NCBI GenBank assembly: GCA_030295235.1
Contig: AP026152.1
Coordinates: 62,001-126,000 of the forward strand
Reading direction: 5' to 3'
From: Fistulifera solaris
Lineage: Eukaryota > Bacillariophyta > Bacillariophyceae > Naviculales > Stauroneidaceae
Length of the DNA: 64,000 nucleotides
Every line of letters starts with the position of its first letter. The stretch's first letter is position 1. The notes under the pieces are model-generated. The model was not told where the DNA came from, made no database searches, and saw only the letters and a program-made list of their open reading frames with translations. Positions 1 to 64,000 of this stretch are shown here, piece after piece. The translations under genes were made by a program, and so were the position numbers.

Positions 1-2194
1 TGGGTCCAACGTTGAAGACGGCAGAGCCAAGTAAGAGGACTCATCGGCTGTGACTCCAAATAAGTACGAAAATTAGCTGTTACAAACAGTTAAAAATAGC
101 TATAAATAGAAGTACAGGCAATTTATGATTGAGTAGTGGACTAAGTGCCGGATGCTGTATGTATTGATATAATTAGCCATGTCACACGTTCCTAGCGAGA
201 CACACAAAACAGAAACGAGACACAACACACGAACAAGCGCGTTGCAGTCACGAATTCTGCGACGACGCAAGAAGTTGACTTGCAAACGATAAAATCTAGA
301 GAGATCAGTAGCCTAGACTAGTCTCCAGTCTAGATTGAAATAAAATCAATGTCTCTAACTCTATCTATCTGCTAACGTCGAATGAATATCTTTGTGGATT
401 GTTCTTTTCTCATTTTACTATAGCCCAAAGTGTTGGTTCTACGATATCACGATTGGATTTCTGCTTTGATTCAATCGAAGATTTCAAACAACATCGTAAG
501 TCCTTGTCCACCATGTTCCGTCCATTATTCCTCGTTGATTAGTTTTCGCATGTTTTAACTGTTGTAACAGCATTGCGCCTAGAGCCTTTATTTCGAACGA
601 CGAACGCCGTTGTGGACCGTTCTTTCCGCATTTACTATGACCCAAAGTGTAAGTTTACGACAATCAAAGAAACGAGCCTCTTTCGAGCCAGATTCCATTG
701 TTATCCATTTTGTTTTGCAAGGTCGGTAGCCCTTCTTCGTTTGAATGGTATAGTTATCGCCTTCATAAGCATATCGAATTCGCGCTTCTAATTGATATGT
801 CGAATATCTTGCCATTATCGTGCTTTTCAATATTTGACTATAGTCCAAAGTGTAGGTTCTACCAAATCACGACTGAATTTAGTCTTGACAATTTTAAGCC
901 AGATTCGGTTTTCAAGCTTGTAAACTTCATTATTTGCCTTTTTACAATGCAAATCCTTTCAGCTGCATTTGTCGTGCACACATTGATGTTATACGTCAAA
1001 TATCCTGCTCAAAAGTGTGGCATGTGGCATCAACTTTACCAGGACTGGGTTTCAGCCACGAATAGCTTCCTACGAACGAATGACGAAACGCACGCGAAAC
1101 GCGAAACATCCTTTCATTTCTTCTCTTTTTGTCATCCGTAAAAAATTAAAGAGGATATCTGGTAGTGCACGGTCATGGTTGCTGTTGCATTGAGCCATGA
1201 CTGATAATCCAGTCGTGACGAAAAGCTCTATACTACACGTTGAAAGATACTAATGTGCCGACAAAGATCTTTCGAAACCTTTTCGACGCGAGTTGTTTTA
1301 TGCATTTGAAAACAAAAATATACTCCGTATTTTATCAACAGCTATACCTTGAACGACGATTGTACCATTTATCATTTACCGGTTTATTTTCGGACCCAAT
1401 TGCTGCCGTCTCCATCCTTTTCCGTAGTTCGACCATGACTGAATATCTCAGTCGCGGATGGCTTGAACCAACACTTTGAGCCTATAGTGAACATGGCAGT
1501 CAACGAGCCGGATGCTTTTCTACGCAAAATCATTGCGATGTTACATTGAATGAAGGCCCATTTCATGAAAGAGAAATTTTGGGATTTCATTTTATGTTTG
1601 ATGCGGTCTCCATTTTTGCCGTAGTTCGACCTTAACTCCATTTCAGTCGTTGATGGCGTAAACCAACACTTTGCGACTATAGTGCTTTTTGAAGTACATT
1701 CGGCTCATCGCATTTTTTTCAACAAAAGCTTGTCAAACCAAAAAGGGGGTGCAAAATAAGCCATCAATGCATTGCTGCCACGAAAGTCTTTAGTTCCCTA
1801 TTCCCTATCGGCGTATCGCTCGTTCATTTCCAAGCCGTATCGTGTCGAACGAATCATTCTGCTGCGTCAAAACCAAAACGCGGCCAAGAATTGTCGTCCC
1901 CCATTCTCGCACACGATCTGTATTAAGAGTATCGTGAACTTCAATCCGAATATTAGAAGGAAGCTGTAGGAGGAGCAGCATTAGTCCGTTTTTGAGCGTC
2001 ATGTTTTTGCTGGTAGCGATGGGGCATAGGCATTTCCAAGGCCTCTTTTCTTGCATTCCACTTACCAACGCGGATAGCCCTGACCACAAAACAATAATCG
2101 CTATGAATACAAACTCGAAACGTAAATAGTTGAATGAAACTTCAAAGATGCAAGGCTTCAGACAATGCCGCCATCAGGTAAACTTCGTAGTGGA
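1..2194. other. Intergenic region, no supportable gene
   Basis: No open frame here resembles a protein; the longest (around 698-1141) is low complexity, has no recognisable motif and overlaps repeat copies. The region is AT-rich and its main content is the CTATAG hairpin repeat cluster listed separately. Confidence 0.6.
418..1686. repeat. Cluster of CTATAG hairpin repeats, three forward and two inverted
   Basis: Forward copies begin near 418, 634 and 838 and inverted copies lie at about 1432-1492 and 1629-1684. Each starts CTATAG(C/T)CCAAAGTGT, runs about 20 bp through a GGTTT-containing stretch and ends in a small hairpin (CGACTG, loop, CAGTC). The outer copies face each other, so the cluster could be the ends of a non-autonomous mobile element of about 1.27 kb. 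The same repeat occurs singly at 18.2, 24.5, 47.5, 47.7, 60.5 and 60.9 kb. Confidence 0.6.
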
Positions 2195-2437
2195 TGTGCT
2201 GTTTTCACATCACCAGAAAATCTGGATTTGTGCTGTTTTCACATCTCCAGAAAATCTGGGATGTGCTGATTTCACATCTCCAGAAAATCTGGGGTGGGGT
2301 GTTTTCACCCTCTCCAGAAAATCTGGGGGAGTGAGGTTTCACCTGTCCAGAAAATCTGGAATGTGTACCAGTAGGTAGACGGTTTTCATGTTTCCAGAAA
2401 ATCTGAAATGTGGTGTTTTCACGTCTCCGGAATGGGG
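2195..2437. repeat. Minisatellite of CCAGAAAATCTGG units
   Basis: About seven imperfect units of 33-36 bp (one spacing longer), each with GTTTTCAC followed by the palindrome CCAGAAAATCTGG. It ends 120 bp before the glycosyltransferase start codon, so it sits in that gene's promoter. A closely related array lies at 12.69-12.87 kb. Confidence 0.85.
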
Positions 2438-2556
2438 ATGTACGGAGTAGTGTTTTTATATGCACACCTTGCTGCTTCATTTATTCTCTATTTCTTGTAT
2501 CTATTCTCTTTTCATTTTGTTATAAACGATGAAGTAGTGTTTTAGTTGCGTCAAAG

Positions 2557-5500
2557 ATGACACGAGATAAGGAAAAGAATCCATCGAAAAAGCGCAAACG
2601 CGCTGCGGTGCCTCCGCCGCCCTTGCCGTTAATACAATTGTTGCAATCGGATCCGGCGGTTCTGCAATACTTTCAAGCTTTGCAACAAAGTCTCGAAGAA
2701 GATGTCCGAATATGGAAGAATCGATATCTGGCGTTGCAAAATGAGCACAAAGCGAAAAAGAAAACCGAGCATCAGGCTTCGAAAAGTAACCAGGCAGTAA
2801 CCAATTCAAAGCAAACACGAAAACAAACACCCAACAAGACAGCAAAGAACCCAAAGAACAACAAACAAAAGGAATTACCGGTGAGAGAAACGATGGATAT
2901 TGAAGATTCTATGTTTGACGACGATTTGTCTTCGGATTCTAGCTCGAACGAAGATGACGGTTATCATCAGGATACTACTGCTGGTCTTTTAATACCAGAT
3001 GAAAGCGATACAGACGATAATCCGAGGCAACATCCAAACAATCAATCACGAGAAGAGTTAGAGGAGGACGCACATCCGAACGATTTGTTTTATCAATTGA
3101 AAGGCAAGGATGTAGAAATATTACGCTGGTTGAAACAAGCGTATAACGATCTAAAACGGCTGGGAGTATCTTTGATTGAACATACTGCGGATGCCAAAGA
3201 TGAAACGAGCAAAATAATTGGAGATGTGCAAGAAGAAACGGATCGGAATGTGACTGCTGACGAGGCAGGCGCAGCAAACAACAAAGACAAGGCAGATTCA
3301 GATACAGACAGCCTTGCTGCCGAAAAGGATGAAGTACAAACAATCGACGCGCCCGCATCAGCAAAAGATACGGTTGAATCCAACGAATTATCACAATCAC
3401 AAGTACCTGTACGGGCGGAGGACAAAAAGTCGTAGAAGAGATTAACCGCGCGTTACACGCCCTTACGCGATTGTATGCCGAGACATCGGAATGGGGTCCA
3501 TTTGGTCCAAGTAACCATGACGACGAGCGCGCAATGCTCGATCGACCGTGTTGGCAGTGTCCGGATCATCCCGCGCACGAAGCAAATGAACGACTGTTTC
3601 AGGCACTACTGGTCATGGATACATTTTGCGATCTCTCTTCTCCGCTTTGTAAATCGGACAGAATGAAAGAATCAGATTTTGTCGACGTTTACTTGGGGAT
3701 GCAGCAACGGAAAAGCACAATTGAAACCTTGATTTTGTATTGGAAAAGCCAAATTCTCGAGGATGACCCCCGCACGGATCGAGCCGCATTGCGTGAGTCG
3801 ACTATTCTCGTGTACGATCCCCTTCACCAGCAGGACTCTGCTTCTCCACCGAAGGGCATTATCGGCGGCTCCAAAAGCTTGGTACGGCTGGCACATTTAG
3901 CGGAGCGTACTTGGCAAAGCTCCTTGTTGGCACAATTGTATTTGTCAAGGGATCAGGTTCAAGCCGCAGCATCTTTGCTCATTGAGTACGTTCAAGTGAC
4001 ACTTCCATCGTTGCAAGACATGGAAGACTATCCGCAGCATCCTCCTATTTTGAGTTTGCTAGTACTGGAGAGTATGATGTTATTAAACACAAAGACGCAC
4101 AACGACTGGTTTCCTCAGTGGTGTCGGAATGAATTGATAAATGAATCCGAGCACCTATTTCGGTCTCTTTCATTGGTGATTGCTGTTTGCGGATGGATAT
4201 GGAAGCAGCGTATTCAAAGCACCGATGATCGGATTCATGACGTGGCTTTGGTAGAATTTCAGTGCTTTCAGCGACTCTCGTCTCTGCCATGGTTACACAT
4301 TCCATTTTCTATCGACGAAATCGACATGTGGGAAGAAGCCAAGAACGTCGGACAGCATTATCTGAACGAGCTCAATGCGATTGTTGATAGCAATTCTTCA
4401 CCTTTGCTTGGTACGAGCGAGATAATTTTGCGAATGTTGTTGGGTAAAATAGATGCAGACATCGACGGAGCCACGGAGCAACACAATCTGCTACCGAAAG
4501 TCGAGGCATTGCGCGAGCTCCGAAATCGTCGACAATGGCCTGCTTCGAAGGACAGCAATACTCCATGGAATCAAGCGACGAATTCACTCGAAGATAGAGT
4601 TTCATCTTATCTCCTGATACTACAAAATATCATGCGAGAAATACGAGAAGCTACGGATCAAGAGGAACGCGTGAAACTTTTGACAACTACATTGATGGCA
4701 AGTCACTCATTGGCTGACGGAAGGATAGCGCTTCAAGCCGCTGCAATACTCGTGACATGTCCGCGACCATTGTCTATGACGAATACATACCGACGAGCTT
4801 TGGATGCGTTTGCAAATATAGCTCAAGTTCCTGTCGTCCGTGTCATCAATCTACAGAAACGTACGGACCGGTGGCAGTGCTTTATGAATCAAGCAAGTTG
4901 TCAGAGACTGCTAGTGGTGAAAGCTGTAGCTTGTCTCTCTGATTCGAAAATTGAAAGTTTTGAGGAAGATTGGGAATTTGGTGGTTCTGGTATTGATGGA
5001 ACGGGCCCGATGGTCGAGGCACAATCACGACTGGAAGCGAAAGTGGGATCGTTTGCTCGATTGAACAAACTTGTCGCTCCCCAATGGCGTCCTCATGATC
5101 TGAAAGCATTTGATCGCGGTGCACCCAATCACGAATCCTTGGTGTCTGCATCCATGAGCGAAAAAGCGTGTGCCTTGTCGCACATTGCGAGCTGGAAAGG
5201 TGCTCGGCGTTCTTTTGATCTGCTCAACAAAAAAGACAACGAAACCTCAGAAGCCGCTTTGTTGTTTCGACATCCCTCCAACATGACACGTCTGTTTAAA
5301 ATCGCTGGCTTTGCCCAAGGGCCACCGTTAATACGACAACAGCAGCTATCACCCCCATCCCCTGTATGCGTGATTCTGGAAGACGATGCTATCTTGGTGG
5401 ACCATTTTGAGGAGCGCTTACAATCTCTGCTGATGGAACTCCCCCGTGATTTTCACATTTGTTGGTTGGGATACAGTCGTCCCAAATCGGCCCCGATCGT

Positions 5501-5894
5501 ACCGTACACCAAACGTGTCGGCATTCCCACCATGTTATGGTACTTGACGGGTTATATTTTGAGCGAAGCCGGTGCTCAGTATTTACTGAATGCACTCCCC
5601 GTCGTGGGACCGGTCGACAGTTGGCTGGGATTGAAGGCTACGACACTGAATTGGGACAACCGCTTTGGCGTTCAAGTGGGCGTCGGAACTCACGGTGGTA
5701 GTGGGACGGTGCAAACACCCAGTCGCAAGGAGCTGGGACAAATTTTGCAATTCCGTGCCTATTGTGCCATGAAACCGTTGGTCACCCAACGTGTATCCAC
5801 AACTTTGAATGATACCAGGGCGTCGAATCGTAATTGGCGACATTTTCGTGATTCGGATATTGAATATAGTGGAGATAAAGTGTCTTTGGCGTAA
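2557..5894 (+). CDS. GT25-family glycosyltransferase, probable single gene with one frameshift
   Basis: Two frames abut: 2557-3435 (292 aa, basic and acidic low-complexity N-terminus with KKRKR) and a second frame open from 3378 to 5894. They join if the A5 run at 3424-3428 is A6; the fused frame is then 1,112 codons. The C-terminal ~370 residues match glycosyltransferase family 25 (procollagen galactosyltransferase/LPS type): RVINLQKRTDRW, then KACALSHIASWKGA, then the acidic motif VILEDDAIL, then a WLGYS and a TGYILSEAGA segment. These enzymes transfer a hexose from a nucleotide sugar, usually in the secretory pathway. No signal peptide is visible at the annotated N-terminus. The middle ~450 residues are unrecognised. 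Alternatively there are two separate genes, the second lacking a good ATG. Confidence 0.75.
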
Positions 5895-5949
5895 TTGTTT
5901 TAATTGCGGACACCTTAGCGCAGCTGCCTGTCTGTAGACCCGTCGTAAC

Positions 5950-5957
5950 TGACGTCA
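5950..5957. promoter_or_regulatory. CRE-like box TGACGTCA upstream of FPGS
   Basis: A perfect palindromic TGACGTCA lies 152 bp before the FPGS start codon. Such boxes are bound by bZIP factors; a role here is inferred from position only. Confidence 0.4.
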
Positions 5958-6108
5958 CTTCGCGAAACACGTGCCGATTTTCCCACCGCGAAAAAAATGA
6001 TCGGCAAAAAGAAATAGAAAAACATTTTGTTTGTCAACCATTACAACTAATAATAGTCCAGACTATACAATCATCACAATCATCAAGAATCCTTTTTGTT
6101 GACGCACA

Positions 6109-7834
6109 ATGACAGAAACCTCCTTTGATTCCGCCGTAGCCGCATTATATTCTTCCGAGCATCAAGCTTCGACGGCCGAAGCGCTGGCGTTAACGGCACA
6201 ACGACGCACCCAAACCATTGCGGATATGCGTATCTATCTGCAACGCGTCGGTTTACTTGAAAACGGAAAATCAGTACTATTTCAAAACAAGCGACTAGTT
6301 CATATTACGGGCACCAAGGGCAAAGGATCGACGGCTTGTTTGTGCGAAACCATTCTCCGGCAAGCGTACGGTTTGCGGACCGGATTGTTTACCAGTCCGC
6401 ATTTGGTCGATATCCGGGAACGAATTCGTGTCAATGGACAGCCCGTTTCGCCAGAAGTGTTTGGGAAAGCGTATTGGACGTTGCGTCAAATGTTGGAGGC
6501 TCCTGCTGGAAACGAACCAAATGCTTTGCCCGTTTTGCCGGGATATTTTCGTATGTTGACTCTCATGGTACGTTCACCCACTGAACACGAAGGAGCAAGA
6601 ACAAGTAGTGACTCACTTCATCACCGCTCATCACCAGGCTTTATACATCTTTTCACATTACGAACCATCCATTGATGTAATTATCTTGGAAGTAGGCATG
6701 GGAGGTCGATTCGATGCGACCAACTCATTGGATTTGGATACTACTTGGAAGTCGTACGCGTGCGGTATTACGAAATTGGATTACGATCATGTGCGTGTAC
6801 TAGGACATCGTTTGGAACAAATTGCTTGGGAGAAAGCTGGCATATTTTTGAAAAACAAATTATCGCCAGGAACACCACGGCCACCGGATGATGTTGGCGA
6901 TGAGATTGACGAAGCTTCTGCTACCAAAGTGCCAAAGTCTACATCGGTAAAGAACGACTGCAAATATTTTGCACTCGATCCCAAGAAAGCGTCCGTACAA
7001 CAAGTACTCGAAGAATGCGCGCTAGGAGAAAAGCTCTGTTTCGTGGCCGGTTCGTACGAACGTGAATTACCGCCCGATGCTCCCATTGGATTGGCCGGAA
7101 ATCATCAGCGCGACAATGCGGAATTGGCCATGGCCTTGTGTCAGGCCGTGTGTGACGATAAGTCCGTGTCATCCACCGACATACATGCCGCGATCGCTCA
7201 GGCAAAATGGTTGGGTCGATGTCAAACCATTGTTTTGGAACCAAAGCTCAATATTCGTTTGGACGGCGCTCATACGGTCGAATCGGTCCACGTGGGGTTG
7301 GAATGGTTCGATCAAGTAGCCGTGCCGGGTGCGCAGCGTCATTTGATTTTCAATTGCAGTCACGAACGGAACCCAGTGGAACTGTTAGAACGATTTGTTC
7401 CGTTGGGATTTCATTCCGTTTCGTTTTGCAAAGCCGATTCGGAGCGTCCGAGTGCGATACAAAAACCGAGTGCGAAAGCATTATTACAAACTTGGCAATC
7501 TTCGATACCGAAATCAGAAGATAGCAACGGTGATGACAGTCCATACAGTCATCTTCCCGACCAACCCGAGGCCACATGGCAAGAGACATTGTGTAACATA
7601 TGGTGTGCTTTAGAAAGGGAACTCCTTCCAGACAGCAACAAAGCAGTCGCCAGTGGCACCATGACTTTGTCGGCTTCTTTGGATCAAATTCGACAATCGC
7701 TGAAAGAAGACGAAGGTGCATCTGGCGAAGTGTTAATCGCCGGATCTTTATATCTAGTCGGATCGGCCCTGTCGGCATTGTGTTGGAAAGAAACAGACGC
7801 AGAGGGAACATTGATAGCAGACGAGTCGTCGTGA
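6109..7834 (+). CDS. FPGS: Folylpolyglutamate synthase
   Basis: Adds glutamates to folates, retaining them in the cell. Two exons, 6109-6567 and 6638-7834, separated by a 70-bp GT-AG intron (GTACGTTC...TCACCAG) in phase 0; the spliced product is 551 aa. Family signatures are in order: ATP-binding HITGTKGKGSTA, then FTSPHLVDIRERIRVNG, then EVGMGGRFDATN directly after the splice, then NHQRDNAELA, and RLDGAHTVES near residue 345. The frame is intact. No clear N-terminal targeting peptide is seen, so the cytosolic form is likely. The next gene downstream is 900 bp away on the same strand. Confidence 0.95.
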
Positions 7835-8729
7835 ACAAAAACAAGAGTAGATTTGGGTGATAAACTAGACAACTACTGTCTGCAGGCTGACTAATCTCGC
7901 TCTCTAGACTTGTTCAAGACGTAGGGAATTCGATTCCTGCTCTCTAAGCGTAGAATACCCGATATAAGTCAATCAAGGGAGTGAGCAATTCACTATTCAC
8001 ATTCTTGGGTCGAATTACTTCTAACTTTTATTTTATGCAGGAAGATGAATGAATACCAATATCTAGAACCCGGGACTGAATATCATTTGAGTCGTTAAAA
8101 ATGTCGTCTACTTTTTGTATGATACACAAAATAAATCCGCCAAGCGCCGCGAAAGAAAACGCTGCGGATTGCCTCAACCATGGCCTCTTGTGAAATTCAC
8201 GATTACAAAGCAACGATGGCGGAATGTTTTATTAACCAAAATTATAGCAGAACTATTTTGTTCGACCTATATGCTAAAAAACCTTTGTGATCGAAAGCGA
8301 GTCGGTCTGTCCTTCTGTCTTGTCGATGACATTCGGGACGCTTCCACGAAGCGCACCACAAAATTGCCTTTCCGTTGATCCTCTATCAGCAAAAATTTAT
8401 GTACTCTCAATTTCATCACCCGGTACTCATCCGTTAAATACTGAAGCAAAGAGAACATCGAAACATCTAAACAGCCACAACGAAAGATCGAACGGCAATG
8501 AGTTGTTAGACAGTCACAGGAGATCACTTATAGAAGAATTCTCGGGAACGGTTATAGCCTTCCCGGCGTGCACGCCTTGAATGTTCGGAGCGGTCAAGAC
8601 TGCCGCTTCTCCTCGTTTCCTCTCTCTCATTGACGTTATTGCTCTCTCTCTTCATCCGTCGTTACTTCCGTCGACTTGCCTCTATTCTCTCATAACTTTC
8701 TCTACTACTTTACAAAGCAACCAATCATC
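7835..8729. other. Intergenic region, nothing recognised
   Basis: About 900 bp between FPGS and the sulfotransferase with only short, unsupported frames. A small imperfect stem near 7915-7935 was examined as a tRNA T-arm and rejected. The last ~150 bp are CT-rich, fitting a promoter or 5' leader. Confidence 0.5.
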
Positions 8730-10046
8730 ATGTCAATGGCAATGGGAGCAAAGCTCCAATTGGAGCCGGGAAGTTTGATGGAAACTCTGTACGACATTTA
8801 CATTGGGATTGTCGTCGGAGCCAACCATTCGTTCTACATTGTCTCGCGTTGGTGGTACCTTAACCTGTTTCGACCCATTCTGCTGGCGTTTGGAATTGAT
8901 TGGGGGTCTTTGAGGCCAAAACGGCCGCCGCAGGAACGAAAGAAACCTTGAAAGTGGTGGCCGTCGGCTACGGCCGTACGGGGACGGTACGTGGTGCGCG
9001 TCGTATCGTGTCCGTTGGAGTAACGGATGATAAGCCTAAAAACGCCTTTGGTGTTTTGTGGGTCTTCATCGTTAAACCAAAAACGTCCTACGATGTCCTT
9101 TGACAAAGGAAATGACCTTCTTGTTTCCTCTTCACGATGATAACGAATAGCGAAGGGCTCTTTGTGTCGAAATGAATGATGTAATACCTCACAATCCTTT
9201 CCCTTTCTCTACGAACAGTACTCGCTGATGCTCGCACTCGATGAACTCGGCTTTCCGTGCTTGCACACGCAACATTTGTACGAACACAATGAGATTATTT
9301 CCATGTGGACGAACGAAGTGTTTACACCTGCCGTTAAAGCGAATCACGCTTCCATGGGAAAGCCGGATTTTCAACTCATTGTGGATCATGGATTCACGGC
9401 TACCGCAGATTTGCCCATGGCGTTGTATTTTGATCAAATTGCGGAGCAATATCCGGATTGTAAATTCATTTTGACGACGCGGGATAATTCGGAAGTTTGG
9501 TTTCGCTCGTGGGATACTTTGACCAAGTCAATTACACAGCCAACGCACTTGGGTGCTTGGTTCTTTACCAATGTGAGGCAATATTCTTTGTATTTGCGAT
9601 GGTTGTTCTCGGTTGTCAATAAGGACGATAGTTACTTGACGGCCAAACTTCCTTTGCCCGATCAAAACCGAGAGGCAGCCATTGCTTCTTACGAGGAACA
9701 CAACAAACGGGTGCGCGAACTCATTCCGGCTGACAGATTGTTAGAATACAATGTCAAGCAAGGATGGGAGCCATTATGTCAATTCCTCAACATTGCGCAA
9801 TGTCCCGATACTCCCTTTCCCAAAACCAATTCCGCCCGCAGTGTACAGGTACAGGCGATTTCGGCGACCATCATTCCGTTGGTGATTGTTTTGTTCATTT
9901 TGTTTACAGCATTTGCCAAATTCTTTCAAAAGGCGACCAATCAAACGGTCTTACAATGGACCAATTGTCGGTCGAAACAATTGCTGCGAAAGGTCTTGCT
10001 CGGTGAAAAGGTTGTTTATGTGCCTTCCAAGAAGCAAAAGCTATAG
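8730..10046 (+). CDS. P-loop sulfotransferase with C-terminal membrane anchor
   Basis: Exon 1 is 8730-8986 and exon 2 is 9219-10046, with a 232-bp GT-AG intron that splits the P-loop after GYGRTGT. Spliced, the motif reads GYGRTGTYSLMLALDELGF, the 5'-phosphosulfate loop that binds PAPS. Downstream KFILTTRDNSEVWFRSW is the region that contacts the 3'-phosphate. The enzyme is expected to transfer sulfate to a lipid, sterol or glycan. A run at about residues 295-318 (ISATIIPLVIVLFILFTAF) is one hydrophobic helix near the C-terminus, suggesting tail anchoring. Exon 1 carries one frame break: G5 at 8902-8906 must be G6 for the 361-aa product. Confidence 0.85.
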
Positions 10047-10149
10047 TGCGCAGGAACTAAATTTATATGTGTGTGTGACTGGTAATAATAAAGAACGATT
10101 TATAGCTCTCTTTTCGAAAGTCTATAGTTTTTCATAGCAGTCTAGTCGA

Positions 10150-10690
10150 TGGAGTACCACAGACTTTCGGATTGACCAAAAACTTCGATTATCTGGAACG
10201 TCCACAGAATGAATCTTTTGAAGCACCGATTCCAGATTTTCTGGAACGTTCACAGAATCTCTGTATCATCCGAAACAAAAATTCCAGAATTTCTGGAATA
10301 GGCACAGACTTTCGGGTTGACCAAAACACTTTTGGGCTTTTGTGTTGACCCAAAACTCCGATTCCATATTATTTTCTGAAATGTCGTCAGAATCTCTTTT
10401 TGATCCATAACACCTTTTCCAGATTTTCTGGAACGGCCACAGAATCTCTGCTTGATCCAAAACAACAATTCCAGAATTTCTGGAATCGCCACAGAATCTC
10501 TGTTTTACCCAAATTACCAATTCCAGAATTTCTGGAATTGCCACAGAATCTCTGTTTTACTCAAATTACCAATTCCAGAGTTTCTGGAATTGCCACAGAA
10601 TCTTTGCTTGATCCAAAACAACAATTCCAGAATTTATGGAATGACCACAGAATCTCTGTTTGACCCAAACTACCGATTCCAGAATTGGTG
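10150..10690. repeat. Minisatellite of TTCCAGAATTTCTGGAA units
   Basis: About ten degenerate units of roughly 51 bp. Each has the 17-bp palindrome TTCCAGAATTTCTGGAA followed by GCCACAGAATCTCTG and a variable AAATTACCA-like stretch. The palindrome holds two TTCnnGAA sites, the inverted pair found in heat-shock elements, spaced 1 bp apart instead of the usual 2. The array ends 280 bp before the GrpE gene. The 10047-10150 and 10690-10968 flanks show no gene. Confidence 0.85.
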
Positions 10691-10841
10691 TTTGCGCCAT
10701 CGCGTACGCGAAAAACGCAAAACGGGTCCATTCATCTTCCTTGCTCATGACTCGCAACAATGCAGTCGTGGCGAAAACGGACAACACTCTAGAGTCCATA
10801 GTAGCGTACGTCGGACGTCCGCATTCCGCACCAGCTGGTGT

Positions 10842-10849
10842 TGACGTCA
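10842..10849. promoter_or_regulatory. CRE-like box TGACGTCA upstream of GrpE
   Basis: A perfect TGACGTCA lies 120 bp before the GrpE start codon, followed by TCATCATC. Its role is inferred from position. Confidence 0.35.
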
Positions 10850-10968
10850 TCATCATCGTCTCTCTTTGCTTCCATTGATTTCCTCCCAACTCGCATGGAA
10901 GGCAAACATCCTATCATTTGCAATCATCTTGATACATTCCTCTTTTAACATCATATTCTAACTGCACA

Positions 10969-11652
10969 ATGAAACGATTTGCGGTGACTTGTATGACAAA
11001 GAGTGTCCTGACGCGACGTGCGGTTGTTGTGCCGCGTGTTTTCCCCGTTGCGGAACTGCGTCGCTGGAGTTCGACCGATGCTGCGGGAAATAACAATCAG
11101 AACACTACAAATCCGACTGAATCCGAAGCAGAAGAACCCAAAGTAGAAGAAAACGAAACACAGCAACCCGTTCAAGAAAAAGAAGACCCTGTTCCCGCGT
11201 TGCAAGCACAAATCAAAGAATTGAAAGATCAAATGCTCCGCAGTTTGGCCGAACAAGAGAATACTCGTCGGATTGCGCAACGCGATGTCAGTCAAGCGAA
11301 ACAATTTGCCATTCAATCCTTTGCGAAGAGTCTGTTGGAAACGTCCGACAATTTGGAACGCGCGTTGGCGTTTGCCACGGAACAAGAGCAAACGAGTGCA
11401 CTGTACGAAGGCGTCAAAATGACCGAACATTTGTTACTAAAAGCGTTCGAGAAAAATGGTTTAATGAAATTTGGTGCCGTTGGGGATGTCTTTGATCCCA
11501 ATCAACACGAAGCCTTGTTTGAATACGAAGATGCGAATGGTGTGACGGGTACCGTTGGGCAAGTCATGAAATCGGGATTTTTGTTGCACAGTCGAGTGTT
11601 GCGACCGGCAGAAGTGGGTGTCATCAAGAAGACCGAGGAATCGTCTTCGTAG
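10969..11652 (+). CDS. Mitochondrial GrpE nucleotide exchange factor
   Basis: A 227-aa intact frame. Residues 1-35 are rich in Arg, Ser and Val without acids (MKRFAVTCMTKSVLTRRAVV), a typical mitochondrial transit peptide. An acidic Gln/Glu linker and the long dimerising helix follow (QAQIKELKDQMLRSLAEQEN). The C-terminal beta domain has the GrpE signature FDPNQHEALFEYED...VGQVMKSGFLLHSRVLRPAEVGV. The protein releases ADP from mitochondrial Hsp70 during import and folding. The start is the only ATG before the transit peptide. The TTCnnGAA-rich array lies directly upstream. Confidence 0.95.
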   Translation: MKRFAVTCMTKSVLTRRAVVVPRVFPVAELRRWSSTDAAGNNNQNTTNPTESEAEEPKVEENETQQPVQEKEDPVPALQAQIKELKDQMLRSLAEQENTRRIAQRDVSQAKQFAIQSFAKSLLETSDNLERALAFATEQEQTSALYEGVKMTEHLLLKAFEKNGLMKFGAVGDVFDPNQHEALFEYEDANGVTGTVGQVMKSGFLLHSRVLRPAEVGVIKKTEESSS

Positions 11653-11849
11653 AGATAAATTGAAATCTATCGTACTCTGTAGTTGAGCAGCAATAGACGT
11701 AACAGTAGCAGATCGAATAGGCGAGTGAAATAGTCAAACGTTTACACAAGGAAAAGAAACAACAATGTCTGCATTCGAAAAGAATTGCGCCTCTACTAGA
11801 CTTGTTCTCTATCCCTTTATTCTCCGTAATAAACTATTGTTACTCCCAA

Positions 11850-12374
11850 TTACTTGATCACCAACATTTTGAATTCTTCAAAACTAATCTCCCCATCTCC
11901 ATCCGTATCGACTTCATCCATGATAAGCGTAATTTCTTCTTCCGTCAAATCTTGGGCCAACTTTTTCATCAAAGTCCGCATCTCATTTCGATCAATGCAA
12001 CCACTGCCATCGGCATCAAACATATCAAAGACTTCTCGCAAATGCGTTTCGGCATCGTCGCCCGATTCTCCCATGCGCAAACGCATTAGGGCCAAGAATT
12101 CTTCAAAATCAATTTCGCCGTCGCCATTCGTATCGACGGCAATAATCATGTCATCAATTTCTTCATCTGTCGGATTGTCGCCGAGTTGTGTAATGACTTG
12201 CTTTAATTCGTGTGTTTCAATGGTGCCTGTAGGGAAGACGCGTGTGGGTGTGAGTAGTACCTTCTTTCCTACCTACCAACATCAAACAAACGTACCTCCC
12301 CCATCCAGATCAAACATACGAAAGGCGTCTCGAAAGGCTTTTAGTTCGGTATCAGTGAATTCACGGTCAATCAT
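11850..12374 (-). CDS. Calmodulin-like EF-hand protein
   Basis: Two exons on the minus strand, 12296-12374 and 11850-12226, with a 69-bp intron inside the first EF-hand; the product is 151 aa, the usual calmodulin length. Four EF-hands: loop 1 DLDGGGTIETHE (weak, Gly at position 5 where Asp or Asn is usual), loop 2 DTNGDGEIDFEE, loop 3 DADGSGCIDRNE and loop 4 DTDGDGEISFEE, the last three canonical. It ends convergently with GrpE, 197 bp away. The start used is the first in-frame ATG (MIDREFTDTELKAF); the open frame runs about 20 residues further upstream without a Met, so another upstream exon is possible. Confidence 0.9.
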
Positions 12375-12687
12375 TTGCGGTTCCGCCGTGGGAAGATTGT
12401 ACTTTTGTACATTTTCGGTCGCGGCATGTTGCGTGTGAATTGTTTATTTAAGGAGAACAAAAAGAGATGATTGACAGGTGAATCGATTGGCTGGCTTGCT
12501 CAGGGCACGAATGTTGCTTACTACGTAATTGTTACGGGGTATTGTTATTGCTGTTTGCTTTTCAAGGATAATAGCAGAATCATCGCTTGTGATGAGAGGT
12601 GACGAAAAAAAGAGACATTTTTGACACCGCCGTTGGCGTACCAGGTATCCAGTGACTTTTCCGCCGGCCGGGAGCGCGCGCTGATGG

Positions 12688-12870
12688 CTGTGATGTTTTA
12701 TGTTTTCACTTGTCCAGAAAATGTGGGGACGATGTGACGTTTCCACGTTTCCAGGAAATGTGGGTGTGTGATGTTTTCACGTATCCAGAAAATGTGAACG
12801 AGTGATGTTTTCACCTCTCTAGAAAATGTGGGCGAGTGATGTTTTCACGTGTCCAGAAAATGTGGGGTTG
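12688..12870. repeat. Minisatellite of TCCAGAAAATGTGG units
   Basis: Five imperfect units of about 36 bp with GTGATGTTTTCAC followed by TCCAGAAAATGTGGG. The layout and core match the array at 2.2 kb, with TCTGG changed to TGTGG, which weakens the palindrome. Confidence 0.85.
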
Positions 12871-13139
12871 TGACGGGGAATGCGCTGCTATACTGTTTCT
12901 TGTTTCGACTTTCGAAGAACAATCTTCAGCGTGCGCGGCAAATGGTTCAAAAGGCTCATGCTTTCATAAAATGCAGAAAGGCACTCAACAAGCTAGCTGA
13001 AACAAACGGCGCTTAAATAGCTGATTGACAGTGGAAATTAGGTGAAGACGCACCGCCTACACTTTCGTCGGATGACAAATACGGGAGCCAACGTTTCGTA
13101 CGGTTCTACCACACTAAACGTTTCATTTCTTTGACTCAA

Positions 13140-13320
13140 GACAGAGTATTCTAGAACTCCCGGAACGTCTGTATTGCTTCAAAACAGGGATTCCAGAATT
13201 TCTGGAAAACGCCCAGAATTTCTGTATTTGTAAGAACAACTACTCCATAATTTCTGGAAAGAGCACAGATTCTTTATTCGGCAAAAACATCGAATGAATT
13301 TCAGAATTTCTCACATCTCC
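13140..13320. repeat. Degenerate CCAGAATTTCTGG array
   Basis: Three to four decayed units of about 50 bp, best at 13190-13208 (ATTCCAGAATTTCTGGAA). They have the same core and unit layout as the 10.2-kb array. Confidence 0.7.
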
Positions 13321-13646
13321 TCTAGAAAATTCATTCCGAACCAAACCATCCACAGCCACACCAGAGCAATTGCGTAGGCAACTCATGTCTTCGATACGAT
13401 ACGGAAAGCAGAATGCCTTTCTATCAGCAGCCGATGGATGCGATAGAGGGAGCTCGAAGCACAGGGCGAGAGCTATCTTGAAAGAAGGTCGATCTAAGTT
13501 TTAATAATTGTTTCGTAAGGACATTCTATTCGATAAGCTGCCATTGCGATATGAGTGGTCTAGTTACATCTCACACAATCGGCAGATTCTTTGTGTCATT
13601 TTCTTCTTCTTTTGTTCTGTCGCACTCGATTACGCTTTCGTTCCCA

Positions 13647-15009
13647 TTACCGCGTCGCACACAACGAATCACCTTCACAAGTAATACACTCTCCATCACT
13701 GATTTGCAATTGAATGGTCGTATGACTGATACCAAACGATCGACACACGCGTTGAATTTCCCGCATGGCCTCGGTCGCACGATCCGATGATGCCACGGAT
13801 CCGTGCACCGTCAATCCCGGTCGACCATCACTGATACTCCAAATGTGCAAATCGTGAACATTGGAAACGTGCGGAACGGCCGCAATGGCATCGTGTACTT
13901 GCGTCCACGAAATGTGGGGAGGAACTTCTTCCAACAAGACGGCCACACCGCGTCGAATGACGGGCAAGGTCGAAGCAAAGACCATGGTACAAAAGAGTAA
14001 TGTAGCAATGGGATCGACAATCGTCCATGTAGGTTGAAAGTAAATGATAATTCCGGCAATCAAGACTGCGACCGATTGTGCCAAATCTCCCATGACATGT
14101 AAATAGGCGGCCTGTTAGGGAAAATGATCGATCCCATCATAAGGTAAGAGACGTTGAAAAATTAGTAACAACGACGACGATGATAGCACACGCATCAAAT
14201 ACGTACTCGTAAATTCACATTGTCATGATGATGAGCCGGTGACTTGGTCTCGGGAACGGTTTCATGACAATGATCCGGAATGAGGGGTGTACGTTCCGAG
14301 TGATGATGATGTCCGGCTTCGGCCGACTCCAAAGCAGCATGATGCGCATGATCGTGACTGCATTGATGCTTGTGAAAGGAAAAGGTATCGTCCTGGTTGT
14401 TGTGTGATTTGTCGTGATGGGAGGAGGAATGGGAATTGTGAGCATGATCGTGCGAGGCAGAATGTGTCTCTATCTTCTTTGTTTCATGACCGCCACAAGA
14501 ATTCCCATGATGATGACTATGACCATGACTATGATCGTGACTACTACTGCACGACGAATCATACCCGGGCAAATGCACATGATGTTCTCCGAGGACAACC
14601 GCCAAAATAACATTTACCAAGACACCAATGAACGCAATGAACGACATGAGCGGTCCATCGACTTGGGTATCGTGCGTAATAAACAATCGCCGCAAGGCTT
14701 CATACGCCAACCCCAAACTCACAATCGCGAGTGACACCATCGACAACAAGGCCGCCAGTGATTCCGTCCGCCGCAATCCGTACGTGTGTTGGTCGGACGA
14801 TGGCAATTGCGCCAAATGACCCGCGAGAATGGCGACTCCAAACGAGGTCAAATCGGCCACGAGATGTGCCGCATCACTCAAGACGGCCAGTGAACCCGAA
14901 AGCGTTCCACCAATGACTTCGACGATTAAAAGATGCCGCACAAGACGGCGGCTAAATGCAGGCGTCGGAGGACGGACGAGGAGGCGTCGTTTGAGTGTTG
15001 TTGTGTCAT
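13647..15009 (-). CDS. CDF/ZnT-family zinc transporter
   Basis: Exon 1 is 14207-15009 and exon 2 is 13647-14111, with a 95-bp intron (GTACGTATTTG...CCCTAACAG), giving 422 aa. The two metal-binding HxxxD motifs of the cation diffusion facilitators are present: SDAAHLVAD in TM2 and HVMGD in TM5, just after the splice. Between TM4 and TM5 is a very long His-rich loop (residues ~150-262, with HDHSHGHSHHH), the usual Zn-sensing loop of ZnT and Zrc1 proteins. It should move Zn2+ from the cytosol into a compartment in exchange for protons. The run 14928-14931 (T4 on the coding strand) must be five bases for TM1 to read through (CGIFLIVEVIGG). Confidence 0.92.
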
Positions 15010-15432
15010 TCTGTTCCGTTTCGTAACAACTTAGAGAATTAACTCAAATGCAAGCTAATTATAGAATAAAAACACAGCAAATAATAATAAAATAAGCAAT
15101 AATGCAAGGAGGACTTGAGGAGGGAGTCTTTCAAATAATAACACTTTATGGCTTCCAAGCACGTGTCATCGATTTTTTGTCGCAATGTCGCAATCATTTT
15201 CATCGGTTTATTCTTCGGTTTTGACGACTTCCGGGTCTCTTTTAAAGGATGTACGTCATCCACGGGACTGAAATTAGTCGAGTCTTTTAAAAAAGGTAAT
15301 CTACACATTACGCTATAGTAATTTGGGAGCAAAATTGAATACTAGTTTTGGAAGAATGAAATATCATCGCAAAGGGCATGACGGGGTCTCTCTAGAGCTG
15401 ATCCCAACAACAACATCCACTAACTTTACAAT
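15010..15432. other. Intergenic region, uncertain minus-strand frame
   Basis: A 97-codon minus-strand frame at 15039-15332 has no recognisable motif and ends in low complexity; I do not call it. The region should hold the zinc transporter promoter. Confidence 0.4.
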
Positions 15433-15937
15433 TTATTCTGATTCCAGCAAAACTTCGTTGGACGTTTCTGTGTATTCTTCTTCTTTGCGGCTCCACTCTT
15501 GTTTGGCCAACTCCGTTCGTTCACGAATGTCTTGGTACATGGCCGTTTGCATCGGTTTCTGACAAAGAAGAGGAATCAAATTCCCCGCAAAAAAATAGGA
15601 AAATGCCGACAATCATGAAGATACCGAGGCTACCCTGTTCTTTCGCTTCCTCCGGGGCAGAGATCCGGTATATCGCCGACACGATATTTCCGCAACAGCC
15701 CAATATCATCAAGAGAAACTGGAATACCCAATAGCGCATCGAACGTTTCATGTCTCGATTCTTCCAAAGGAATCCTAACAGTATTTGAATGCACATGATA
15801 CTGCAAAGAATGATCGCCCTGTCCGTATAAATTGTAGAGCTTAATAGCAGGTTTCCGAGCAATGCCAACATGACCAGTAGAAACAGGATGATCGCGTGGA
15901 ACTGTTCAAATTCCACTATTAGCAAGTGCTCTATCAT
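15433..15937 (-). CDS. Small four-helix membrane protein, function unknown
   Basis: A 167-aa protein once the seven-base run at 15589-15595 is read as six. Hydrophobic helices lie near residues 15-35, 41-60, 71-91 and 107-128, followed by a charged helix (MYQDIRERTELAKQEWSRKEEE) and a Glu-rich C-terminus, probably facing the cytosol. Uncorrected, the frame ends early after FFCGEFDSSS; the corrected frame continues as FFAGNLIPLLCQKP. I do not recognise the family. Confidence 0.6.
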
Positions 15938-16354
15938 TTTGACGTAAATCGACAGTAATAGAGATCAAACACAAGATGTTTCAATGAATGAACGAATTAT
16001 TGAAAAATTAAAAGAATGAGCATCCACGAGGATGAGGCATCATGCAAAAAAGGCATCCGCCGTTTCCGAAAAGATCTGTTTTTAGTCGTGGTTTCATTTT
16101 TGCGGACGACCGACGTCGGCCAGACTCAAAAAGCACGACGTACGAAGTACGTACGCGATTTTCGTGTCAAACAATAAAACAGTCAACACCACGAAAAAAA
16201 GCCGACGACGAGAAAGATGAAACGACAATGAAGCCTCATCATTCATCATCCCTCTCGCGTTGTCGCTTATTTGCTTCTTTCTTCTTATTTGTTCGTTCTC
16301 CTAAAATCACTTGAATCATCTACAGACATAGAATAGATAAGAAAACTGTCAGAA
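15938..16354. other. Divergent promoter region
   Basis: Separates the minus-strand membrane protein and HGH1. It holds a near-palindrome GTACGAAGTACGTAC around 16140-16154 and a CT-rich stretch before HGH1. There is no gene. Confidence 0.4.
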
Positions 16355-17623
16355 ATGAGCAGCAACAACGACGAAACGAAATACTATCAAGAATGGAAAG
16401 GATTCTTACAACAATCGACGCGATTGGATGTTCGTCTCGCGGCCATTACGGCCGTACTGGAACATCCACAAGATGTTCCCGACATTCTTTGGTCCGAAGG
16501 CGTCTTGCCCTTAATCAACTGGGTCGACGACGATGACGACTTGAAGACGACAACGGTGAACAATCAAATTACGTTCAAGGCCTTGCAAGCGCTGCAATAC
16601 AAAATTGAAACCAGTTTACAGCATCCGGAATGGGTGAATCGCTTCTGGTCACGATTGATTGATTTGGCGTTAAGTGCACCGCCGCGTACAACATCACAAC
16701 AACAACAACAATGGCGACAGTGTGTGAATGCCACGTGTGCCTTGTTGGCGAATTTGTCTCGCGACGAAGCTGGTGCGATTGCATTGGTGGGGACCACGTT
16801 GCCGGAAGAAGCCGTCTATCGACATCATCAAGAAGAAGCAGAACAAGACGAAACCGTCGCACGCGTCAAACCAACGTTGGAATTGTTACTGTCACGGTTT
16901 CTCTCGTCACAATATTTGGACGGAACAACGCCGCCCACCAACATCAACGACGATGAACTTTCCCAAAATGCCGCCGATCCGTATCAACATTTGGCACATG
17001 TCTGGATGAATATTACACAGGTCGATTTGGGACGTCGTTTGTTGTTGCGATTGCACCATTCTAAAGATTCTACGAGCAGCAGTGTCTTGCAACAATTGTT
17101 GCCGCAATTGCAATCGCCCAACGCGATTCGTCGGTGCGGCATGGCCGGACTCTGTCGCAATATTTGTTTGGCCGAATCCGATTCGGTCGATTGGTTGTTG
17201 CATACTTGCAAAATCGTGACGCCGTTGTTGTGGCCCTTGGCCGGTCCGGAAGAATTGGATGTTGATGAAAAACAAGGACTCGATCCGCAATTGTGGTTAT
17301 TGACAGGACCCGACAAACAACGCGAACCTGTCGCACAAACACGACTGTATTTGGTCGAAGCCATCTTGGCCTTGTTGAAACAAAGTCGGGCCGCCCGACA
17401 CGTTTTGCGATTGCAACGTGTTTATGTCATCTTGAAGTATGCCGATATGGTGGAAGAAGATGAATTGGTATCGGAACAAATTTATGAATGTGTGAATTAT
17501 TTGCGGGGTGATGAAGAAGGTTTGGGGGAAGGCAGTAGTGATCGTGCGGTGTCTATGGCGTATCCGGATTTGCAAAAAGAGGCGGCAGTGGTGCAGCAGG
17601 TCGATTACGATCAAGTGGATTAA
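16355..17623 (+). CDS. HGH1: HGH1 family protein
   Basis: A 422-aa intact frame. HGH1 is an armadillo-like protein that helps fold translation elongation factor eEF2 together with the TRiC chaperonin. The diagnostic parts are the central AIRRCGMAGLCRN (usually RR-G-AGxxRN) and, at about residues 290-335, TPLLWPLAGPEEL followed by GPDKQREP, the DUF383/DUF384 signature. Armadillo helices fill the remainder; the C-terminus is acidic. It ends 135 bp from a convergent small gene. Confidence 0.9.
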   Translation: MSSNNDETKYYQEWKGFLQQSTRLDVRLAAITAVLEHPQDVPDILWSEGVLPLINWVDDDDDLKTTTVNNQITFKALQALQYKIETSLQHPEWVNRFWSRLIDLALSAPPRTTSQQQQQWRQCVNATCALLANLSRDEAGAIALVGTTLPEEAVYRHHQEEAEQDETVARVKPTLELLLSRFLSSQYLDGTTPPTNINDDELSQNAADPYQHLAHVWMNITQVDLGRRLLLRLHHSKDSTSSSVLQQLLPQLQSPNAIRRCGMAGLCRNICLAESDSVDWLLHTCKIVTPLLWPLAGPEELDVDEKQGLDPQLWLLTGPDKQREPVAQTRLYLVEAILALLKQSRAARHVLRLQRVYVILKYADMVEEDELVSEQIYECVNYLRGDEEGLGEGSSDRAVSMAYPDLQKEAAVVQQVDYDQVD

Positions 17624-17758
17624 TACACGATAGGAAAATGAATAATATGAGTACGAAGTAAATGAAAGAAGAGAAGAGGGATAGGATAAAGAGGACGATT
17701 TAGTGGGTCTTCTACAAATCAAGTCAACTCAATTCTGCTTCTATAATTTCATGTCTCT

Positions 17759-18017
17759 CTAAAAGAACGCCTGCGCCATGTTGTTTTGATAAATTTTGGT
17801 CTTGGTTTCCTGTTCTTTGGCTTTTTCTTGTTTCTTGGCGGCATTTTGACGCATATAAAAGTCCATGGGACTGACCCCTGTAAACGCTTTGCCTTGATCG
17901 GTCTTTTGTTAAGGAAGGTTTCTTGTACACGGATTCGGGAGCCTTGTAACCGAATTTCGCATTCTGTTGTTGCATTTCGGGAATGTCTTCTTGTTTGGGA
18001 ACGTTATTGTCGGTCAT
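17759..18017 (-). CDS. Small conserved-looking protein, unknown
   Basis: Reading the four-base run at 17904-17907 as three gives 85 aa starting MTDNNVPKQEDIPEMQQQ and ending in a charged helix KKQEKAKEQETKTKIYQN and NMAQAFF. Without correction the frame becomes Arg/Ser-rich and loses the helix. It is a soluble coiled-coil-like small protein; the family is not recognised. Confidence 0.5.
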
Positions 18018-18463
18018 TTGTATGATAGGATAGTAAGTTAGTTAGTAGTTATGAAAGGAGAGGAAAGCAAGAAAAGACAAGAGAAGGAGACGATAGAATG
18101 GATGCGAGGAGCAACAACAAAAACAAAAGTGAGCGGCCTTTTTCTCGTCCAATGTCCTGGAGGAGGAGGAGTCATTTTCGTTGGGTTGATTGAAGGGTCA
18201 TTCTCTTAGTATAGTGAAATGTGTACCTTTTCAGTCTTGTATGTACTATAGCCCAAAGTGTTAGTTTCCGACAGTTTACGACTGGTTTTAGTCATGAATG
18301 TGTTGAGGGACAGACGCGCGCGCACAACGGAAAAGCTGACGCAGGGACGACTTTTTCAGAAAACGAAAAAAAGGAAGGCGCAATAAACAAAAGACGAATC
18401 ATGCCTCCTTCATTCAACTCGTTTATCGTTGTAAACTTTTCTATTTGTGAATTCTTCTATCTC
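18018..18463. other. Divergent promoter region carrying one hairpin repeat
   Basis: Between the small minus-strand gene and CTF8. The CTATAG hairpin repeat at 18245-18300 is the only structure seen. An upstream in-frame ATG at 18402 could lengthen CTF8 by about 21 residues. Confidence 0.45.
18245..18300 (+). repeat. CTATAG hairpin repeat, single copy
   Basis: CTATAGCCCAAAGTGT, then CGACTGGTTTTAGTCATGAA. It lies 165-220 bp before the CTF8 start. Confidence 0.7.
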
Positions 18464-18814
18464 ATGGCGACAACAACAACTTCTTCTACTAACAAACAAC
18501 CGATTCTTATTCCTATACAAACTTCACAAACGAAGATTCCCGAATGGGCCATGTTGGAATTGAATGGTGATTTGTTGTTGCCGCATGAATTATCGGCAGA
18601 CGAAAATTGGGAATTGGGTTCACTGCAATTCTCGAATAGCAACAAGCCGGTATTGATTTGTGGAACACACGAATTTCAAGGCACTATTGAGCAATTAAAG
18701 CAACCTTTTGTGGTGTTACAACAAGATAATGACGAAGAAGAAGGAATGATCGTACAAGGTGTCATTACCCACAAACTCTTATTCAATCGCTATCCCAAGA
18801 CGATCTTGTCCTAG
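18464..18814 (+). CDS. CTF8: CTF8, subunit of the CTF18-RFC clamp loader
   Basis: A 116-aa protein. The fold signature runs IPEWAMLELNGDL, then LGSLQF, then KPVLICGTHEFQGTIEQLK, then PFVVLQ and the C-terminal VITHKLLFNRYPKTIL, typical of Ctf8. With Dcc1 and Ctf18 it loads PCNA for sister-chromatid cohesion. The start at 18464 (MATTTTSS) gives the usual length; the open frame extends upstream into the repeat region without similarity. Confidence 0.9.
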   Translation: MATTTTSSTNKQPILIPIQTSQTKIPEWAMLELNGDLLLPHELSADENWELGSLQFSNSNKPVLICGTHEFQGTIEQLKQPFVVLQQDNDEEEGMIVQGVITHKLLFNRYPKTILS

Positions 18815-19070
18815 AGAGCATGTAGAAAAGAACTAAACTACTAAATTAGAATCGTGATAACACAGCTAACGCAATAGCTAACACACACACAGACTTTTTT
18901 CCGTAAACGCCTACTAAATTTATGTTCATGCTCAAATACACTCATCCCGAAACAACGGCGGCCACCTACGCAACTCCGCATTCCTCTCCAATGCTTCCAT
19001 CGTGTCAGAACAAAATGTATTCTCCAAAAAAGAAGGCGCGAGAGGGACAACCTTCTTCTTCTAAAGAAAT

Positions 19071-19865
19071 TTAGTAGACTTTTTTGGACAAAAAGTCCGT
19101 ATGCTCTTGGAAGGGTGTCGGCAAGACGGCCGTTTCTTTCCACAATTCCGGAGACAAGTATCCGTAGGTGGCCTTGAGGGCAAAGAAAAGAGCCTTGATA
19201 AAGTTACCCATGGTACGCGAGTGACCCCGCGTGCTGGTGTAACAATCATCGACACCGGCCATGTGCAACAATTTCTTGCCGGCGGGCGACGACACGAGAC
19301 CGGTACCACGGGGGGCCGGAATGAGGCGCACACGGACGGAACCACACTGTCCGGTGACTTTGCACGGGACGGTATGGGGCAAACCACCCTTGCGGCCCCA
19401 GTATCCGCGACGGACGGGCGTCAAGTTGAGTTTGGCGGCCATGATGGCACCCCGAATGGCATTGGCGACTTCGGATGCGCACTTGACACCCAAACCAATG
19501 TGTCCGGCATTGTCTCCGAGTGCCACGAACGCCTTGAAACGCGTGCGTTGACCGGCACTGCTTTGTTTCTGGACGGGCATGATTTTCATGACTTCATCTT
19601 GCAATTTGTCCTTGAGGAAGTAATCAATGATTTCGGTTTCTTTGACCGGCAACGAAAAGAGAAAGATTTCTTCAAGACTGCCAATTTTGCCTTCTTTCAC
19701 CAAGCGTCCGAGTTTGGTGACGGGCACCCACACATTTTCTTCACTGCGGCCACCACTGCGACCACCACCACGGCCTCCACCGCGTCCTCCACGTCCACGA
19801 CCACGACCACCGCCGCGTCCGAATCCTCCTCGTCCTCCTCCTTCTCTTGGTGCTTCGTCAGCCAT
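19071..19865 (-). CDS. RPS2: 40S ribosomal protein S2 (uS5)
   Basis: 264 aa, intact, no intron. The N-terminus is the RGG-type Gly/Arg-rich tail of eukaryotic S2. The S5 double-stranded RNA-binding domain follows ([22 protein letters not shown]), then the S5 C-terminal domain with [17 protein letters not shown]. It belongs to the small subunit near the mRNA entry channel. The start is MADEAP; the frame stays open upstream but is unlike S2. A 265-codon frame on the opposite strand (19101-19898) is a shadow. Confidence 0.97.
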
Positions 19866-20290
19866 CTTTCTGTTATTGGAGAGTTTGTGCGGAACTGATT
19901 TTGTGAGACGATGCGTGAGACGACGACGAGAGGATCGTTTGTGTGAGTAAAACGGTAAGTGGTAGATGTACGAAGGACGGACGATGGAGGAGTGACAGAC
20001 TGACAGACATACCGACTTTGATCCGGTATTCATTCAAATCGGTCACGCTACACTTTTCGGTAGAGAGGAAAAAGTCCGTTGATGAAAGAACATTCTCTCT
20101 TTGCTCGACAATGCTGTGACGGACCGTCACTGAAAACGAATGCAAATAACCACGACAATAACCAACACGACGATGGCAACGAAGAGAGAGAGAACATCAA
20201 CTGCATTATTTGTTATTTGAATACTTTGATGTAGTTTCATTGCATTCTTCCTCTACATCATTTACTTATTTAGTCTATTCTGAATAAAGA
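19866..20290. other. Divergent promoter of RPS2 and the Rab GAP
   Basis: 425 bp with no gene. It probably contains the RPS2 leader. Confidence 0.4.
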
Positions 20291-20468
20291 ATGAAATACA
20301 AAGGACCGGAAATCTTTCAAAGCAAAGCCGAAACGATATTACAATTGTTAACGAGCGAACCGCACGTCGATTTGTGGAAATTGCGTGAATTGGCGTTGAG
20401 TGATGGCGGTTTAGTCAACGGTGCGTGCGTCGTTGAATAGAATAGTCGCTGATGTACTGTTATTAGTG

Positions 20469-20499
<31 letters not shown>

Positions 20500-23129
20500 T
20501 GTGAATGAGTTACGGCAGTTGTATTCGCACTCATTCACCTTTTGCATTCTCCTCTTCTCTTTTCTTTCCTTCCGTGTCTGACTTTTTTCACTCTTCGCTT
20601 TCTTTCTTACAGACGAAATTCGTTGCCTCGCGTGGCCCAAATTAGTCGGACTACACGATCGTCTCTTTTCTTCTGCCAAAGAAGAAGACGACAAGAGGGA
20701 TCACAAGACGGCCTTTGTCGCGAATGCATCGCCCCGGGCCTCGACAAAGGGATCGTCTTTCAACTCTATCAACAACAACAACAACAGTCCTTCTTCGACG
20801 AGTGACGATCACAGTCAAGCGTCGACACTCAGTACCCGCGATCGTATCATTGCGGTATGTGATGATTTTGAACAAATTGAACGCGATGTCGCGCGGTGCA
20901 CGTGGCATTTGTTGAATGGGAATCAACGACAAGTCGCCATGCAAATGGAACACAAACGACACAATTCCAAATTGCGTCGATTGATCCAAAGGAAACAACG
21001 GCGATTAGCAAATTTGATCAATTTGACATTGCAACGATCGTATCCGTTGATTCAACCCAAATTGAAGTATTATCAAGGATATCATGATGTCGCGTGTGTC
21101 TTGTTGGCGACGTTGGGGGTTATACTCCGGCGGCGGGGACTTGCTCCGCCAAGAGTGTCGAACAAATGGCGGCGACCATGGGATTGGATTTGCCCGCTTC
21201 GGTATTGTTGCAATTGACACAATCGCATTTGGCGGATTTTTGTCAAGCGAGTTTTGCGTCACTCCAAACGGCGTTGCAGATGACCGTCTTTCCGCTGTTG
21301 TGGGCACTGGATCCTTTATTGCACGATCATTTGCAACAGGCGTCACTCGAGCCATTCTTTTGTTAAGTTGGGTTCTCACGTGGTTCAGTCACGAGATTCG
21401 GGATACCGAACTCGTCAAACGATTGTTTGATGCCTTTTTGGTCGGTCACGCCTTGTTGCCACTCTATACCGCGGTAGCCATGATGTTGCATCCGCACAAT
21501 CGGGCCGAAGTACTGGCGTGTGAATGTGATTTTAGTTTGTTGCATCAAACCTTGCAGGCACTACCGCGGAACAGTAGTATGGTGGGATGGAAGTATCGAC
21601 CGGGGGATGGATACGTGTCGGATCATGAAGAAGAGGAATCAGACGATGACGACGATGATGATATTATCGCCTTGGAAAATCAATTGTTGCATTCGGATGA
21701 TTTGGCATTTTTGAAGAAACGAGATCAACAACAATCACGTGAAACGCCGGAAGCCATGTCGATGGAATCGAGTCTGTTGGGGAGTAGTTTGGTCGGAGCA
21801 CCCAAAGTACCCTTTCAAGAATTGCTGGATCATGCTCTGTTGCTAATGCAACGCATTCCACCAGGCCAGCTGGTGCCACTGGCGACACAATATTACGGTG
21901 CGGCGCAAGTCGAACAGTATTTGGCGGCAGCGGAACGGATTCAGTTGTTGGAACCGACACCGGTGGAATGGGCCGTCTTACCCACGACACCGGCCGATTG
22001 GTATTGCAACAACGTGCGTGCGAAGGTTCCAACACACGTCGTGGACGCAAAAAAGAGCAGCAGCTTCGAAAGAAATTGTCGGAGGCCGGAGATTCAGTGG
22101 TGGAGGACCACGGCCCCGAATCGATTCGTCAGTATTTGAAACAGAATACTCATACGCGTCCGGTGATTGCCTTGGGATATGGACGACCCAAGAAACCGCG
22201 GTTTACGAAAAAGCAACAGAAACAACTAGTAGCGGTGGCAGCGGCCGTGGCGGTCGCAGTGGTCGCCATTGTGTGGGGAAGGGGTGAGACTACGCGAGTC
22301 GTTGTGCCGCACGACGAAACGATCATCCGCTCACGGGACAACTCTTTTCCTAGGCCGCAATCGCAAGACGTAAGGAACGATGCGTGGAACTGGGATGATT
22401 TACCCGAAATGACGGACGTGACGAGTGACACTTTGACGAGGCAAGACAATGTTGTAAATGCTTGAGAGAAAATTTTCCTTTACTAAATCTCACGCATATT
22501 CTTTTCTTTGGCTTATCAGTGAGGCGCCAGTTGACATTGTTGTAGCCGTAGAGGAAAACGACAAAGAGCAGGTCGACAACGTCCATCGCGCATCCAGCGT
22601 ACCATTTTTACCCAAAGTCGGACAAGCCGCGCAGCTGTTTCAGGCACAAATGGGGCACCAACTGGATACGATTCGAGACCAGACGGCACCTCGCATTCAG
22701 TCCTTGGTTCAGCATTCCAGGGAACATGTGCAACATCAAATTGCACAGACAGTCCCGCACATTCAAAAGGTTGTGAAACAGTCCAAACGCGTCGCAGCGC
22801 ATGTGCAACACGAATTGTCGGATCTTCCGGAAACCCGATGGAAAGAACTGGCCGTTGCCTTGCAACAGGGCTTCCAGCAAAAAGCCCTGGTCCTGCGCGA
22901 CAACGCGGCTCGTCCCAGCTGGAATCCCATTGCGAAACGCGTGCAGCGCTTTCGTCATTCGATTTGGTGGTTTCTTCAAACGATCCTGTTGGAATCATCG
23001 CGGTTGGTGAAGCAGTTGGGTCAGTATCAATTGTCCGACATGCCGATGCAATCGATTCGTATGGTGCGCAACATGTGTCCCAAGAAAGAAAGTGACCCGC
23101 AGGCCAAAATTCCTTTTTTCTGTGAATAA
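20291..23129 (+). CDS. TBC1D20/Gyp8-like Rab GAP with long C-terminal extension
   Basis: Three exons: 20291-20420, 20613-22453 and 22524-23129 (introns of 192 and 70 bp). Three single-base losses (G5 at 21115-21119, T4 at 21358-21361, A6 at 22049-22054) are needed to read through; the total is then exactly 860 codons. The TBC domain has the arginine-finger motif FEQIERDVARC and the glutamine-finger motif YYQGYHDVACV, giving GTP hydrolysis on a Rab, probably of the Rab1 or ER type. A hydrophobic helix (VAVAAAVAVAVVAIVW) follows, as in TBC1D20. Unusually, about 250 residues continue past it, with a Gln/His-rich amphipathic helical region (residues ~700-780) and a second weakly hydrophobic stretch. 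Confidence 0.82.
20470..20502 (+). repeat. CTG/TTG microsatellite inside intron 1 of the Rab GAP
   Basis: About three TTG units followed by eight CTG units within the 192-bp intron. It is out of coding sequence. Confidence 0.85.
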
Positions 23130-23408
23130 TGTGTGATATTTGATTTGTAAAGTTGAAAAGGAAACATAAAATTCGTGTGAAGGAGCCATAGCGAATTTAC
23201 ATGATTGCAAATCGTGTTTGTGGAGGCTTCTCATTCTTCCAAGATAGAAAATCCCGGCATAAGCAAATTGGATGAGTGTTCGCAATCGCTTCGCTTGTTC
23301 AATCTACTTTCGGTTCTCAATTGCATTACAGGCGACGCGACATGAGCCATCGACTCATTATTTTCAGTAGTCTGCATGCCCCTTCCTATTAAACGTTTCA
23401 AGTGAACT

Positions 23409-24230
23409 ATGCCATCTTCTTCAAGTTCCTCCTCCTCTTCGAGCTCATCATCGTCGTCTTCGAGCTCATCGTCCTCTCGCGATACCAAGACAAGTCCGCC
23501 GTGCGAATGCTACCCAGGATTTAAGCAATTGTTCGACCCGGAATCCTCGACTTATACGTATCTATTGTGGGATACCGACACAAAGGATGCTCTCTTGGTC
23601 GATCCCGTCGACATTCAAGTTGACCGGGATCTTAAAATTGTCAAAGAAATGGGCTTGAACTTGAAATACGGTGTTAATACACACAATCATGCCGATCATA
23701 TTTCCAGCACGTGGTTGTTGAAACAGAAAGTACCAAATCTCCGTTCCATCATTCCGCAAGCTTCCAAAGCGTCCGCGGATGTACATGTTCAGCCGAATGA
23801 CCGAATCGAATACGGTAACCGCTTTCTGACGTGCCGTCCTACGCCCGGTCATACCGGCGGCAGCATGTCGTATGTCGCGGACAATGAATCGTTTGTTTTG
23901 ACCGGCGACGCCTTGTTGATTGAAGGATGCGGTCGTACCGACTTGCAGGATGGGTCTTCGGACGCTTTGTATGATTCGATTCATGAACAAATCTTCACCT
24001 TGCCCGATGATTGCAAAGTGTACCCGGCCCACGATTACAAAGGACGGACATCGAGCACGGTCGGTCACGAAAAGGAAAACAATCCCCGTTTGGGTCAAAA
24101 CAAGAGCAAAGACGAATTTGTGGAAATCATGGCAAATTTGGATTTATCGCGTCCTGACAAGATCGACGAATCGGTGCCGGTCAATATGCGGGATGGACAA
24201 CCTTTTTCGGAACAGGAACAGGATGGTTGA
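23409..24230 (+). CDS. ETHE1-like persulfide dioxygenase
   Basis: A 273-aa metallo-beta-lactamase-fold protein. The Fe-binding motif is THNHADH (near residue 91), followed by RPTPGHTGGSMSYV, then TGDALLIEGCGRTDLQDG and YPAHDYKGRTSSTVGHEKE, all diagnostic for ETHE1. It oxidises glutathione persulfide to sulfite and is normally mitochondrial. Residues 3-23 are an unbroken serine run coded by mixed TCN and AGC codons, and no transit peptide is visible; either the true start lies in an unseen upstream exon or the protein is cytosolic. Confidence 0.92.
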   Translation: MPSSSSSSSSSSSSSSSSSSSSSRDTKTSPPCECYPGFKQLFDPESSTYTYLLWDTDTKDALLVDPVDIQVDRDLKIVKEMGLNLKYGVNTHNHADHISSTWLLKQKVPNLRSIIPQASKASADVHVQPNDRIEYGNRFLTCRPTPGHTGGSMSYVADNESFVLTGDALLIEGCGRTDLQDGSSDALYDSIHEQIFTLPDDCKVYPAHDYKGRTSSTVGHEKENNPRLGQNKSKDEFVEIMANLDLSRPDKIDESVPVNMRDGQPFSEQEQDG

Positions 24231-24932
24231 AACGGATGGATACGATGGATACGAACAAATGTTGAAGTTAGATTTTAGCGTCTTGAGTATTTTATGAAAA
24301 CAGTTTTCTTTTTTCTTTTTTATGATAAAGTTTTGACCTCCCTAGCATTCCTGACTGGCAAAAGAATATCTGCCAACGAACTTACAAGTAGTCCTGTTCA
24401 GCAAAGCTGTTCAACTATATTTTACATTCTCTGTTACGTTTCATTTTTTAGACCTAGTTTATATCGACCCGGAACGTCGATGCAACGGATGCCTCGTTCG
24501 TTGTTCGTTTTACTATGTATATTTCCAAAGTGTTTTGTCCGTTTTTCGGCACGACTGCCTTTCAGTCATGAACCAATAGTCTCCCGCGACAATCAATACC
24601 TATTGATCGATTCGCTTCGGATCATGCTGGTAGCTAAAGCTTGGTATAATAGTTTTCTTGCAATGAATTTGTCATGATTGGCAGTGCGCGTTTCCATGAT
24701 ACGATACGTTTAGAGCAATGCACCCCTATTCTCCCCAAATCCCTGTTTACTTTGGGTTCAAGTGTAAGTTCAATGTTTAGTGACTCAACTCAATGTGAGT
24801 CCCGCTGCATTTGTTGTTGATCTTCTTGTTGTTGATTTTATGTTCATGAAATACTAACTACTGTTCCTTTTTGTTTCATTAAACTTTCTGTTCACATGTA
24901 TCTGTCTGTAATACTTTAAAACAAACAAAACG
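24231..24932. other. Intergenic region with one hairpin repeat
   Basis: AT-rich, no gene seen. It holds the repeat at 24511-24573. Confidence 0.5.
24511..24573 (+). repeat. CTATAG hairpin repeat, diverged copy
   Basis: CTATGTATATTTCCAAAGTGT, then CACGACTGCCTTTCAGTCATGAA. The hairpin half is intact and the 5' half diverged. Confidence 0.6.
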
Positions 24933-27900
24933 ATGAAACCGTGGCAATGGGATTGGAAACAGCCGCAATGGCATCGTAGCACGAGAGAAGTTATCGCAGG
25001 AGAACTCATCGATCATGCGGCCGCTCACATTTCTCGAAAGGAAGTTCCTGTTTCTCTCTCAGCAGATGATAGCGACGCAGTTTTGACAGTTTCATTGCTG
25101 CGACAACCGCCATCGACGTTTGTTTTAGATATTACCATTTTGCAACACGATGCCACCGTTGTAACAACGCGATCCTTGACGTGGCCGTCTTTTTTGTTGC
25201 AAGACGATGACAGCAATTCTTTGTTCTGGCCCTTCGGATGGCGTCCGCAGAAAAAGAAACAGCATTCCATTCTGGCCGTCTGTTTGTGTCGATTAGCACC
25301 CGACAAGGATACGGAAGTCTGGCATATTTTGAATGAATTGTCTCTGGTATCATCCCCGCACGAACTTGTCACTACTACCGACCGTCATCATCGAGAGTTG
25401 CGCCTCTTGTGTCTCGCGAGCAATGGGACAGTCTATCTATATAATCCCTGGTTACTATTGAGTGCAACAACACACGATGACATCGACTTACAAGACGGAA
25501 TGGTGTCATTCTTATTGGGAGACGCCTTGTTGCAAACCTTGCAACAATCCATGCTTCCCCCTCAGTCAACCGCTGCGAACGTGGTCTCTGATGATGGAAA
25601 CCAACAATAAGGCTTCGACACAGCTACATAAGGCGGTCGCAGTTTGGGATTCGTTGTTGTGTGTTTGGGGAAGTGATGCTGATAGAGGTGACGTTGTGTT
25701 GATTTCCTTAGGGACGTTTTCTGTACTACGGACCCTGTCGCTCGCATTTGTGCCACTCCGTTTGACTCCGGTTTTGTGGAAGGATCAACAATGGGTTCTG
25801 GTCGTAGGAGATACACAAGCGGTGCTGATAAAGACGGATGCATCAGCGACGAAAAAAGAAGAAAATGAGGATACCGTCGAAGTGGATCGTTTTCAAGTGC
25901 TATGCATCGATTTAGGAATGTCGGTGGAACAATGTCAAATTGTCGGCTGGGGTATGCGACCCATGGAAGACCCGATCCTTGCCATTTGTAGTGTCGAGGG
26001 AACGGCGGTGCGGATCTGGACCCGAACGCTGAGTGCAATACGTTCAGCGGACGGTGGAACAGCGGTCGTGATGACTCGAGAAACGCGTGCGCCGTACACT
26101 CAATTTCAATTGCCAGATTCCGAGACTCCTACAACTACTATACCACGATTTCACATGGGACCGGGATGGATTCTCATGGTGGGATCTGCGGGCGTCTACA
26201 TGGTGTGTTTGGAGGGAGCCACAGTCAATGGTGGAGCTTATGTGCAACGGTTGTCAACCGAAGCGATGGATGGCAGTCAAGTAATAGATATTGCACCACT
26301 TCCATTTGACGATGAAGATATGAAACACTTTGATCTTGAATTGCCTTCGAAGCAACCTCTCTCAAGAACTGGAAAAGAGCTTAACTGGCTTGAAGGAGAC
26401 GTTGGCGGTTCATCGTTGCATGATGCTCTTTTAGAGGCCCTGAATGATCTTTCAAATGGGACGAGAACTGACGACAACGATTCCGAATTACCAGCAATCA
26501 CTGCATCATCCAAGGAACGAATACAGCGGCTTCTACGACATTGCTCTAGTTGGAAACAACTGGATGAAAACGACACGGCTCGACAGCGATATTATGAACG
26601 ACAAATGCCCTGCATATCTGTGGGTTCACAGCACATTATTTCGTTTCGCCAAAGCTCGACTAGCCTAAAGACGAGATTACCATTTCAAAGTGTGCTTTCA
26701 TGGCTATCCAGTAAGGAGGATTACTTCACCGCCGCGAGTTTGGCGTTGAGTCTCCTGAAAGATGTTCGTACTTTGCGTCACTTATGGCAACGCTTTGACA
26801 AGACGGAAAACGATGATGATTTGTCAACTTTGGAAGGCTTATTGGACGGCATTTTGCCGCTTACAGACAACGAAAAAGAGGCAGATAGTGCGAGCAAACG
26901 CAATACACATTCTCAGTTGGCGGACATGTCCATTGGATGTCTTATCAAAGGCGGAGTCGACATGTCATCGACACTAACTCTATTCCTGGCTACCAATCAC
27001 GATTATGATCCATCTCGTATTTGCCTAATGCTTGCTGCTGCAACCTCTTCGTCATGTTCGGCATGGAAAGACAGGGCGCAAGACGCATTGCAGCAAAATG
27101 ACTTGGAACAGGTTCTTTGGCCCGTGCGAGCCCTTCTGGAGGTGGGAAACTCTCGTGATTGCCTGTCATTAGCCATTTTATTACTAAATGCGATTATACC
27201 GGACGAACTGCGGTGTCGAACGTCTACGGAGAGCAACACCACACCTTCGATGGAACTGTGTCAGGCCCTCGTTCATTTGATTGTGACTCTTTCAGACGCA
27301 GCCACACAGATGTTATTCAATCTGACTGATGAACAATCGCAGAAAAACTTTTGGGAATCACTGGATGATTCGACGAGACAAGAATTGGCTTTGATCGAGG
27401 AGAAAGGCAAATTTCCTTTGTTGCGGCAAGTGCAAGTTCGATCGTGGGCGACGACTCATCTTTTCTCATTGATTGAACATCAGGCACCGACAGAGGTCAT
27501 TTCGATAGAATGGGTGAGACGACTTGCAATTTGCTCCTTATCAAATGCTGATTGTTCTTTGATACGACAAAGAGAGATCTGTTACTCTTAGGCCAGGACC
27601 AAAACGACGACATCTTGATACGATACAAGCAGCAAGTCTTGCAATTGCGTAAAGATCTAGTTGCAGCGCCAGGTAGTGGTGGCCTAGATGTTGATCTTTT
27701 AATCCCTTGTCTACTCATATTGACAATCAAGAACGAGCCTCTATTCCCGGCGTCATCGTGTCCAACGCAATCGATTTTGAATGCTGCTTGTCATGTGGCA
27801 GGACGTCGGAATACGGAAGCACCCTTGTTTCCAATGAACGCTGTAGTTCTGATGCGCGAGTGCTTTCTCGCTGATAATGTTTTGGCGGGTGCGCACCTTA

Positions 27901-28646
27901 TTGGTGGCAAAGACGGCCTGGTTTTGCAATGTTGTCATGTACTGATAAGCTGCCTAGATAATATCAGCATGACGGATGCCGAACAGTTCCTTTTGTCGAC
28001 GTCGACGTCGTCTCTCTCACATTTCGAAACGAGTCCATCGCATTCATCTGTGCCATCGTTTACAATTCTGAGCGAATCGCATTGCTTACTGCTGTTTCTA
28101 CTGGAAGAACACGTGCTGTCGATCCGAAAGTACGGCGATTTTGATACCGCGCACAATCGCGAAAAGATTGACCCTGAGTTCGCCGCTCGCACCATTTTGC
28201 GAACCTGGTGGCAAATCGCAATTTGTACGAACTCGGTTTCTTCAGAATGGCTCATGGAGTGGCTTGACGATACAATGCAATTAGGACTAAAAAATCGTGC
28301 GACAATAAGTCCGTACCGGCTGGCATGCGCCGCACTGATTCGAGTGTTGCTGTGGTCAGACGAGCAGGATACTCCATCCTTGGCAACAAGATTGGGGTTT
28401 TCAAATGACTTTTTAGTGCGTTTGTCCTTATCCTGCTGTGGTTTGGTAGAAGCTTTACCAGCTTCTGTCATGGAAAAAAGCTGGAAACAACAGCACTATT
28501 ATTCGACTGCTACTCCGAACGGCAAAGGGCAGCGCTCTGTAAGCCCACCATGCAGTCCCATTCCTACCCCTTCGAGGATGACCAGCGATGGCGGCATTGA
28601 TGATATAAGTTTTCAAAGTGCTGTTTCATCGTTGGATATGATGTGA
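24933..28646 (+). CDS. Large protein of unknown function (1,237 aa)
   Basis: Three overlapping frames (24933-25610, 25462-27591, 27552-28646) join into one if AAA at 25598-25600 is AA (or C5 at 25557-25561 is C4) and TT at 27552-27553 is TTT; the total is then a whole number of codons. The first ~480 residues look like a degenerate beta-propeller, with repeated short strands such as LRLLCLASNGTVYLYNPW and PILAICSVEGTAVRIW. The rest is helical, solenoid-like. The order propeller then alpha-solenoid recalls nucleoporins of the Nup160/Nup120 type or coat proteins, but I see no decisive motif. The C-terminus is Ser/Pro-rich. The join positions are inferred. Confidence 0.6.
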
Positions 28647-28775
28647 AGAGAATCAAGTTCCTCATGACTAAAAATACCTGAACAAATTGAATGTTTCGCG
28701 CATGAACCACCTAAATGTCATCACAATGCGGTTAATCACTAATGTTTGATTGTACCACATCGAATATTTCATTGA

Positions 28776-28784
28776 CCAATCAGA
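28776..28784 (+). promoter_or_regulatory. CCAAT box of BTB gene 1
   Basis: CCAATCAGA 132 bp before the start codon. The same nine bases occur 143 bp before gene 3 and 119 bp before gene 6. NF-Y-type binding is inferred. Confidence 0.45.
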
Positions 28785-28907
28785 GTAAGAGCAGGCGACC
28801 AACAACTGAAGTGCACACTGTTCGCAAACCGTAAGTCACCCATTTTGCGGGGTCGATGATTGTCTTCAAAAGGTACAAAGTGTGTTTTGAACCATACAGT
28901 TCTAGCA

Positions 28908-29492
28908 ATGGCATCGGATAGTAAAAGAAACGTCATCCATTTGGATATTGGAGGAACGTTGTATAAGGTATCGCGCCAGACCCTTCAACAGCACAGAGCT
29001 TCTGTGCTCGCGCGCCTCATTTCGGATACCGGTCAAGGAGAGAATGCGGATGAACCCATTTTCATTGATCGCAACGGTCGTTTGTTTGAGTATGTTCTTG
29101 ATTACTTGAGAACGGAGCAGGTGTATTTACCTTTCTCTGTGAGCCGCGACGCAATAAAGGAAGAATTCGTGTTCTATGGGATCGGTGCGGATATGAGCAA
29201 AGTACATCGAACAGCTGATACTGCAGACTTCGAAATGTTCATTGAAAAAACTGACGCAATTCGAATTCAAAGATTCGTTCAACAAACAGCGACATTTGTT
29301 GAACGCGAGTTCTCAAAATATCCGACGATACGCAGCGTATCGATACCCCAGGCAGACTACGTGCAGCTTTCTGAACATGAAGACTTGCTTCGTGAGCAGC
29401 TACTCAAAAGAGGGCTGAGGCTTGTCGATCGTGATTGGAGGTTGGGCCATGCCTTACCTTATATCGTAGTCGAGAAAGTTTGCAGTTATTGA
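28908..29492 (+). CDS. BTB/T1 (KCTD-type) protein, array gene 1
   Basis: 194 aa, first of the array. The BTB/T1 domain (residues ~6-98) starts HLDIGGTLYKVSRQTL and contains PIFIDRNGRLFEYVLDYLR and FYGIGADMSKV. This is the potassium-channel tetramerisation fold used by KCTD proteins for homo-oligomers and, in many, for binding cullin-3; no channel helices follow. Residues ~108-150 form a helix and the tail has PQADYVQLSEHEDLLREQLL then KRGLRLV, the array's soluble YVQL/RGL tail. ATG 28908 is used because the open frame upstream starts without an ATG and is unlike its paralogues. The ATARLIS segment is diverged (RASVLARLISDTGQGEN for the usual EGSMLASLISKQWKEGN). Confidence 0.88.
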   Translation: MASDSKRNVIHLDIGGTLYKVSRQTLQQHRASVLARLISDTGQGENADEPIFIDRNGRLFEYVLDYLRTEQVYLPFSVSRDAIKEEFVFYGIGADMSKVHRTADTADFEMFIEKTDAIRIQRFVQQTATFVEREFSKYPTIRSVSIPQADYVQLSEHEDLLREQLLKRGLRLVDRDWRLGHALPYIVVEKVCSY

Positions 29493-30400
29493 TGTAATCA
29501 AGGGACAAACATTAGCGACGAAAGGCTAGGTGTGTCGATCCTGAGCATCATGCCGTTCACAGGTACACGCAATTCATATTAGTAGGTCTCGCATTCAAGT
29601 AGTTTTATGCAAATATCGCCCAGCAACTCATTTTCTCTTATTTGTTCGATGTAAACACTTGCTGTCTATGCCCAGACACCAGTCATCCGAGCTCAATATT
29701 TGACAATGATAGGCAAAGCAAGACTTGTTACGAAAAAATGAAACACGGACTGTCTCGTGCCTCATCGCATCGCCTCGCGCGAGCATATTATTTATTCATT
29801 CGTTTGCTTTTGTGCTTCGCCAGATATTCTTACATATAGGCCTTCCCTATATTTTTATACGAAGTATCTCATTCTTCTTTTACAGAAGTAACATGTAGAA
29901 CGCAAGCCAAATAAATTGTCGATGATTTACTATAGCAGCGATTCCGTCTTTTCTGCTACAGCCCGAACAAGTGCCGCGCTCGGACTACCAGACAAATGCT
30001 CCTACAAACAAACTACGGCTAAACCCCCCTCTCAAAGTGGCTCACCTTAAAATATACAAACGCGGCATGGCTATATCTGGCAAGAAAATCGTACCCTTTC
30101 GTATGTAATACCGCAACGTGCATGGGAACTACTATGTCTTAGAACACAAAACGATAGTTTTCGCACGTCGTCGTTTTGTTGCTAAGGGCGTAGAACACTA
30201 CGGCGCCTTGCACGGAGAGCCCCTTTTTCGCCATCGGTAATTCTCTCACCGGATATTGATATCGAGCATTGAAAAAGTGTGCTCCTTGGTGTTTGTCATG
30301 AAACAATAATCGCAGCGACGCAAGACGACGACCAACGATGCGAGATGCGAGAGCGAGCGAAACGCGAAACGCGAGAGACGCGCAATGAAAAGGATCGAGA
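29493..30400. other. Intergenic region, nothing recognised
   Basis: About 900 bp without a protein-like frame. Near 30350-30390 there is a GCGAAACGCGA-rich low-complexity stretch. Confidence 0.5.
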
Positions 30401-30560
30401 TGACGTCAAGCGGCGCTTCGATCTTTGAAAAGTATGCAATAAAATGTAGTCAAATTCAGAAAGACTTCGCTTCTTCACGTCACTTTGTGCAACACTTTCT
30501 CAATTTTGACGTTTTGAGAAGAGACGCCACGTCAGATAAAGACACCGACCACGTGAACAA
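30401..30560 (+). promoter_or_regulatory. BTB-array upstream element, copy 1
   Basis: Starts with TGACGTCAAGCGG (30401-30413) and contains CACTTTGTG, CACTTTCTCA, TTTTGACGTTTTGAGAAG and GACGCCACGT in the shared order. It is the most diverged copy and lacks the downstream GGACACCATGAG. It ends about 160 bp before gene 2. Confidence 0.65.
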
Positions 30561-30721
30561 CGGAAACGTGCTCGGAAGCAAAACACGACACACACGAAGG
30601 AAACACGAATGAACAAGATACAAGATCTCGCAAGAAGCCAATGGATGCACTTGCCATCGACCTGCATCATAGTCCTTGTCGTTGTCAGTGACTTCTTCTT
30701 CTGATCATCTGGATCACGACA

Positions 30722-31420
30722 ATGGACAACAAAATCGTGCGTTTGAACGTCGGAGGCACGCGTTACGATGTCTCGCGCGATACACTGGCGCGCTGCGAAG
30801 GATCCATGCTGGCGAGCTTGATTTCGAAGCAATGGAAAGAAGGCAACTTGAATGAACCCATCTTCATTGATCGCAACGGACGTTTGTTTGAGTATATTCT
30901 GGACTATTTACGAACCAATGAGGTTCATTTGCCGCTTTCCGTCAACCGCACTGCGGTGGAAAAGGAGTTTGATTATTACGCCATTCCGGTCGATTGGACA
31001 CAAGTTCACTTACCGTCTTTGGATGAGTGGATGGAAGAAGTGGAATTGCGGCAAATGCAGCAATTTGTGACATTTGTGCGAGAAGAATTGTCGAAACTGC
31101 CCTACTGGGAAAAGAAAGTCAAAATACCCCCATCGGTGTATGTGCAGCTTTGTGGGCATGACCAATTATTGAGCCAGCTACTGAGCGATCGAGGAATGCA
31201 GTTGATTTCACGCGAATGGGAGGATGGTTCGCCCTGTATTCAGGTGAAAAAGACGGAGGACTGGAATGTCAAAAGGGGCGATAAGGTATTTCGCAGAGGA
31301 ACGAACGAAATCAAGCACAATTTTTTTAACATTATTCGTATGTGCATTGATCTGCAAGCTATTTTCGAGTGTACATCCGTGCCAGCATTTAGCTCACAAC
31401 TAGTTTCTTCGGTTTTGTAA
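30722..31420 (+). CDS. BTB/T1 (KCTD-type) protein, array gene 2
   Basis: 232 aa. BTB at residues ~4-95 (IVRLNVGGTRYDVSRDTL, PIFIDRNGRLFEYILDYLR), ending YYAIPVDWTQV instead of the usual YGIDADMSKV. A helix and the YVQL tail follow (PPSVYVQLCGHDQLLSQLL, then SDRGMQL). After QVKKTEDWNVK about 45 extra residues follow that no paralogue has, so the stop may be displaced by a nearby T7 run at about 31322. Upstream element copy 1 precedes it. Confidence 0.88.
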   Translation: MDNKIVRLNVGGTRYDVSRDTLARCEGSMLASLISKQWKEGNLNEPIFIDRNGRLFEYILDYLRTNEVHLPLSVNRTAVEKEFDYYAIPVDWTQVHLPSLDEWMEEVELRQMQQFVTFVREELSKLPYWEKKVKIPPSVYVQLCGHDQLLSQLLSDRGMQLISREWEDGSPCIQVKKTEDWNVKRGDKVFRRGTNEIKHNFFNIIRMCIDLQAIFECTSVPAFSSQLVSSVL

Positions 31421-31891
31421 GAAAGGAGTAGAGATTATGTTTCATAACTGAAATTCAGTCACGCCAAAAGGTCGCATACAGTATGGCCTATAGTCATGTT
31501 ACAAAGCGGGCCAGTCGAAAAGCATTTTTGATGCAGTTTCATCGAACATGCGTAAAGCGATCAAGCAATGAATATCATTTCGAGTCGATATAGTAATGAG
31601 TAAACTATATAAATCTTTGAGTTATTATTATTATCAATCATCATTGCGTTAGCGTTCCTGCGTTTCGTTTCTCGTGAAGGAAATCCGGTCTTGTCGAGAT
31701 TCCCCAATACTACATTTTGATTCTATAGTAACGTACATCTTCACGTACGACGGACAAGCGTTTCGCATCGCCATCAACAACGCAACAAAAAACAAAAAGA
31801 CGAAACGAAAAAATGCAACAACAGAAAAAAATCGTTGAGCGTCTCCATGAATCATCATCTTTTTCTTATTATCTATTCACACCGTTCGAAA
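31421..31891. other. Intergenic region, nothing recognised
   Basis: Between gene 2 and the U32 gene, with ATT microsatellite-like sequence at 31622-31635 and no supportable gene. Confidence 0.45.
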
Positions 31892-34860
31892 ATGCCGATA
31901 GCAATAGAGATAAAGCGATTCTCCGTGCTATCTTGCGTAGCTTGGTTCCTAATACTCGTCCTTCCGCCACAATTCACTTCCTCCTTATCAACGCCCAAAG
32001 TAATAACAACTAATAAAAACGCGTCATTAAATCTTCCGCCATTCATCGGAATGAACGTCGCAAGAATCCCGCTTTGTGGCGTCTCGAACATGTCGACGAC
32101 AAAGAGACTACAACTGTTGTGCAACCACGCAACAACACACGCCCACCTCTAATCATGGCCCCGCCGGGGCTGGCCCCAATTGAAGGCGGCCGTCGCGAAT
32201 GGTGCCGATGCCGTGTACGTGGGATTGTCGGCCTTTTCGGCCCGCGCCCGGGCGACCAATTTTGATGCCCTTCAATTACAAGAAGCCGTGAAATATTGTC
32301 ATCAACACGACGTGCATTTGTATGTCGCCTTGAATACGTTGGTGTTTCAACACGAATTCATCGAATTGGTGGACTGGATCCAGGTGTGTGAACAAGTGCA
32401 AGTTGATGCTGTCATAGTACAAGACATTGGGTTAATGAAATTGATCCAAGCTGTAGCGCCCTCGTTGAAATTGCATGCTTCGACGCAACAAACCGTCTCG
32501 GATGCGAATGGAGTCGCCTTTGCGGCGCAACAGGGCGCGACCCGTGTTGTTTTGGGACGCGAACTCAGTCTTACGGAAATTCAACAAATTGCCCAACAAA
32601 CTACGACCACAACCGAACTCGAAGTCTTTGTGCACGGGGCACTGTGTGTCAGTTATTCGGGACAATGTTTCAGTAGTGAATTTCAAGGAGGGCGGAGTGC
32701 GAATCGGGGACAATGTGCCCAAGCCTGTCGTTTGCCGTACGGATTGGTCGTTGATGGGGAATGGCACGATCTGGTGGAATCGTATCTATTGAGTCCGCAA
32801 GATTTGTGTGGTCTCCAACATATTCCACAATTGTTGCATTCCGTGTCTTGTCTCAAAATTGAAGGACGATTGAAGGATGCGGAGTATGTTGCAGCAACGA
32901 CACGAGCGTATCGACAAGCCGTCGATCTGGCGTGGCACGAAAGTATGAAAAAAAGACGATTCGTATCGAGCACCACGACAATTGCAACATGCCGACACCA
33001 GTGTGGATCGGACAACATTGGTGCAATTGTTTTCACGAGGTCAGGATGGGCAACACGATGGATTGACATCCGGCTTTTTTCAAGGTTCTCGACATCAAGA
33101 ATTGGTGATTGGGAAATCACCACGACATCGGGGTGTGTATATTGGTCAAGTCGTACAGTGCAATCCGAAAACGGGGGTCATTCAAGTGAACGTCGACAAT
33201 GAGGCCGGCATACAATTGAAACGAGGAGATGGCATCGTTATTGATCGTGGATTGGCCGAATTGGAAGAACTGGGTGGTCCTATCTACGAAATCGGCAAGG
33301 ATTCTCACGATGATACGATGAGTTACATTCAATTCAGTCATAAGACCAAAGTGATGACCGAATTGGTGCCGCCGGGTGCCTTAATTTGGCGGACGCATGA
33401 TGCGGTACTGGAACAACAAATGCAAAAGTTGGTGCAGGCAGAGCCGCCGAAACGAACTGTATTGTTGCAAGTAGAAGCTCGCAAGGATCAACCGTTGCGT
33501 ATCACCGTTACTTTGCCTTCACTAGATGGAGATGAATTTATCACCGCGGTCGCCGAGTCTGACACGGTCTTGGTACCAGCGTCTCGAACAGCATTGTCGA
33601 AAGAAGCAATACAAAAAGCCGTTGGGACTTTGGGAAACACTCCATTTGCTTTGGCGGACCACGGCGGAATGAACATTGAATTAGAAGACGACCTATGGTG
33701 TCCTGTTTCGGCAATCAAAGAAACGAGACGCAAAGCAATCCAAAATTTACAAGATGAATTGGATGCGAAGAGTGGTGCGACCAAAGCAAAGTTAACTTCT
33801 AGGCAACAAGAAAAGTCCCCGTCGTCGTCCAAACAGATCATCTCGCAGCTCATGGATCAATTGAAGCCTTTGGCAACAACATCGATAGAACCACAGCAAA
33901 CCATGGCTTTATCCGTTTTGTGTCGCAGTCTGGAACAGGTGGACTGTCTGTGTGATATGATTGAGGATGACGACTCAGCGATTGTTGATGAAATCATTAT
34001 TGATTTTTTAGAAGTACAGGGGATGCAAGACGCGATGGAACGCATCCAACAAGTGACAAACAGACCAATCCGCATTGTGCTGGCTTCGCCCCGTATTCTA
34101 AAACCAGCCGAAGATGGCATCTGGAAGACTTTGTTATCGTTGCGGCCAGATGCATTGCTGGTCCGCTCGCCGGGTCTCCTTTTTCGGATGCAACAACTCC
34201 AAAAAGCTGGAACTGTCGAAATCAACGGCGAATTGATTCCGATTCCTCCCCCTGTTTGGTGATTTTTCATTGAATGTGGCGAATCCCTTGACAGCGTTCG
34301 AGTTTTTGCATCAAGGACTGGAACGTATTACTCCTACGTACGACTTAAATGCACGGGCCATCTCAGCTCTGGCGCGTACCATGGCTTCGCCTCAGCAATT
34401 GGAAGTGGTCGTACACGCCAAACTGCCAACGTTTCACACGGAGCACTGTGTATTTGCTCGATTCTTATCCAAGGGCAACTCGTATCAAGATTGCGGGCAC
34501 GTTTGCACTAGACACAGTGTTCATTTGAGGGATGGCAATACGGGGGCGGATCAGCTGGTGCTGGCGGACATGGGGTGTCGAAATACTGTCTTTTCAGCCG
34601 AAGCACAGTCGGGAGTCCATTCGCTGAGAGAGTGGCAGCAAGCTGGAGTCGGACGGGTCCGTATTGAGCTTGTCGATGAATGCCTCGAAGATATCCGAAA
34701 GATGGTTGCGGGTTACGAACAAGTACTAAATGGTACCACCAAGCCAAGCGTCACTTGGGAAATGCTACAGAATGTGCGTGATACCAACGGTCGCATTTCT
34801 GGTGTATCATTGGGCTCGTTGCGAAATCAAGTTGAACGACGGGCGGGTGAACTGAAATAA
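31892..34860 (+). CDS. U32 peptidase-family protein (RlhA/YhbU-like)
   Basis: About 990 aa after corrections. Bacterial relatives RlhA and TrhP hydroxylate rRNA or tRNA pyrimidines; plant members are chloroplast proteins. Seen here: LKAAVANGADAVYVGLSAFS at the N-terminus of the TIM-barrel-like domain, VFVHGALCVSYSGQCF, then GGRSANRGQCAQACRLPYG with the conserved cysteines, CLKIEGRLKDAEYV, then the DUF3656-type part (LVQLFSRG, SPRHRGVYIGQV). The C-terminal barrel half has HCVFARFLS and a Cys pair. Frame corrections: near 32165-32177 (two bases missing restores MAPAGGW), A7 at 32948-32954 to A6, TTT at 34255-34257 to TT, and one near 32040. Residues 1-35 (IKRFSVLSCVAWFLILVLP) look like a signal peptide, fitting plastid or secretory import. 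It interrupts the BTB array. Confidence 0.82.
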
Positions 34861-35096
34861 TGGCATATGCTGCGTTGTACAAAATTATTTCCATCAGCAA
34901 AGATGGCTACAAATCGGCTTTGCAGAGCGAGAGTGATGGAAGCGGAGATTCATCATAGAATGCCTTGTTATGATGTAAACAATCAACAGCCAATATCTTT
35001 AAGAATTACAGCGTTCTGAACATCGTTTTAGAAGCGAATAACATCACGAGCACAAATTAAGGTGAGAATGAATCATTCGCCTCATTATTTCGTTGG
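34861..35096. other. Short intergenic region
   Basis: No gene. It leads into the CCAAT-type promoter of BTB gene 3. Confidence 0.4.
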
Positions 35097-35105
35097 CCAA
35101 TCAGA
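35097..35105 (+). promoter_or_regulatory. CCAAT box of BTB gene 3
   Basis: CCAATCAGA 143 bp before the ATG. A TGTTCGCAA follows 45 bp later, also seen downstream of the box of gene 1 (CTGTTCGCAA). Confidence 0.45.
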
Positions 35106-35239
35106 TTATGAATTTTGAAGAAAACATGATCAGTTCAGAGTGAGAGGTGTTCGCAATCAGAGAATCGATGCCATGTCTGTAATTCTTTACCCAGTTCAAA
35201 CACAATTCAGTTGTGCGACCCGCAGTGAAATAAATCACC

Positions 35240-35849
35240 ATGGTGACGGATGACTCCGTGTGCAGCAAGATCGTCCAGTTGGATGTCGGTGGTACGCTTT
35301 TCAAGGTCTCTCGGGACACGCTGGAACGCTACAAAGACTCTATGCTGGCGAGTTTGATATCGAAGCATTGGAAAGAAGGGAACTCCGAGTTTCCGATCTT
35401 CATTGATCGCAGTGGTCGTTTGTTTGAACATGTCCTCGAGTATTTGCGAACAGACAAAGTCTATCTGCCTTCTTCAGTACGACGGCCCGCCATCGAAGAA
35501 GAGTTTGAGTTTTACGGAATTGATGTGGATATGAGTAGAGTCATCGAGAAAGACAGCGTTCAGTACACTCAGGAGCTCCTAGCCAAGATCGAAGCGGCAG
35601 AAAGAGAATTGAATGTGATGAAAGGCGAGCTCGTTGCAATTCGACTATCCCATTCGGCCGAGTCTGAATTCTTGAAAACAAGCCTGAAAACGGCAACGGT
35701 CGAAGTTGAAATTCCTCTTCATACGAAAGATTTCTCATTTGTTTCTTTTTTTTGTCCAAAGATTACGCGACAAGGGCCTGAAAGCAGTCGGGAGAACAAG
35801 GACAAAAGACGCGCATGTGATCGAAATAGGAAAACTAAACTCGAAATAA
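35240..35849 (+). CDS. BTB/T1 (KCTD-type) protein, array gene 3
   Basis: 202 aa when the T8 run at 35746-35753 is read as T7; otherwise the tail turns into unrelated sequence. BTB at residues ~11-102 (LDVGGTLFKVSRDTLERYKD...FIDRSGRLFEHVLEYLRTDK). A helical linker with the AESEFLK motif follows, then VQRLRDKGLKAVG, the short RGL-type tail. It belongs with genes 6, 15, 17 and 21, which share the LLAKIEAAERELNVMKGE-like helix. Confidence 0.85.
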
Positions 35850-36491
35850 GAGAGCAGTATAGAACTTGATCACTTCTGTGGCCATCGACCCTAAAACCGA
35901 AAGAAAGAGACTTATGCCTCGCACAACACGTACGTGATCCTTTGACATCGACTGCGCTTCTCCGTGTATTCCTCCGAGCTCCTGAAAGCGAGATAGTTGA
36001 AGAGCACAAGGATCTACCACGACTACAACTGTTTGACAGAGGGTTATAATTGACTCACTCCACTACAACATCGACAGAAACACCTGTGAATTCAATGGCA
36101 GCCGAATCAGTCCTTAATCACACATTTATAGCACATTCATTTTGTTGTGTTGCAGACCGCCAACGCATGCATTCGCCGTCGTCGATGAGATGATGCACAC
36201 GCTTTGCCACACTTCTTTCGCGCTTATTCTGCACGCACAGAGCAGAAATCTGCTTTTCGCCTTCCCAGAGAGAACTCACAACATCGAATGTAGGACTCGA
36301 TTCTCAAATTTATCCTCTGCCAGTTGCTAGAGCAATCCGTAGAATAATGCGCGATAGTCATGCCCTTCAGAACATGTCATGAGCTTCATTGCCTGTCAAT
36401 GTGAGCCCAAAACCGACGAGGAGCACAAGCATGCTCCTTCCATTTATAAGACCGGATCAAATGTTCTACGAAGTAATTTCCAAACCAATAA
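35850..36491. other. Intergenic region, nothing recognised
   Basis: About 640 bp with short frames only. No upstream element copy or CCAAT box is present before gene 4. Confidence 0.45.
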
Positions 36492-36608
36492 ATGTTTAAA
36501 AAAACAGATGATGCGACCGGTTCGCAAGCAGAGAACCCGAACATTATGCCAGCATCGCATTTTGCGTTGCACAAAATTGACTTGTCGGACAATCTTACGA
36601 TATGTAAA

Positions 36609-37196
36609 ATGTCAGCTGAAGAGACCAAGCGCAAAATCATCCAATTGGACGTGGGCGGAACGCTGTACAAAGCATCGCGTCAGACGCTCGAGCGTTTCGA
36701 TGGGTCTATGCTGGCGAACTTAATTTCCAACCACTGGAAAGAAGGCAACACGAAAGAACCCATTTTCATTGACAGAAACGGTCGTCTGTTTGAATACGTC
36801 CTGGATTACTTACGCACAGGCGAAGTTTACTTACCGTTCTCGGTGAGCAAGGCCGCTCTTCAAAAAGAGTTTGAATTCTACGGAATTGATGTTGATGTGA
36901 GACGCTTGCATGAAACACACGGCATGCAGTTCTTCGAACAACTCATCGAGAATGCCGTCACGATGCACAACGAACATCTTGTGATTCAAACATCGGCTTT
37001 CGTAGAGAAGGAGGTCTTTAAAGACACATCTCGAACGATTTATTTTCGTGTCGAAGTCCCTCCAGAGCAATATGTACAGCTTTGTTCGAATGAGGATAGA
37101 TTGCGAGCCCGATTGTTTGAAAGAGGGCTGGAATATGATCGCAGCGAATGGAATTTTGGGTTGCCTGCCATCTTTGTCACAAAAGCGAACGCCTAG
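36609..37196 (+). CDS. BTB/T1 (KCTD-type) protein, array gene 4
   Basis: 195 aa from ATG 36609 (MSAEETKRKIIQLDVGGTLYK); an in-frame ATG at 36492 would add 39 residues with no paralogue support. BTB at residues ~7-98 with LANLISNHWKEGNTKEPIF. The tail has PPEQYVQLCSNEDRLRARLF then ERGLEYDRSEWNFG, closest to genes 1 and 2. The gene downstream is on the opposite strand and ends 53 bp away. Confidence 0.9.
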   Translation: MSAEETKRKIIQLDVGGTLYKASRQTLERFDGSMLANLISNHWKEGNTKEPIFIDRNGRLFEYVLDYLRTGEVYLPFSVSKAALQKEFEFYGIDVDVRRLHETHGMQFFEQLIENAVTMHNEHLVIQTSAFVEKEVFKDTSRTIYFRVEVPPEQYVQLCSNEDRLRARLFERGLEYDRSEWNFGLPAIFVTKANA

Positions 37197-37249
37197 TCTG
37201 CTGTACGGCACGCCAGTTTCTAACGAAATGAAAGAAACCAGATACAGAG

Positions 37250-37792
37250 CTAGCTGCCTTGTACAAGTACTAAGATATGCACATGATCAATCCCCGGAAG
37301 TGATTGAAGACGAGGAGGATTGACCCAATGCAACATGTCTTGAACAAGTAGCTGTGATTGTAACTCCTTCTTTGCTTTCTGTATATCTTCCACCGTACAA
37401 TCAGCGCCTAACTTCCACAATATCCAATGTTGAACGGACTCCTCGAAACAGTAAGGAAAATCGTTGCGCACAAGAGCCGTTCGCGGTAATGTTGTGTTGT
37501 CTCCGTCGTTTCGTACGACGCGCTTGAGACCTTCCTGTAATTCAGAGGGCAAATTGAACTTTGTACACAGCACATAATCCAGCATCGACGCCCATTCTCT
37601 CAGTATAGCCCGCTTACTCAGCTCGTATTGACGCTGTTGTGAAGCACTTCGCGTCAGACGATCGAAATCGTGTTCGACGAGCACAATTTGTTGAATCTCT
37701 TGCCATTGTAAGGGCGTTTCGCAATAGCCGTATTTCAGCGTTGGTAACACGATCTCATCCGGGTTCACGTCACGAGACGTCAAACTCATCAT
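37250..37792 (-). CDS. DUF3605 domain protein
   Basis: 180 aa, intact. The DUF3605 signature is clear: SKRAILREWASMLDYVLCTKF, then RNDFPYCFEESVQHWILWKLG, then DMLHWVNPPRLQSLPGIDHVHILV. Fungal and protist members are cytosolic and of unknown function; one is induced by N-acetylglucosamine. It is the only minus-strand gene inside the array and is bounded by genes 4 and 5. Confidence 0.85.
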   Translation of the reverse strand: MMSLTSRDVNPDEIVLPTLKYGYCETPLQWQEIQQIVLVEHDFDRLTRSASQQRQYELSKRAILREWASMLDYVLCTKFNLPSELQEGLKRVVRNDGDNTTLPRTALVRNDFPYCFEESVQHWILWKLGADCTVEDIQKAKKELQSQLLVQDMLHWVNPPRLQSLPGIDHVHILVLVQGS

Positions 37793-37909
37793 CAGCCATT
37801 CTATTCGAAATAATAGTGATCATCTTGCCTTTGCATCGAAAACGAAAAATAATAATACTGGCGACGAGCGCGCAAAGGACGGACGCATTTGAAGGAAGCG
37901 ATGAGATGA

Positions 37910-38160
37910 TGACGTCAACCTGTACTTGGTCAATACCGGTTCATTGTTCTGTATCGTGCACAATGTAGGTTTACAGAGGAAGCCTGCGTCTCATCGCGTC
38001 AGTTTGTGTGAGGCTTTCTCGCCATGACGTTTTCCAAAGAAACGCTACGTAAATTTGCAGGAAAGTCTCCCAAAATGACGCGACACAAACGCAACGACGG
38101 ACACCATGAAGCGAACCCACGCGAGCGTGTCCCAAACGTGACAGACAAGCTTGTCATTGT
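37910..38160 (+). promoter_or_regulatory. BTB-array upstream element, copy 2
   Basis: TGACGTCA (37910-37917), CTGTAC, GCCTGCGTCTCATCGCGTCA, CTTTCTCGCCATGACGTTTT, AAACGCTACGTAAATTTG, TCTCCCAAAATGACGCGACA, GGACACCATGAAG and the second part GTGACAGACAAGCTTGTCA. It ends about 410 bp before gene 5. Confidence 0.85.
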
Positions 38161-38570
38161 GAGACAAGCTATACGTTCAATGTTTGTGTTAGGCGTTATA
38201 GGCGAAAGTAGCCCTGCATTGCAATTAGCCGGTGAATCATTATTACTCTCAACAATCTATCCTCGTCTCTTCTTGTTATGGAGGAAATGGTTCGATCTTC
38301 ATTGCTGACACCGTTTAATATAATTTCATGCTGATAGGCTGACGATTACCGTGGAGCTGCTATTTGAATGATGCGCCTAGTGTTTTGGATTGACTTTTGA
38401 TTACCGGAAACCGCTTGTCGCAAGATTGAAATCCGTTTTCGTGAAGCCGGTTTTCATTGAAAACCACGAATCAGATATGTTTCAAAATAAAAAGAAAGCT
38501 CGCAAAATGATGTGATACTTTCTCTCACAAAAAACACATCGTCTCATTCGCACCAAACACCGGCAAAAGG

Positions 38571-39039
38571 ATGAACAGCGACCCCAACATCAAGATGATT
38601 CGCTTGAATGTCGGAGGAACCCGCTACGATCTGTCGTTGGATACGCTGAGCCGAAGCGGAAACTCCCTTTGAAAACTATGATTCTCAGCAATGTGAATGC
38701 AGGAAAACCCTATGACCCCGTTTTTATTGACCGCAGCGGCCGTTTGTTCGAGTACGTCCTCGAATACATGCGGACAGGAAAAATTTACTTGCGACCCACC
38801 GAAAATAGCGCCGCTGTCAAGAACGAACTCGAGTTTTATGGATTCTTCGCCCCCAGCTTTCTATTTGTCGAGAATAAAAGGATTATGCCGAAGCAATCAC
38901 AGTGACCCACATTCTTCTTCGCTGTTTGACAGCCGGCGTGATGGTCAACTCAGTCCTTGTCGTCCTGGCTGCATTGGACGTTTGCGTTGGACTTGGAAAG
39001 TTGCGCGTGAGTCTCGACCTCTTCTCCATTCGAGCTTAA
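38571..39039 (+). CDS. BTB/T1 protein with hydrophobic tail, array gene 5
   Basis: 156 aa after two one-base corrections (T3 at 38668-38670 to T4; A4 at 38876-38879 to A5). BTB starts MIRLNVGGTRYDLSLDTLSR and has PVFIDRSGRLFEYVLEYMRTGKIYL; it is shorter and more diverged (LSNVNAGKPYD in place of WKEGNSDEP). The tail has no RGL part; it ends with one hydrophobic helix (VMVNSVLVVLAALDVCVGLG), probably membrane-inserted. Closest to gene 7. Confidence 0.72.
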
Positions 39040-39243
39040 AGGCACGCGCTTGATCGGATCCAACAAGATGATTCACATCGAGCGTACTACAGATTACAAT
39101 GAGATCTTAATATCTAAAGGTATAGCTTTATAATCGTTTCAAAACCAATAATGAGCTTCGATTAAAGATTTCGGCGATGGTACTTTTTGCTGATACTGTG
39201 CAAGCCATGGTAGCCTTGAGGATGATCCCCCAAATTTGAACGA

Positions 39244-39252
39244 CCAATCAGA
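39244..39252 (+). promoter_or_regulatory. CCAAT box of BTB gene 6
   Basis: CCAATCAGA 119 bp before the start codon, preceded by GA as in gene 1. Confidence 0.45.
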
Positions 39253-39362
39253 ACTAGAGGTGTCACAAAAGAGGATGGATCAAGAACACGTTGCATTGCT
39301 TCAATTGCGCATACATTTACCGAGCAAGTAATTTGTCTATTCGGATTCATTTAGCTCTTGAA

Positions 39363-39986
39363 ATGAGGGAAGACACCATGGATAGCAGCGTCCCGTTGGA
39401 TGTTGGAGGGACTTTTTATAGAGTAGCTCGAGATACCATCGAGCATCATGGAGACTCCATGTTGTCGAGGATAGTATCCACTCACTCAAACGAGAATGGC
39501 GCGGAGAACGCTCCAATCATCTTCATTGAAGGCAACGGTCGTTTGTTCGAATATGTTCTCGATTACATGCGCACTGGCAAAGTATATTTGCCGCCTTCTG
39601 TCACCAGAGCCGCCATGAAAAAGGAGTTTGACTCCTATGGAATCCCCTGCCGATATGAACAAAGTGGTTGAGAAACATGGCAATGAATACGCTCGTGATC
39701 TTGCGGCGAGGATTGAAGCGAAGCAAAAGAGCTGGACCTGTTGAGGGCAGAAGTATTTGCATTCCAGTTGTCGCATTTGCTCGAGTTCCAGGCCTTGGCA
39801 TCGCGCCACACAGGTCCACCGTTCTGCTTGTACGTAATGGATAATGATTACCCACCTTGTTGCAAAAATAACCAAGACTTGTTACGTCAGCAGCTGGCGA
39901 GCATCGGGTTGGACCTAGTGTCAAGCATGCAATCCGGCCAAAATCAGCATTGCATCACCGTCGAGTATGCAGATATGCAATCGTAA
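39363..39986 (+). CDS. BTB/T1 (KCTD-type) protein, array gene 6
   Basis: 207 aa after two corrections (C4 at 39644-39647 to C3; AA at 39721-39722 to AAA). BTB is diverged at the start (VPLDVGGTFYRVARDTIEHH) and has IIFIEGNGRLFEYVLDYMR; the Arg of the usual DRNG is lost. A helix with AKELDLLRAEVFAF follows, then QDLLRQQLASIGLDLV, where RGL is changed to IGL. The frame is open over its whole length once corrected. Confidence 0.75.
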
Positions 39987-40621
39987 AAGATAATTGAATC
40001 AGTAATGGTACACCTTTAAGTCAGTCAGCTCTCTTTGCAGGATAGCGTGATCGCGTTAGTGTCTTGTCGACGTATCGGCTCCAGTATCACCATCCACGCT
40101 TTTTCCGAATCAGAAAAGTCGATGCTGCACGTACAATACGTCAAATTATTTCTATCAAACAGCCTCAAATCGTAAATTCATCGGCGCACAGCTTCAGCCG
40201 TATCCAGCTTTCAACTGACCCTCCCGATGAGGTCAAATCAAAAGAAAATTAAATGATGATTCATTTTGGTCTTCATTCTTGTCTCTTGAGTTCACTAAAA
40301 ACTTCTATTGCACTTCATGACGCATTAGCCACTTCATGACGAGATTCCTTTTGCGTTCTGCACTTCAGGTCAATAGCGATCAAAATCGTACTCCGTATTC
40401 GACAATTCGACCGGCCGATTGGATGGCCTTGTTTCAGCAATAGATTTACGATCTTGCCCGGTTACGCATCCGCAGTTTCAATGCGCATTCCTATTCCATC
40501 ATCAACTCGAAAGTAGAGTACGTGCTAATTTCTTCATCAACGAGCTTTGTCTATCATTATTATTTTTTCAGCAATAGCAACGCGATGCTAAAACGTTTTG
40601 TTTTGCGCGACGGCACGATGA
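39987..40621. other. Intergenic region, nothing recognised
   Basis: No protein-like frame up to the upstream element copy 3. Confidence 0.4.
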
Positions 40622-40875
40622 TGACGTCAAGCGGTACTTGGTTAGTACCGCATCGCAATGCACTATAGGATGAAATGTTGGTTTACGAAGACAGCCTGCG
40701 TCTCATCGCGTCAGTTTGTGTGAAGCTTTCTCGCCATGACGTTTTGGGAAGAAACGCCACGTAAATTTGGCAGAAAAGTCTCCCAAAATGACGCGAAACA
40801 AACGCAACAACGGACACCATGAGCGACGCCACGCGAGCGTCTCCCAAACGTGACAGACATTTCTGTCATTGTGAG
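40622..40875 (+). promoter_or_regulatory. BTB-array upstream element, copy 3
   Basis: TGACGTCAAGCGGTACTTGG at the start. The core from CTTTCTCGCCATGACG to GGACACCATGAGC (about 107 bp) is identical to copy 8 at 59 kb. The second part GTGACAGACATTTCTGTCA, a small hairpin, follows. It ends about 440 bp before gene 7. Confidence 0.88.
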
Positions 40876-41315
40876 TCAAGCTACGTGAATGTAATGGTAG
40901 TTGGAGCATGAATACTGATAGCTTGCGGTTACTCATGGTTAGAAAGATGAAGAAGCAGATTCATTCACTCGGCGACACAACAATCTATCATTTGTTTCTT
41001 CGTGCGATAGAGGAAACGGTTCGATCTGCACTGTTTGACATCGTTATATATAATTCATGCTGATGGGCTGACGACTACCGTCGAGCTGCTGGATGACAGA
41101 TGCACGGCAGTTTGCTTGGGTGCGCCTAATAGCTCATAATGCTTTTCGATTGTCGAAAACGGGTCGACGAAAGATTGAAATCCGTTTTCGTGAAGCCGAT
41201 TTCGTTGAAAACCACGAATCAGATCCGTTTCAAAGAGAAAAGGAAGCTCACAAAAGGGTCTGATCATCTCTCATAAAACAACAAGTCGTTTCATTCGCAC
41301 CAAACGTCGCTAAAG
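40876..41315. other. Spacer between element 3 and gene 7
   Basis: Parts of this spacer recur upstream of gene 5 (the GAAATCCGTTTTCGTGAAGC segment at about 38425 and 41176 and the CATTCGCACCAAAC stretch just before both start codons), so the duplication that made genes 5 and 7 included at least 700 bp of upstream DNA. Confidence 0.6.
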
Positions 41316-41831
41316 ATGATGAGAAGTGATCCCAACAACAAGATCATTCGCTTGAACGTCGGAGGAACCCGCTATGATTTGTCGAAGGCTACGCTAGAGA
41401 AGCTCGATAAACGTTGCCGAGGCTCGTTTTTGAAGGCTTTAATCATGTACGGAATGAGTGAAGAGAAACCGGACGAACCCATCTTCATCGACCGCAACGG
41501 CCGCTTGTTCAAGTCCGTTCTCGATTACATGCGGACGGGCATGATCTACTTGTCGCCTTCCGTCAACATAACCGCATTGAAAGACGAGTTCATCTATTAC
41601 GGGATCTCGGCGAGCTGGGATAAATCGGTTGTCAAGAATGTTGTGGAGCACTTGGATGAATCGGATCCAACAACCCAGCTTAAGTATTACAAGCCAATCA
41701 AGGAAATTAAGACGACAATACATTGGAATTACATCGGAATTCTCAAGGCAGTAGGTTGGTGTTACGTTGCCTGGGGACTTACTTTAGGGGTTGGAATCAT
41801 GCGTCAGAGCAGCAAGCCGCGTGCTTATTAA
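41316..41831 (+). CDS. BTB/T1 protein with hydrophobic tail, array gene 7
   Basis: 171 aa, intact. BTB at residues ~10-103 (IIRLNVGGTRYDLSKATLEK, PIFIDRNGRLFKSVLDYMRT), with a four-residue insertion KLDKRCRGSFLK before the loop. The tail is short and ends with a hydrophobic helix at about residues 143-166 (IGILKAVGWCYVAWGLTLGV), probably a membrane anchor with the BTB on the cytosolic side. It is the intact relative of gene 5. Confidence 0.88.
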   Translation: MMRSDPNNKIIRLNVGGTRYDLSKATLEKLDKRCRGSFLKALIMYGMSEEKPDEPIFIDRNGRLFKSVLDYMRTGMIYLSPSVNITALKDEFIYYGISASWDKSVVKNVVEHLDESDPTTQLKYYKPIKEIKTTIHWNYIGILKAVGWCYVAWGLTLGVGIMRQSSKPRAY

Positions 41832-42204
41832 CCCGAAAGTCATCGTGACGACCGTAACGTAGAATGTAAGCCGACTTGACACTAAAGTAAGGACAACATT
41901 GTTGATACCATGAATTGCTTTTATGGCTATCCCGTCGCCTTTTACTAGTCCTCCTTCTTTTTTGTCAAGTTCTGTATGTTAGAGTATTGTTTCATAGAAA
42001 AAGCGGGACTGATTGAGTCTCAGAAGGTTGCCTGCGAAGTCACGGTTTTAATGGCACGGATTCCGCAACATCTCGCTGAATCAAACAAAGCCGATTCGAA
42101 TGCGTAACCAGCTGCTCACATCTTCGACGCCGATTGACAACGTGGGGAACGACGACGTCCAAAGTTTATGAAGCTGGTGGTTGATTTAGTGAATAGGTCA
42201 ACGA
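41832..42204. other. Intergenic region, nothing recognised
   Basis: About 370 bp downstream of gene 7 without a gene. Confidence 0.4.
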
Positions 42205-42490
42205 TGACGTCAAGCGGAGGTAAATGATGACGTCAAGCGGTACTCAGTGATTACGTCACCTATCTTTTTGTATAAGAGAAACAGTAGTCGGGAGGGAAAG
42301 CCCGCGTCTCATCGCGTCAGTTTGTGTGACACTTTCTCATTTTCGACGTTTTCGAGGAAACGCCACGTAAAATGGAACAAAAAACAGTCGTCTCCCAAAA
42401 TGCCAAATGACGCGAAACAAACGCAACGACGGACACCATGAGACAATGCCACGCATCCGCACGTCGTGATGAGCATCATATAGCACGTGA
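42205..42490 (+). promoter_or_regulatory. BTB-array upstream element, copy 4, with doubled CRE
   Basis: Two TGACGTCA boxes (42205-42212 and 42228-42235), each followed by AGCGG, then a TTACGTCACC half-match. CGCGTCTCATCGCGTCAG, ACGTTTTCGAGGAAACGCCA, TCTCCCAAAATG and GGACACCATGAG follow in order, and then the GTGACAGCTTGTCAC hairpin. It ends about 380 bp before gene 8. Confidence 0.85.
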
Positions 42491-42872
42491 CAGCTTGTCA
42501 CTGTTGTCGTTGCGAAATTCCTGGAGCTATAGGAAACTATGATGAGTTTTGCGCAAACGGAAAAAGGTTTTGTGAGATGCCATTCACAGGTGTTGTTGAC
42601 ATTTGAAAGAATAGAACAACGCAGGATGTCATAGAATGTTCGTTATAGGTTGCGTCGTTCCCGATTCGGCTCTTCGTCGGAGACTTTCATGTCTTGTAGA
42701 AGAAGGCGTCCGTTTCACCTTTCTTTTGTAGCGAAAACGGCTCTACGAAACCGATTTTGAACGACGAAAGATGGATTTGGACCGTGATGACATCTTCCGA
42801 CAGCCGCAAGGCTCATGGTTCTTTTGCATTATAACACCATTTTTCCATTTCTTTCCCGCGTTATAAACGGAA

Positions 42873-43387
42873 ATGGCGATCAATGATACCCGAAAAATAG
42901 TTCGATTGAATGTTGGAGGAACGCAATACGATGTATCACGCGATACACTCGCACGATGCGAAGGTTCCATGTTGGCCAGTTTGGTATCGAAACAGTGGAA
43001 CGAAGGCAATACGAACAAACCCATCTTTATTGACCGCAATGGATTGTTGTTTCAATATGTTTTGGATTATTTGCGCAACAATCAATTGCATTTGCCGTCC
43101 TTTGTGAGTCGCGCCGCGATGGTCGATGAATATTTGATTTTTACGGAATCGAAGGGGATGTCCGCGTGCGCTCCGCCATCAAAGAATACGATCCGCATGC
43201 ACACATTCACGAGCTCCGGAACCAGGTGCGCTGTTGGCGGATCGCTCTGGCGGTTCTATCACTCTATCTGATAGAATGCCATCTAGTCTGGTTGAACGTC
43301 GTGGAGCGTTCTACTACCAGCGTGCTTTTGAATTTCATGATGATGTGTTTCGTGATCTATGTCATTAAGAATGGGTGGTTGCGTTGA
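42873..43387 (+). CDS. BTB/T1 protein with two hydrophobic tail helices, array gene 8
   Basis: 171 aa if T5 at 43138-43142 is T6, which restores the conserved IFYGIEGDV at the end of the BTB. BTB residues ~8-98 closely match gene 2 (YDVSRDTLARCEGSMLASLV), with NKPIFIDRNGLLFQYVLDYL. The tail has two hydrophobic helices, about residues 115-138 (RIALAVLSLYLIECHLVWL) and 150-167 (VLLNFMMMCFVIYVIKNG). This makes a likely hairpin membrane anchor that no other member has. Confidence 0.78.
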
Positions 43388-43855
43388 GCAGCAGTCGCGG
43401 GTGGGTGCTATACATTTCGACAGGAGTTGCGACAGATAGTAAGCACGGCGGGTTTATCACAGTTCAATAGAAACGACTTAATGGAAGTAACGGAAGCAGT
43501 TTCGACGCATTCGACTCGATCGTCTTATGATGAGGAAGCTGATTTAGCGTACAGGCCAGCTGTAAAGGACAAGTCATTCCTTTACCATGATCCTCGCTTT
43601 CTTTTGCTTGCTGCTCGAGACGTATGCATTTTCCTGATCCATTGGATTGAAGGACAAGAACGGAGATGCGGAGGAGTGAACTGAATAAGTGTTTTTGGCA
43701 CTTTGCTTGTGACGAAACGACTTGATGGATTTTGTGTATGGATGGTTTTCGACTGATGGATTGGGACCGAGTACTGACATTAAAGTTAGCCGCTCCATCA
43801 AAAACGTCAATTCTCTCTCATATTCTGCCTCCTGCTTGAATGATCACGTCACAAA
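43388..43855. other. Intergenic region with an unsupported frame
   Basis: An 85-codon frame at 43427-43684 has a hydrophobic stretch (FLLLAARDVCIFLIHW) but no paralogue in the window and lies in a stretch unlike the array. I do not call it. Confidence 0.35.
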
Positions 43856-44386
43856 ATGATTTACACTGCTTCCGAAATGAAAATTGTTTACTTGGATGTC
43901 GGCGGCACGCTTTACAAAGTATCCCGTGATACGCTGGAACGTCACAAAGGCTCCATGCTGGCAACGTTGGTATCCAATCAATGGAAAGAAGGAACGACGA
44001 ACGAACCCATCTTTATCGATCGCAATGGTCGCTTGTTTGAGTATGTGCTCGATTACTTGCGTGCCAACAAATTGTATCTGCCCGCAACCGTCAACCTCAA
44101 CGCCATGATGGACGAGTTTGTTTATTATGGAGTCGATGTGGATATGAGCAATGTCATTGAATCGCATTACAGGGCTGAGCCCAGATTGATCAACCATCCG
44201 CATCTCGTGGAACGAGTGGATCTCGCTATTCGCTCGATCAACCGGATCGAAGCGAAGCTATTGCAAGTGGACTTGTCCCATCTAACCTCGAGAGTCTACT
44301 TTAACATTCTGTTTATGGAATTGGCCCGATCGGCTCTTTTGTCGGACTCAAAGCAATTGTTAAGGCTTGTAAAAATCAAGGTGTAA
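43856..44386 (+). CDS. BTB/T1 (KCTD-type) protein, array gene 9
   Basis: 176 aa, intact. BTB at residues ~8-99 (KIVYLDVGGTLYKVSRDTLERHKG, WKEGTTNEPIFIDRNG), ending YYGVDVDMSNVIE. The tail is short and carries no RGL part: a helix (VERVDLAIRSINRIEAKLLQ) followed by a moderately hydrophobic stretch SRVYFNILFMELARSALLSD. The start may be the second in-frame ATG at 43877. ATCACGTCAC, close to a CRE half-site, lies 15 bp upstream. Confidence 0.85.
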   Translation: MIYTASEMKIVYLDVGGTLYKVSRDTLERHKGSMLATLVSNQWKEGTTNEPIFIDRNGRLFEYVLDYLRANKLYLPATVNLNAMMDEFVYYGVDVDMSNVIESHYRAEPRLINHPHLVERVDLAIRSINRIEAKLLQVDLSHLTSRVYFNILFMELARSALLSDSKQLLRLVKIKV

Positions 44387-44892
44387 CAGTAAGCTAATCA
44401 AAGCGTGACGGATGCCCCTAGTTCCATCATGATCCCTAGTTTCTACAAAATGGTTAAAGTAAATTGCTAGGAGCTACTGGGTCCCGGTTTCTTTTGCTCC
44501 TTTAGTTATTTGTAGTTCTTTTCATTCCACCGACCAACGAATGATAACGAAAAAGCCGTTGAACCAAGAACAACATCCCCACTAATCTGGGAAAATGCTT
44601 TCAAATACCCTATCTAGGTCAATCCCCACGTGCCGGTACGATGGAGTACAAAAATCACATGTCAAGAGCGTGTGTCACGGACCAAGATCGGTTTGACTAT
44701 GACTCGAAGAATACGACCAACACACGATGTTGTGTCGTGCCAAAAATTCCGCCCCCGTGTCTTTTTGCCCATTGTCTCGCGATACTAGAGTGAGCGCACC
44801 TCTTTCATTTTGCTCACCCTGCCAAACATAAGGAACTTTCGCAAACATTCTCATCATCATTCGCATTTGAATTCATAATCATCAACAACAAG
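44387..44892. other. Intergenic region, nothing recognised
   Basis: No protein-like frame, no upstream element. The last 30 bp are AT-rich (ATTTGAATTCATAATCATCA). Confidence 0.4.
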
Positions 44893-45555
44893 ATGATGAG
44901 TTATCATGACAAAGGCAAGATTGTGCGACTCAATGTCGGCGGAATGCGCTACGATGTTTCGCGCAGTACACTCGAACGTTGCGAAGGTTCGATGCTGATT
45001 AGCTTGATTTCAGAACACTGGAAAGAAGGGAATTCCGACGAACCGATCTTTATTGATCGCAATGGTCGCTTGTTTGAATATGTGCTGGATTATTTACGAA
45101 CCGCCAAAGTGTATTTACCCGCCACTGTCAGTCCTCTCGCTTTGGAAGAAGAATTTGAATTTTACGGCATCGAGGCGGATATGACGAAAGTGCAATGCAT
45201 GGACGCCAGCATGGGATCGTTGAATGCCTTGTACGAAAGTCATTACTTGTTGGGTTTGGCGGACCAAATATCGGCCGAAGCGTATACGACCGCGGCCCGG
45301 AGAGCCGTCGAAAAGAGTTTGCGGAAAAGTGACATTGCACCGAAACCGTCTCGTGAAATACCCTTCTTTATTCTGGTGGAATGTTACAAACGCAATCCGA
45401 CCCCGGGAGCGTCCTTTTGTGTCTACATTCCCGAAGAATATCAGCCGCATTTGGATACCGACCTCGTGAACAATATTTTGACCAATCGCGGCTTTGAAAT
45501 TGTGAATTCGGCGTTCAAGCACTTTTTGTACATTAAGAAGGTTTCGGAAGGATGA
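44893..45555 (+). CDS. BTB/T1 (KCTD-type) protein, array gene 10
   Basis: 220 aa, intact. BTB at residues ~8-100 (KIVRLNVGGMRYDVSRSTLE, HWKEGNSDEPIFIDRNG, FYGIEADMTKV). The middle part is unlike its neighbours (LADQISAEAYTTAARRAVEK). The tail has PEEYQPHLDTDLVNNILTNR then GFEIVN, a variant where RGL is RGF. The PEEYQP phrase recurs in gene 17 (PEEYRP). Confidence 0.9.
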   Translation: MMSYHDKGKIVRLNVGGMRYDVSRSTLERCEGSMLISLISEHWKEGNSDEPIFIDRNGRLFEYVLDYLRTAKVYLPATVSPLALEEEFEFYGIEADMTKVQCMDASMGSLNALYESHYLLGLADQISAEAYTTAARRAVEKSLRKSDIAPKPSREIPFFILVECYKRNPTPGASFCVYIPEEYQPHLDTDLVNNILTNRGFEIVNSAFKHFLYIKKVSEG

Positions 45556-45895
45556 GAAGACTGCTATAGGTCAAGCGCTGGTACAAGAGTTATCAAGATG
45601 AAGAGGGCGACGCCGAAGCTAGGATAGCACGGTCTTCGTCATCGAATCATCGCAACGCATAGATCGTGAATTTATTCTCGATCCGTGATGGAGGGGATGT
45701 TTGCATGTATTCCATGGGGGACGAATATCATTATTTTCCGTATCTATATAGAGGGGAAGAAGTTACATCGCGCCTTTTACCTGATATTTACTAGATGAAG
45801 AAGTTCACCCTAGCTATAGAAGAACGCATTTGCTCTGGCATTGGTACTTTGGGTCGTGCTTCCTGCGTCATAATTTACGATCAATGAAACTTGGG
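45556..45895. other. Intergenic region, no BTB sequence
   Basis: Checked for the missing N-terminal half of the truncated copy that follows; none of the BTB signature residues occur in any forward frame. Confidence 0.5.
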
Positions 45896-45913
45896 AGCGA
45901 GGGAGAGCAATGA

Positions 45914-46318
45914 GTGATTGATCGATTGACGAAAGAGATTAAAGAACACAAGGGTGCTATCGAAGAAAAGGAGAGACAAGTAGCTGCGATCGTCGAGTCC
46001 TATCGTCTGACGCATCAATATGCAGAAACCGTCGCAAAGAAGAGCGGTAAAGGTTTTTCGACACACTCGTTCCCTGTGGAAGGAACTATTGACAAGAAAT
46101 TGCTGCACGAAATCTTGCTTTCCCGCGGACTCGATGCCTACTTCTATCAGAATGCGAAAGAGGGAGCACGGGTTATACTAGGTCCCATTGCAGAAGAGGA
46201 TAAAAGGATCTATGGCGAGAAACGCACCGGCTTTCGGTTTTCATTTGATGAAAGCAAAACGACACCTCTTGCTTCCACGGCCAGCAAACGTAGGTTCATG
46301 AGAGTTAAGAAGCGCTAA
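45914..46318 (+). pseudogene. Truncated array copy lacking the BTB domain (relic A)
   Basis: A continuous frame of about 134 codons that matches only the C-terminal half of gene 13: IDRLTKEIKEHKGAIEEKER, IVESYRLTHQYAE, then IDKKLLHEILLSRGLDAY. It begins right after an in-frame stop (TGA at 45910-45912) and has no ATG before the homology. The BTB half is missing, so this is a 5'-truncated duplicate. It ends 50 bp before the inverted-repeat element at 46372. Confidence 0.8.
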
Positions 46319-46371
46319 GCTGCTTTAAGCCTTAAGTTCAGTTTAAATGTGTCAGATAACTGTTGCCAATA

Positions 46372-47160
46372 TCCCAGATAATTTTTTATGTCCCACTTCT
46401 GGGACATATCGCCTCGCCAACCCTCGCCAAAAATTTCATGTCCCAGTTAGTGGGACATAATCTTTGAGCCCTCCAATGAAACGCTTCCACTTGTAAGAAT
46501 TAAAATAAAAAATGAATCATAAATACTTTTCCTCGTTGGGGTTCGGGTGAAAGTGTTTTGAAGTTCGTAGCACGCCGCTTCGTTGAGTTTTGGTCTTCCA
46601 AAAATATAGAGCGTCTTTATTTTCCGTCAAAATCGGCCGACGCCACCAAAACACAATAAAAGCAGCTCAAAAGCCCATCAATCACATAGAAGAGGAACAA
46701 CTTGTGCTTGCCCGTTCATATCTCGCACAAGGCATGTCGGAACCTGTAAAATATGTTTTATCTGGGCGAAACTGCCTTTTTATGGCCATTTGAACGACGA
46801 TGAATTGTGCGACGACCATCAAACATCGTCACAAAAAACACACAAAACGAAAGATATTCATCTTGTAAACAATCAAACAACACACAAAATAAACTAAAGA
46901 TACGTTAGAATAAAGATAGAGCGTTATTTATTGTGTTTAACAAAGGTTTTTATTAGGAATTTATTCATTTAGTTAATTGCTCTGTTGTGTTTCTTTTCAT
47001 CCGACAAGTCAAGCTTGCTCGTGATTGCCCTTTTGTACTACATCCTACGTGAAATTTGTGTAGGAATATGTCCCACTTCTGGGACATATCGGGCCTGTGT
47101 AGACGTGGTACAAGCCCTACGTATGTGTCCCAGAAGTGGGACATAAAAAAATATCTGGGA
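46372..47160. mobile_element. Non-autonomous element with terminal inverted repeats
   Basis: Both ends read TCCCAGATA, T/A-rich TTTTTT, ATGTCCCACTTCTGGGACA in opposite orientation (46372-46408 and 47126-47160), an imperfect inverted repeat of about 35 bp flanked by TA on both sides (46370-46371, 47161-47162). The ATGTCCCA-N4-TGGGACAT palindrome occurs four times: 46388-46407, 46438-46458, 47068-47087 and 47125-47144. The interior is AT-rich with only a 67-codon frame, so no transposase. A TA duplication would fit a Tc1/mariner-type MITE. Confidence 0.75.
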
Positions 47161-47474
47161 TATAGTTCTTAGATGAAACATGGGAAATCACGGCTGGAAA
47201 CTTTCTACTAGTATGTCGTACGGGTAACTATTCTCGTCATCGAAGCGCATCGATCTTCGATCTGGGAAGGATGCGTGGAATACATGTCGTTTCTCTTTTA
47301 TGAGCAAACGGTCCTTTCATTACTTGTGAACGTCGAGCCCCCGCCTGCGGGAAGCACGATAGTACGAACACAACTCCCGGCGGCTAGTGTAAAGAGAAAG
47401 AAGATGTAGTCGTTTACTGCGAAAAATACAGCAGTGAAGACTATCCGTCTGCCCAAAAATAAAAACACCATGTT

Positions 47475-47530
47475 TACTATAGTCCAAAGTGTTTGATATA
47501 TTTCCACGACTGCACTTCAGTCATGAATCA
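47475..47530 (+). repeat. CTATAG hairpin repeat
   Basis: CTATAGTCCAAAGTGT, then CACGACTGCACTTCAGTCATGAATC. Well preserved. Confidence 0.75.
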
Positions 47531-47703
47531 ATATTCTGTATTGAGCGACAATGCTGCCTATGCAATGCGTTCAATCGCCAAATTAATTGTACTGAGCTTC
47601 ACTTGTCGTTGTCGCAATGAAAAAGTCTTTATCAGCGTTTGCGTTACACGCCATTCTATTTTTACGTCGCAAAGCCTGCGAAAAACGTTGTCTGCCCGTA
47701 ATT

Positions 47704-47766
47704 TACTATAGACCCAAAGTGTTGGTTTAAGGAGACCGCGACTGCATTTTTCAGTCATGATTCATA
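47704..47766 (+). repeat. CTATAG hairpin repeat
   Basis: CTATAGACCCAAAGTGTTGG, then GCGACTGCATTTTTCAGTCA. Same orientation as the copy 230 bp upstream. Confidence 0.75.
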
Positions 47767-48070
47767 CTTCCGTTTGCAAAACCAAAATACTTCGGTGCAT
47801 TATAAAAGGACGATAACAAAGTGATCTGATGCAATAAACAAATGGAGCATAGAGAGTATGATGCGACAATGAAGGCAAACGTTTCTTCAAGAGGGTGGAA
47901 ACGGGGATTATTCTATGTCTGGTATCGACGAAACAAAAACCGGTCCATTTTCGTCCAAGAAAACGGTTTGAAGTGCAAGGTTTTCAACATGATTCAATAT
48001 TCATTTGTAAACATCCTGTCTCCCTTTCATAAAATCGGCGTGGCTAGAAAGAGCTACAAAAGACGACTCC

Positions 48071-48754
48071 ATGAACACGCTCCAGCTACCGCCCATTTCG
48101 ACGAACACTCCGAAAGCATTCCGCAGCGATCTGATTCGCCTCAATGTCGGAGGAATTCGCTACGAAGTTTCTCGAAGCACAATGACACGCTACGAAGGGT
48201 TAGCCAGTCTGGCGGAGAGTTGGAACGATCAAAAATACAACAACGAGTTGTTTCTGTTCCGCAACGGGCAGTTGTTTGCGTACATCTTGGATTATGTGCG
48301 GTCGGGTAACGTTCATTTGCCTTCTTTCATCTCGATCAAGGTATTTAAGGAGGAATTGGAGTACTATAAAATTCCGGTGGACATGAGTAAGATTGTGGAG
48401 GAGAAAGATTACTTTACCGTGGACCGCCTGAACCGAGAAATCGAAGAACACCAGGCTGCAATGGAAGCTTTAGAGAAGCAACGAGTTGCTATTGTGGAGT
48501 CGTACCGTCTGGCATATCAGTTTGCGGAATTATGTGCAACAAACAGCAACAAACAGCCCAGTATTGTGGCTCCTTCCTTTCCGGTGAGAGGCAACATCAA
48601 TAAGAAAATGCTTCATGAATGCTTGCTTTCCCGAGGACTCGAGGCCTACGGATATTTGCAAGGACCAAAGGGTGCCACTATTTCGTTAGGAACTACTCCA
48701 GAAATTGTCAACGGAGCTCATGATCAACACAAATTGCCTTTTCTGATTTTTTGA
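48071..48754 (+). CDS. BTB/T1 protein with coiled-coil and RGL tail, array gene 12
   Basis: 227 aa, intact. BTB at residues ~22-110: LIRLNVGGIRYEVSRSTMTR, with a shortened loop (LASLAESWNDQKYNNELFLF) and RNGQLFAYILDYVRSG; the PIFIDRNG phrase is replaced by ELFLFRNG. A coiled coil follows at ~120-165 (YFTVDRLNREIEEHQAAMEA, VAIVESYRLAYQFAE), then INKKMLHECLLSRGLEAYGY. It is the first of the coiled-coil subfamily (genes 12, 13, 14, 18, 19 and both relics). Confidence 0.88.
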   Translation: MNTLQLPPISTNTPKAFRSDLIRLNVGGIRYEVSRSTMTRYEGLASLAESWNDQKYNNELFLFRNGQLFAYILDYVRSGNVHLPSFISIKVFKEELEYYKIPVDMSKIVEEKDYFTVDRLNREIEEHQAAMEALEKQRVAIVESYRLAYQFAELCATNSNKQPSIVAPSFPVRGNINKKMLHECLLSRGLEAYGYLQGPKGATISLGTTPEIVNGAHDQHKLPFLIF

Positions 48755-48860
48755 GAACGAGACGACGCCCCTTGTGGATCCAGCGACCATTAGTGCAGCG
48801 ACGCCCAAAATGACTAGGAAGGTAGTGAGAGTCCGCCGCTTTGAAACGCCTGGGGAATGA

Positions 48861-49006
48861 ATTCGGCGAATCCGATGCAGCTTTTTGTGCAGCAAGCTGT
48901 CGACACGGAGTTGCTCCGCATGTGCTTGTACTCTCGAAAGCTACAAGTTGTCTACTATAACGTGAAACCAGATGGAATGGTTGTTGCGCATGTGATTCCT
49001 GTTTGA
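48861..49006 (+). pseudogene. Orphan C-terminal fragment of an array gene (relic B)
   Basis: A short open stretch ending at TGA 49004-49006 encodes QLFVQQAVDTELLRMCLYSR, KLQVVYYNVK and MVVAHVIPV, matching the last ~45 residues of gene 14 (ISVQQNVDREMLRECLMSR, VIAHLVSLG). The RGL motif has become RKL. Nothing upstream encodes a BTB or coiled coil, and it lies only 110 bp after gene 12. Confidence 0.78.
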
Positions 49007-49232
49007 GAAATTAGTCCTTTAGATTCATACGAACTAATATGCAGTTGTTTAGCGGTAATCAGCTTCATCTCACTCAAATGTTAAGAAGCTTTTTTTCTTT
49101 AAAGTCTAGCTACTTTATAATGAAACTATAGAATTGCTAGACTAGTTAGCCTATAAACCTCAGGTTTTTACTTTATACTCCTCGTGACTCACGAGCGACC
49201 GTCAATCACGCAAAAAATGAAGGAGAAACCTG

Positions 49233-49412
49233 TGACGTCAAGCGGTACTAAAATGAAGGCAGTATACCACAAATAGTAGCTCAACCAAGAAGGCTTGCGT
49301 CGTTTCAAGTCATTTTGTGTGACGCTTTCTCGGTTTCGACGTTTTCGAGGAAACGCCACGTAAAATGGAAGAATTCTCCCAAAATGACACGCGAAAAACG
49401 AAAGACGTGACA
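49233..49412 (+). promoter_or_regulatory. BTB-array upstream element, copy 5
   Basis: TGACGTCAAGCGGTACT, AGGCTTGCGTCGTTTCAAGT, GACGCTTTCTCGGTTTCGAC, GTTTTCGAGGAAACGCCACG and TCTCCCAAAATGACACG in the shared order. The last part reads GACAAAATGGAGGAC in place of GGACACCATGAG. It ends about 190 bp before gene 13. Confidence 0.8.
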
Positions 49413-49598
49413 AAATGGAGGACAAGAGTGACGAAAATTGCGTCATGCACGCGATAACGACTCAATAAAACCGCAAGGGCCTCCTTCTCCTTTGCTTCAA
49501 TGATTGATTGCGTTGCTTTTGCTTGAATAATCATTTGATCCGTTGCTCAATCAAAATATGTATACGTTCGTTTATGGACCTTTTCGCCCGAATTGACT

Positions 49599-50431
49599 AT
49601 GGGGGATACTCGCATCAAGAAAACACGATTCTCGTTAGACGATAACCTCAATGAAGGCTTCGAAAACCTCACCGTCGAAGACGCTAAGGAAGAAACAAAT
49701 GTATATTCTTTCACATTCGGAAAGAAAACAGAAGAAAACAACGTCCCGCCTCCCACCAAGACTTTTCATCGCGACTTAGTTTGCTTGAATGTTGGGGGAC
49801 TCCGCTATGAAGTCTCTCGGACGACGATGACGCAATACGAAGGTTCCGTGCTAGACAGCTTGGCGAAGACGTGGAACGAAGAAAAGTTCAACAGCGAAAT
49901 CTTCGTGTTCCGCGACGGGAGTTTGTTTGCGTATGTTTTGGATTATCTGCGATCGGGTAAGGTATATTTGCCGTATTCGATTGCGCGGGCCGCTCTGCAA
50001 GAAGAATTCGATCACTTTCAGATTCCTGCGGACATGGAAAAGGTTTATGTGGAAAAGACTACTTCACCATTGATCGACTGACGAAAGAGATCAAAGAGCA
50101 CAAGGACGCGATTGAAGAGAAAGAGAGGACCGTCGCCGCCATCATTGAATCCTATCGTCTAGCACACAACCTTACGGCCTCTGTCATGAAGCATGGGTTT
50201 GATTGGTCCAAGGTGGTGACACCTAGCTTTACTGTTACGCCGGGCATCGACAAGAAACTGCTGCGCGATTGTTTGCTAGCGCAAGGAGTCGAAGTGTATG
50301 GTTACCGGATGGAAAATTTTGAGGCGCGCATTTCATTAGGACCCATTCAAGACGAAACTGGAGGAACTCCCTGCAATGGCGCTTACCGCAAGACGGCTAC
50401 TGGATCGCCATTTCGCTTCTTTGATCCATGA
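49599..50431 (+). CDS. BTB/T1 protein with coiled-coil and RGL-like tail, array gene 13
   Basis: 277 aa, the longest member, when A4 at 50053-50056 is read as A5. An N-terminal extension of ~60 residues (RIKKTRFSLDDNLNEGFENL) precedes the BTB (LVCLNVGGLRYEVSRTTMTQ, EIFVFRDGSLFAYVLDYLRS). The corrected frame continues DYFTIDRLTKEIKEHKDAIE into the coiled coil, then IDKKLLRDCLLAQGVEVYGY, with RGL changed to QGV. Relic A is its closest relative. Confidence 0.82.
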
Positions 50432-51064
50432 TGAATGTGAGAAATTGCGCCCATCCAGGAAAACGCCGGGCATATAGCTCTCCAAATTCCATGATTCATG
50501 ATTGAGAAACCATCACGACTGTTTTCACTCTCCCTTGCTCTACATCGTAGCAGCAGCATTCTTCGATTAAGATAAGAAAATATTTATTTACGCACGTAAT
50601 TCTAGTCAAAGCCTACTTTGTTTGCGCGGCTATGATTATAGGCAATGACGTCGCCGTCTAGTCGTGATTCACACACGTTCCGCGTGACTCCAACAAGGAT
50701 TTTGACGTGAAACGCAAAAATTTGTTGCATTATGCTGCGAACGTCAAAAGCAACGATACAAAGTGCTTCTCCATTATCGTAACAATAAGTTATTTCTTGA
50801 GAGCGCGACTACGACTGTTTTCTCTGTTTCGATACTGGAAGACGAATAAAGTAGAAGCGAGTCCGGTTTTCACGCAAAGGGGCGGCGAGAAGACGTTTCC
50901 TTTGATCATTATTGCAGCTCTCCGTTTCTCTTCAATAACTCGTGTGAGAACGGATCAACAACTTTACTACTCGGCACGACTCAAGAACACACTTGCAAAG
51001 AAACGCATTGTCTCATAAACTCTTGTCGATAAGTTTCGTAAAGCAACAAAGGATCACCAGCAAG
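50432..51064. other. Intergenic region, partial CRE only
   Basis: No gene. AATGACGTCGCC near 50643 is a one-mismatch CRE and TTTTGACGTGAAACGC near 50700 recalls the upstream element, but the order is not preserved. Confidence 0.4.
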
Positions 51065-51787
51065 ATGACATTGACCGCAAATGAAACGTTTCCTACGGAA
51101 CAAGCTCCTGAGATTCCTTCGACTACAGCAAGTGAGAGCCAGTCGAATGATACGCCTGATGTCACGCCGACAACTCCCCGCAGTCCGCGAGAAATCGTCC
51201 GCTTGAACGTGGGAGGCACGCGATACGAAGCATCCCGCAACACTCTGTTGCGGTTTGAGGATTCGATGCTGGCCAGTCTCATTTCCGGCAAATGGAAAGA
51301 AGGAGAAGGCGATGAAGAAATCTTTATCGATCGCGATGGACGTCGTTTCGGGTATATTTTGGAGTATTTGCGCTCCGACCGTGTGCATTTACCGCATTTG
51401 TCGGCCCGGTCTGCTTTGATGGAAGAGTTTGAGTACTTTGGGATTGATGCCGATGAGAGCAAGATTCTGGTCCAGCACGACTTTATGTGTCTCGATCAAC
51501 TCAAGAAAGAAATCATGCTTCATCAAGCCGCTATTGCTGAGAAGGAACGGGAAGTGGCGGCCATTCTGGAATCCTATCGTATGGCCAAGGAATTTTCCGA
51601 GTACGTCAAATCATGGGGATTGAATGTTATGATGCAGATATCGGTGCAGCAGAATGTCGACCGAGAGATGCTTCGTGAATGCTTAATGTCGCGGGGACTT
51701 AAGGTGGACAACTACAAAGTGAAAGAAGATGGAACCGTCATTGCCCATCTTGTTTCGCTGGGGATGTCTGGTCACGCCCGAAAATAA
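51065..51787 (+). CDS. BTB/T1 protein with coiled-coil and RGL tail, array gene 14
   Basis: 240 aa from ATG 51065. A Thr/Ser/Pro-rich N-terminus of ~40 residues precedes the BTB (EIVRLNVGGTRYEASRNTLL, EEIFIDRDGRRFGYILEYLR, YFGIDADESKI). The DRDGRRFG phrase is shared only with gene 18. The coiled coil has HQAAIAEKEREVAAILESYR, then VDREMLRECLMSRGLKVDNY. The frame is intact and serves as reference for relic B. Confidence 0.92.
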   Translation: MTLTANETFPTEQAPEIPSTTASESQSNDTPDVTPTTPRSPREIVRLNVGGTRYEASRNTLLRFEDSMLASLISGKWKEGEGDEEIFIDRDGRRFGYILEYLRSDRVHLPHLSARSALMEEFEYFGIDADESKILVQHDFMCLDQLKKEIMLHQAAIAEKEREVAAILESYRMAKEFSEYVKSWGLNVMMQISVQQNVDREMLRECLMSRGLKVDNYKVKEDGTVIAHLVSLGMSGHARK

Positions 51788-52095
51788 TAGCAGCTAAAAA
51801 TGCATATTGAAGAAAACTACTCCGTAGCATTTTATCTAGACGGGACTTGTACATGACTAGCCATTCAAGCGTGATACAAAGTTCCGTTCGCAACGAAGAA
51901 GCTTCCACACAAGTTATTAACAGTGGAGCCGCTAAATCGTGGAGATCGAAAAGACCATTCTGCAAGCAGTGACTCAACGGTCGCATCGTGTCAATCTTTT
52001 CATCCATTCTTACATCGAACCGTGGATTTTGCGTATCCATCCTTCATAAAACTGGCTTGTTGTTGCGATCAATAGCAATATACACCCCCACAAGA
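51788..52095. other. Intergenic region, nothing recognised
   Basis: The frame stays open upstream of gene 15 from 51988, but the extra 36 residues have no paralogue support. Confidence 0.35.
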
Positions 52096-52743
52096 ATGAC
52101 GAAAAGCGCTAGTACAGGTACAAGCAAAATCGTTCGATTGAACGTCGGTGGCACACGACATGATGTTTCTCGCAGTACACTCGAACGATGTGAGGGCTCC
52201 ATGCTGGCAACTTTGATTTCGGATCGTTGGAAAGAAAGCGCCTCCGACAAGAATGAAACTGTTCTCATCGATAGCAGGGGTCATTCCGTTGTAAGTGACA
52301 CGGAGCCTATTTTCATCGATCGCAACGGATTGTTGTTTCAGTACGTGCTCGATTATCTACGTGAGGGTGAAGTTTACTTGCCATCGACTGTAAGCCGTGC
52401 TGCTGTGTTGAAGGAGTTCGATTTCTATGGAATCGATGCGGATACAAGCAAATTGGTTGAGAAGTACGGTGTCGACTACTATCATTCGATAAGAGAGAAA
52501 GCCGAAGCACTCGACAACGAACTGCGCGCCATTCGAATCGCTTCCGAGGCCGAGAGCAAGTTTTGGAAGTCGGCCTCCAGGCATTCTTCTGTCTCTGTAA
52601 CATTGTCTGATGATGACAGGTCCCATATGAACGAAGATTTGGAAACATTGTTACGCGCAAGACTATTTGAAAGGGGGCTAAAACTTGATTCGCAAGTCAC
52701 TTATTTCGTCAATGTCAGCAGAGCAATTTCAAGAGGAAAGTGA
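52096..52743 (+). CDS. BTB/T1 protein with duplicated loop, array gene 15
   Basis: 215 aa from ATG 52096 (MTKSASTGTSKIVRLNVGG). Inside the BTB, between WKES and PIFIDRNGLLFQYVLDYLR, there is an insertion of about 15-17 residues (DKNETVLIDSRGHSVVSDTE) that itself resembles the following loop (VLIDSRG against IFIDRNG), so a small internal duplication. The linker is SIREKAEALDNELRAIRIAS, EAESKFWKSA, and the tail LETLLRARLFERGLKLDS. Gene 21 shares this linker. Confidence 0.9.
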   Translation: MTKSASTGTSKIVRLNVGGTRHDVSRSTLERCEGSMLATLISDRWKESASDKNETVLIDSRGHSVVSDTEPIFIDRNGLLFQYVLDYLREGEVYLPSTVSRAAVLKEFDFYGIDADTSKLVEKYGVDYYHSIREKAEALDNELRAIRIASEAESKFWKSASRHSSVSVTLSDDDRSHMNEDLETLLRARLFERGLKLDSQVTYFVNVSRAISRGK

Positions 52744-53115
52744 CAACGCTTGAACAAGACATCGTCCAGTCAGCGGATTTGTGGACGTTGTCGGACCGAG
52801 CGATTCTTGTAGTACTATCCTATAATGTTTGCGCAGTGAGGTAAAGGTAACTTTTGTCGGTGGTGGCCGTCGTCACCATCATTCGATCTTCGTTACTTTA
52901 GAAAAAATCAGCATTTTGGAGCACGTAGATTTATCTGCAGCATCTGAAACTCTCGAAGATCGATAACAGCCTCCATAGTCCACCTGACAATTGGCCATAG
53001 TCGTTCATCGATCATAGTCGTCCTTCGATCGCCTTTATGCCGCGATCTGCGAGCCAACAACCCAGCGTTGAAGCTGTACGTAGCAGGAATGTTTATGCTG
53101 TTGAATAACCCTTAG
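52744..53115. other. Intergenic region, nothing recognised
   Basis: No gene or upstream element. A CGATCATAGTCGTC-like direct repeat lies near 53000-53030. Confidence 0.4.
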
Positions 53116-53274
53116 TTGCGCGGAAAGAAAATTTCAATTCAACGCCCAATCAAATTTGAAGGCTCGACGGATTCGCCACTCGATAACTCTTTCCACGGTC
53201 TTGCGCTCCTGAAAAGCATCTTTTCTCATAAAATCCAGTCCGTTGATTCCATTCTGCTGGCATACAAACGAAAA

Positions 53275-53880
53275 ATAACGAGTAGCAATAACGAAGGCAA
53301 GATCGTTCGACTGAATGTCGGAGGTACACGATACGACGTCTCGCGCGATACGATGGAGCGCTGCGAAGGGTCCATGCTGGCAAGCTTGATATCGAAAGAT
53401 TGGAAAGAACGTAACAGCCCGGAACCTATCTTGATTGACTGCAGCGGGAGATTGTTTGAGTATGTTCTCGAGTATCTGAGAACAAATGAGGTCTACTTGC
53501 CCACTCTTGTGGACCGAACGGCTTTGGAAAAAGAGTTTTCGTTTTATGGCATCGAAGTGGATATGAAGAACGTCCATGAAAGAAACGGTCGAAAATATAT
53601 TGAAGAAATAGCCCCGAGAATCGCATCCGCTCAAAAAGACCTGGACTTGTTAACCGTTGAACGCCTCGCCATTGAAACAGCTGCTTTCGTCGAACTCAAA
53701 TACGTGCAATCAAGACCATACCAAATCAGTTTGCCTGATGAAGTTGATGATTCTGCGCTGCTTCAGAAGTACCCCGAATTTTTCCGTGAACGCTTACTTG
53801 ACAGAGGATTGTTGTTTCAGTCAATCGGAGTGGACAGGAATAAGTCTTGGTATATTAAAGTTCAAAGCGTAGATACTTGA
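53275..53880 (+). CDS. BTB/T1 (KCTD-type) protein without visible ATG, array gene 16
   Basis: About 201 aa counted from ATA 53275, where the paralogues have ATG followed by ACG (here ATAACGAGTAGC). The frame stays open upstream to 53116 with no ATG. BTB is normal (KIVRLNVGGTRYDVSRDTME, SMLASLISKDWKERN, FYGIEVDMKNV), but LIDCSGRLFEYVLEYL replaces FIDRNGRLF. Tail: PEFFRERLLDRGLLFQS. CCAATCA lies at about 53145. Either the start codon is lost, the protein starts at a non-ATG codon, or a spliced upstream exon supplies it. Confidence 0.75.
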   Translation: MTSSNNEGKIVRLNVGGTRYDVSRDTMERCEGSMLASLISKDWKERNSPEPILIDCSGRLFEYVLEYLRTNEVYLPTLVDRTALEKEFSFYGIEVDMKNVHERNGRKYIEEIAPRIASAQKDLDLLTVERLAIETAAFVELKYVQSRPYQISLPDEVDDSALLQKYPEFFRERLLDRGLLFQSIGVDRNKSWYIKVQSVDT

Positions 53881-54245
53881 TACACGAAATCACAGAAGGC
53901 AATGTAAAGTACTCTACAAAACACCGAACTGCAAAGAGAGAATAAGCCGCTTCTGTTGAATCATCAATCATCATTAATTCAGCACGCGTTGTAGATTGCT
54001 CGCGGTGTATTTTTATGCTCGTAGCTATCGTTACTTAGAATGAGCGCTCTCGTTTCTCTTCTGTGACGCACATGTATAGAAGATCGATAACATCAAATGG
54101 GATTGCGTTATGGTGTTATTGTGTCGTTGAGCGGCCGTAAAATAGTAAGATCGCCATGGTCATCGTCGTCGAACACGATCCTTGCGGTCGTCGATCTTCG
54201 TCTGCGCTGCCGCCCGTTTCCGAAAATTCGAAGGAAAAGCGGCAC
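53881..54245. other. Intergenic region, nothing recognised
   Basis: No gene between gene 16 and upstream element copy 6. Confidence 0.4.
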
Positions 54246-54500
54246 TCAGTGATTACGTCACTCACGCTTTGTATCCAAGGAAAAGTAGTCTGGAGGGAAA
54301 GTCTGCGTCTCATCGCGTCAGTTTGTGGGACACTTTCTCATTTTCGACGTTTTCGAGGAAACGCCACGTGAAAAATGAAGCAAAACTCTCTCAAAATGAC
54401 GCAAAACAAACGAATAAACTCGGACACCATGAGAATTGCCACGCGACACGCCAGCTCTATCCGCATGTGACAAGTGACAAATACCTTGTCATTGTGAGGA
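54246..54500 (+). promoter_or_regulatory. BTB-array upstream element, copy 6
   Basis: ATTACGTCACTC in place of the full CRE, then GTCTGCGTCTCATCGCGTCA, GACACTTTCTCATTTTCGAC, GTTTTCGAGGAAACGCCACG, CTCTCAAAATGACGC, CGGACACCATGAG and a TTGTCATTGTGAG end. The first half is nearly the same as copy 4. It lies about 670 bp before gene 17, further than the other copies. Confidence 0.8.
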
Positions 54501-55171
54501 TATTAATGAGACGTAAGACATGCATCCATTATGACGCAAGCTTCCAAATAGATACGCGAGGCCCCGATCTCCATTTTTTACCCTACAAAGTATCGAGACC
54601 TTTGTGAGGCTGGCCGATGCTTCCGTTTGCATCCATTGTGAACACAAACCGTCTCGAAAGCTTCCGCCGAGTCCACAAAAGACTCTTATCATCATCAGAG
54701 CAAATCGAATAAGATCGTGCGCGGCATCAAAACGACGGCGTGAACGACCCGCCAACCGCCACAATCCGACGTCTGTTCTGTAGCAGTATCTTCGAATCAA
54801 TCAAAATTGGCTACAAGTGGAGTTATCAACAACCGACTGTCGGCGCTCCTTATGTCAGCATATTTTTAGAACTGAAACCGATTTGCGGCAATAAAGCAAG
54901 TGACATTGGGAAAGGAACGCGTTCTTGTACGAGTCGTCACACGATTCGCATCCGATGGAAAAACTTCCGATTCCCCGTGATGTTCCGAAGCGCGACTATC
55001 GCGATTTCTTCGATGTAACGGCAAGTACCGTGGTAGCAACTTCGAGGGGAAGGTGACTTGGAATGGTTCGCAAAAGAGAACTCGGATTAATGTTTTACTC
55101 GACGAGACGAATAAGAGTGATTGCATAAAGTTCATAGCAACTCGCTCTCGCCATACGAATCTTTCAAAACA
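54501..55171. other. Spacer before gene 17, no gene
   Basis: Short frames only; none resembles the array proteins. Confidence 0.4.
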
Positions 55172-55795
55172 ATGACGACGGAAGAAACGAAACCCAAAGT
55201 TGTTCAGCTGGACGTTGGAGGCACGCTTTATAAAGTATCACGGGACACGCTCGAGCGTTGCGAGGGATCGATGCTGGCCAGTTTGATCTCGGATCAATGG
55301 AAGGAAGGAAATACTGACGAACCGATCTTCATTGATCGCAACGGTCGTTTGTTTGAGCATGTACTGGACTATTTGCGCGCCAGCAAAGTGTATTTGCCTT
55401 CGACAGTCAACATCGAGGCGGTGAAAGAGGAGTTTGAGTTTTATGGGATTGACGCCGATATGAGTGAAGTGCACGAAAAGTACGGTCACAAGTATCTACA
55501 CGAGCTTAATGAAAGGATTCGTGTCCAAGAAGAGAGCTTGTACGCATTAAAGGCGGAAGCCCATGCCATTCAAGCGTCCATGATGGTCGAGCATGAATTC
55601 TTCAAAGAGCATGAGACTCCCTACATTCCGGTCCCCGAGGAGTATCGACCAAAGCGTCACACGCGGTGCATTGATTTGCCGGAAGAGTATAGACCCTTTG
55701 ATAAAGAAACGCTGCGCACCTGCTTGCAACAGAGAGGTTTCAAAATGAATCGAGCCGATCGAGACTACGTTTCCGTCGAGGACATGGAAAGCTAG
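55172..55795 (+). CDS. BTB/T1 (KCTD-type) protein, array gene 17
   Basis: 207 aa from ATG 55172 (MTTEETKPKVVQLDVGGTLY). BTB is near consensus (SMLASLISDQWKEGNTDEPI, FIDRNGRLFEHVLDYLR, YGIDADMSEV). Linker: HELNERIRVQEESLYALKAE, AHAIQASMMVEHEFFKE. Two PEEYRP phrases occur in the tail, then KETLRTCLQQRGFKMNRAD. This start region (TEETK) matches gene 4. The frame is intact. Confidence 0.92.
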   Translation: MTTEETKPKVVQLDVGGTLYKVSRDTLERCEGSMLASLISDQWKEGNTDEPIFIDRNGRLFEHVLDYLRASKVYLPSTVNIEAVKEEFEFYGIDADMSEVHEKYGHKYLHELNERIRVQEESLYALKAEAHAIQASMMVEHEFFKEHETPYIPVPEEYRPKRHTRCIDLPEEYRPFDKETLRTCLQQRGFKMNRADRDYVSVEDMES

Positions 55796-56228
55796 CATGC
55801 GAGAAAAGTAATACCAATTCGCTCGTTCACTTTCTATTTTTTCTCTTGTAGAAATACAGGAGTCCCATTCTCGTGACTGCGCTAATATTGAGAGATGATT
55901 GGTAGACAATAACCATCAACCATCTGCAATCCTACTACGAATTCTTGGCTACGTTAAGCGTCAGGACGCACTTCGAAATTATAAAAAGATCCCGACGAAT
56001 GTCCGCATGTCGCACCGGGCGCCTCCTCTAGAAATCGTATCTTCGCGATGACGAGATCTTTTCGACGAAAATGTTTCGGGCAATTTTTAGGTTTTGGGGA
56101 ATAACAATGTCTGTAAGAGTAAACGCAGCATTTCTCCGTCGTTTTGTAGCGAATACAAAAGATCAAGAACGATTCGAACTGTAGAGAGATACCAGCATTG
56201 AAAGCATAAGGCATTTGCAAGGGACAAG
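55796..56228. other. Intergenic region, nothing recognised
   Basis: About 430 bp between genes 17 and 18, no upstream element. Confidence 0.4.
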
Positions 56229-56945
56229 ATGGCGCGACGAAAAAACAAATCTATTGCGAAAAGGGCGGCGAAGAAGAACGGTAATAGCCCTCCTCAGACT
56301 TCTCAGAGGGAAGGCGGTAGTCCTCAAGGTGATGAACAAAAACCAACCGTTCGATTGAATGTAGGAGGTATGCGCTATGAAGTAGCTCGAGATACCTTGA
56401 TGTTTTACGAAGATTCGATGCTCGCGAGTCTGGTATCCGGCAGATGGAAGGAAGGCAATGGTGAAGATGAAATCTTCATCGATCGCGACGGACGTCGATT
56501 TGGATTTCTTCTGAATTATCTACGTTCGGATCGAGTTTATCTGTCAGAGTCTTCAGATCAAGCGGCTCTCGAGGATGAATTCGAGTACTTCGGAATCGAT
56601 GCAGATATGAGCAAAGGTTTCATTGAAGAACGACTTTGTGTCTGTGAAAGAGCTCACTCAAGAGATTGAAGAGCACGAAGAATTCATCAAGGAGAAAAAG
56701 AAGAAAATTGCTGCAATAAAGGAATCTTATCGCTTGGCTAGTGACTTTACAAGTCGCACCGACAGCCAAGGTTTATATGTGCGACATAATGTCGGCGTTG
56801 CTATTGACAAAGAAATGCTCCGAGAATGCTTCTTTCTCGAGGATTGTTCGTAGTTTCGTACAATGATGAACAGGCTAAGCAGACAGTCGACATCTGTTTT
56901 ATTTCTTTGAAACACAAATACGCCAAGAAAGCTGGATCTAACTGA
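56229..56945 (+). CDS. BTB/T1 protein with coiled-coil and RGL tail, array gene 18
   Basis: 238 aa after two corrections (GG at 56616-56617 to G; TT at 56830-56831 to TTT); corrected, it reads SKVSLKNDFVSVKELTQEIE and CFLSRGLFVVSYNDEQAKQ, matching gene 19. A basic N-terminus (ARRKNKSIAKRAAKKNG), possibly nuclear-targeting, precedes the BTB (TVRLNVGGMRYEVARDTLMF, EIFIDRDGRRFGFLLNYLRS). The coiled coil is very Lys-rich (EKKKKIAAIKESYRLA). Confidence 0.8.
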
Positions 56946-57404
56946 CACTACTTTACCAATACTAGGGAACTAGAATGGATCCTTTTATCTGTGTCGCTAG
57001 CAGGGGGAACAGTGAAATTGTTAGCGCAATCTTTGTTGATCATATTATACCTCTTCGTCCTCTGTGTTTTATCATGACGGAACAATAGAATTCTAGGACA
57101 TCATTCAATGATTAAATCATTGAGTCCAGGATCTTTAGCCAGGCAATCGCTCATAGTTCTAGAAAGGATGGTGCCAAAGAAATTCTAATGGTCATCACAC
57201 ATCTTTCTTTGACGAACATCTCGAAGAAAACTTCATAGAACGAGCCCTTTTGTCAATGCTAGTCGCCACGACTGGACTCCTGTCACGGGCACTGGCCTGT
57301 TAAACCCGTACCAGGTACCGGTACCGGTACCGCACCGGTACTACGTAGTAGCTAGTACCAGGTAGCCCCTGCTGAATGTTGAATGCTGAATGCTGAGAAG
57401 CTGC
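56946..57404. other. Intergenic region, low-complexity stretch
   Basis: No gene. It contains the GGTACC/ACCGGT repeat at 57305-57365 and a short GAATGCT repeat right after it. Confidence 0.45.
57305..57365. repeat. GGTACCGGTACC low-complexity tract
   Basis: Overlapping GGTACC and ACCGGT palindromes (ACCAGGTACCGGTACCGGTA and further CCGGTAC units), then TACTACGTAGTAG. Adjacent GAATGTTGAATGCTGAATGC is a 7-bp tandem repeat. Confidence 0.8.
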
Positions 57405-57575
57405 TGACGTCATTCACAATCACGCGGTACTCAAAGTGCGGATGCGTTTCTCACTTTTGACGTATTTCGAAGAAAAGCCACGTGAAATGGGGCGGAAAGT
57501 CTCCCAAAATGACACGAAAGTAAAGAAACCATGCGAGCTCTTGTCCGTCTGTGACGACACTTCTTGTCATTGCAA
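57405..57575 (+). promoter_or_regulatory. BTB-array upstream element, copy 7
   Basis: TGACGTCATTCAC (57405), GCGGTACTCAAAGTGCGG, TTTCTCACTTTTGACGTATT, AAAGCCACGTGAAATGG, AAAGTCTCCCAAAATGACAC, then TTCTTGTCATTGCAATAAG and ACAAGCTACGTGGG. It lacks GGACACCATGAG. It ends about 480 bp before gene 19. Confidence 0.8.
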
Positions 57576-58055
57576 TAAGACAAGCTACGTGGGACATGGT
57601 GTGCTTGTTGTTGCTACTAGCACCATGGGATTCATCGCTGTTAAAAACTAGTTATTGTCGTGATGGCCTTTGCGATCCACGCTATCCTTGAAAACAGAGA
57701 AACGGCTTTGTTAGACTAAAGAGAGAGTGTGAGAAAGACTCTCGTGCCGCCTTGCCTCTTTCAAAGGAACCCTCTTCGTGCACCTCTTTCACAGCGATAT
57801 ACGATTGCAGCGGAAGTTTCTCATTTTTATGTTCAGACGAGTTTCTTGTTTGAGAAAAAAGTGCATGCGCGCACACGGACGAAAGGGGACGCAACATGTG
57901 TTTGCCCTCTTATTAGTATCGTGTCAGCCTGTCCCAGATTTAGCAGACGTCGACAAATGCTTATGACAGAACCAACGGCCCGACAAGCAATTTTCAGAAA
58001 TTGCGAGGCTCTCTTCGTTCGCTGGTTTCGTTGACCTCACATTGGAAACGCAAGG
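57576..58055. other. Spacer before gene 19, no gene
   Basis: Short frames only. Confidence 0.4.
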
Positions 58056-58703
58056 ATGCCACGACGAAAGAAACAAGCGTCTTTGGACGGAAAGACTGAT
58101 AACATAAACACTGGTATCGTCCGTTTGAACGTGGGTGGCACTCGTTATGAGGCAGCACGCTTAATGCGATTTGAGGGATCCATGCTCTCTAATCTCATTT
58201 CGGGCAAATGGAAAGAAGGAAATGGACAAAACGAGATCTTTCTGGATCGCGATGGCAAGTTGTTTGCTTACATCTTGGCGTATTTGCGTTGCAATCGAGT
58301 CTATGTGCCCGACCTCTCCGTTCAATCAGCGCTCCGAGATGAGTTTCAGTACTTTGGTATTGATGCCGACATGAGTAAAGTGTCTGTCACGGACGACTTT
58401 GTGACGATCAACGAGCTCAGCAAAGAGATTAAAAAGTCGGAAAAGGCCAACCTTCAGAAAAAGAAGAAGATTGCTGCCATCAAAGAATCGTATCGTTTGG
58501 TCGGTGAGTTTTCGGTCCTGGCGGAGACGTTAGGTCTGTACTTGCGACATGATATTGACGATAATGTGGACAAGAAGCTACTCCGCGCGTGTCTGCTGTC
58601 GCGGGGACTTCACGTCGTTAGCTACAACACTGATTCGATGCCACATACCGTCGATCTCTGTGTCATTGGATTGAAGGACAAGTTCGATAAAAGTGGCGAG
58701 TAG
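58056..58703 (+). CDS. BTB/T1 protein with coiled-coil and RGL tail, array gene 19
   Basis: 215 aa, intact. BTB at residues ~20-112 (IVRLNVGGTRYEAARLMRFE, EIFLDRDGKLFAYILAYLR). Three residues (the usual DTL) are missing between YEAAR and LMRFEGSML, an in-frame deletion in the first helix. Lys-rich coiled coil EKANLQKKKKIAAIKESYRL, then VDKKLLRACLLSRGLHVVSY. It starts PRRKKQ, basic like gene 18. Confidence 0.9.
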   Translation: MPRRKKQASLDGKTDNINTGIVRLNVGGTRYEAARLMRFEGSMLSNLISGKWKEGNGQNEIFLDRDGKLFAYILAYLRCNRVYVPDLSVQSALRDEFQYFGIDADMSKVSVTDDFVTINELSKEIKKSEKANLQKKKKIAAIKESYRLVGEFSVLAETLGLYLRHDIDDNVDKKLLRACLLSRGLHVVSYNTDSMPHTVDLCVIGLKDKFDKSGE

Positions 58704-58930
58704 GATAATCTATCGAGTAGACAACAAAGCTTTAAGCTGCTCTATTCAGCTTCTTTTATTAACAGTGTCCTTCATAAACTTCCTTCCATTTTAGATGTTT
58801 TGGGACTTCTATGCTATCGAGCAAAGAAAAATCATTTTGCAAATTCTCGGTTATTTTCGAGCAACCTAATCCGGAGTAGGTCTCTCTAGCTCCCTCGCTA
58901 GCTAAACTACACTAAGATTAGGCGTAACTG
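58704..58930. other. Short intergenic region
   Basis: No gene between gene 19 and element copy 8. Confidence 0.35.
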
Positions 58931-59115
58931 CGAGTCCCAAGCGGTACTGCACTGTCTTGTCAGATGTACTAAATTTCGGAAAGCCTGCGCTGTTTCTCGT
59001 CACTTTGTGTGAGGCTTTCTCGCCATGACGTTTTGGGAAGAAACGCCACGTAAATTTGGCAGAAAAGTCTCCCAAAATGACGCGAAACAAACGCAACAAC
59101 GGACACCATGAGCAA
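58931..59115 (+). promoter_or_regulatory. BTB-array upstream element, copy 8
   Basis: The CRE is decayed (GAGTCCCAAGCGGTACTGCA). CTTTCTCGCCATGACG through GGACACCATGAGC, about 107 bp, is identical to copy 3, 18 kb away. The second part is replaced by GCCACGCGAGCGTCTC, about 30 bp later. It ends about 460 bp before gene 20. Confidence 0.88.
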
Positions 59116-59577
59116 AACCACATACCAGGTAATACAAGTTAATGCCACGCGAGCGTCTCTCCAACCTCCCTGACAATAAGAGCTTCAAATGTAAATGTGT
59201 GTGAAGATGAGAGATTCGTCTGTCAAAACGAACGAACCGAGCAGAAAAGGAGAAACGCTGCAATGAAACAATTCACTCAGTCGCTCATGCTGTGCGTGTG
59301 GCTATAGACTAGAGAGGGCAGCTGGATAAAGAGATTTCTACCTGTAACGGCCAAGAAATTAGATGCTGAGACCGGTACTCGCAAGGACCGACTCGGCGGT
59401 TTCGGCGACTGCACCTCTGGGGAGCGCACGATGGAAACGGTTGTGATACATTTTGTCACGTGGACGGATTTCGACTGGAATCACAAAACGAATAAATATC
59501 GAAGAATTGAATTAAGGAACGAAAGGCGTTTGTTGGATGATTCACAAAAGACGCTTGCTTGTCACGGAGCTGGAAGA

Positions 59578-60195
59578 ATGACAATGACGGAAACTGAAAA
59601 CTATCGTATTTCGGTGGATGTCGGAGGAACCATGTATGAAATATCTCGGGACACGCTGGCAAGTTGTGAAGGTTCTAAACTGACGAGCATGATCATGGAG
59701 CAATGGAAAGACACAAACCTCGACGGTTATATTTTGATTGACCGCGACGGTAAGATGTTTGAGTATGTGCTTGATTACTTGCAAACGCATACGGTCTTTC
59801 TTCCGCGTGAGGTGAGCCGGCTTGCTTTAGAGAGAGAGTTCGAGTACTATGGAATTGAAGCGGACATGACCAATGTGCATGACTTGTATGGATTTGAGCA
59901 TCTTCGTATGATCAAAGAGGAGATTGGGGTACAAGAAGCTCACCTTGACGTGTTGAAGAGCGAAGCCATGGCCATTCAGCTATCCATGTTCACCGAACTC
60001 GAGTATCTGAGAAATATACCGAGCAAAACCGAATGTGTGAACTTTGACATCCCCAAAGAGTACAGCAGCTACAACAAGGCGCTTTTCAAAGAGTGCTTGG
60101 CTGCCAGAGGATTGGTGTATGTTCGAGGAACCGTCAACGGCAAGTCTCTAAACGTCACCAAACAACTCGATGACGATACTGATACAAAAGAGTAG
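59578..60195 (+). CDS. BTB/T1 (KCTD-type) protein, array gene 20
   Basis: 205 aa from ATG 59578 (MTMTETENYRISVDVGGTMY); an in-frame ATG at 59431 would add 49 residues without paralogue support. BTB is diverged: SKLTSMIMEQWKDTNLDGYI, LIDRDGKMFEYVLDYLQTHT, YYGIEADMTNV. Linker: QEAHLDVLKSEAMAIQLSMF, TELEYLRN. Tail: KALFKECLAARGLVYVRG. Intact. Confidence 0.9.
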   Translation: MTMTETENYRISVDVGGTMYEISRDTLASCEGSKLTSMIMEQWKDTNLDGYILIDRDGKMFEYVLDYLQTHTVFLPREVSRLALEREFEYYGIEADMTNVHDLYGFEHLRMIKEEIGVQEAHLDVLKSEAMAIQLSMFTELEYLRNIPSKTECVNFDIPKEYSSYNKALFKECLAARGLVYVRGTVNGKSLNVTKQLDDDTDTKE

Positions 60196-60501
60196 AGCGA
60201 TGCATAAGTAGCGTTAGACGAGAATGAACTGTAATCGTTCTAACGAAGAATTCTTTTTATCTTTCAACCTCTGTCATTTTTAGTTCACTTTGAAGCTGCA
60301 CAAAGATGAAGAACCATCATTCATTGAGCGTACGCTATGTTGAATCTGTAAAGAAACCAAAGTGATTTGTTGATGATCCCACGTATGGATGTCTAGATTT
60401 TATCTTTAGTCATTCACTTGAAGCTAGAATACTATAAGAAGATGCATTTAGCGCTGACGAACCTTTCAACACTACTTGACTATTCATTCTCCCACAAACA
60501 T

Positions 60502-60559
60502 TACTATAGCACCCGAGTGTAGATTACTTTTTCACGACTGCATTTCAGTCACGAATAAT
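60502..60559 (+). repeat. CTATAG hairpin repeat
   Basis: CTATAGCACCCGAGTGTAG, then CACGACTGCATTTCAGTCACGAA. It lies about 310 bp after the gene 20 stop. Confidence 0.72.
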
Positions 60560-60857
60560 AGTTCTGGGTTTTGGGAGCCTGACTTCACCTAGACTAACCT
60601 CTGTTTGTTCTGCTATTTTGAAACACTGAATCCGTCATTATTACACTTCAATGCTTTCAGAAGTATGAGCGGTGAGCCTTCTGAAGTTTTATGCGTCCTT
60701 TGACCTCTCGGCAATCCTTCCAGATCGAGTATAGCCCCTCGCCGTTACCTGGTAAAAATAAAATGTAAGGATAAAGCGTATAGTTTCAATTTAATCATTC
60801 AGATTAGTTATAGTTATAAAGCCTGACAAGTTTCCGAATCTTATAAATGTTTTGATT

Positions 60858-60905
60858 TTACTACGGAGCATAGATTTTACCATGACTGGATTCAGTCATG
60901 AATGA
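60858..60905 (+). repeat. CTATAG hairpin repeat, 5' part decayed
   Basis: CTACGGAGCATAG, then CCATGACTGGATTCAGTCATGAAT; the 3' hairpin is now a perfect 8-bp stem (CATGACTG and CAGTCATG with loop GATT). Confidence 0.65.
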
Positions 60906-61280
60906 GCATCAATAAAATAACATAATAAAACATAAAAACACCATATCATCTCCGAACCATTTTGACCATTCATTCTTTCTTATTATGCATTCAAATTTTG
61001 CATGGTTTACAGCTTTTTTAAGTGTAGATGATAGTGCGATTTCTGGGGGAAACGTTTTTGGGCGTTGGAATGCACCTTTCCTCCATGATGCAAAACACCA
61101 CGCTATACTATGTACGCATGTTTGGTTGATGACAATCCACGGATGGTTTTCGACACGAGGAGGAGTGAGTCAGTCGTCCACACAATTGCTGATGAATGAA
61201 TATTCAGTCTGAAAGAAGGGTTTCACATTGTCTCGCACAATTTATTTTTTCTAAGACTGCCGGAAGGGATTTACGGCAGA

Positions 61281-61875
61281 ATGACGACTGAAGCAAAAAT
61301 CGATGGCAAGATCGTGCGTTTGAACGTCGGAGGAACACGATACGACGTATCTCGCGATACTCTTGAGCGCTTTCAAGACTCCATGCTGGCAAGCTTGGTG
61401 TCAAAGCATTGGAAGGAAGGCAACTCGAATGAACCCATCCATCGATCGCAATGGTCGCTTGTTCGAGTATGTTCTGGATTACTTGCGCACTAGCGAAATC
61501 CATTTGCCCTCTTTTGTGAGCCCGGCTGCTTTGGAAAAGGAATTGGAGTTCTACGGCCTTTATGATGTTGATATGAGTAAAGTGATCGGAAAGAACAGGG
61601 TCGAGTACGGCATTTCGGTTCGAGAGAAAGCGGAGACGTTGGCCCTGGAAGTACGGGCGATTCGATTGGCAGCTCTGGCGGAATCTGAGTTCTGGCAACA
61701 CCGATTTCCGCCAGAATCGCTTTCGGTATCGATATGCTCTGAAGATTATAAAGAGCTTGTTCGGCGTGAGGACTTACTACACGAACGCTTACTTGACAAG
61801 GGATTGCAACTTGTTTCGATGAACAAAGAGAAAAATTGTTTGTATAATTTTGTATTCAAGGTGGCAAATGCTTAA
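61281..61875 (+). CDS. BTB/T1 (KCTD-type) protein with two-base deletion, array gene 21
   Basis: 198 aa if two T residues are restored at 61439/61440, where paralogues read CCCATCTTCATCGATCGC and this copy reads CCCATCCATCGATCGC. BTB otherwise near consensus (KIVRLNVGGTRYDVSRDTLE, SMLASLVSKHWKEGN). Insertion LYD in FYGLYDVDMSKV. Linker SVREKAETLALEVRAIRLAA and ESEFW as in gene 15; tail REDLLHERLLDKGLQLVS. This is the one array frame break that is not a one-base homopolymer change. Last gene of the array. Confidence 0.78.
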
Positions 61876-62053
61876 GCTTTCTTGGAAAGTCATTCTTGGT
61901 GCTGACAAATTCACCGTCCCGAGTCCTTCGAAAAATCTTTCTCTTGCATGGAGCTTGATGAGTTCATACATTGTGAAACTAACGATGATTCATCTCGATG
62001 ATAGATTAGTAGCCTATACTTAGCTCATCAAACATATCTATGATTACAAATCT

Positions 62054-63953
62054 CTATGGCCCCCAATAGCTTCGATACTTCCATTCAAAACCTTCATTGA
62101 GACTCATGTCGTTGTTGGCACACTCCGCGTCCGCACAAAGCACACAACACGAACATTCCTCGGCATTGCTCACCAGTACGGAGGAAGCCGCATTCTGGCA
62201 CATGAACTGCCAATTCCCAGCAATCCCCGTCTCTATGAAAAAGGCTTGCTTGAGATTCGACAATGATTGAAACGATTCCGGAAGTGGCCCCGTGATTTGT
62301 GCGTTGTGACTCAAGAAGAGATATTCGAGTTGGGGCAGTTCACCCCATGACTCGGGTATTCCGCCCGTGAAATTGTTGCGACTCATGTCTAACAGCTCCA
62401 TTCGAGTCCAATTTTGTCCCAACCAGGCCGGCAAGTCCCCCGTTCGGTCACTACCACCGATATGAAACGCGACCATGTTACTCATGGCAGCCCAGTCGTC
62501 GGGAATGGGTCCAGCCGTAAAAGGATTATCATTGAGAAACAGCGATTGCAGATTCGTGGACAACGTCAGTGGCAACGGCCCCGTCAAATGATTGTGATGC
62601 CCAATGAGATGTGTCAAGGCCGTCAAATTCGCCAAAGAGGGAGGAAGAATTCCTTCAATATCATTGTTATGAATCGACAAGAACCGCAATTTGTCGTTGT
62701 ACGGAATAGTCCACGTCAATTTTCCCGCAATCGCATTGTCCCCCAACGACAGCACCTCCAAGTTGGGAGCGTTGTACAACAACTTGTGCGGAAACGCTCC
62801 ACGGAGTTGTTGATTCCCCATGACATCCAACAAGACCAACTGTTCCGCGAGATGATCAAACGCCAATTCAATATCTCCGTAGAATTGATTTTCTCGGGCC
62901 GACAGAATTTTCAAATACGGCATTGCCGCCACGAACGACGGTAAATCTTGCGCAAAATCATTCATATTGAGATACAATTCCGTGAGATTCGCTAGCACAG
63001 GTAATGCTCCCGTCATTTGATTGAAATTGAGATTGAGAATTTGGAGTTCGGACAAGGAAGAAAAACACGACGGCACCGTTCCGTTGATTTGATTTGAATG
63101 CACGTTAAAAAATTGAAGTTTGGTCAGTTGACACAACTCGGTGGGCAAGGAACCCTGTAAGGCATTTTGACCCAACGAGACATGTTGCAGCGTTGTCAGT
63201 CGACCCAGTGCGGTCGGCAGTTGTCCCGCTAATCCCAAGTTGTCTGTAGATGCAATAAATGAGTACTTGTGTCTTGACAGAAAACTTGTTTGTCATTCTT
63301 GTACGTACCGAAGTGCAGAGCGATCGGAATGTTTTGGGCATCGCATTCGACGCCGGGTTGGCCGTCTTTCGAAAACCAGTCACACACGGACGAATCAAAC
63401 GCAAAGAGAGGTCCTCCGAGGGTGAAAAAGGTCAACACGAGAACATAACGGACCAAAAGGGATAGGCACCGACTTTTGTTCCTCCCGGATGCACCGCCAT
63501 CCAGTGTACTGCCTCGTACTGCGGAGAACCGGCTTGTTGTAAAGCAGTCGATGACGATATTTGATTCTCAATCAAGTATTGATAGATCGCTTGTACTTCC
63601 GCCTCGTAGGCATTCATTGTCGGCTCATCCGCTTTCTCTTCCGGTGGAGGCATCACGACGAGACTCACGACAAGAACTGTCATGAGAATCATTCCGATCC
63701 ACAGCCCACAAAACGGGTTCGGACACGCGGTCCGCTTTCGTCGTAAAGCATCGAGTCGCACAATTCCATCGAGTCCTTGATTGAGATGCAATTCCCCGAA
63801 TTCGTCGGGAATCGCTTCTTCGTCTTCGTGCAATCGCCGTTTCACGGTCCAGACATTGCCGTGCGCGTGCTCCAATTCGCACGTATCTTCCGCAAAGGCC
63901 GTGGAAGAGAAATTAATGTCTTCGAATGCAGGAGGTGGGGATTCCGGAATCAT
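62054..63953 (-). CDS. Leucine-rich repeat protein with N-terminal membrane anchor
   Basis: Exon 1 is 63309-63953 and exon 2 is 62054-63243, with a 65-bp intron; the product is 611 aa if GGG at 63459-63461 is four bases. Residues ~1-78 are acidic and cytosolic-looking, followed by one helix (WIGMILMTVLVVSLVVMPP). Next comes the N-cap region typical of diatom LRR proteins: EAVHWMAVHPGG, YPLLVRYVLVLTFFTLGG, SVCDWF, VECDAQNIPIALHF. About 14 plant-type LRRs follow (LTTLQHVSLGQNALQGSLP). The C-terminus is Cys-rich (ECSCCVLCADAECAN). No kinase domain. Type II topology with extracellular LRRs is inferred. The minus-strand start ATG is 47 bp from the window edge, so an upstream exon is possible. Confidence 0.85.
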
Positions 63954-64000
63954 ATTGCTGTTGTAAAGAAAGAGTGCTGCGGCTCATTTTGCCAATGTAG

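Follow-up and report, generated by a model that had tools for sequence, protein, structure and literature searches.

A tandem array of KCTD-like T1 genes sharing a C-terminal domain in the diatom Fistulifera solaris

Here we describe a tandem array in the diatom Fistulifera solaris whose complete genes each encode a small soluble protein, in which a KCTD-type T1 (BTB) domain is followed by a single long helix and a compact C-terminal domain (CTD). The array is an old local expansion, and its family has relatives in other diatoms. We analyzed a stretch of 64,000 nucleotides (the window), which is part of contig C32, together with the homoeologous contig C33. F. solaris produces oil, its genome is allodiploid, and CRISPR editing is described for it (PMC13276009), so that single copies or the whole row could be tested.

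Extent and gene content of the array

Between positions 28908 and 61875 the window contains 20 T1/BTB domains, every one on the + strand, and two tail-only relics, as the preliminary description had stated. Its count of 20 genes holds for the T1 domains, but only 11 of the 20 loci encode T1, helix, and CTD in a single open frame. One further locus has a cut CTD, two have no recognized CTD, and six carry a frameshift or truncation inside or directly after T1. Two unrelated genes interrupt the row. The features are as follows:

28908..29492, +, complete T1-helix-CTD gene (C33 partner at 83.9 kb)
30722..31420, +, complete T1-helix-CTD gene, FisN_14Hu037
32180-34860, +, unrelated U32-peptidase gene, interrupts array
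35240..35869, +, T1 gene with cut CTD
36609..37196, +, complete T1-helix-CTD gene
37250-37792, -, unrelated DUF3605 gene, interrupts array
38598..38845, +, frameshifted T1 relic, tail not found
39363..39980, +, T1 frame, tail in a different frame
41316..41831, +, T1 gene, CTD not recognized
42873..43271, +, T1 gene truncated at the T1 end
43856..44386, +, T1 gene, CTD not recognized
44893..45555, +, complete T1-helix-CTD gene (C33 partner at 91.5 kb)
45914..46315, +, tail-only relic (corresponds to the tail of the C33 copy at 92.8 kb)
48071..48754, +, complete T1-helix-CTD gene (public model runs beyond the stop in another frame)
48881..48985, +, tail-only fragment
49599..50365, +, T1 frame, tail in a different frame (C33 partner at 94.4 kb intact)
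51065..51787, +, complete T1-helix-CTD gene, AlphaFold model 2 (C33 partner at 95.9 kb)
52096..52743, +, complete T1-helix-CTD gene, T1 enlarged by an 18-residue insertion (tail scores weakly at 14 bits)
53116..53880, +, open T1-helix-CTD frame, no ATG ahead of T1 (counted among the 11)
55172..55795, +, complete T1-helix-CTD gene, AlphaFold model 1 (C33 partner at 98.4 kb)
56229..56933, +, T1 frame, tail spread over two other frames
58056..58703, +, complete T1-helix-CTD gene (C33 partner at 100.2 kb)
59578..60195, +, complete T1-helix-CTD gene (C33 partner at 101.7 kb)
61281..61875, +, frameshift divides T1, second frame holds the tail

Among the lesions in both arrays, three are bridged by public protein models and three others agree with this assembly; part of the lesions may be assembly errors. 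Several cluster in one short T1 stretch, as a frameshift hotspot might produce, yet they differ from each other, and the scan detects mid-domain breaks best.

The row extends past the window: C32 carries 16 further T1 domains, up to 152.0 kb, for a total of 36, and the homoeologous array on C33 has 10 whole T1 domains. A Pfam scan of the whole 51.7-Mb genome, which proceeds exon by exon and gives lower bounds, found at least 53 PF02214 matches, with 48 on C32/C33 (2 of these outside the arrays) and 5 on C9/C10. The window copies matched with E-values of 1.3e-18 to 1.1e-4. PF02214 (BTB_2) was the sole family above the cut-off in six window array proteins with one exception, the protein at 39291-39668, where BTB_3 also scored above the cut-off and overlapped the PF02214 stretch. 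A separate T1 pair outside the arrays, at C32:419.8/C33:422.4 kb, also has a tail that was seen by profile.

Architecture of the encoded proteins

Structure comparison supported the earlier assignment of the T1 domain to the KCTD type. In AlphaFold models of two array proteins, T1 is followed by a single helix of 43-46 residues and then by a confidently predicted beta-alpha-beta-beta domain, the CTD, which bears the motif L..CL..RGL. The tails had been described as divergent, which is partly correct, but the predicted long helix and beta-alpha-beta-beta domain are common to them. Random sequence was ruled out as an account of the tails by the AlphaFold domain and by the hhalign homology given below. 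In PMC8699099, a KCTD CTD is defined as a single beta-sheet with helices after T1. The fold-match lists for our whole-chain models, in which the CTD was part of the same query, were headed by T1 matches, so no known fold can be inferred for the CTD from them. Viral structure matches, considered with a possible giant-virus origin in mind, comprised BTB proteins from many giant viruses and two poxviruses.

No trans-membrane stretch was found in any of the 18 translated window ORFs (maximum 19-residue Kyte-Doolittle mean 1.35), in line with the earlier remark that channel parts are missing. Pfam likewise gave no MATH match in six window proteins, P0047, and P0021. Two single-protein CTD searches of the genome returned 20 and 6 matches, all within the two arrays; since the same searches missed the tail at C32:419.8/C33:422.4 kb, CTDs without T1 could also lie elsewhere.

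The tails of 70 Fistulifera-type proteins aligned to those of 102 other proteins, collected starting from three outliers picked for a similar tail, with an hhalign probability of 88.8 and an E-value of 2.5e-6 (0.04-0.09 for five shuffled controls). Applied to 117 new proteins, the tail profile scored at least 10 bits in 24 and at least 20 bits in 9. A related tail after T1 also occurs in environmental proteins and, weakly, in two diatoms: among nine diatom-named rows it was seen only in P0156 of Epithemia, at 9.5 bits, and in P0158 of Seminavis, at 8.8 bits. A tree of 96 rows and 92 columns, with support below 80 on 37 of 93 inner branches, was used only for pairs and broad grouping.

Age of the copies and selection

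Nine syntenic C32-C33 pairs have T1 pS values of 0.29-0.50, and the lowest value among 276 C32 paralogue pairs is 0.515. The syntenic pairs are therefore closer at synonymous sites than every paralogue pair, which rules out a recent burst of duplication. Judged by these distances, the copies are older than the divergence between the two subgenomes of F. solaris. The preliminary description called the array lineage-specific; as a claim of a young burst this fails, both on the age of the copies and on the similar-tailed relatives outside Fistulifera. Scattered one-to-one orthologues had also been raised there as a counter-argument. Nine of the ten whole C33 copies do pair one-to-one with C32, but they lie in the same array rather than scattered. 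The tenth, at 92.8 kb, pairs with a C32 tail-only relic. We rejected C32:110134/C33:92801 (pS 0.51) as a syntenic pair and treat it as paralogous because the C33 tail fits C32 relic 107914 (dS 0.21) and not 110134 (dS 1.39).

Pooled over the syntenic pairs, dN/dS is 0.10 for T1 and 0.15 for the tail; 18 of 26 neighboring frames used for comparison fall at 0.04-0.36. One tail pair has a value of 0.43. Two tail values were set aside, one for pair 120119/100235, where C33 has a frameshift in this assembly that is absent from FisN_14Lh051, and one for pair 111779/94383, where the C32 frame is broken. The pooled ratios indicate purifying selection on both T1 and CTD.

Possible functions

Our leading interpretation, held tentatively and with slightly less than even confidence, is that the proteins of the array act as oligomeric adaptors for CUL3, sharing T1 and differing from copy to copy in the CTD. 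Here we infer CUL3 binding, ring formation, substrate choice by the CTD, and mixing of copies. The T1 domains would close into rings of four or five subunits, with their edges holding the N-terminal helices of CUL3. The long helices would carry substrate-binding CTDs arranged in a ring, and copies could perhaps mix into hetero-oligomers. With T1 common to the copies and the CTD particular to each, the row as a whole would supply a set of adaptors for degradation. A CUL3 gene is present in the genome with its adaptor-binding face residues conserved. Conservation of this face is also expected for other BTB adaptors, of which the genome has 19 PF00651 matches.

A doubtful but possible alternative is that the proteins are oligomeric scaffolds independent of CUL3, in which the T1 ring binds a different partner, as KCTD16 binds a receptor peptide, and the CTD ring a second, with the copies tuning signaling or transcription and not degradation. 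In profile comparison the closest T1 is that of KCTD16, for which Cul3 binding was not observed in the data of PMC5664961, and a KCTD16-GABAB peptide complex is among the structure matches. KCTD1 is described in PMC7618933 as an atypical member that works as a transcriptional repressor. Across the array family the position of KCTD7 D74 is G in 91% and that of H85 is W in 91%, the latter making for an unusual face. In the alignment, KCTD16 keeps four of eight contact residues (R65, M80, D98, Y131), as many as the array, so this comparison does not discriminate binders from non-binders. Against the scaffold interpretation, the protein at 51065-51787 has KCTD7, a CUL3 binder, as its best sequence match and KCTD17 and KCTD5, both Cul3 binders (PMC5664961), as its top two fold matches. 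We know of no diatom partner for such a scaffold.

It is less probable that the row is mostly decaying, with duplicates arising and vanishing with little function. The 11 complete loci among 20 in the window, the 36 T1 domains on C32 versus 10 whole ones on C33, and the dN/dS of 0.51 between the T1-less relic 45914 and its C33 counterpart would fit this drift, but the pooled ratios for both domains lie inside the range of the 18 neighboring frames. We consider it quite improbable that the CTDs are variable faces recognizing rapidly changing foreign or mating-related proteins. The birth-and-death pattern between C32 and C33 is in keeping with such a role, and PMC7335047 places Seminavis robusta BTB/POZ families in sexual stages and among fast-changing proteins (a candidate overlap only), but selection on the syntenic homoeologue CTDs is purifying, not positive. 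Least probable is regulation of potassium channels by co-assembly of soluble T1 with channel T1, which is suggested by the public names Shal and Shaw on P0041, P0055, and P0069 and by Kv4.3 T1 domains among the best sequence matches, but the open frames of the non-array T1 matches (on C9 and C10 and at C32:419.8/C33:422.4 kb), read by eye, showed no channel, although a T1 channel could be missed by an exon-by-exon search with lower-bound counts.

Returning to CUL3 adaptors, a broader and rather unlikely proposal is that diatoms have their own large adaptor class, built from T1 and an undescribed beta-alpha-beta-beta recognition domain and playing a role like the F-box and MATH-BTB sets of plants and nematodes. 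Fistulifera would then maintain dozens of such adaptors in a single row, capable of combinatorial mixing within rings, with each recognition face preserved since before the parental species split. Large adaptor sets reveal what a lineage must degrade or recognize selectively, and our searches of open-licence papers turned up no such set in diatoms.

Comparison with known systems

The array shares the T1 fold with Kv channels (Kv4/Shal, Kv3/Shaw), which is the likely source of the public Kv names, but it differs in having no trans-membrane helices or pore after T1. The three potassium-channel names are accordingly corrected here to KCTD-like proteins. MATH-BTB expansions of grasses and nematodes (PMC6883508) resemble the array as an expanded family with a conserved BTB dock and a divergent partner domain, a likeness in mode of working only. 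In the array, however, the BTB is of T1 type, MATH was not found in the scanned proteins, and the partner domain is under purifying selection between homoeologues. BTB/POZ families with KCTD names from KEGG are contracted in an Antarctic Nitzschia (PMC13149256). These genes of Nitzschia and other pennate diatoms possibly overlap with the array family, and neither an array nor an array-type CTD is described for them in the relevant parts of that paper.

The array proteins are also close in architecture to KCTD proteins (human KCTD5/17, KCTD7, KCTD16, KCTD1/15), which likewise begin with a KCTD-type T1 followed by a small alpha-beta CTD, a domain that is predicted in the array, and which share with the tested array ORFs the lack of a trans-membrane part. 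The Pfam model of the KCTD8/12/16 H1 domain matches copepod KCTD12 and is absent in two array-type proteins and seven further relatives. The array differs in that its CTD follows one long helix and bears the L..CL..RGL motif, and in number, with 36 T1 domains in one row versus 25 human members (as counted in PMC10856315).

Extent and setting of the T1 array

The preliminary description placed 20 genes for KCTD-type BTB (T1) proteins and two relics, all on one strand, at positions 28908-61875 of the window. Using a T1 profile derived from 30 matches in the array, combined with a profile of the tail (the stretch after T1, predicted as a helix followed by a C-terminal β-α-β-β domain, CTD), we recovered the same content: 20 T1 domains plus two pieces consisting of tail alone, all on the + strand. 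The window corresponds to C32:62001-126000 in a genome of 51.7 Mb and 61 contigs, and C32 carries 16 further T1 domains beyond it, reaching 152.0 kb. The T1 profile gave 41 stretches of at least 20 bits on C32; since these include five domains each split in two by frameshifts, they represent 36 T1 domains. The homoeologous contig C33 has 10 whole T1 domains, within 83.9-125.8 kb, and two fragments. Genome-wide, Pfam model PF02214 has at least 53 matches, 48 on C32/C33 and 5 on C9/C10. A separate T1 pair lies on the strand opposite to the array at C32:419.8 kb and C33:422.4 kb. Two consecutive T1 domains occur at C32:127048-127764 and 138471-139284, and likewise in the environmental protein P0005.

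Genes of other kinds within the array, in window coordinates
32180-34860, + strand, U32-peptidase gene, between T1 copies
37250-37792, - strand, DUF3605 gene, between T1 copies
62054-63238, - strand, leucine-rich-repeat (LRR) gene, at the window end and within the longer array

One frame of the C33 array also reads as LRR. A gene of a second, unassigned family is tandemly repeated among the T1 copies, about two on C32:133.9-138.0 kb and about three on C33:115.8-121.1 kb. Retroelement-like frames, copia-like by eye, lie on the - strand within the C33 array (L017, 108724-109626, and L018, 111122-111952), in a stretch without the T1 copies present on C32. Elsewhere, T1 proteins of another family, which have a charged segment N-terminal to T1 and a longer C-terminal part, are clustered at C9:1158-1164 kb and also occur at C10:591 kb and C10:1141 kb. 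The other BTB type, PF00651, forms two small clusters, both entirely on the + strand (five matches at C28:128.7-139.4 kb, three at C29:683.9-687.5 kb).

C32 (848 kb) and C33 (855 kb) are collinear, with nucleotide identity of about 75-89% in the long blocks that flank and span the array. This is as expected for subgenomes of the allodiploid F. solaris (PMC5935921, PMC13276009). The F. solaris protein model FisN_14Hu037 is 99% identical across 186 residues to the window protein at 30722-31420, and the F. solaris records P0041, P0046, P0055, P0062 and P0069 match the arrays at 98-100% in the main stretch. The sequenced genome is that of F. solaris or of a strain very near to it. The records P0033, P0055, P0044 and P0062 map to C32:92.7, 110.1, 120.1 and 144.1 kb, respectively. 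Because the longest contig listed for all four is 514,140 bases, the row is very likely contiguous in an independent assembly as well.

Intact copies, age and selection

The 20 window loci comprise 11 T1-helix-CTD frames, one with a cut CTD, two without a recognised CTD and six broken copies. At 53116-53880, an open T1-CTD frame lacks an ATG before T1 and would need a different start or an exon further upstream. Public records P0018, P0076 and P0075 agree with the assembly in showing breaks at C32:127.1, 147.0 and 105.1 kb, respectively. The lesions at C33:100.6 kb, C32:131.1 kb and C32:110.7 kb are bridged by public models P0048, P0050 and P0055, respectively, though such a model may span a lesion via a predicted intron; because of these three, which copies look broken is partly determined by the assembly.

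Synteny between C32 and C33 gave nine pairs of T1 copies. A tenth whole C33 copy, at 92.8 kb, has as its C32 counterpart the tail-only relic at window 45914 (dS 0.21, dN/dS 0.51). Judged by synonymous divergence, the copies are older than the split of the two parents, because T1 pS in the nine pairs (0.29-0.50) falls below that of all 276 C32 paralogue pairs (minimum 0.515, median 0.78). The deep branches of the tree also include many C32 copies that lack a C33 partner, a pattern that favours loss on C33 no less than gain on C32.

Pooled dN/dS is 0.10 for T1 (832 codons, nine pairs) and 0.15 for the tail (727 codons; the seven pairs in frame on both sides), with individual tails ranging from 0.013 to 0.43. 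For comparison, dN/dS lies at 0.04-0.36 in 18 of 26 neighbouring frames; the other eight (0.59-7.9) all overlap another listed frame. The array is real, old and partly decayed, with paired members that selection marks as putatively functional.

Protein architecture

AlphaFold models of 55172-55792 (mean pLDDT 90.2, pTM 0.68, 72 sequences) and 51065-51784 (mean pLDDT 85.3, pTM 0.59, 46 sequences) agree on a T1, a single helix of 43 or 46 residues and a strand-helix-strand-strand part. Block means in this last part are 86-98, with 72 in the final block of the 51065-51784 model; how the domains sit relative to one another is predicted with less confidence. The array T1 matches T1 domains of both KCTD and Kv proteins, and in those array proteins that were scanned with Pfam only BTB models scored above cut-off. 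The Pfam H1-domain model, which represents KCTD8/12/16, does not match array-type P0047 or P0021 but does match a copepod KCTD12 in the same scan. The F. solaris array proteins P0041, P0055 and P0069 are publicly named Shal- or Shaw-type potassium channels, yet have no channel part. Across 44 members, identity is 60% in T1, 24% in the helix and 26% in the CTD. T1 is the part in common and the CTD distinguishes the copies, and the CTD of each copy tends to be preserved.

Relatives in other diatoms

A search with one array protein returned 38 proteins from 93 candidates, and one with 15 aligned members returned 94 from 2459. These relatives are mostly near Fistulifera, and a few lower ones are T1 proteins of other kinds. 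Three lower matches, P0080, P0081 and P0084, have a tail resembling the array tail. Their alignment, used as a query, found 210 proteins (E up to 1e-6) from 3611 candidates; the best 120 were listed, 117 of them new. Among the matches listed, all nine that carry an organism name are diatoms: Chaetoceros tenuissimus (three), Seminavis robusta (two), Epithemia, a Bacillariaceae genome, and two with truncated names that apparently stand for Pseudo-nitzschia and Nitzschia. Within these nine, the tail is found only in Epithemia P0156 and Seminavis P0158, both weakly; several others are short, and the three C. tenuissimus proteins have no match to the tail profile. Among the 117 new proteins listed, this profile scores at least 10 bits in 24 and at least 20 bits in nine.

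Aligned profile to profile, the tails from 70 Fistulifera-type proteins and those from 102 others gave a probability of 88.8 (E 2.5e-6); five shuffled controls gave 0.04-0.09. A loose tail motif occurs in 55 of the 70 and 73 of the 102 (2.6 and 3.7 when shuffled), a share that is not an unbiased estimate, because the 102 were gathered from outliers picked for their tail. The array thus represents the local expansion of a broader family of diatom proteins, and these matches map part of that family's distribution among diatoms.

CUL3 and comparison with known KCTD systems

KCTD proteins are soluble and form T1 rings, with T1 commonly docking CUL3 and the C-terminal domain picking the substrate (PMC5664961, PMC10856315, PMC8699099). 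KCTD5 also enters mixed oligomers with other KCTDs (PMC10531988). F. solaris has a CUL3 gene on contig C13 (top match Cullin-3, 1.6e-136) with a PF00888 counterpart on C14; of its other cullins, that on C21 is ambiguous between cullins and that on C24 is CUL4-like. The eight CUL3 residues taken from the literature for comparison are all unchanged in F. solaris CUL3. By analogy, the array T1 would dock CUL3 and the CTD would choose the substrate, a model that we put forward tentatively. The T1 of 51065-51787 keeps four of eight KCTD7 contact residues, plus two similar, but KCTD16, which showed no CUL3 binding (PMC5664961), likewise keeps four of eight. At the KCTD7 contact positions, the array family mostly has G at D74 and W at H85. 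The alternative, in which the array proteins act as a scaffold free of CUL3, seems to us somewhat less likely than the adaptor model.

A search of mainly open-access literature for diatom KCTD/BTB expansions yielded no description of the array or its CTD. KCTD-named BTB/POZ families are contracted in a Nitzschia (PMC13149256), and Seminavis BTB/POZ families combine sexual-stage expression with fast protein change (PMC7335047); either set may overlap with the array family. The protein type itself is not new; what stands out is how large and how old the row is, together with a CTD unmatched by Pfam models.
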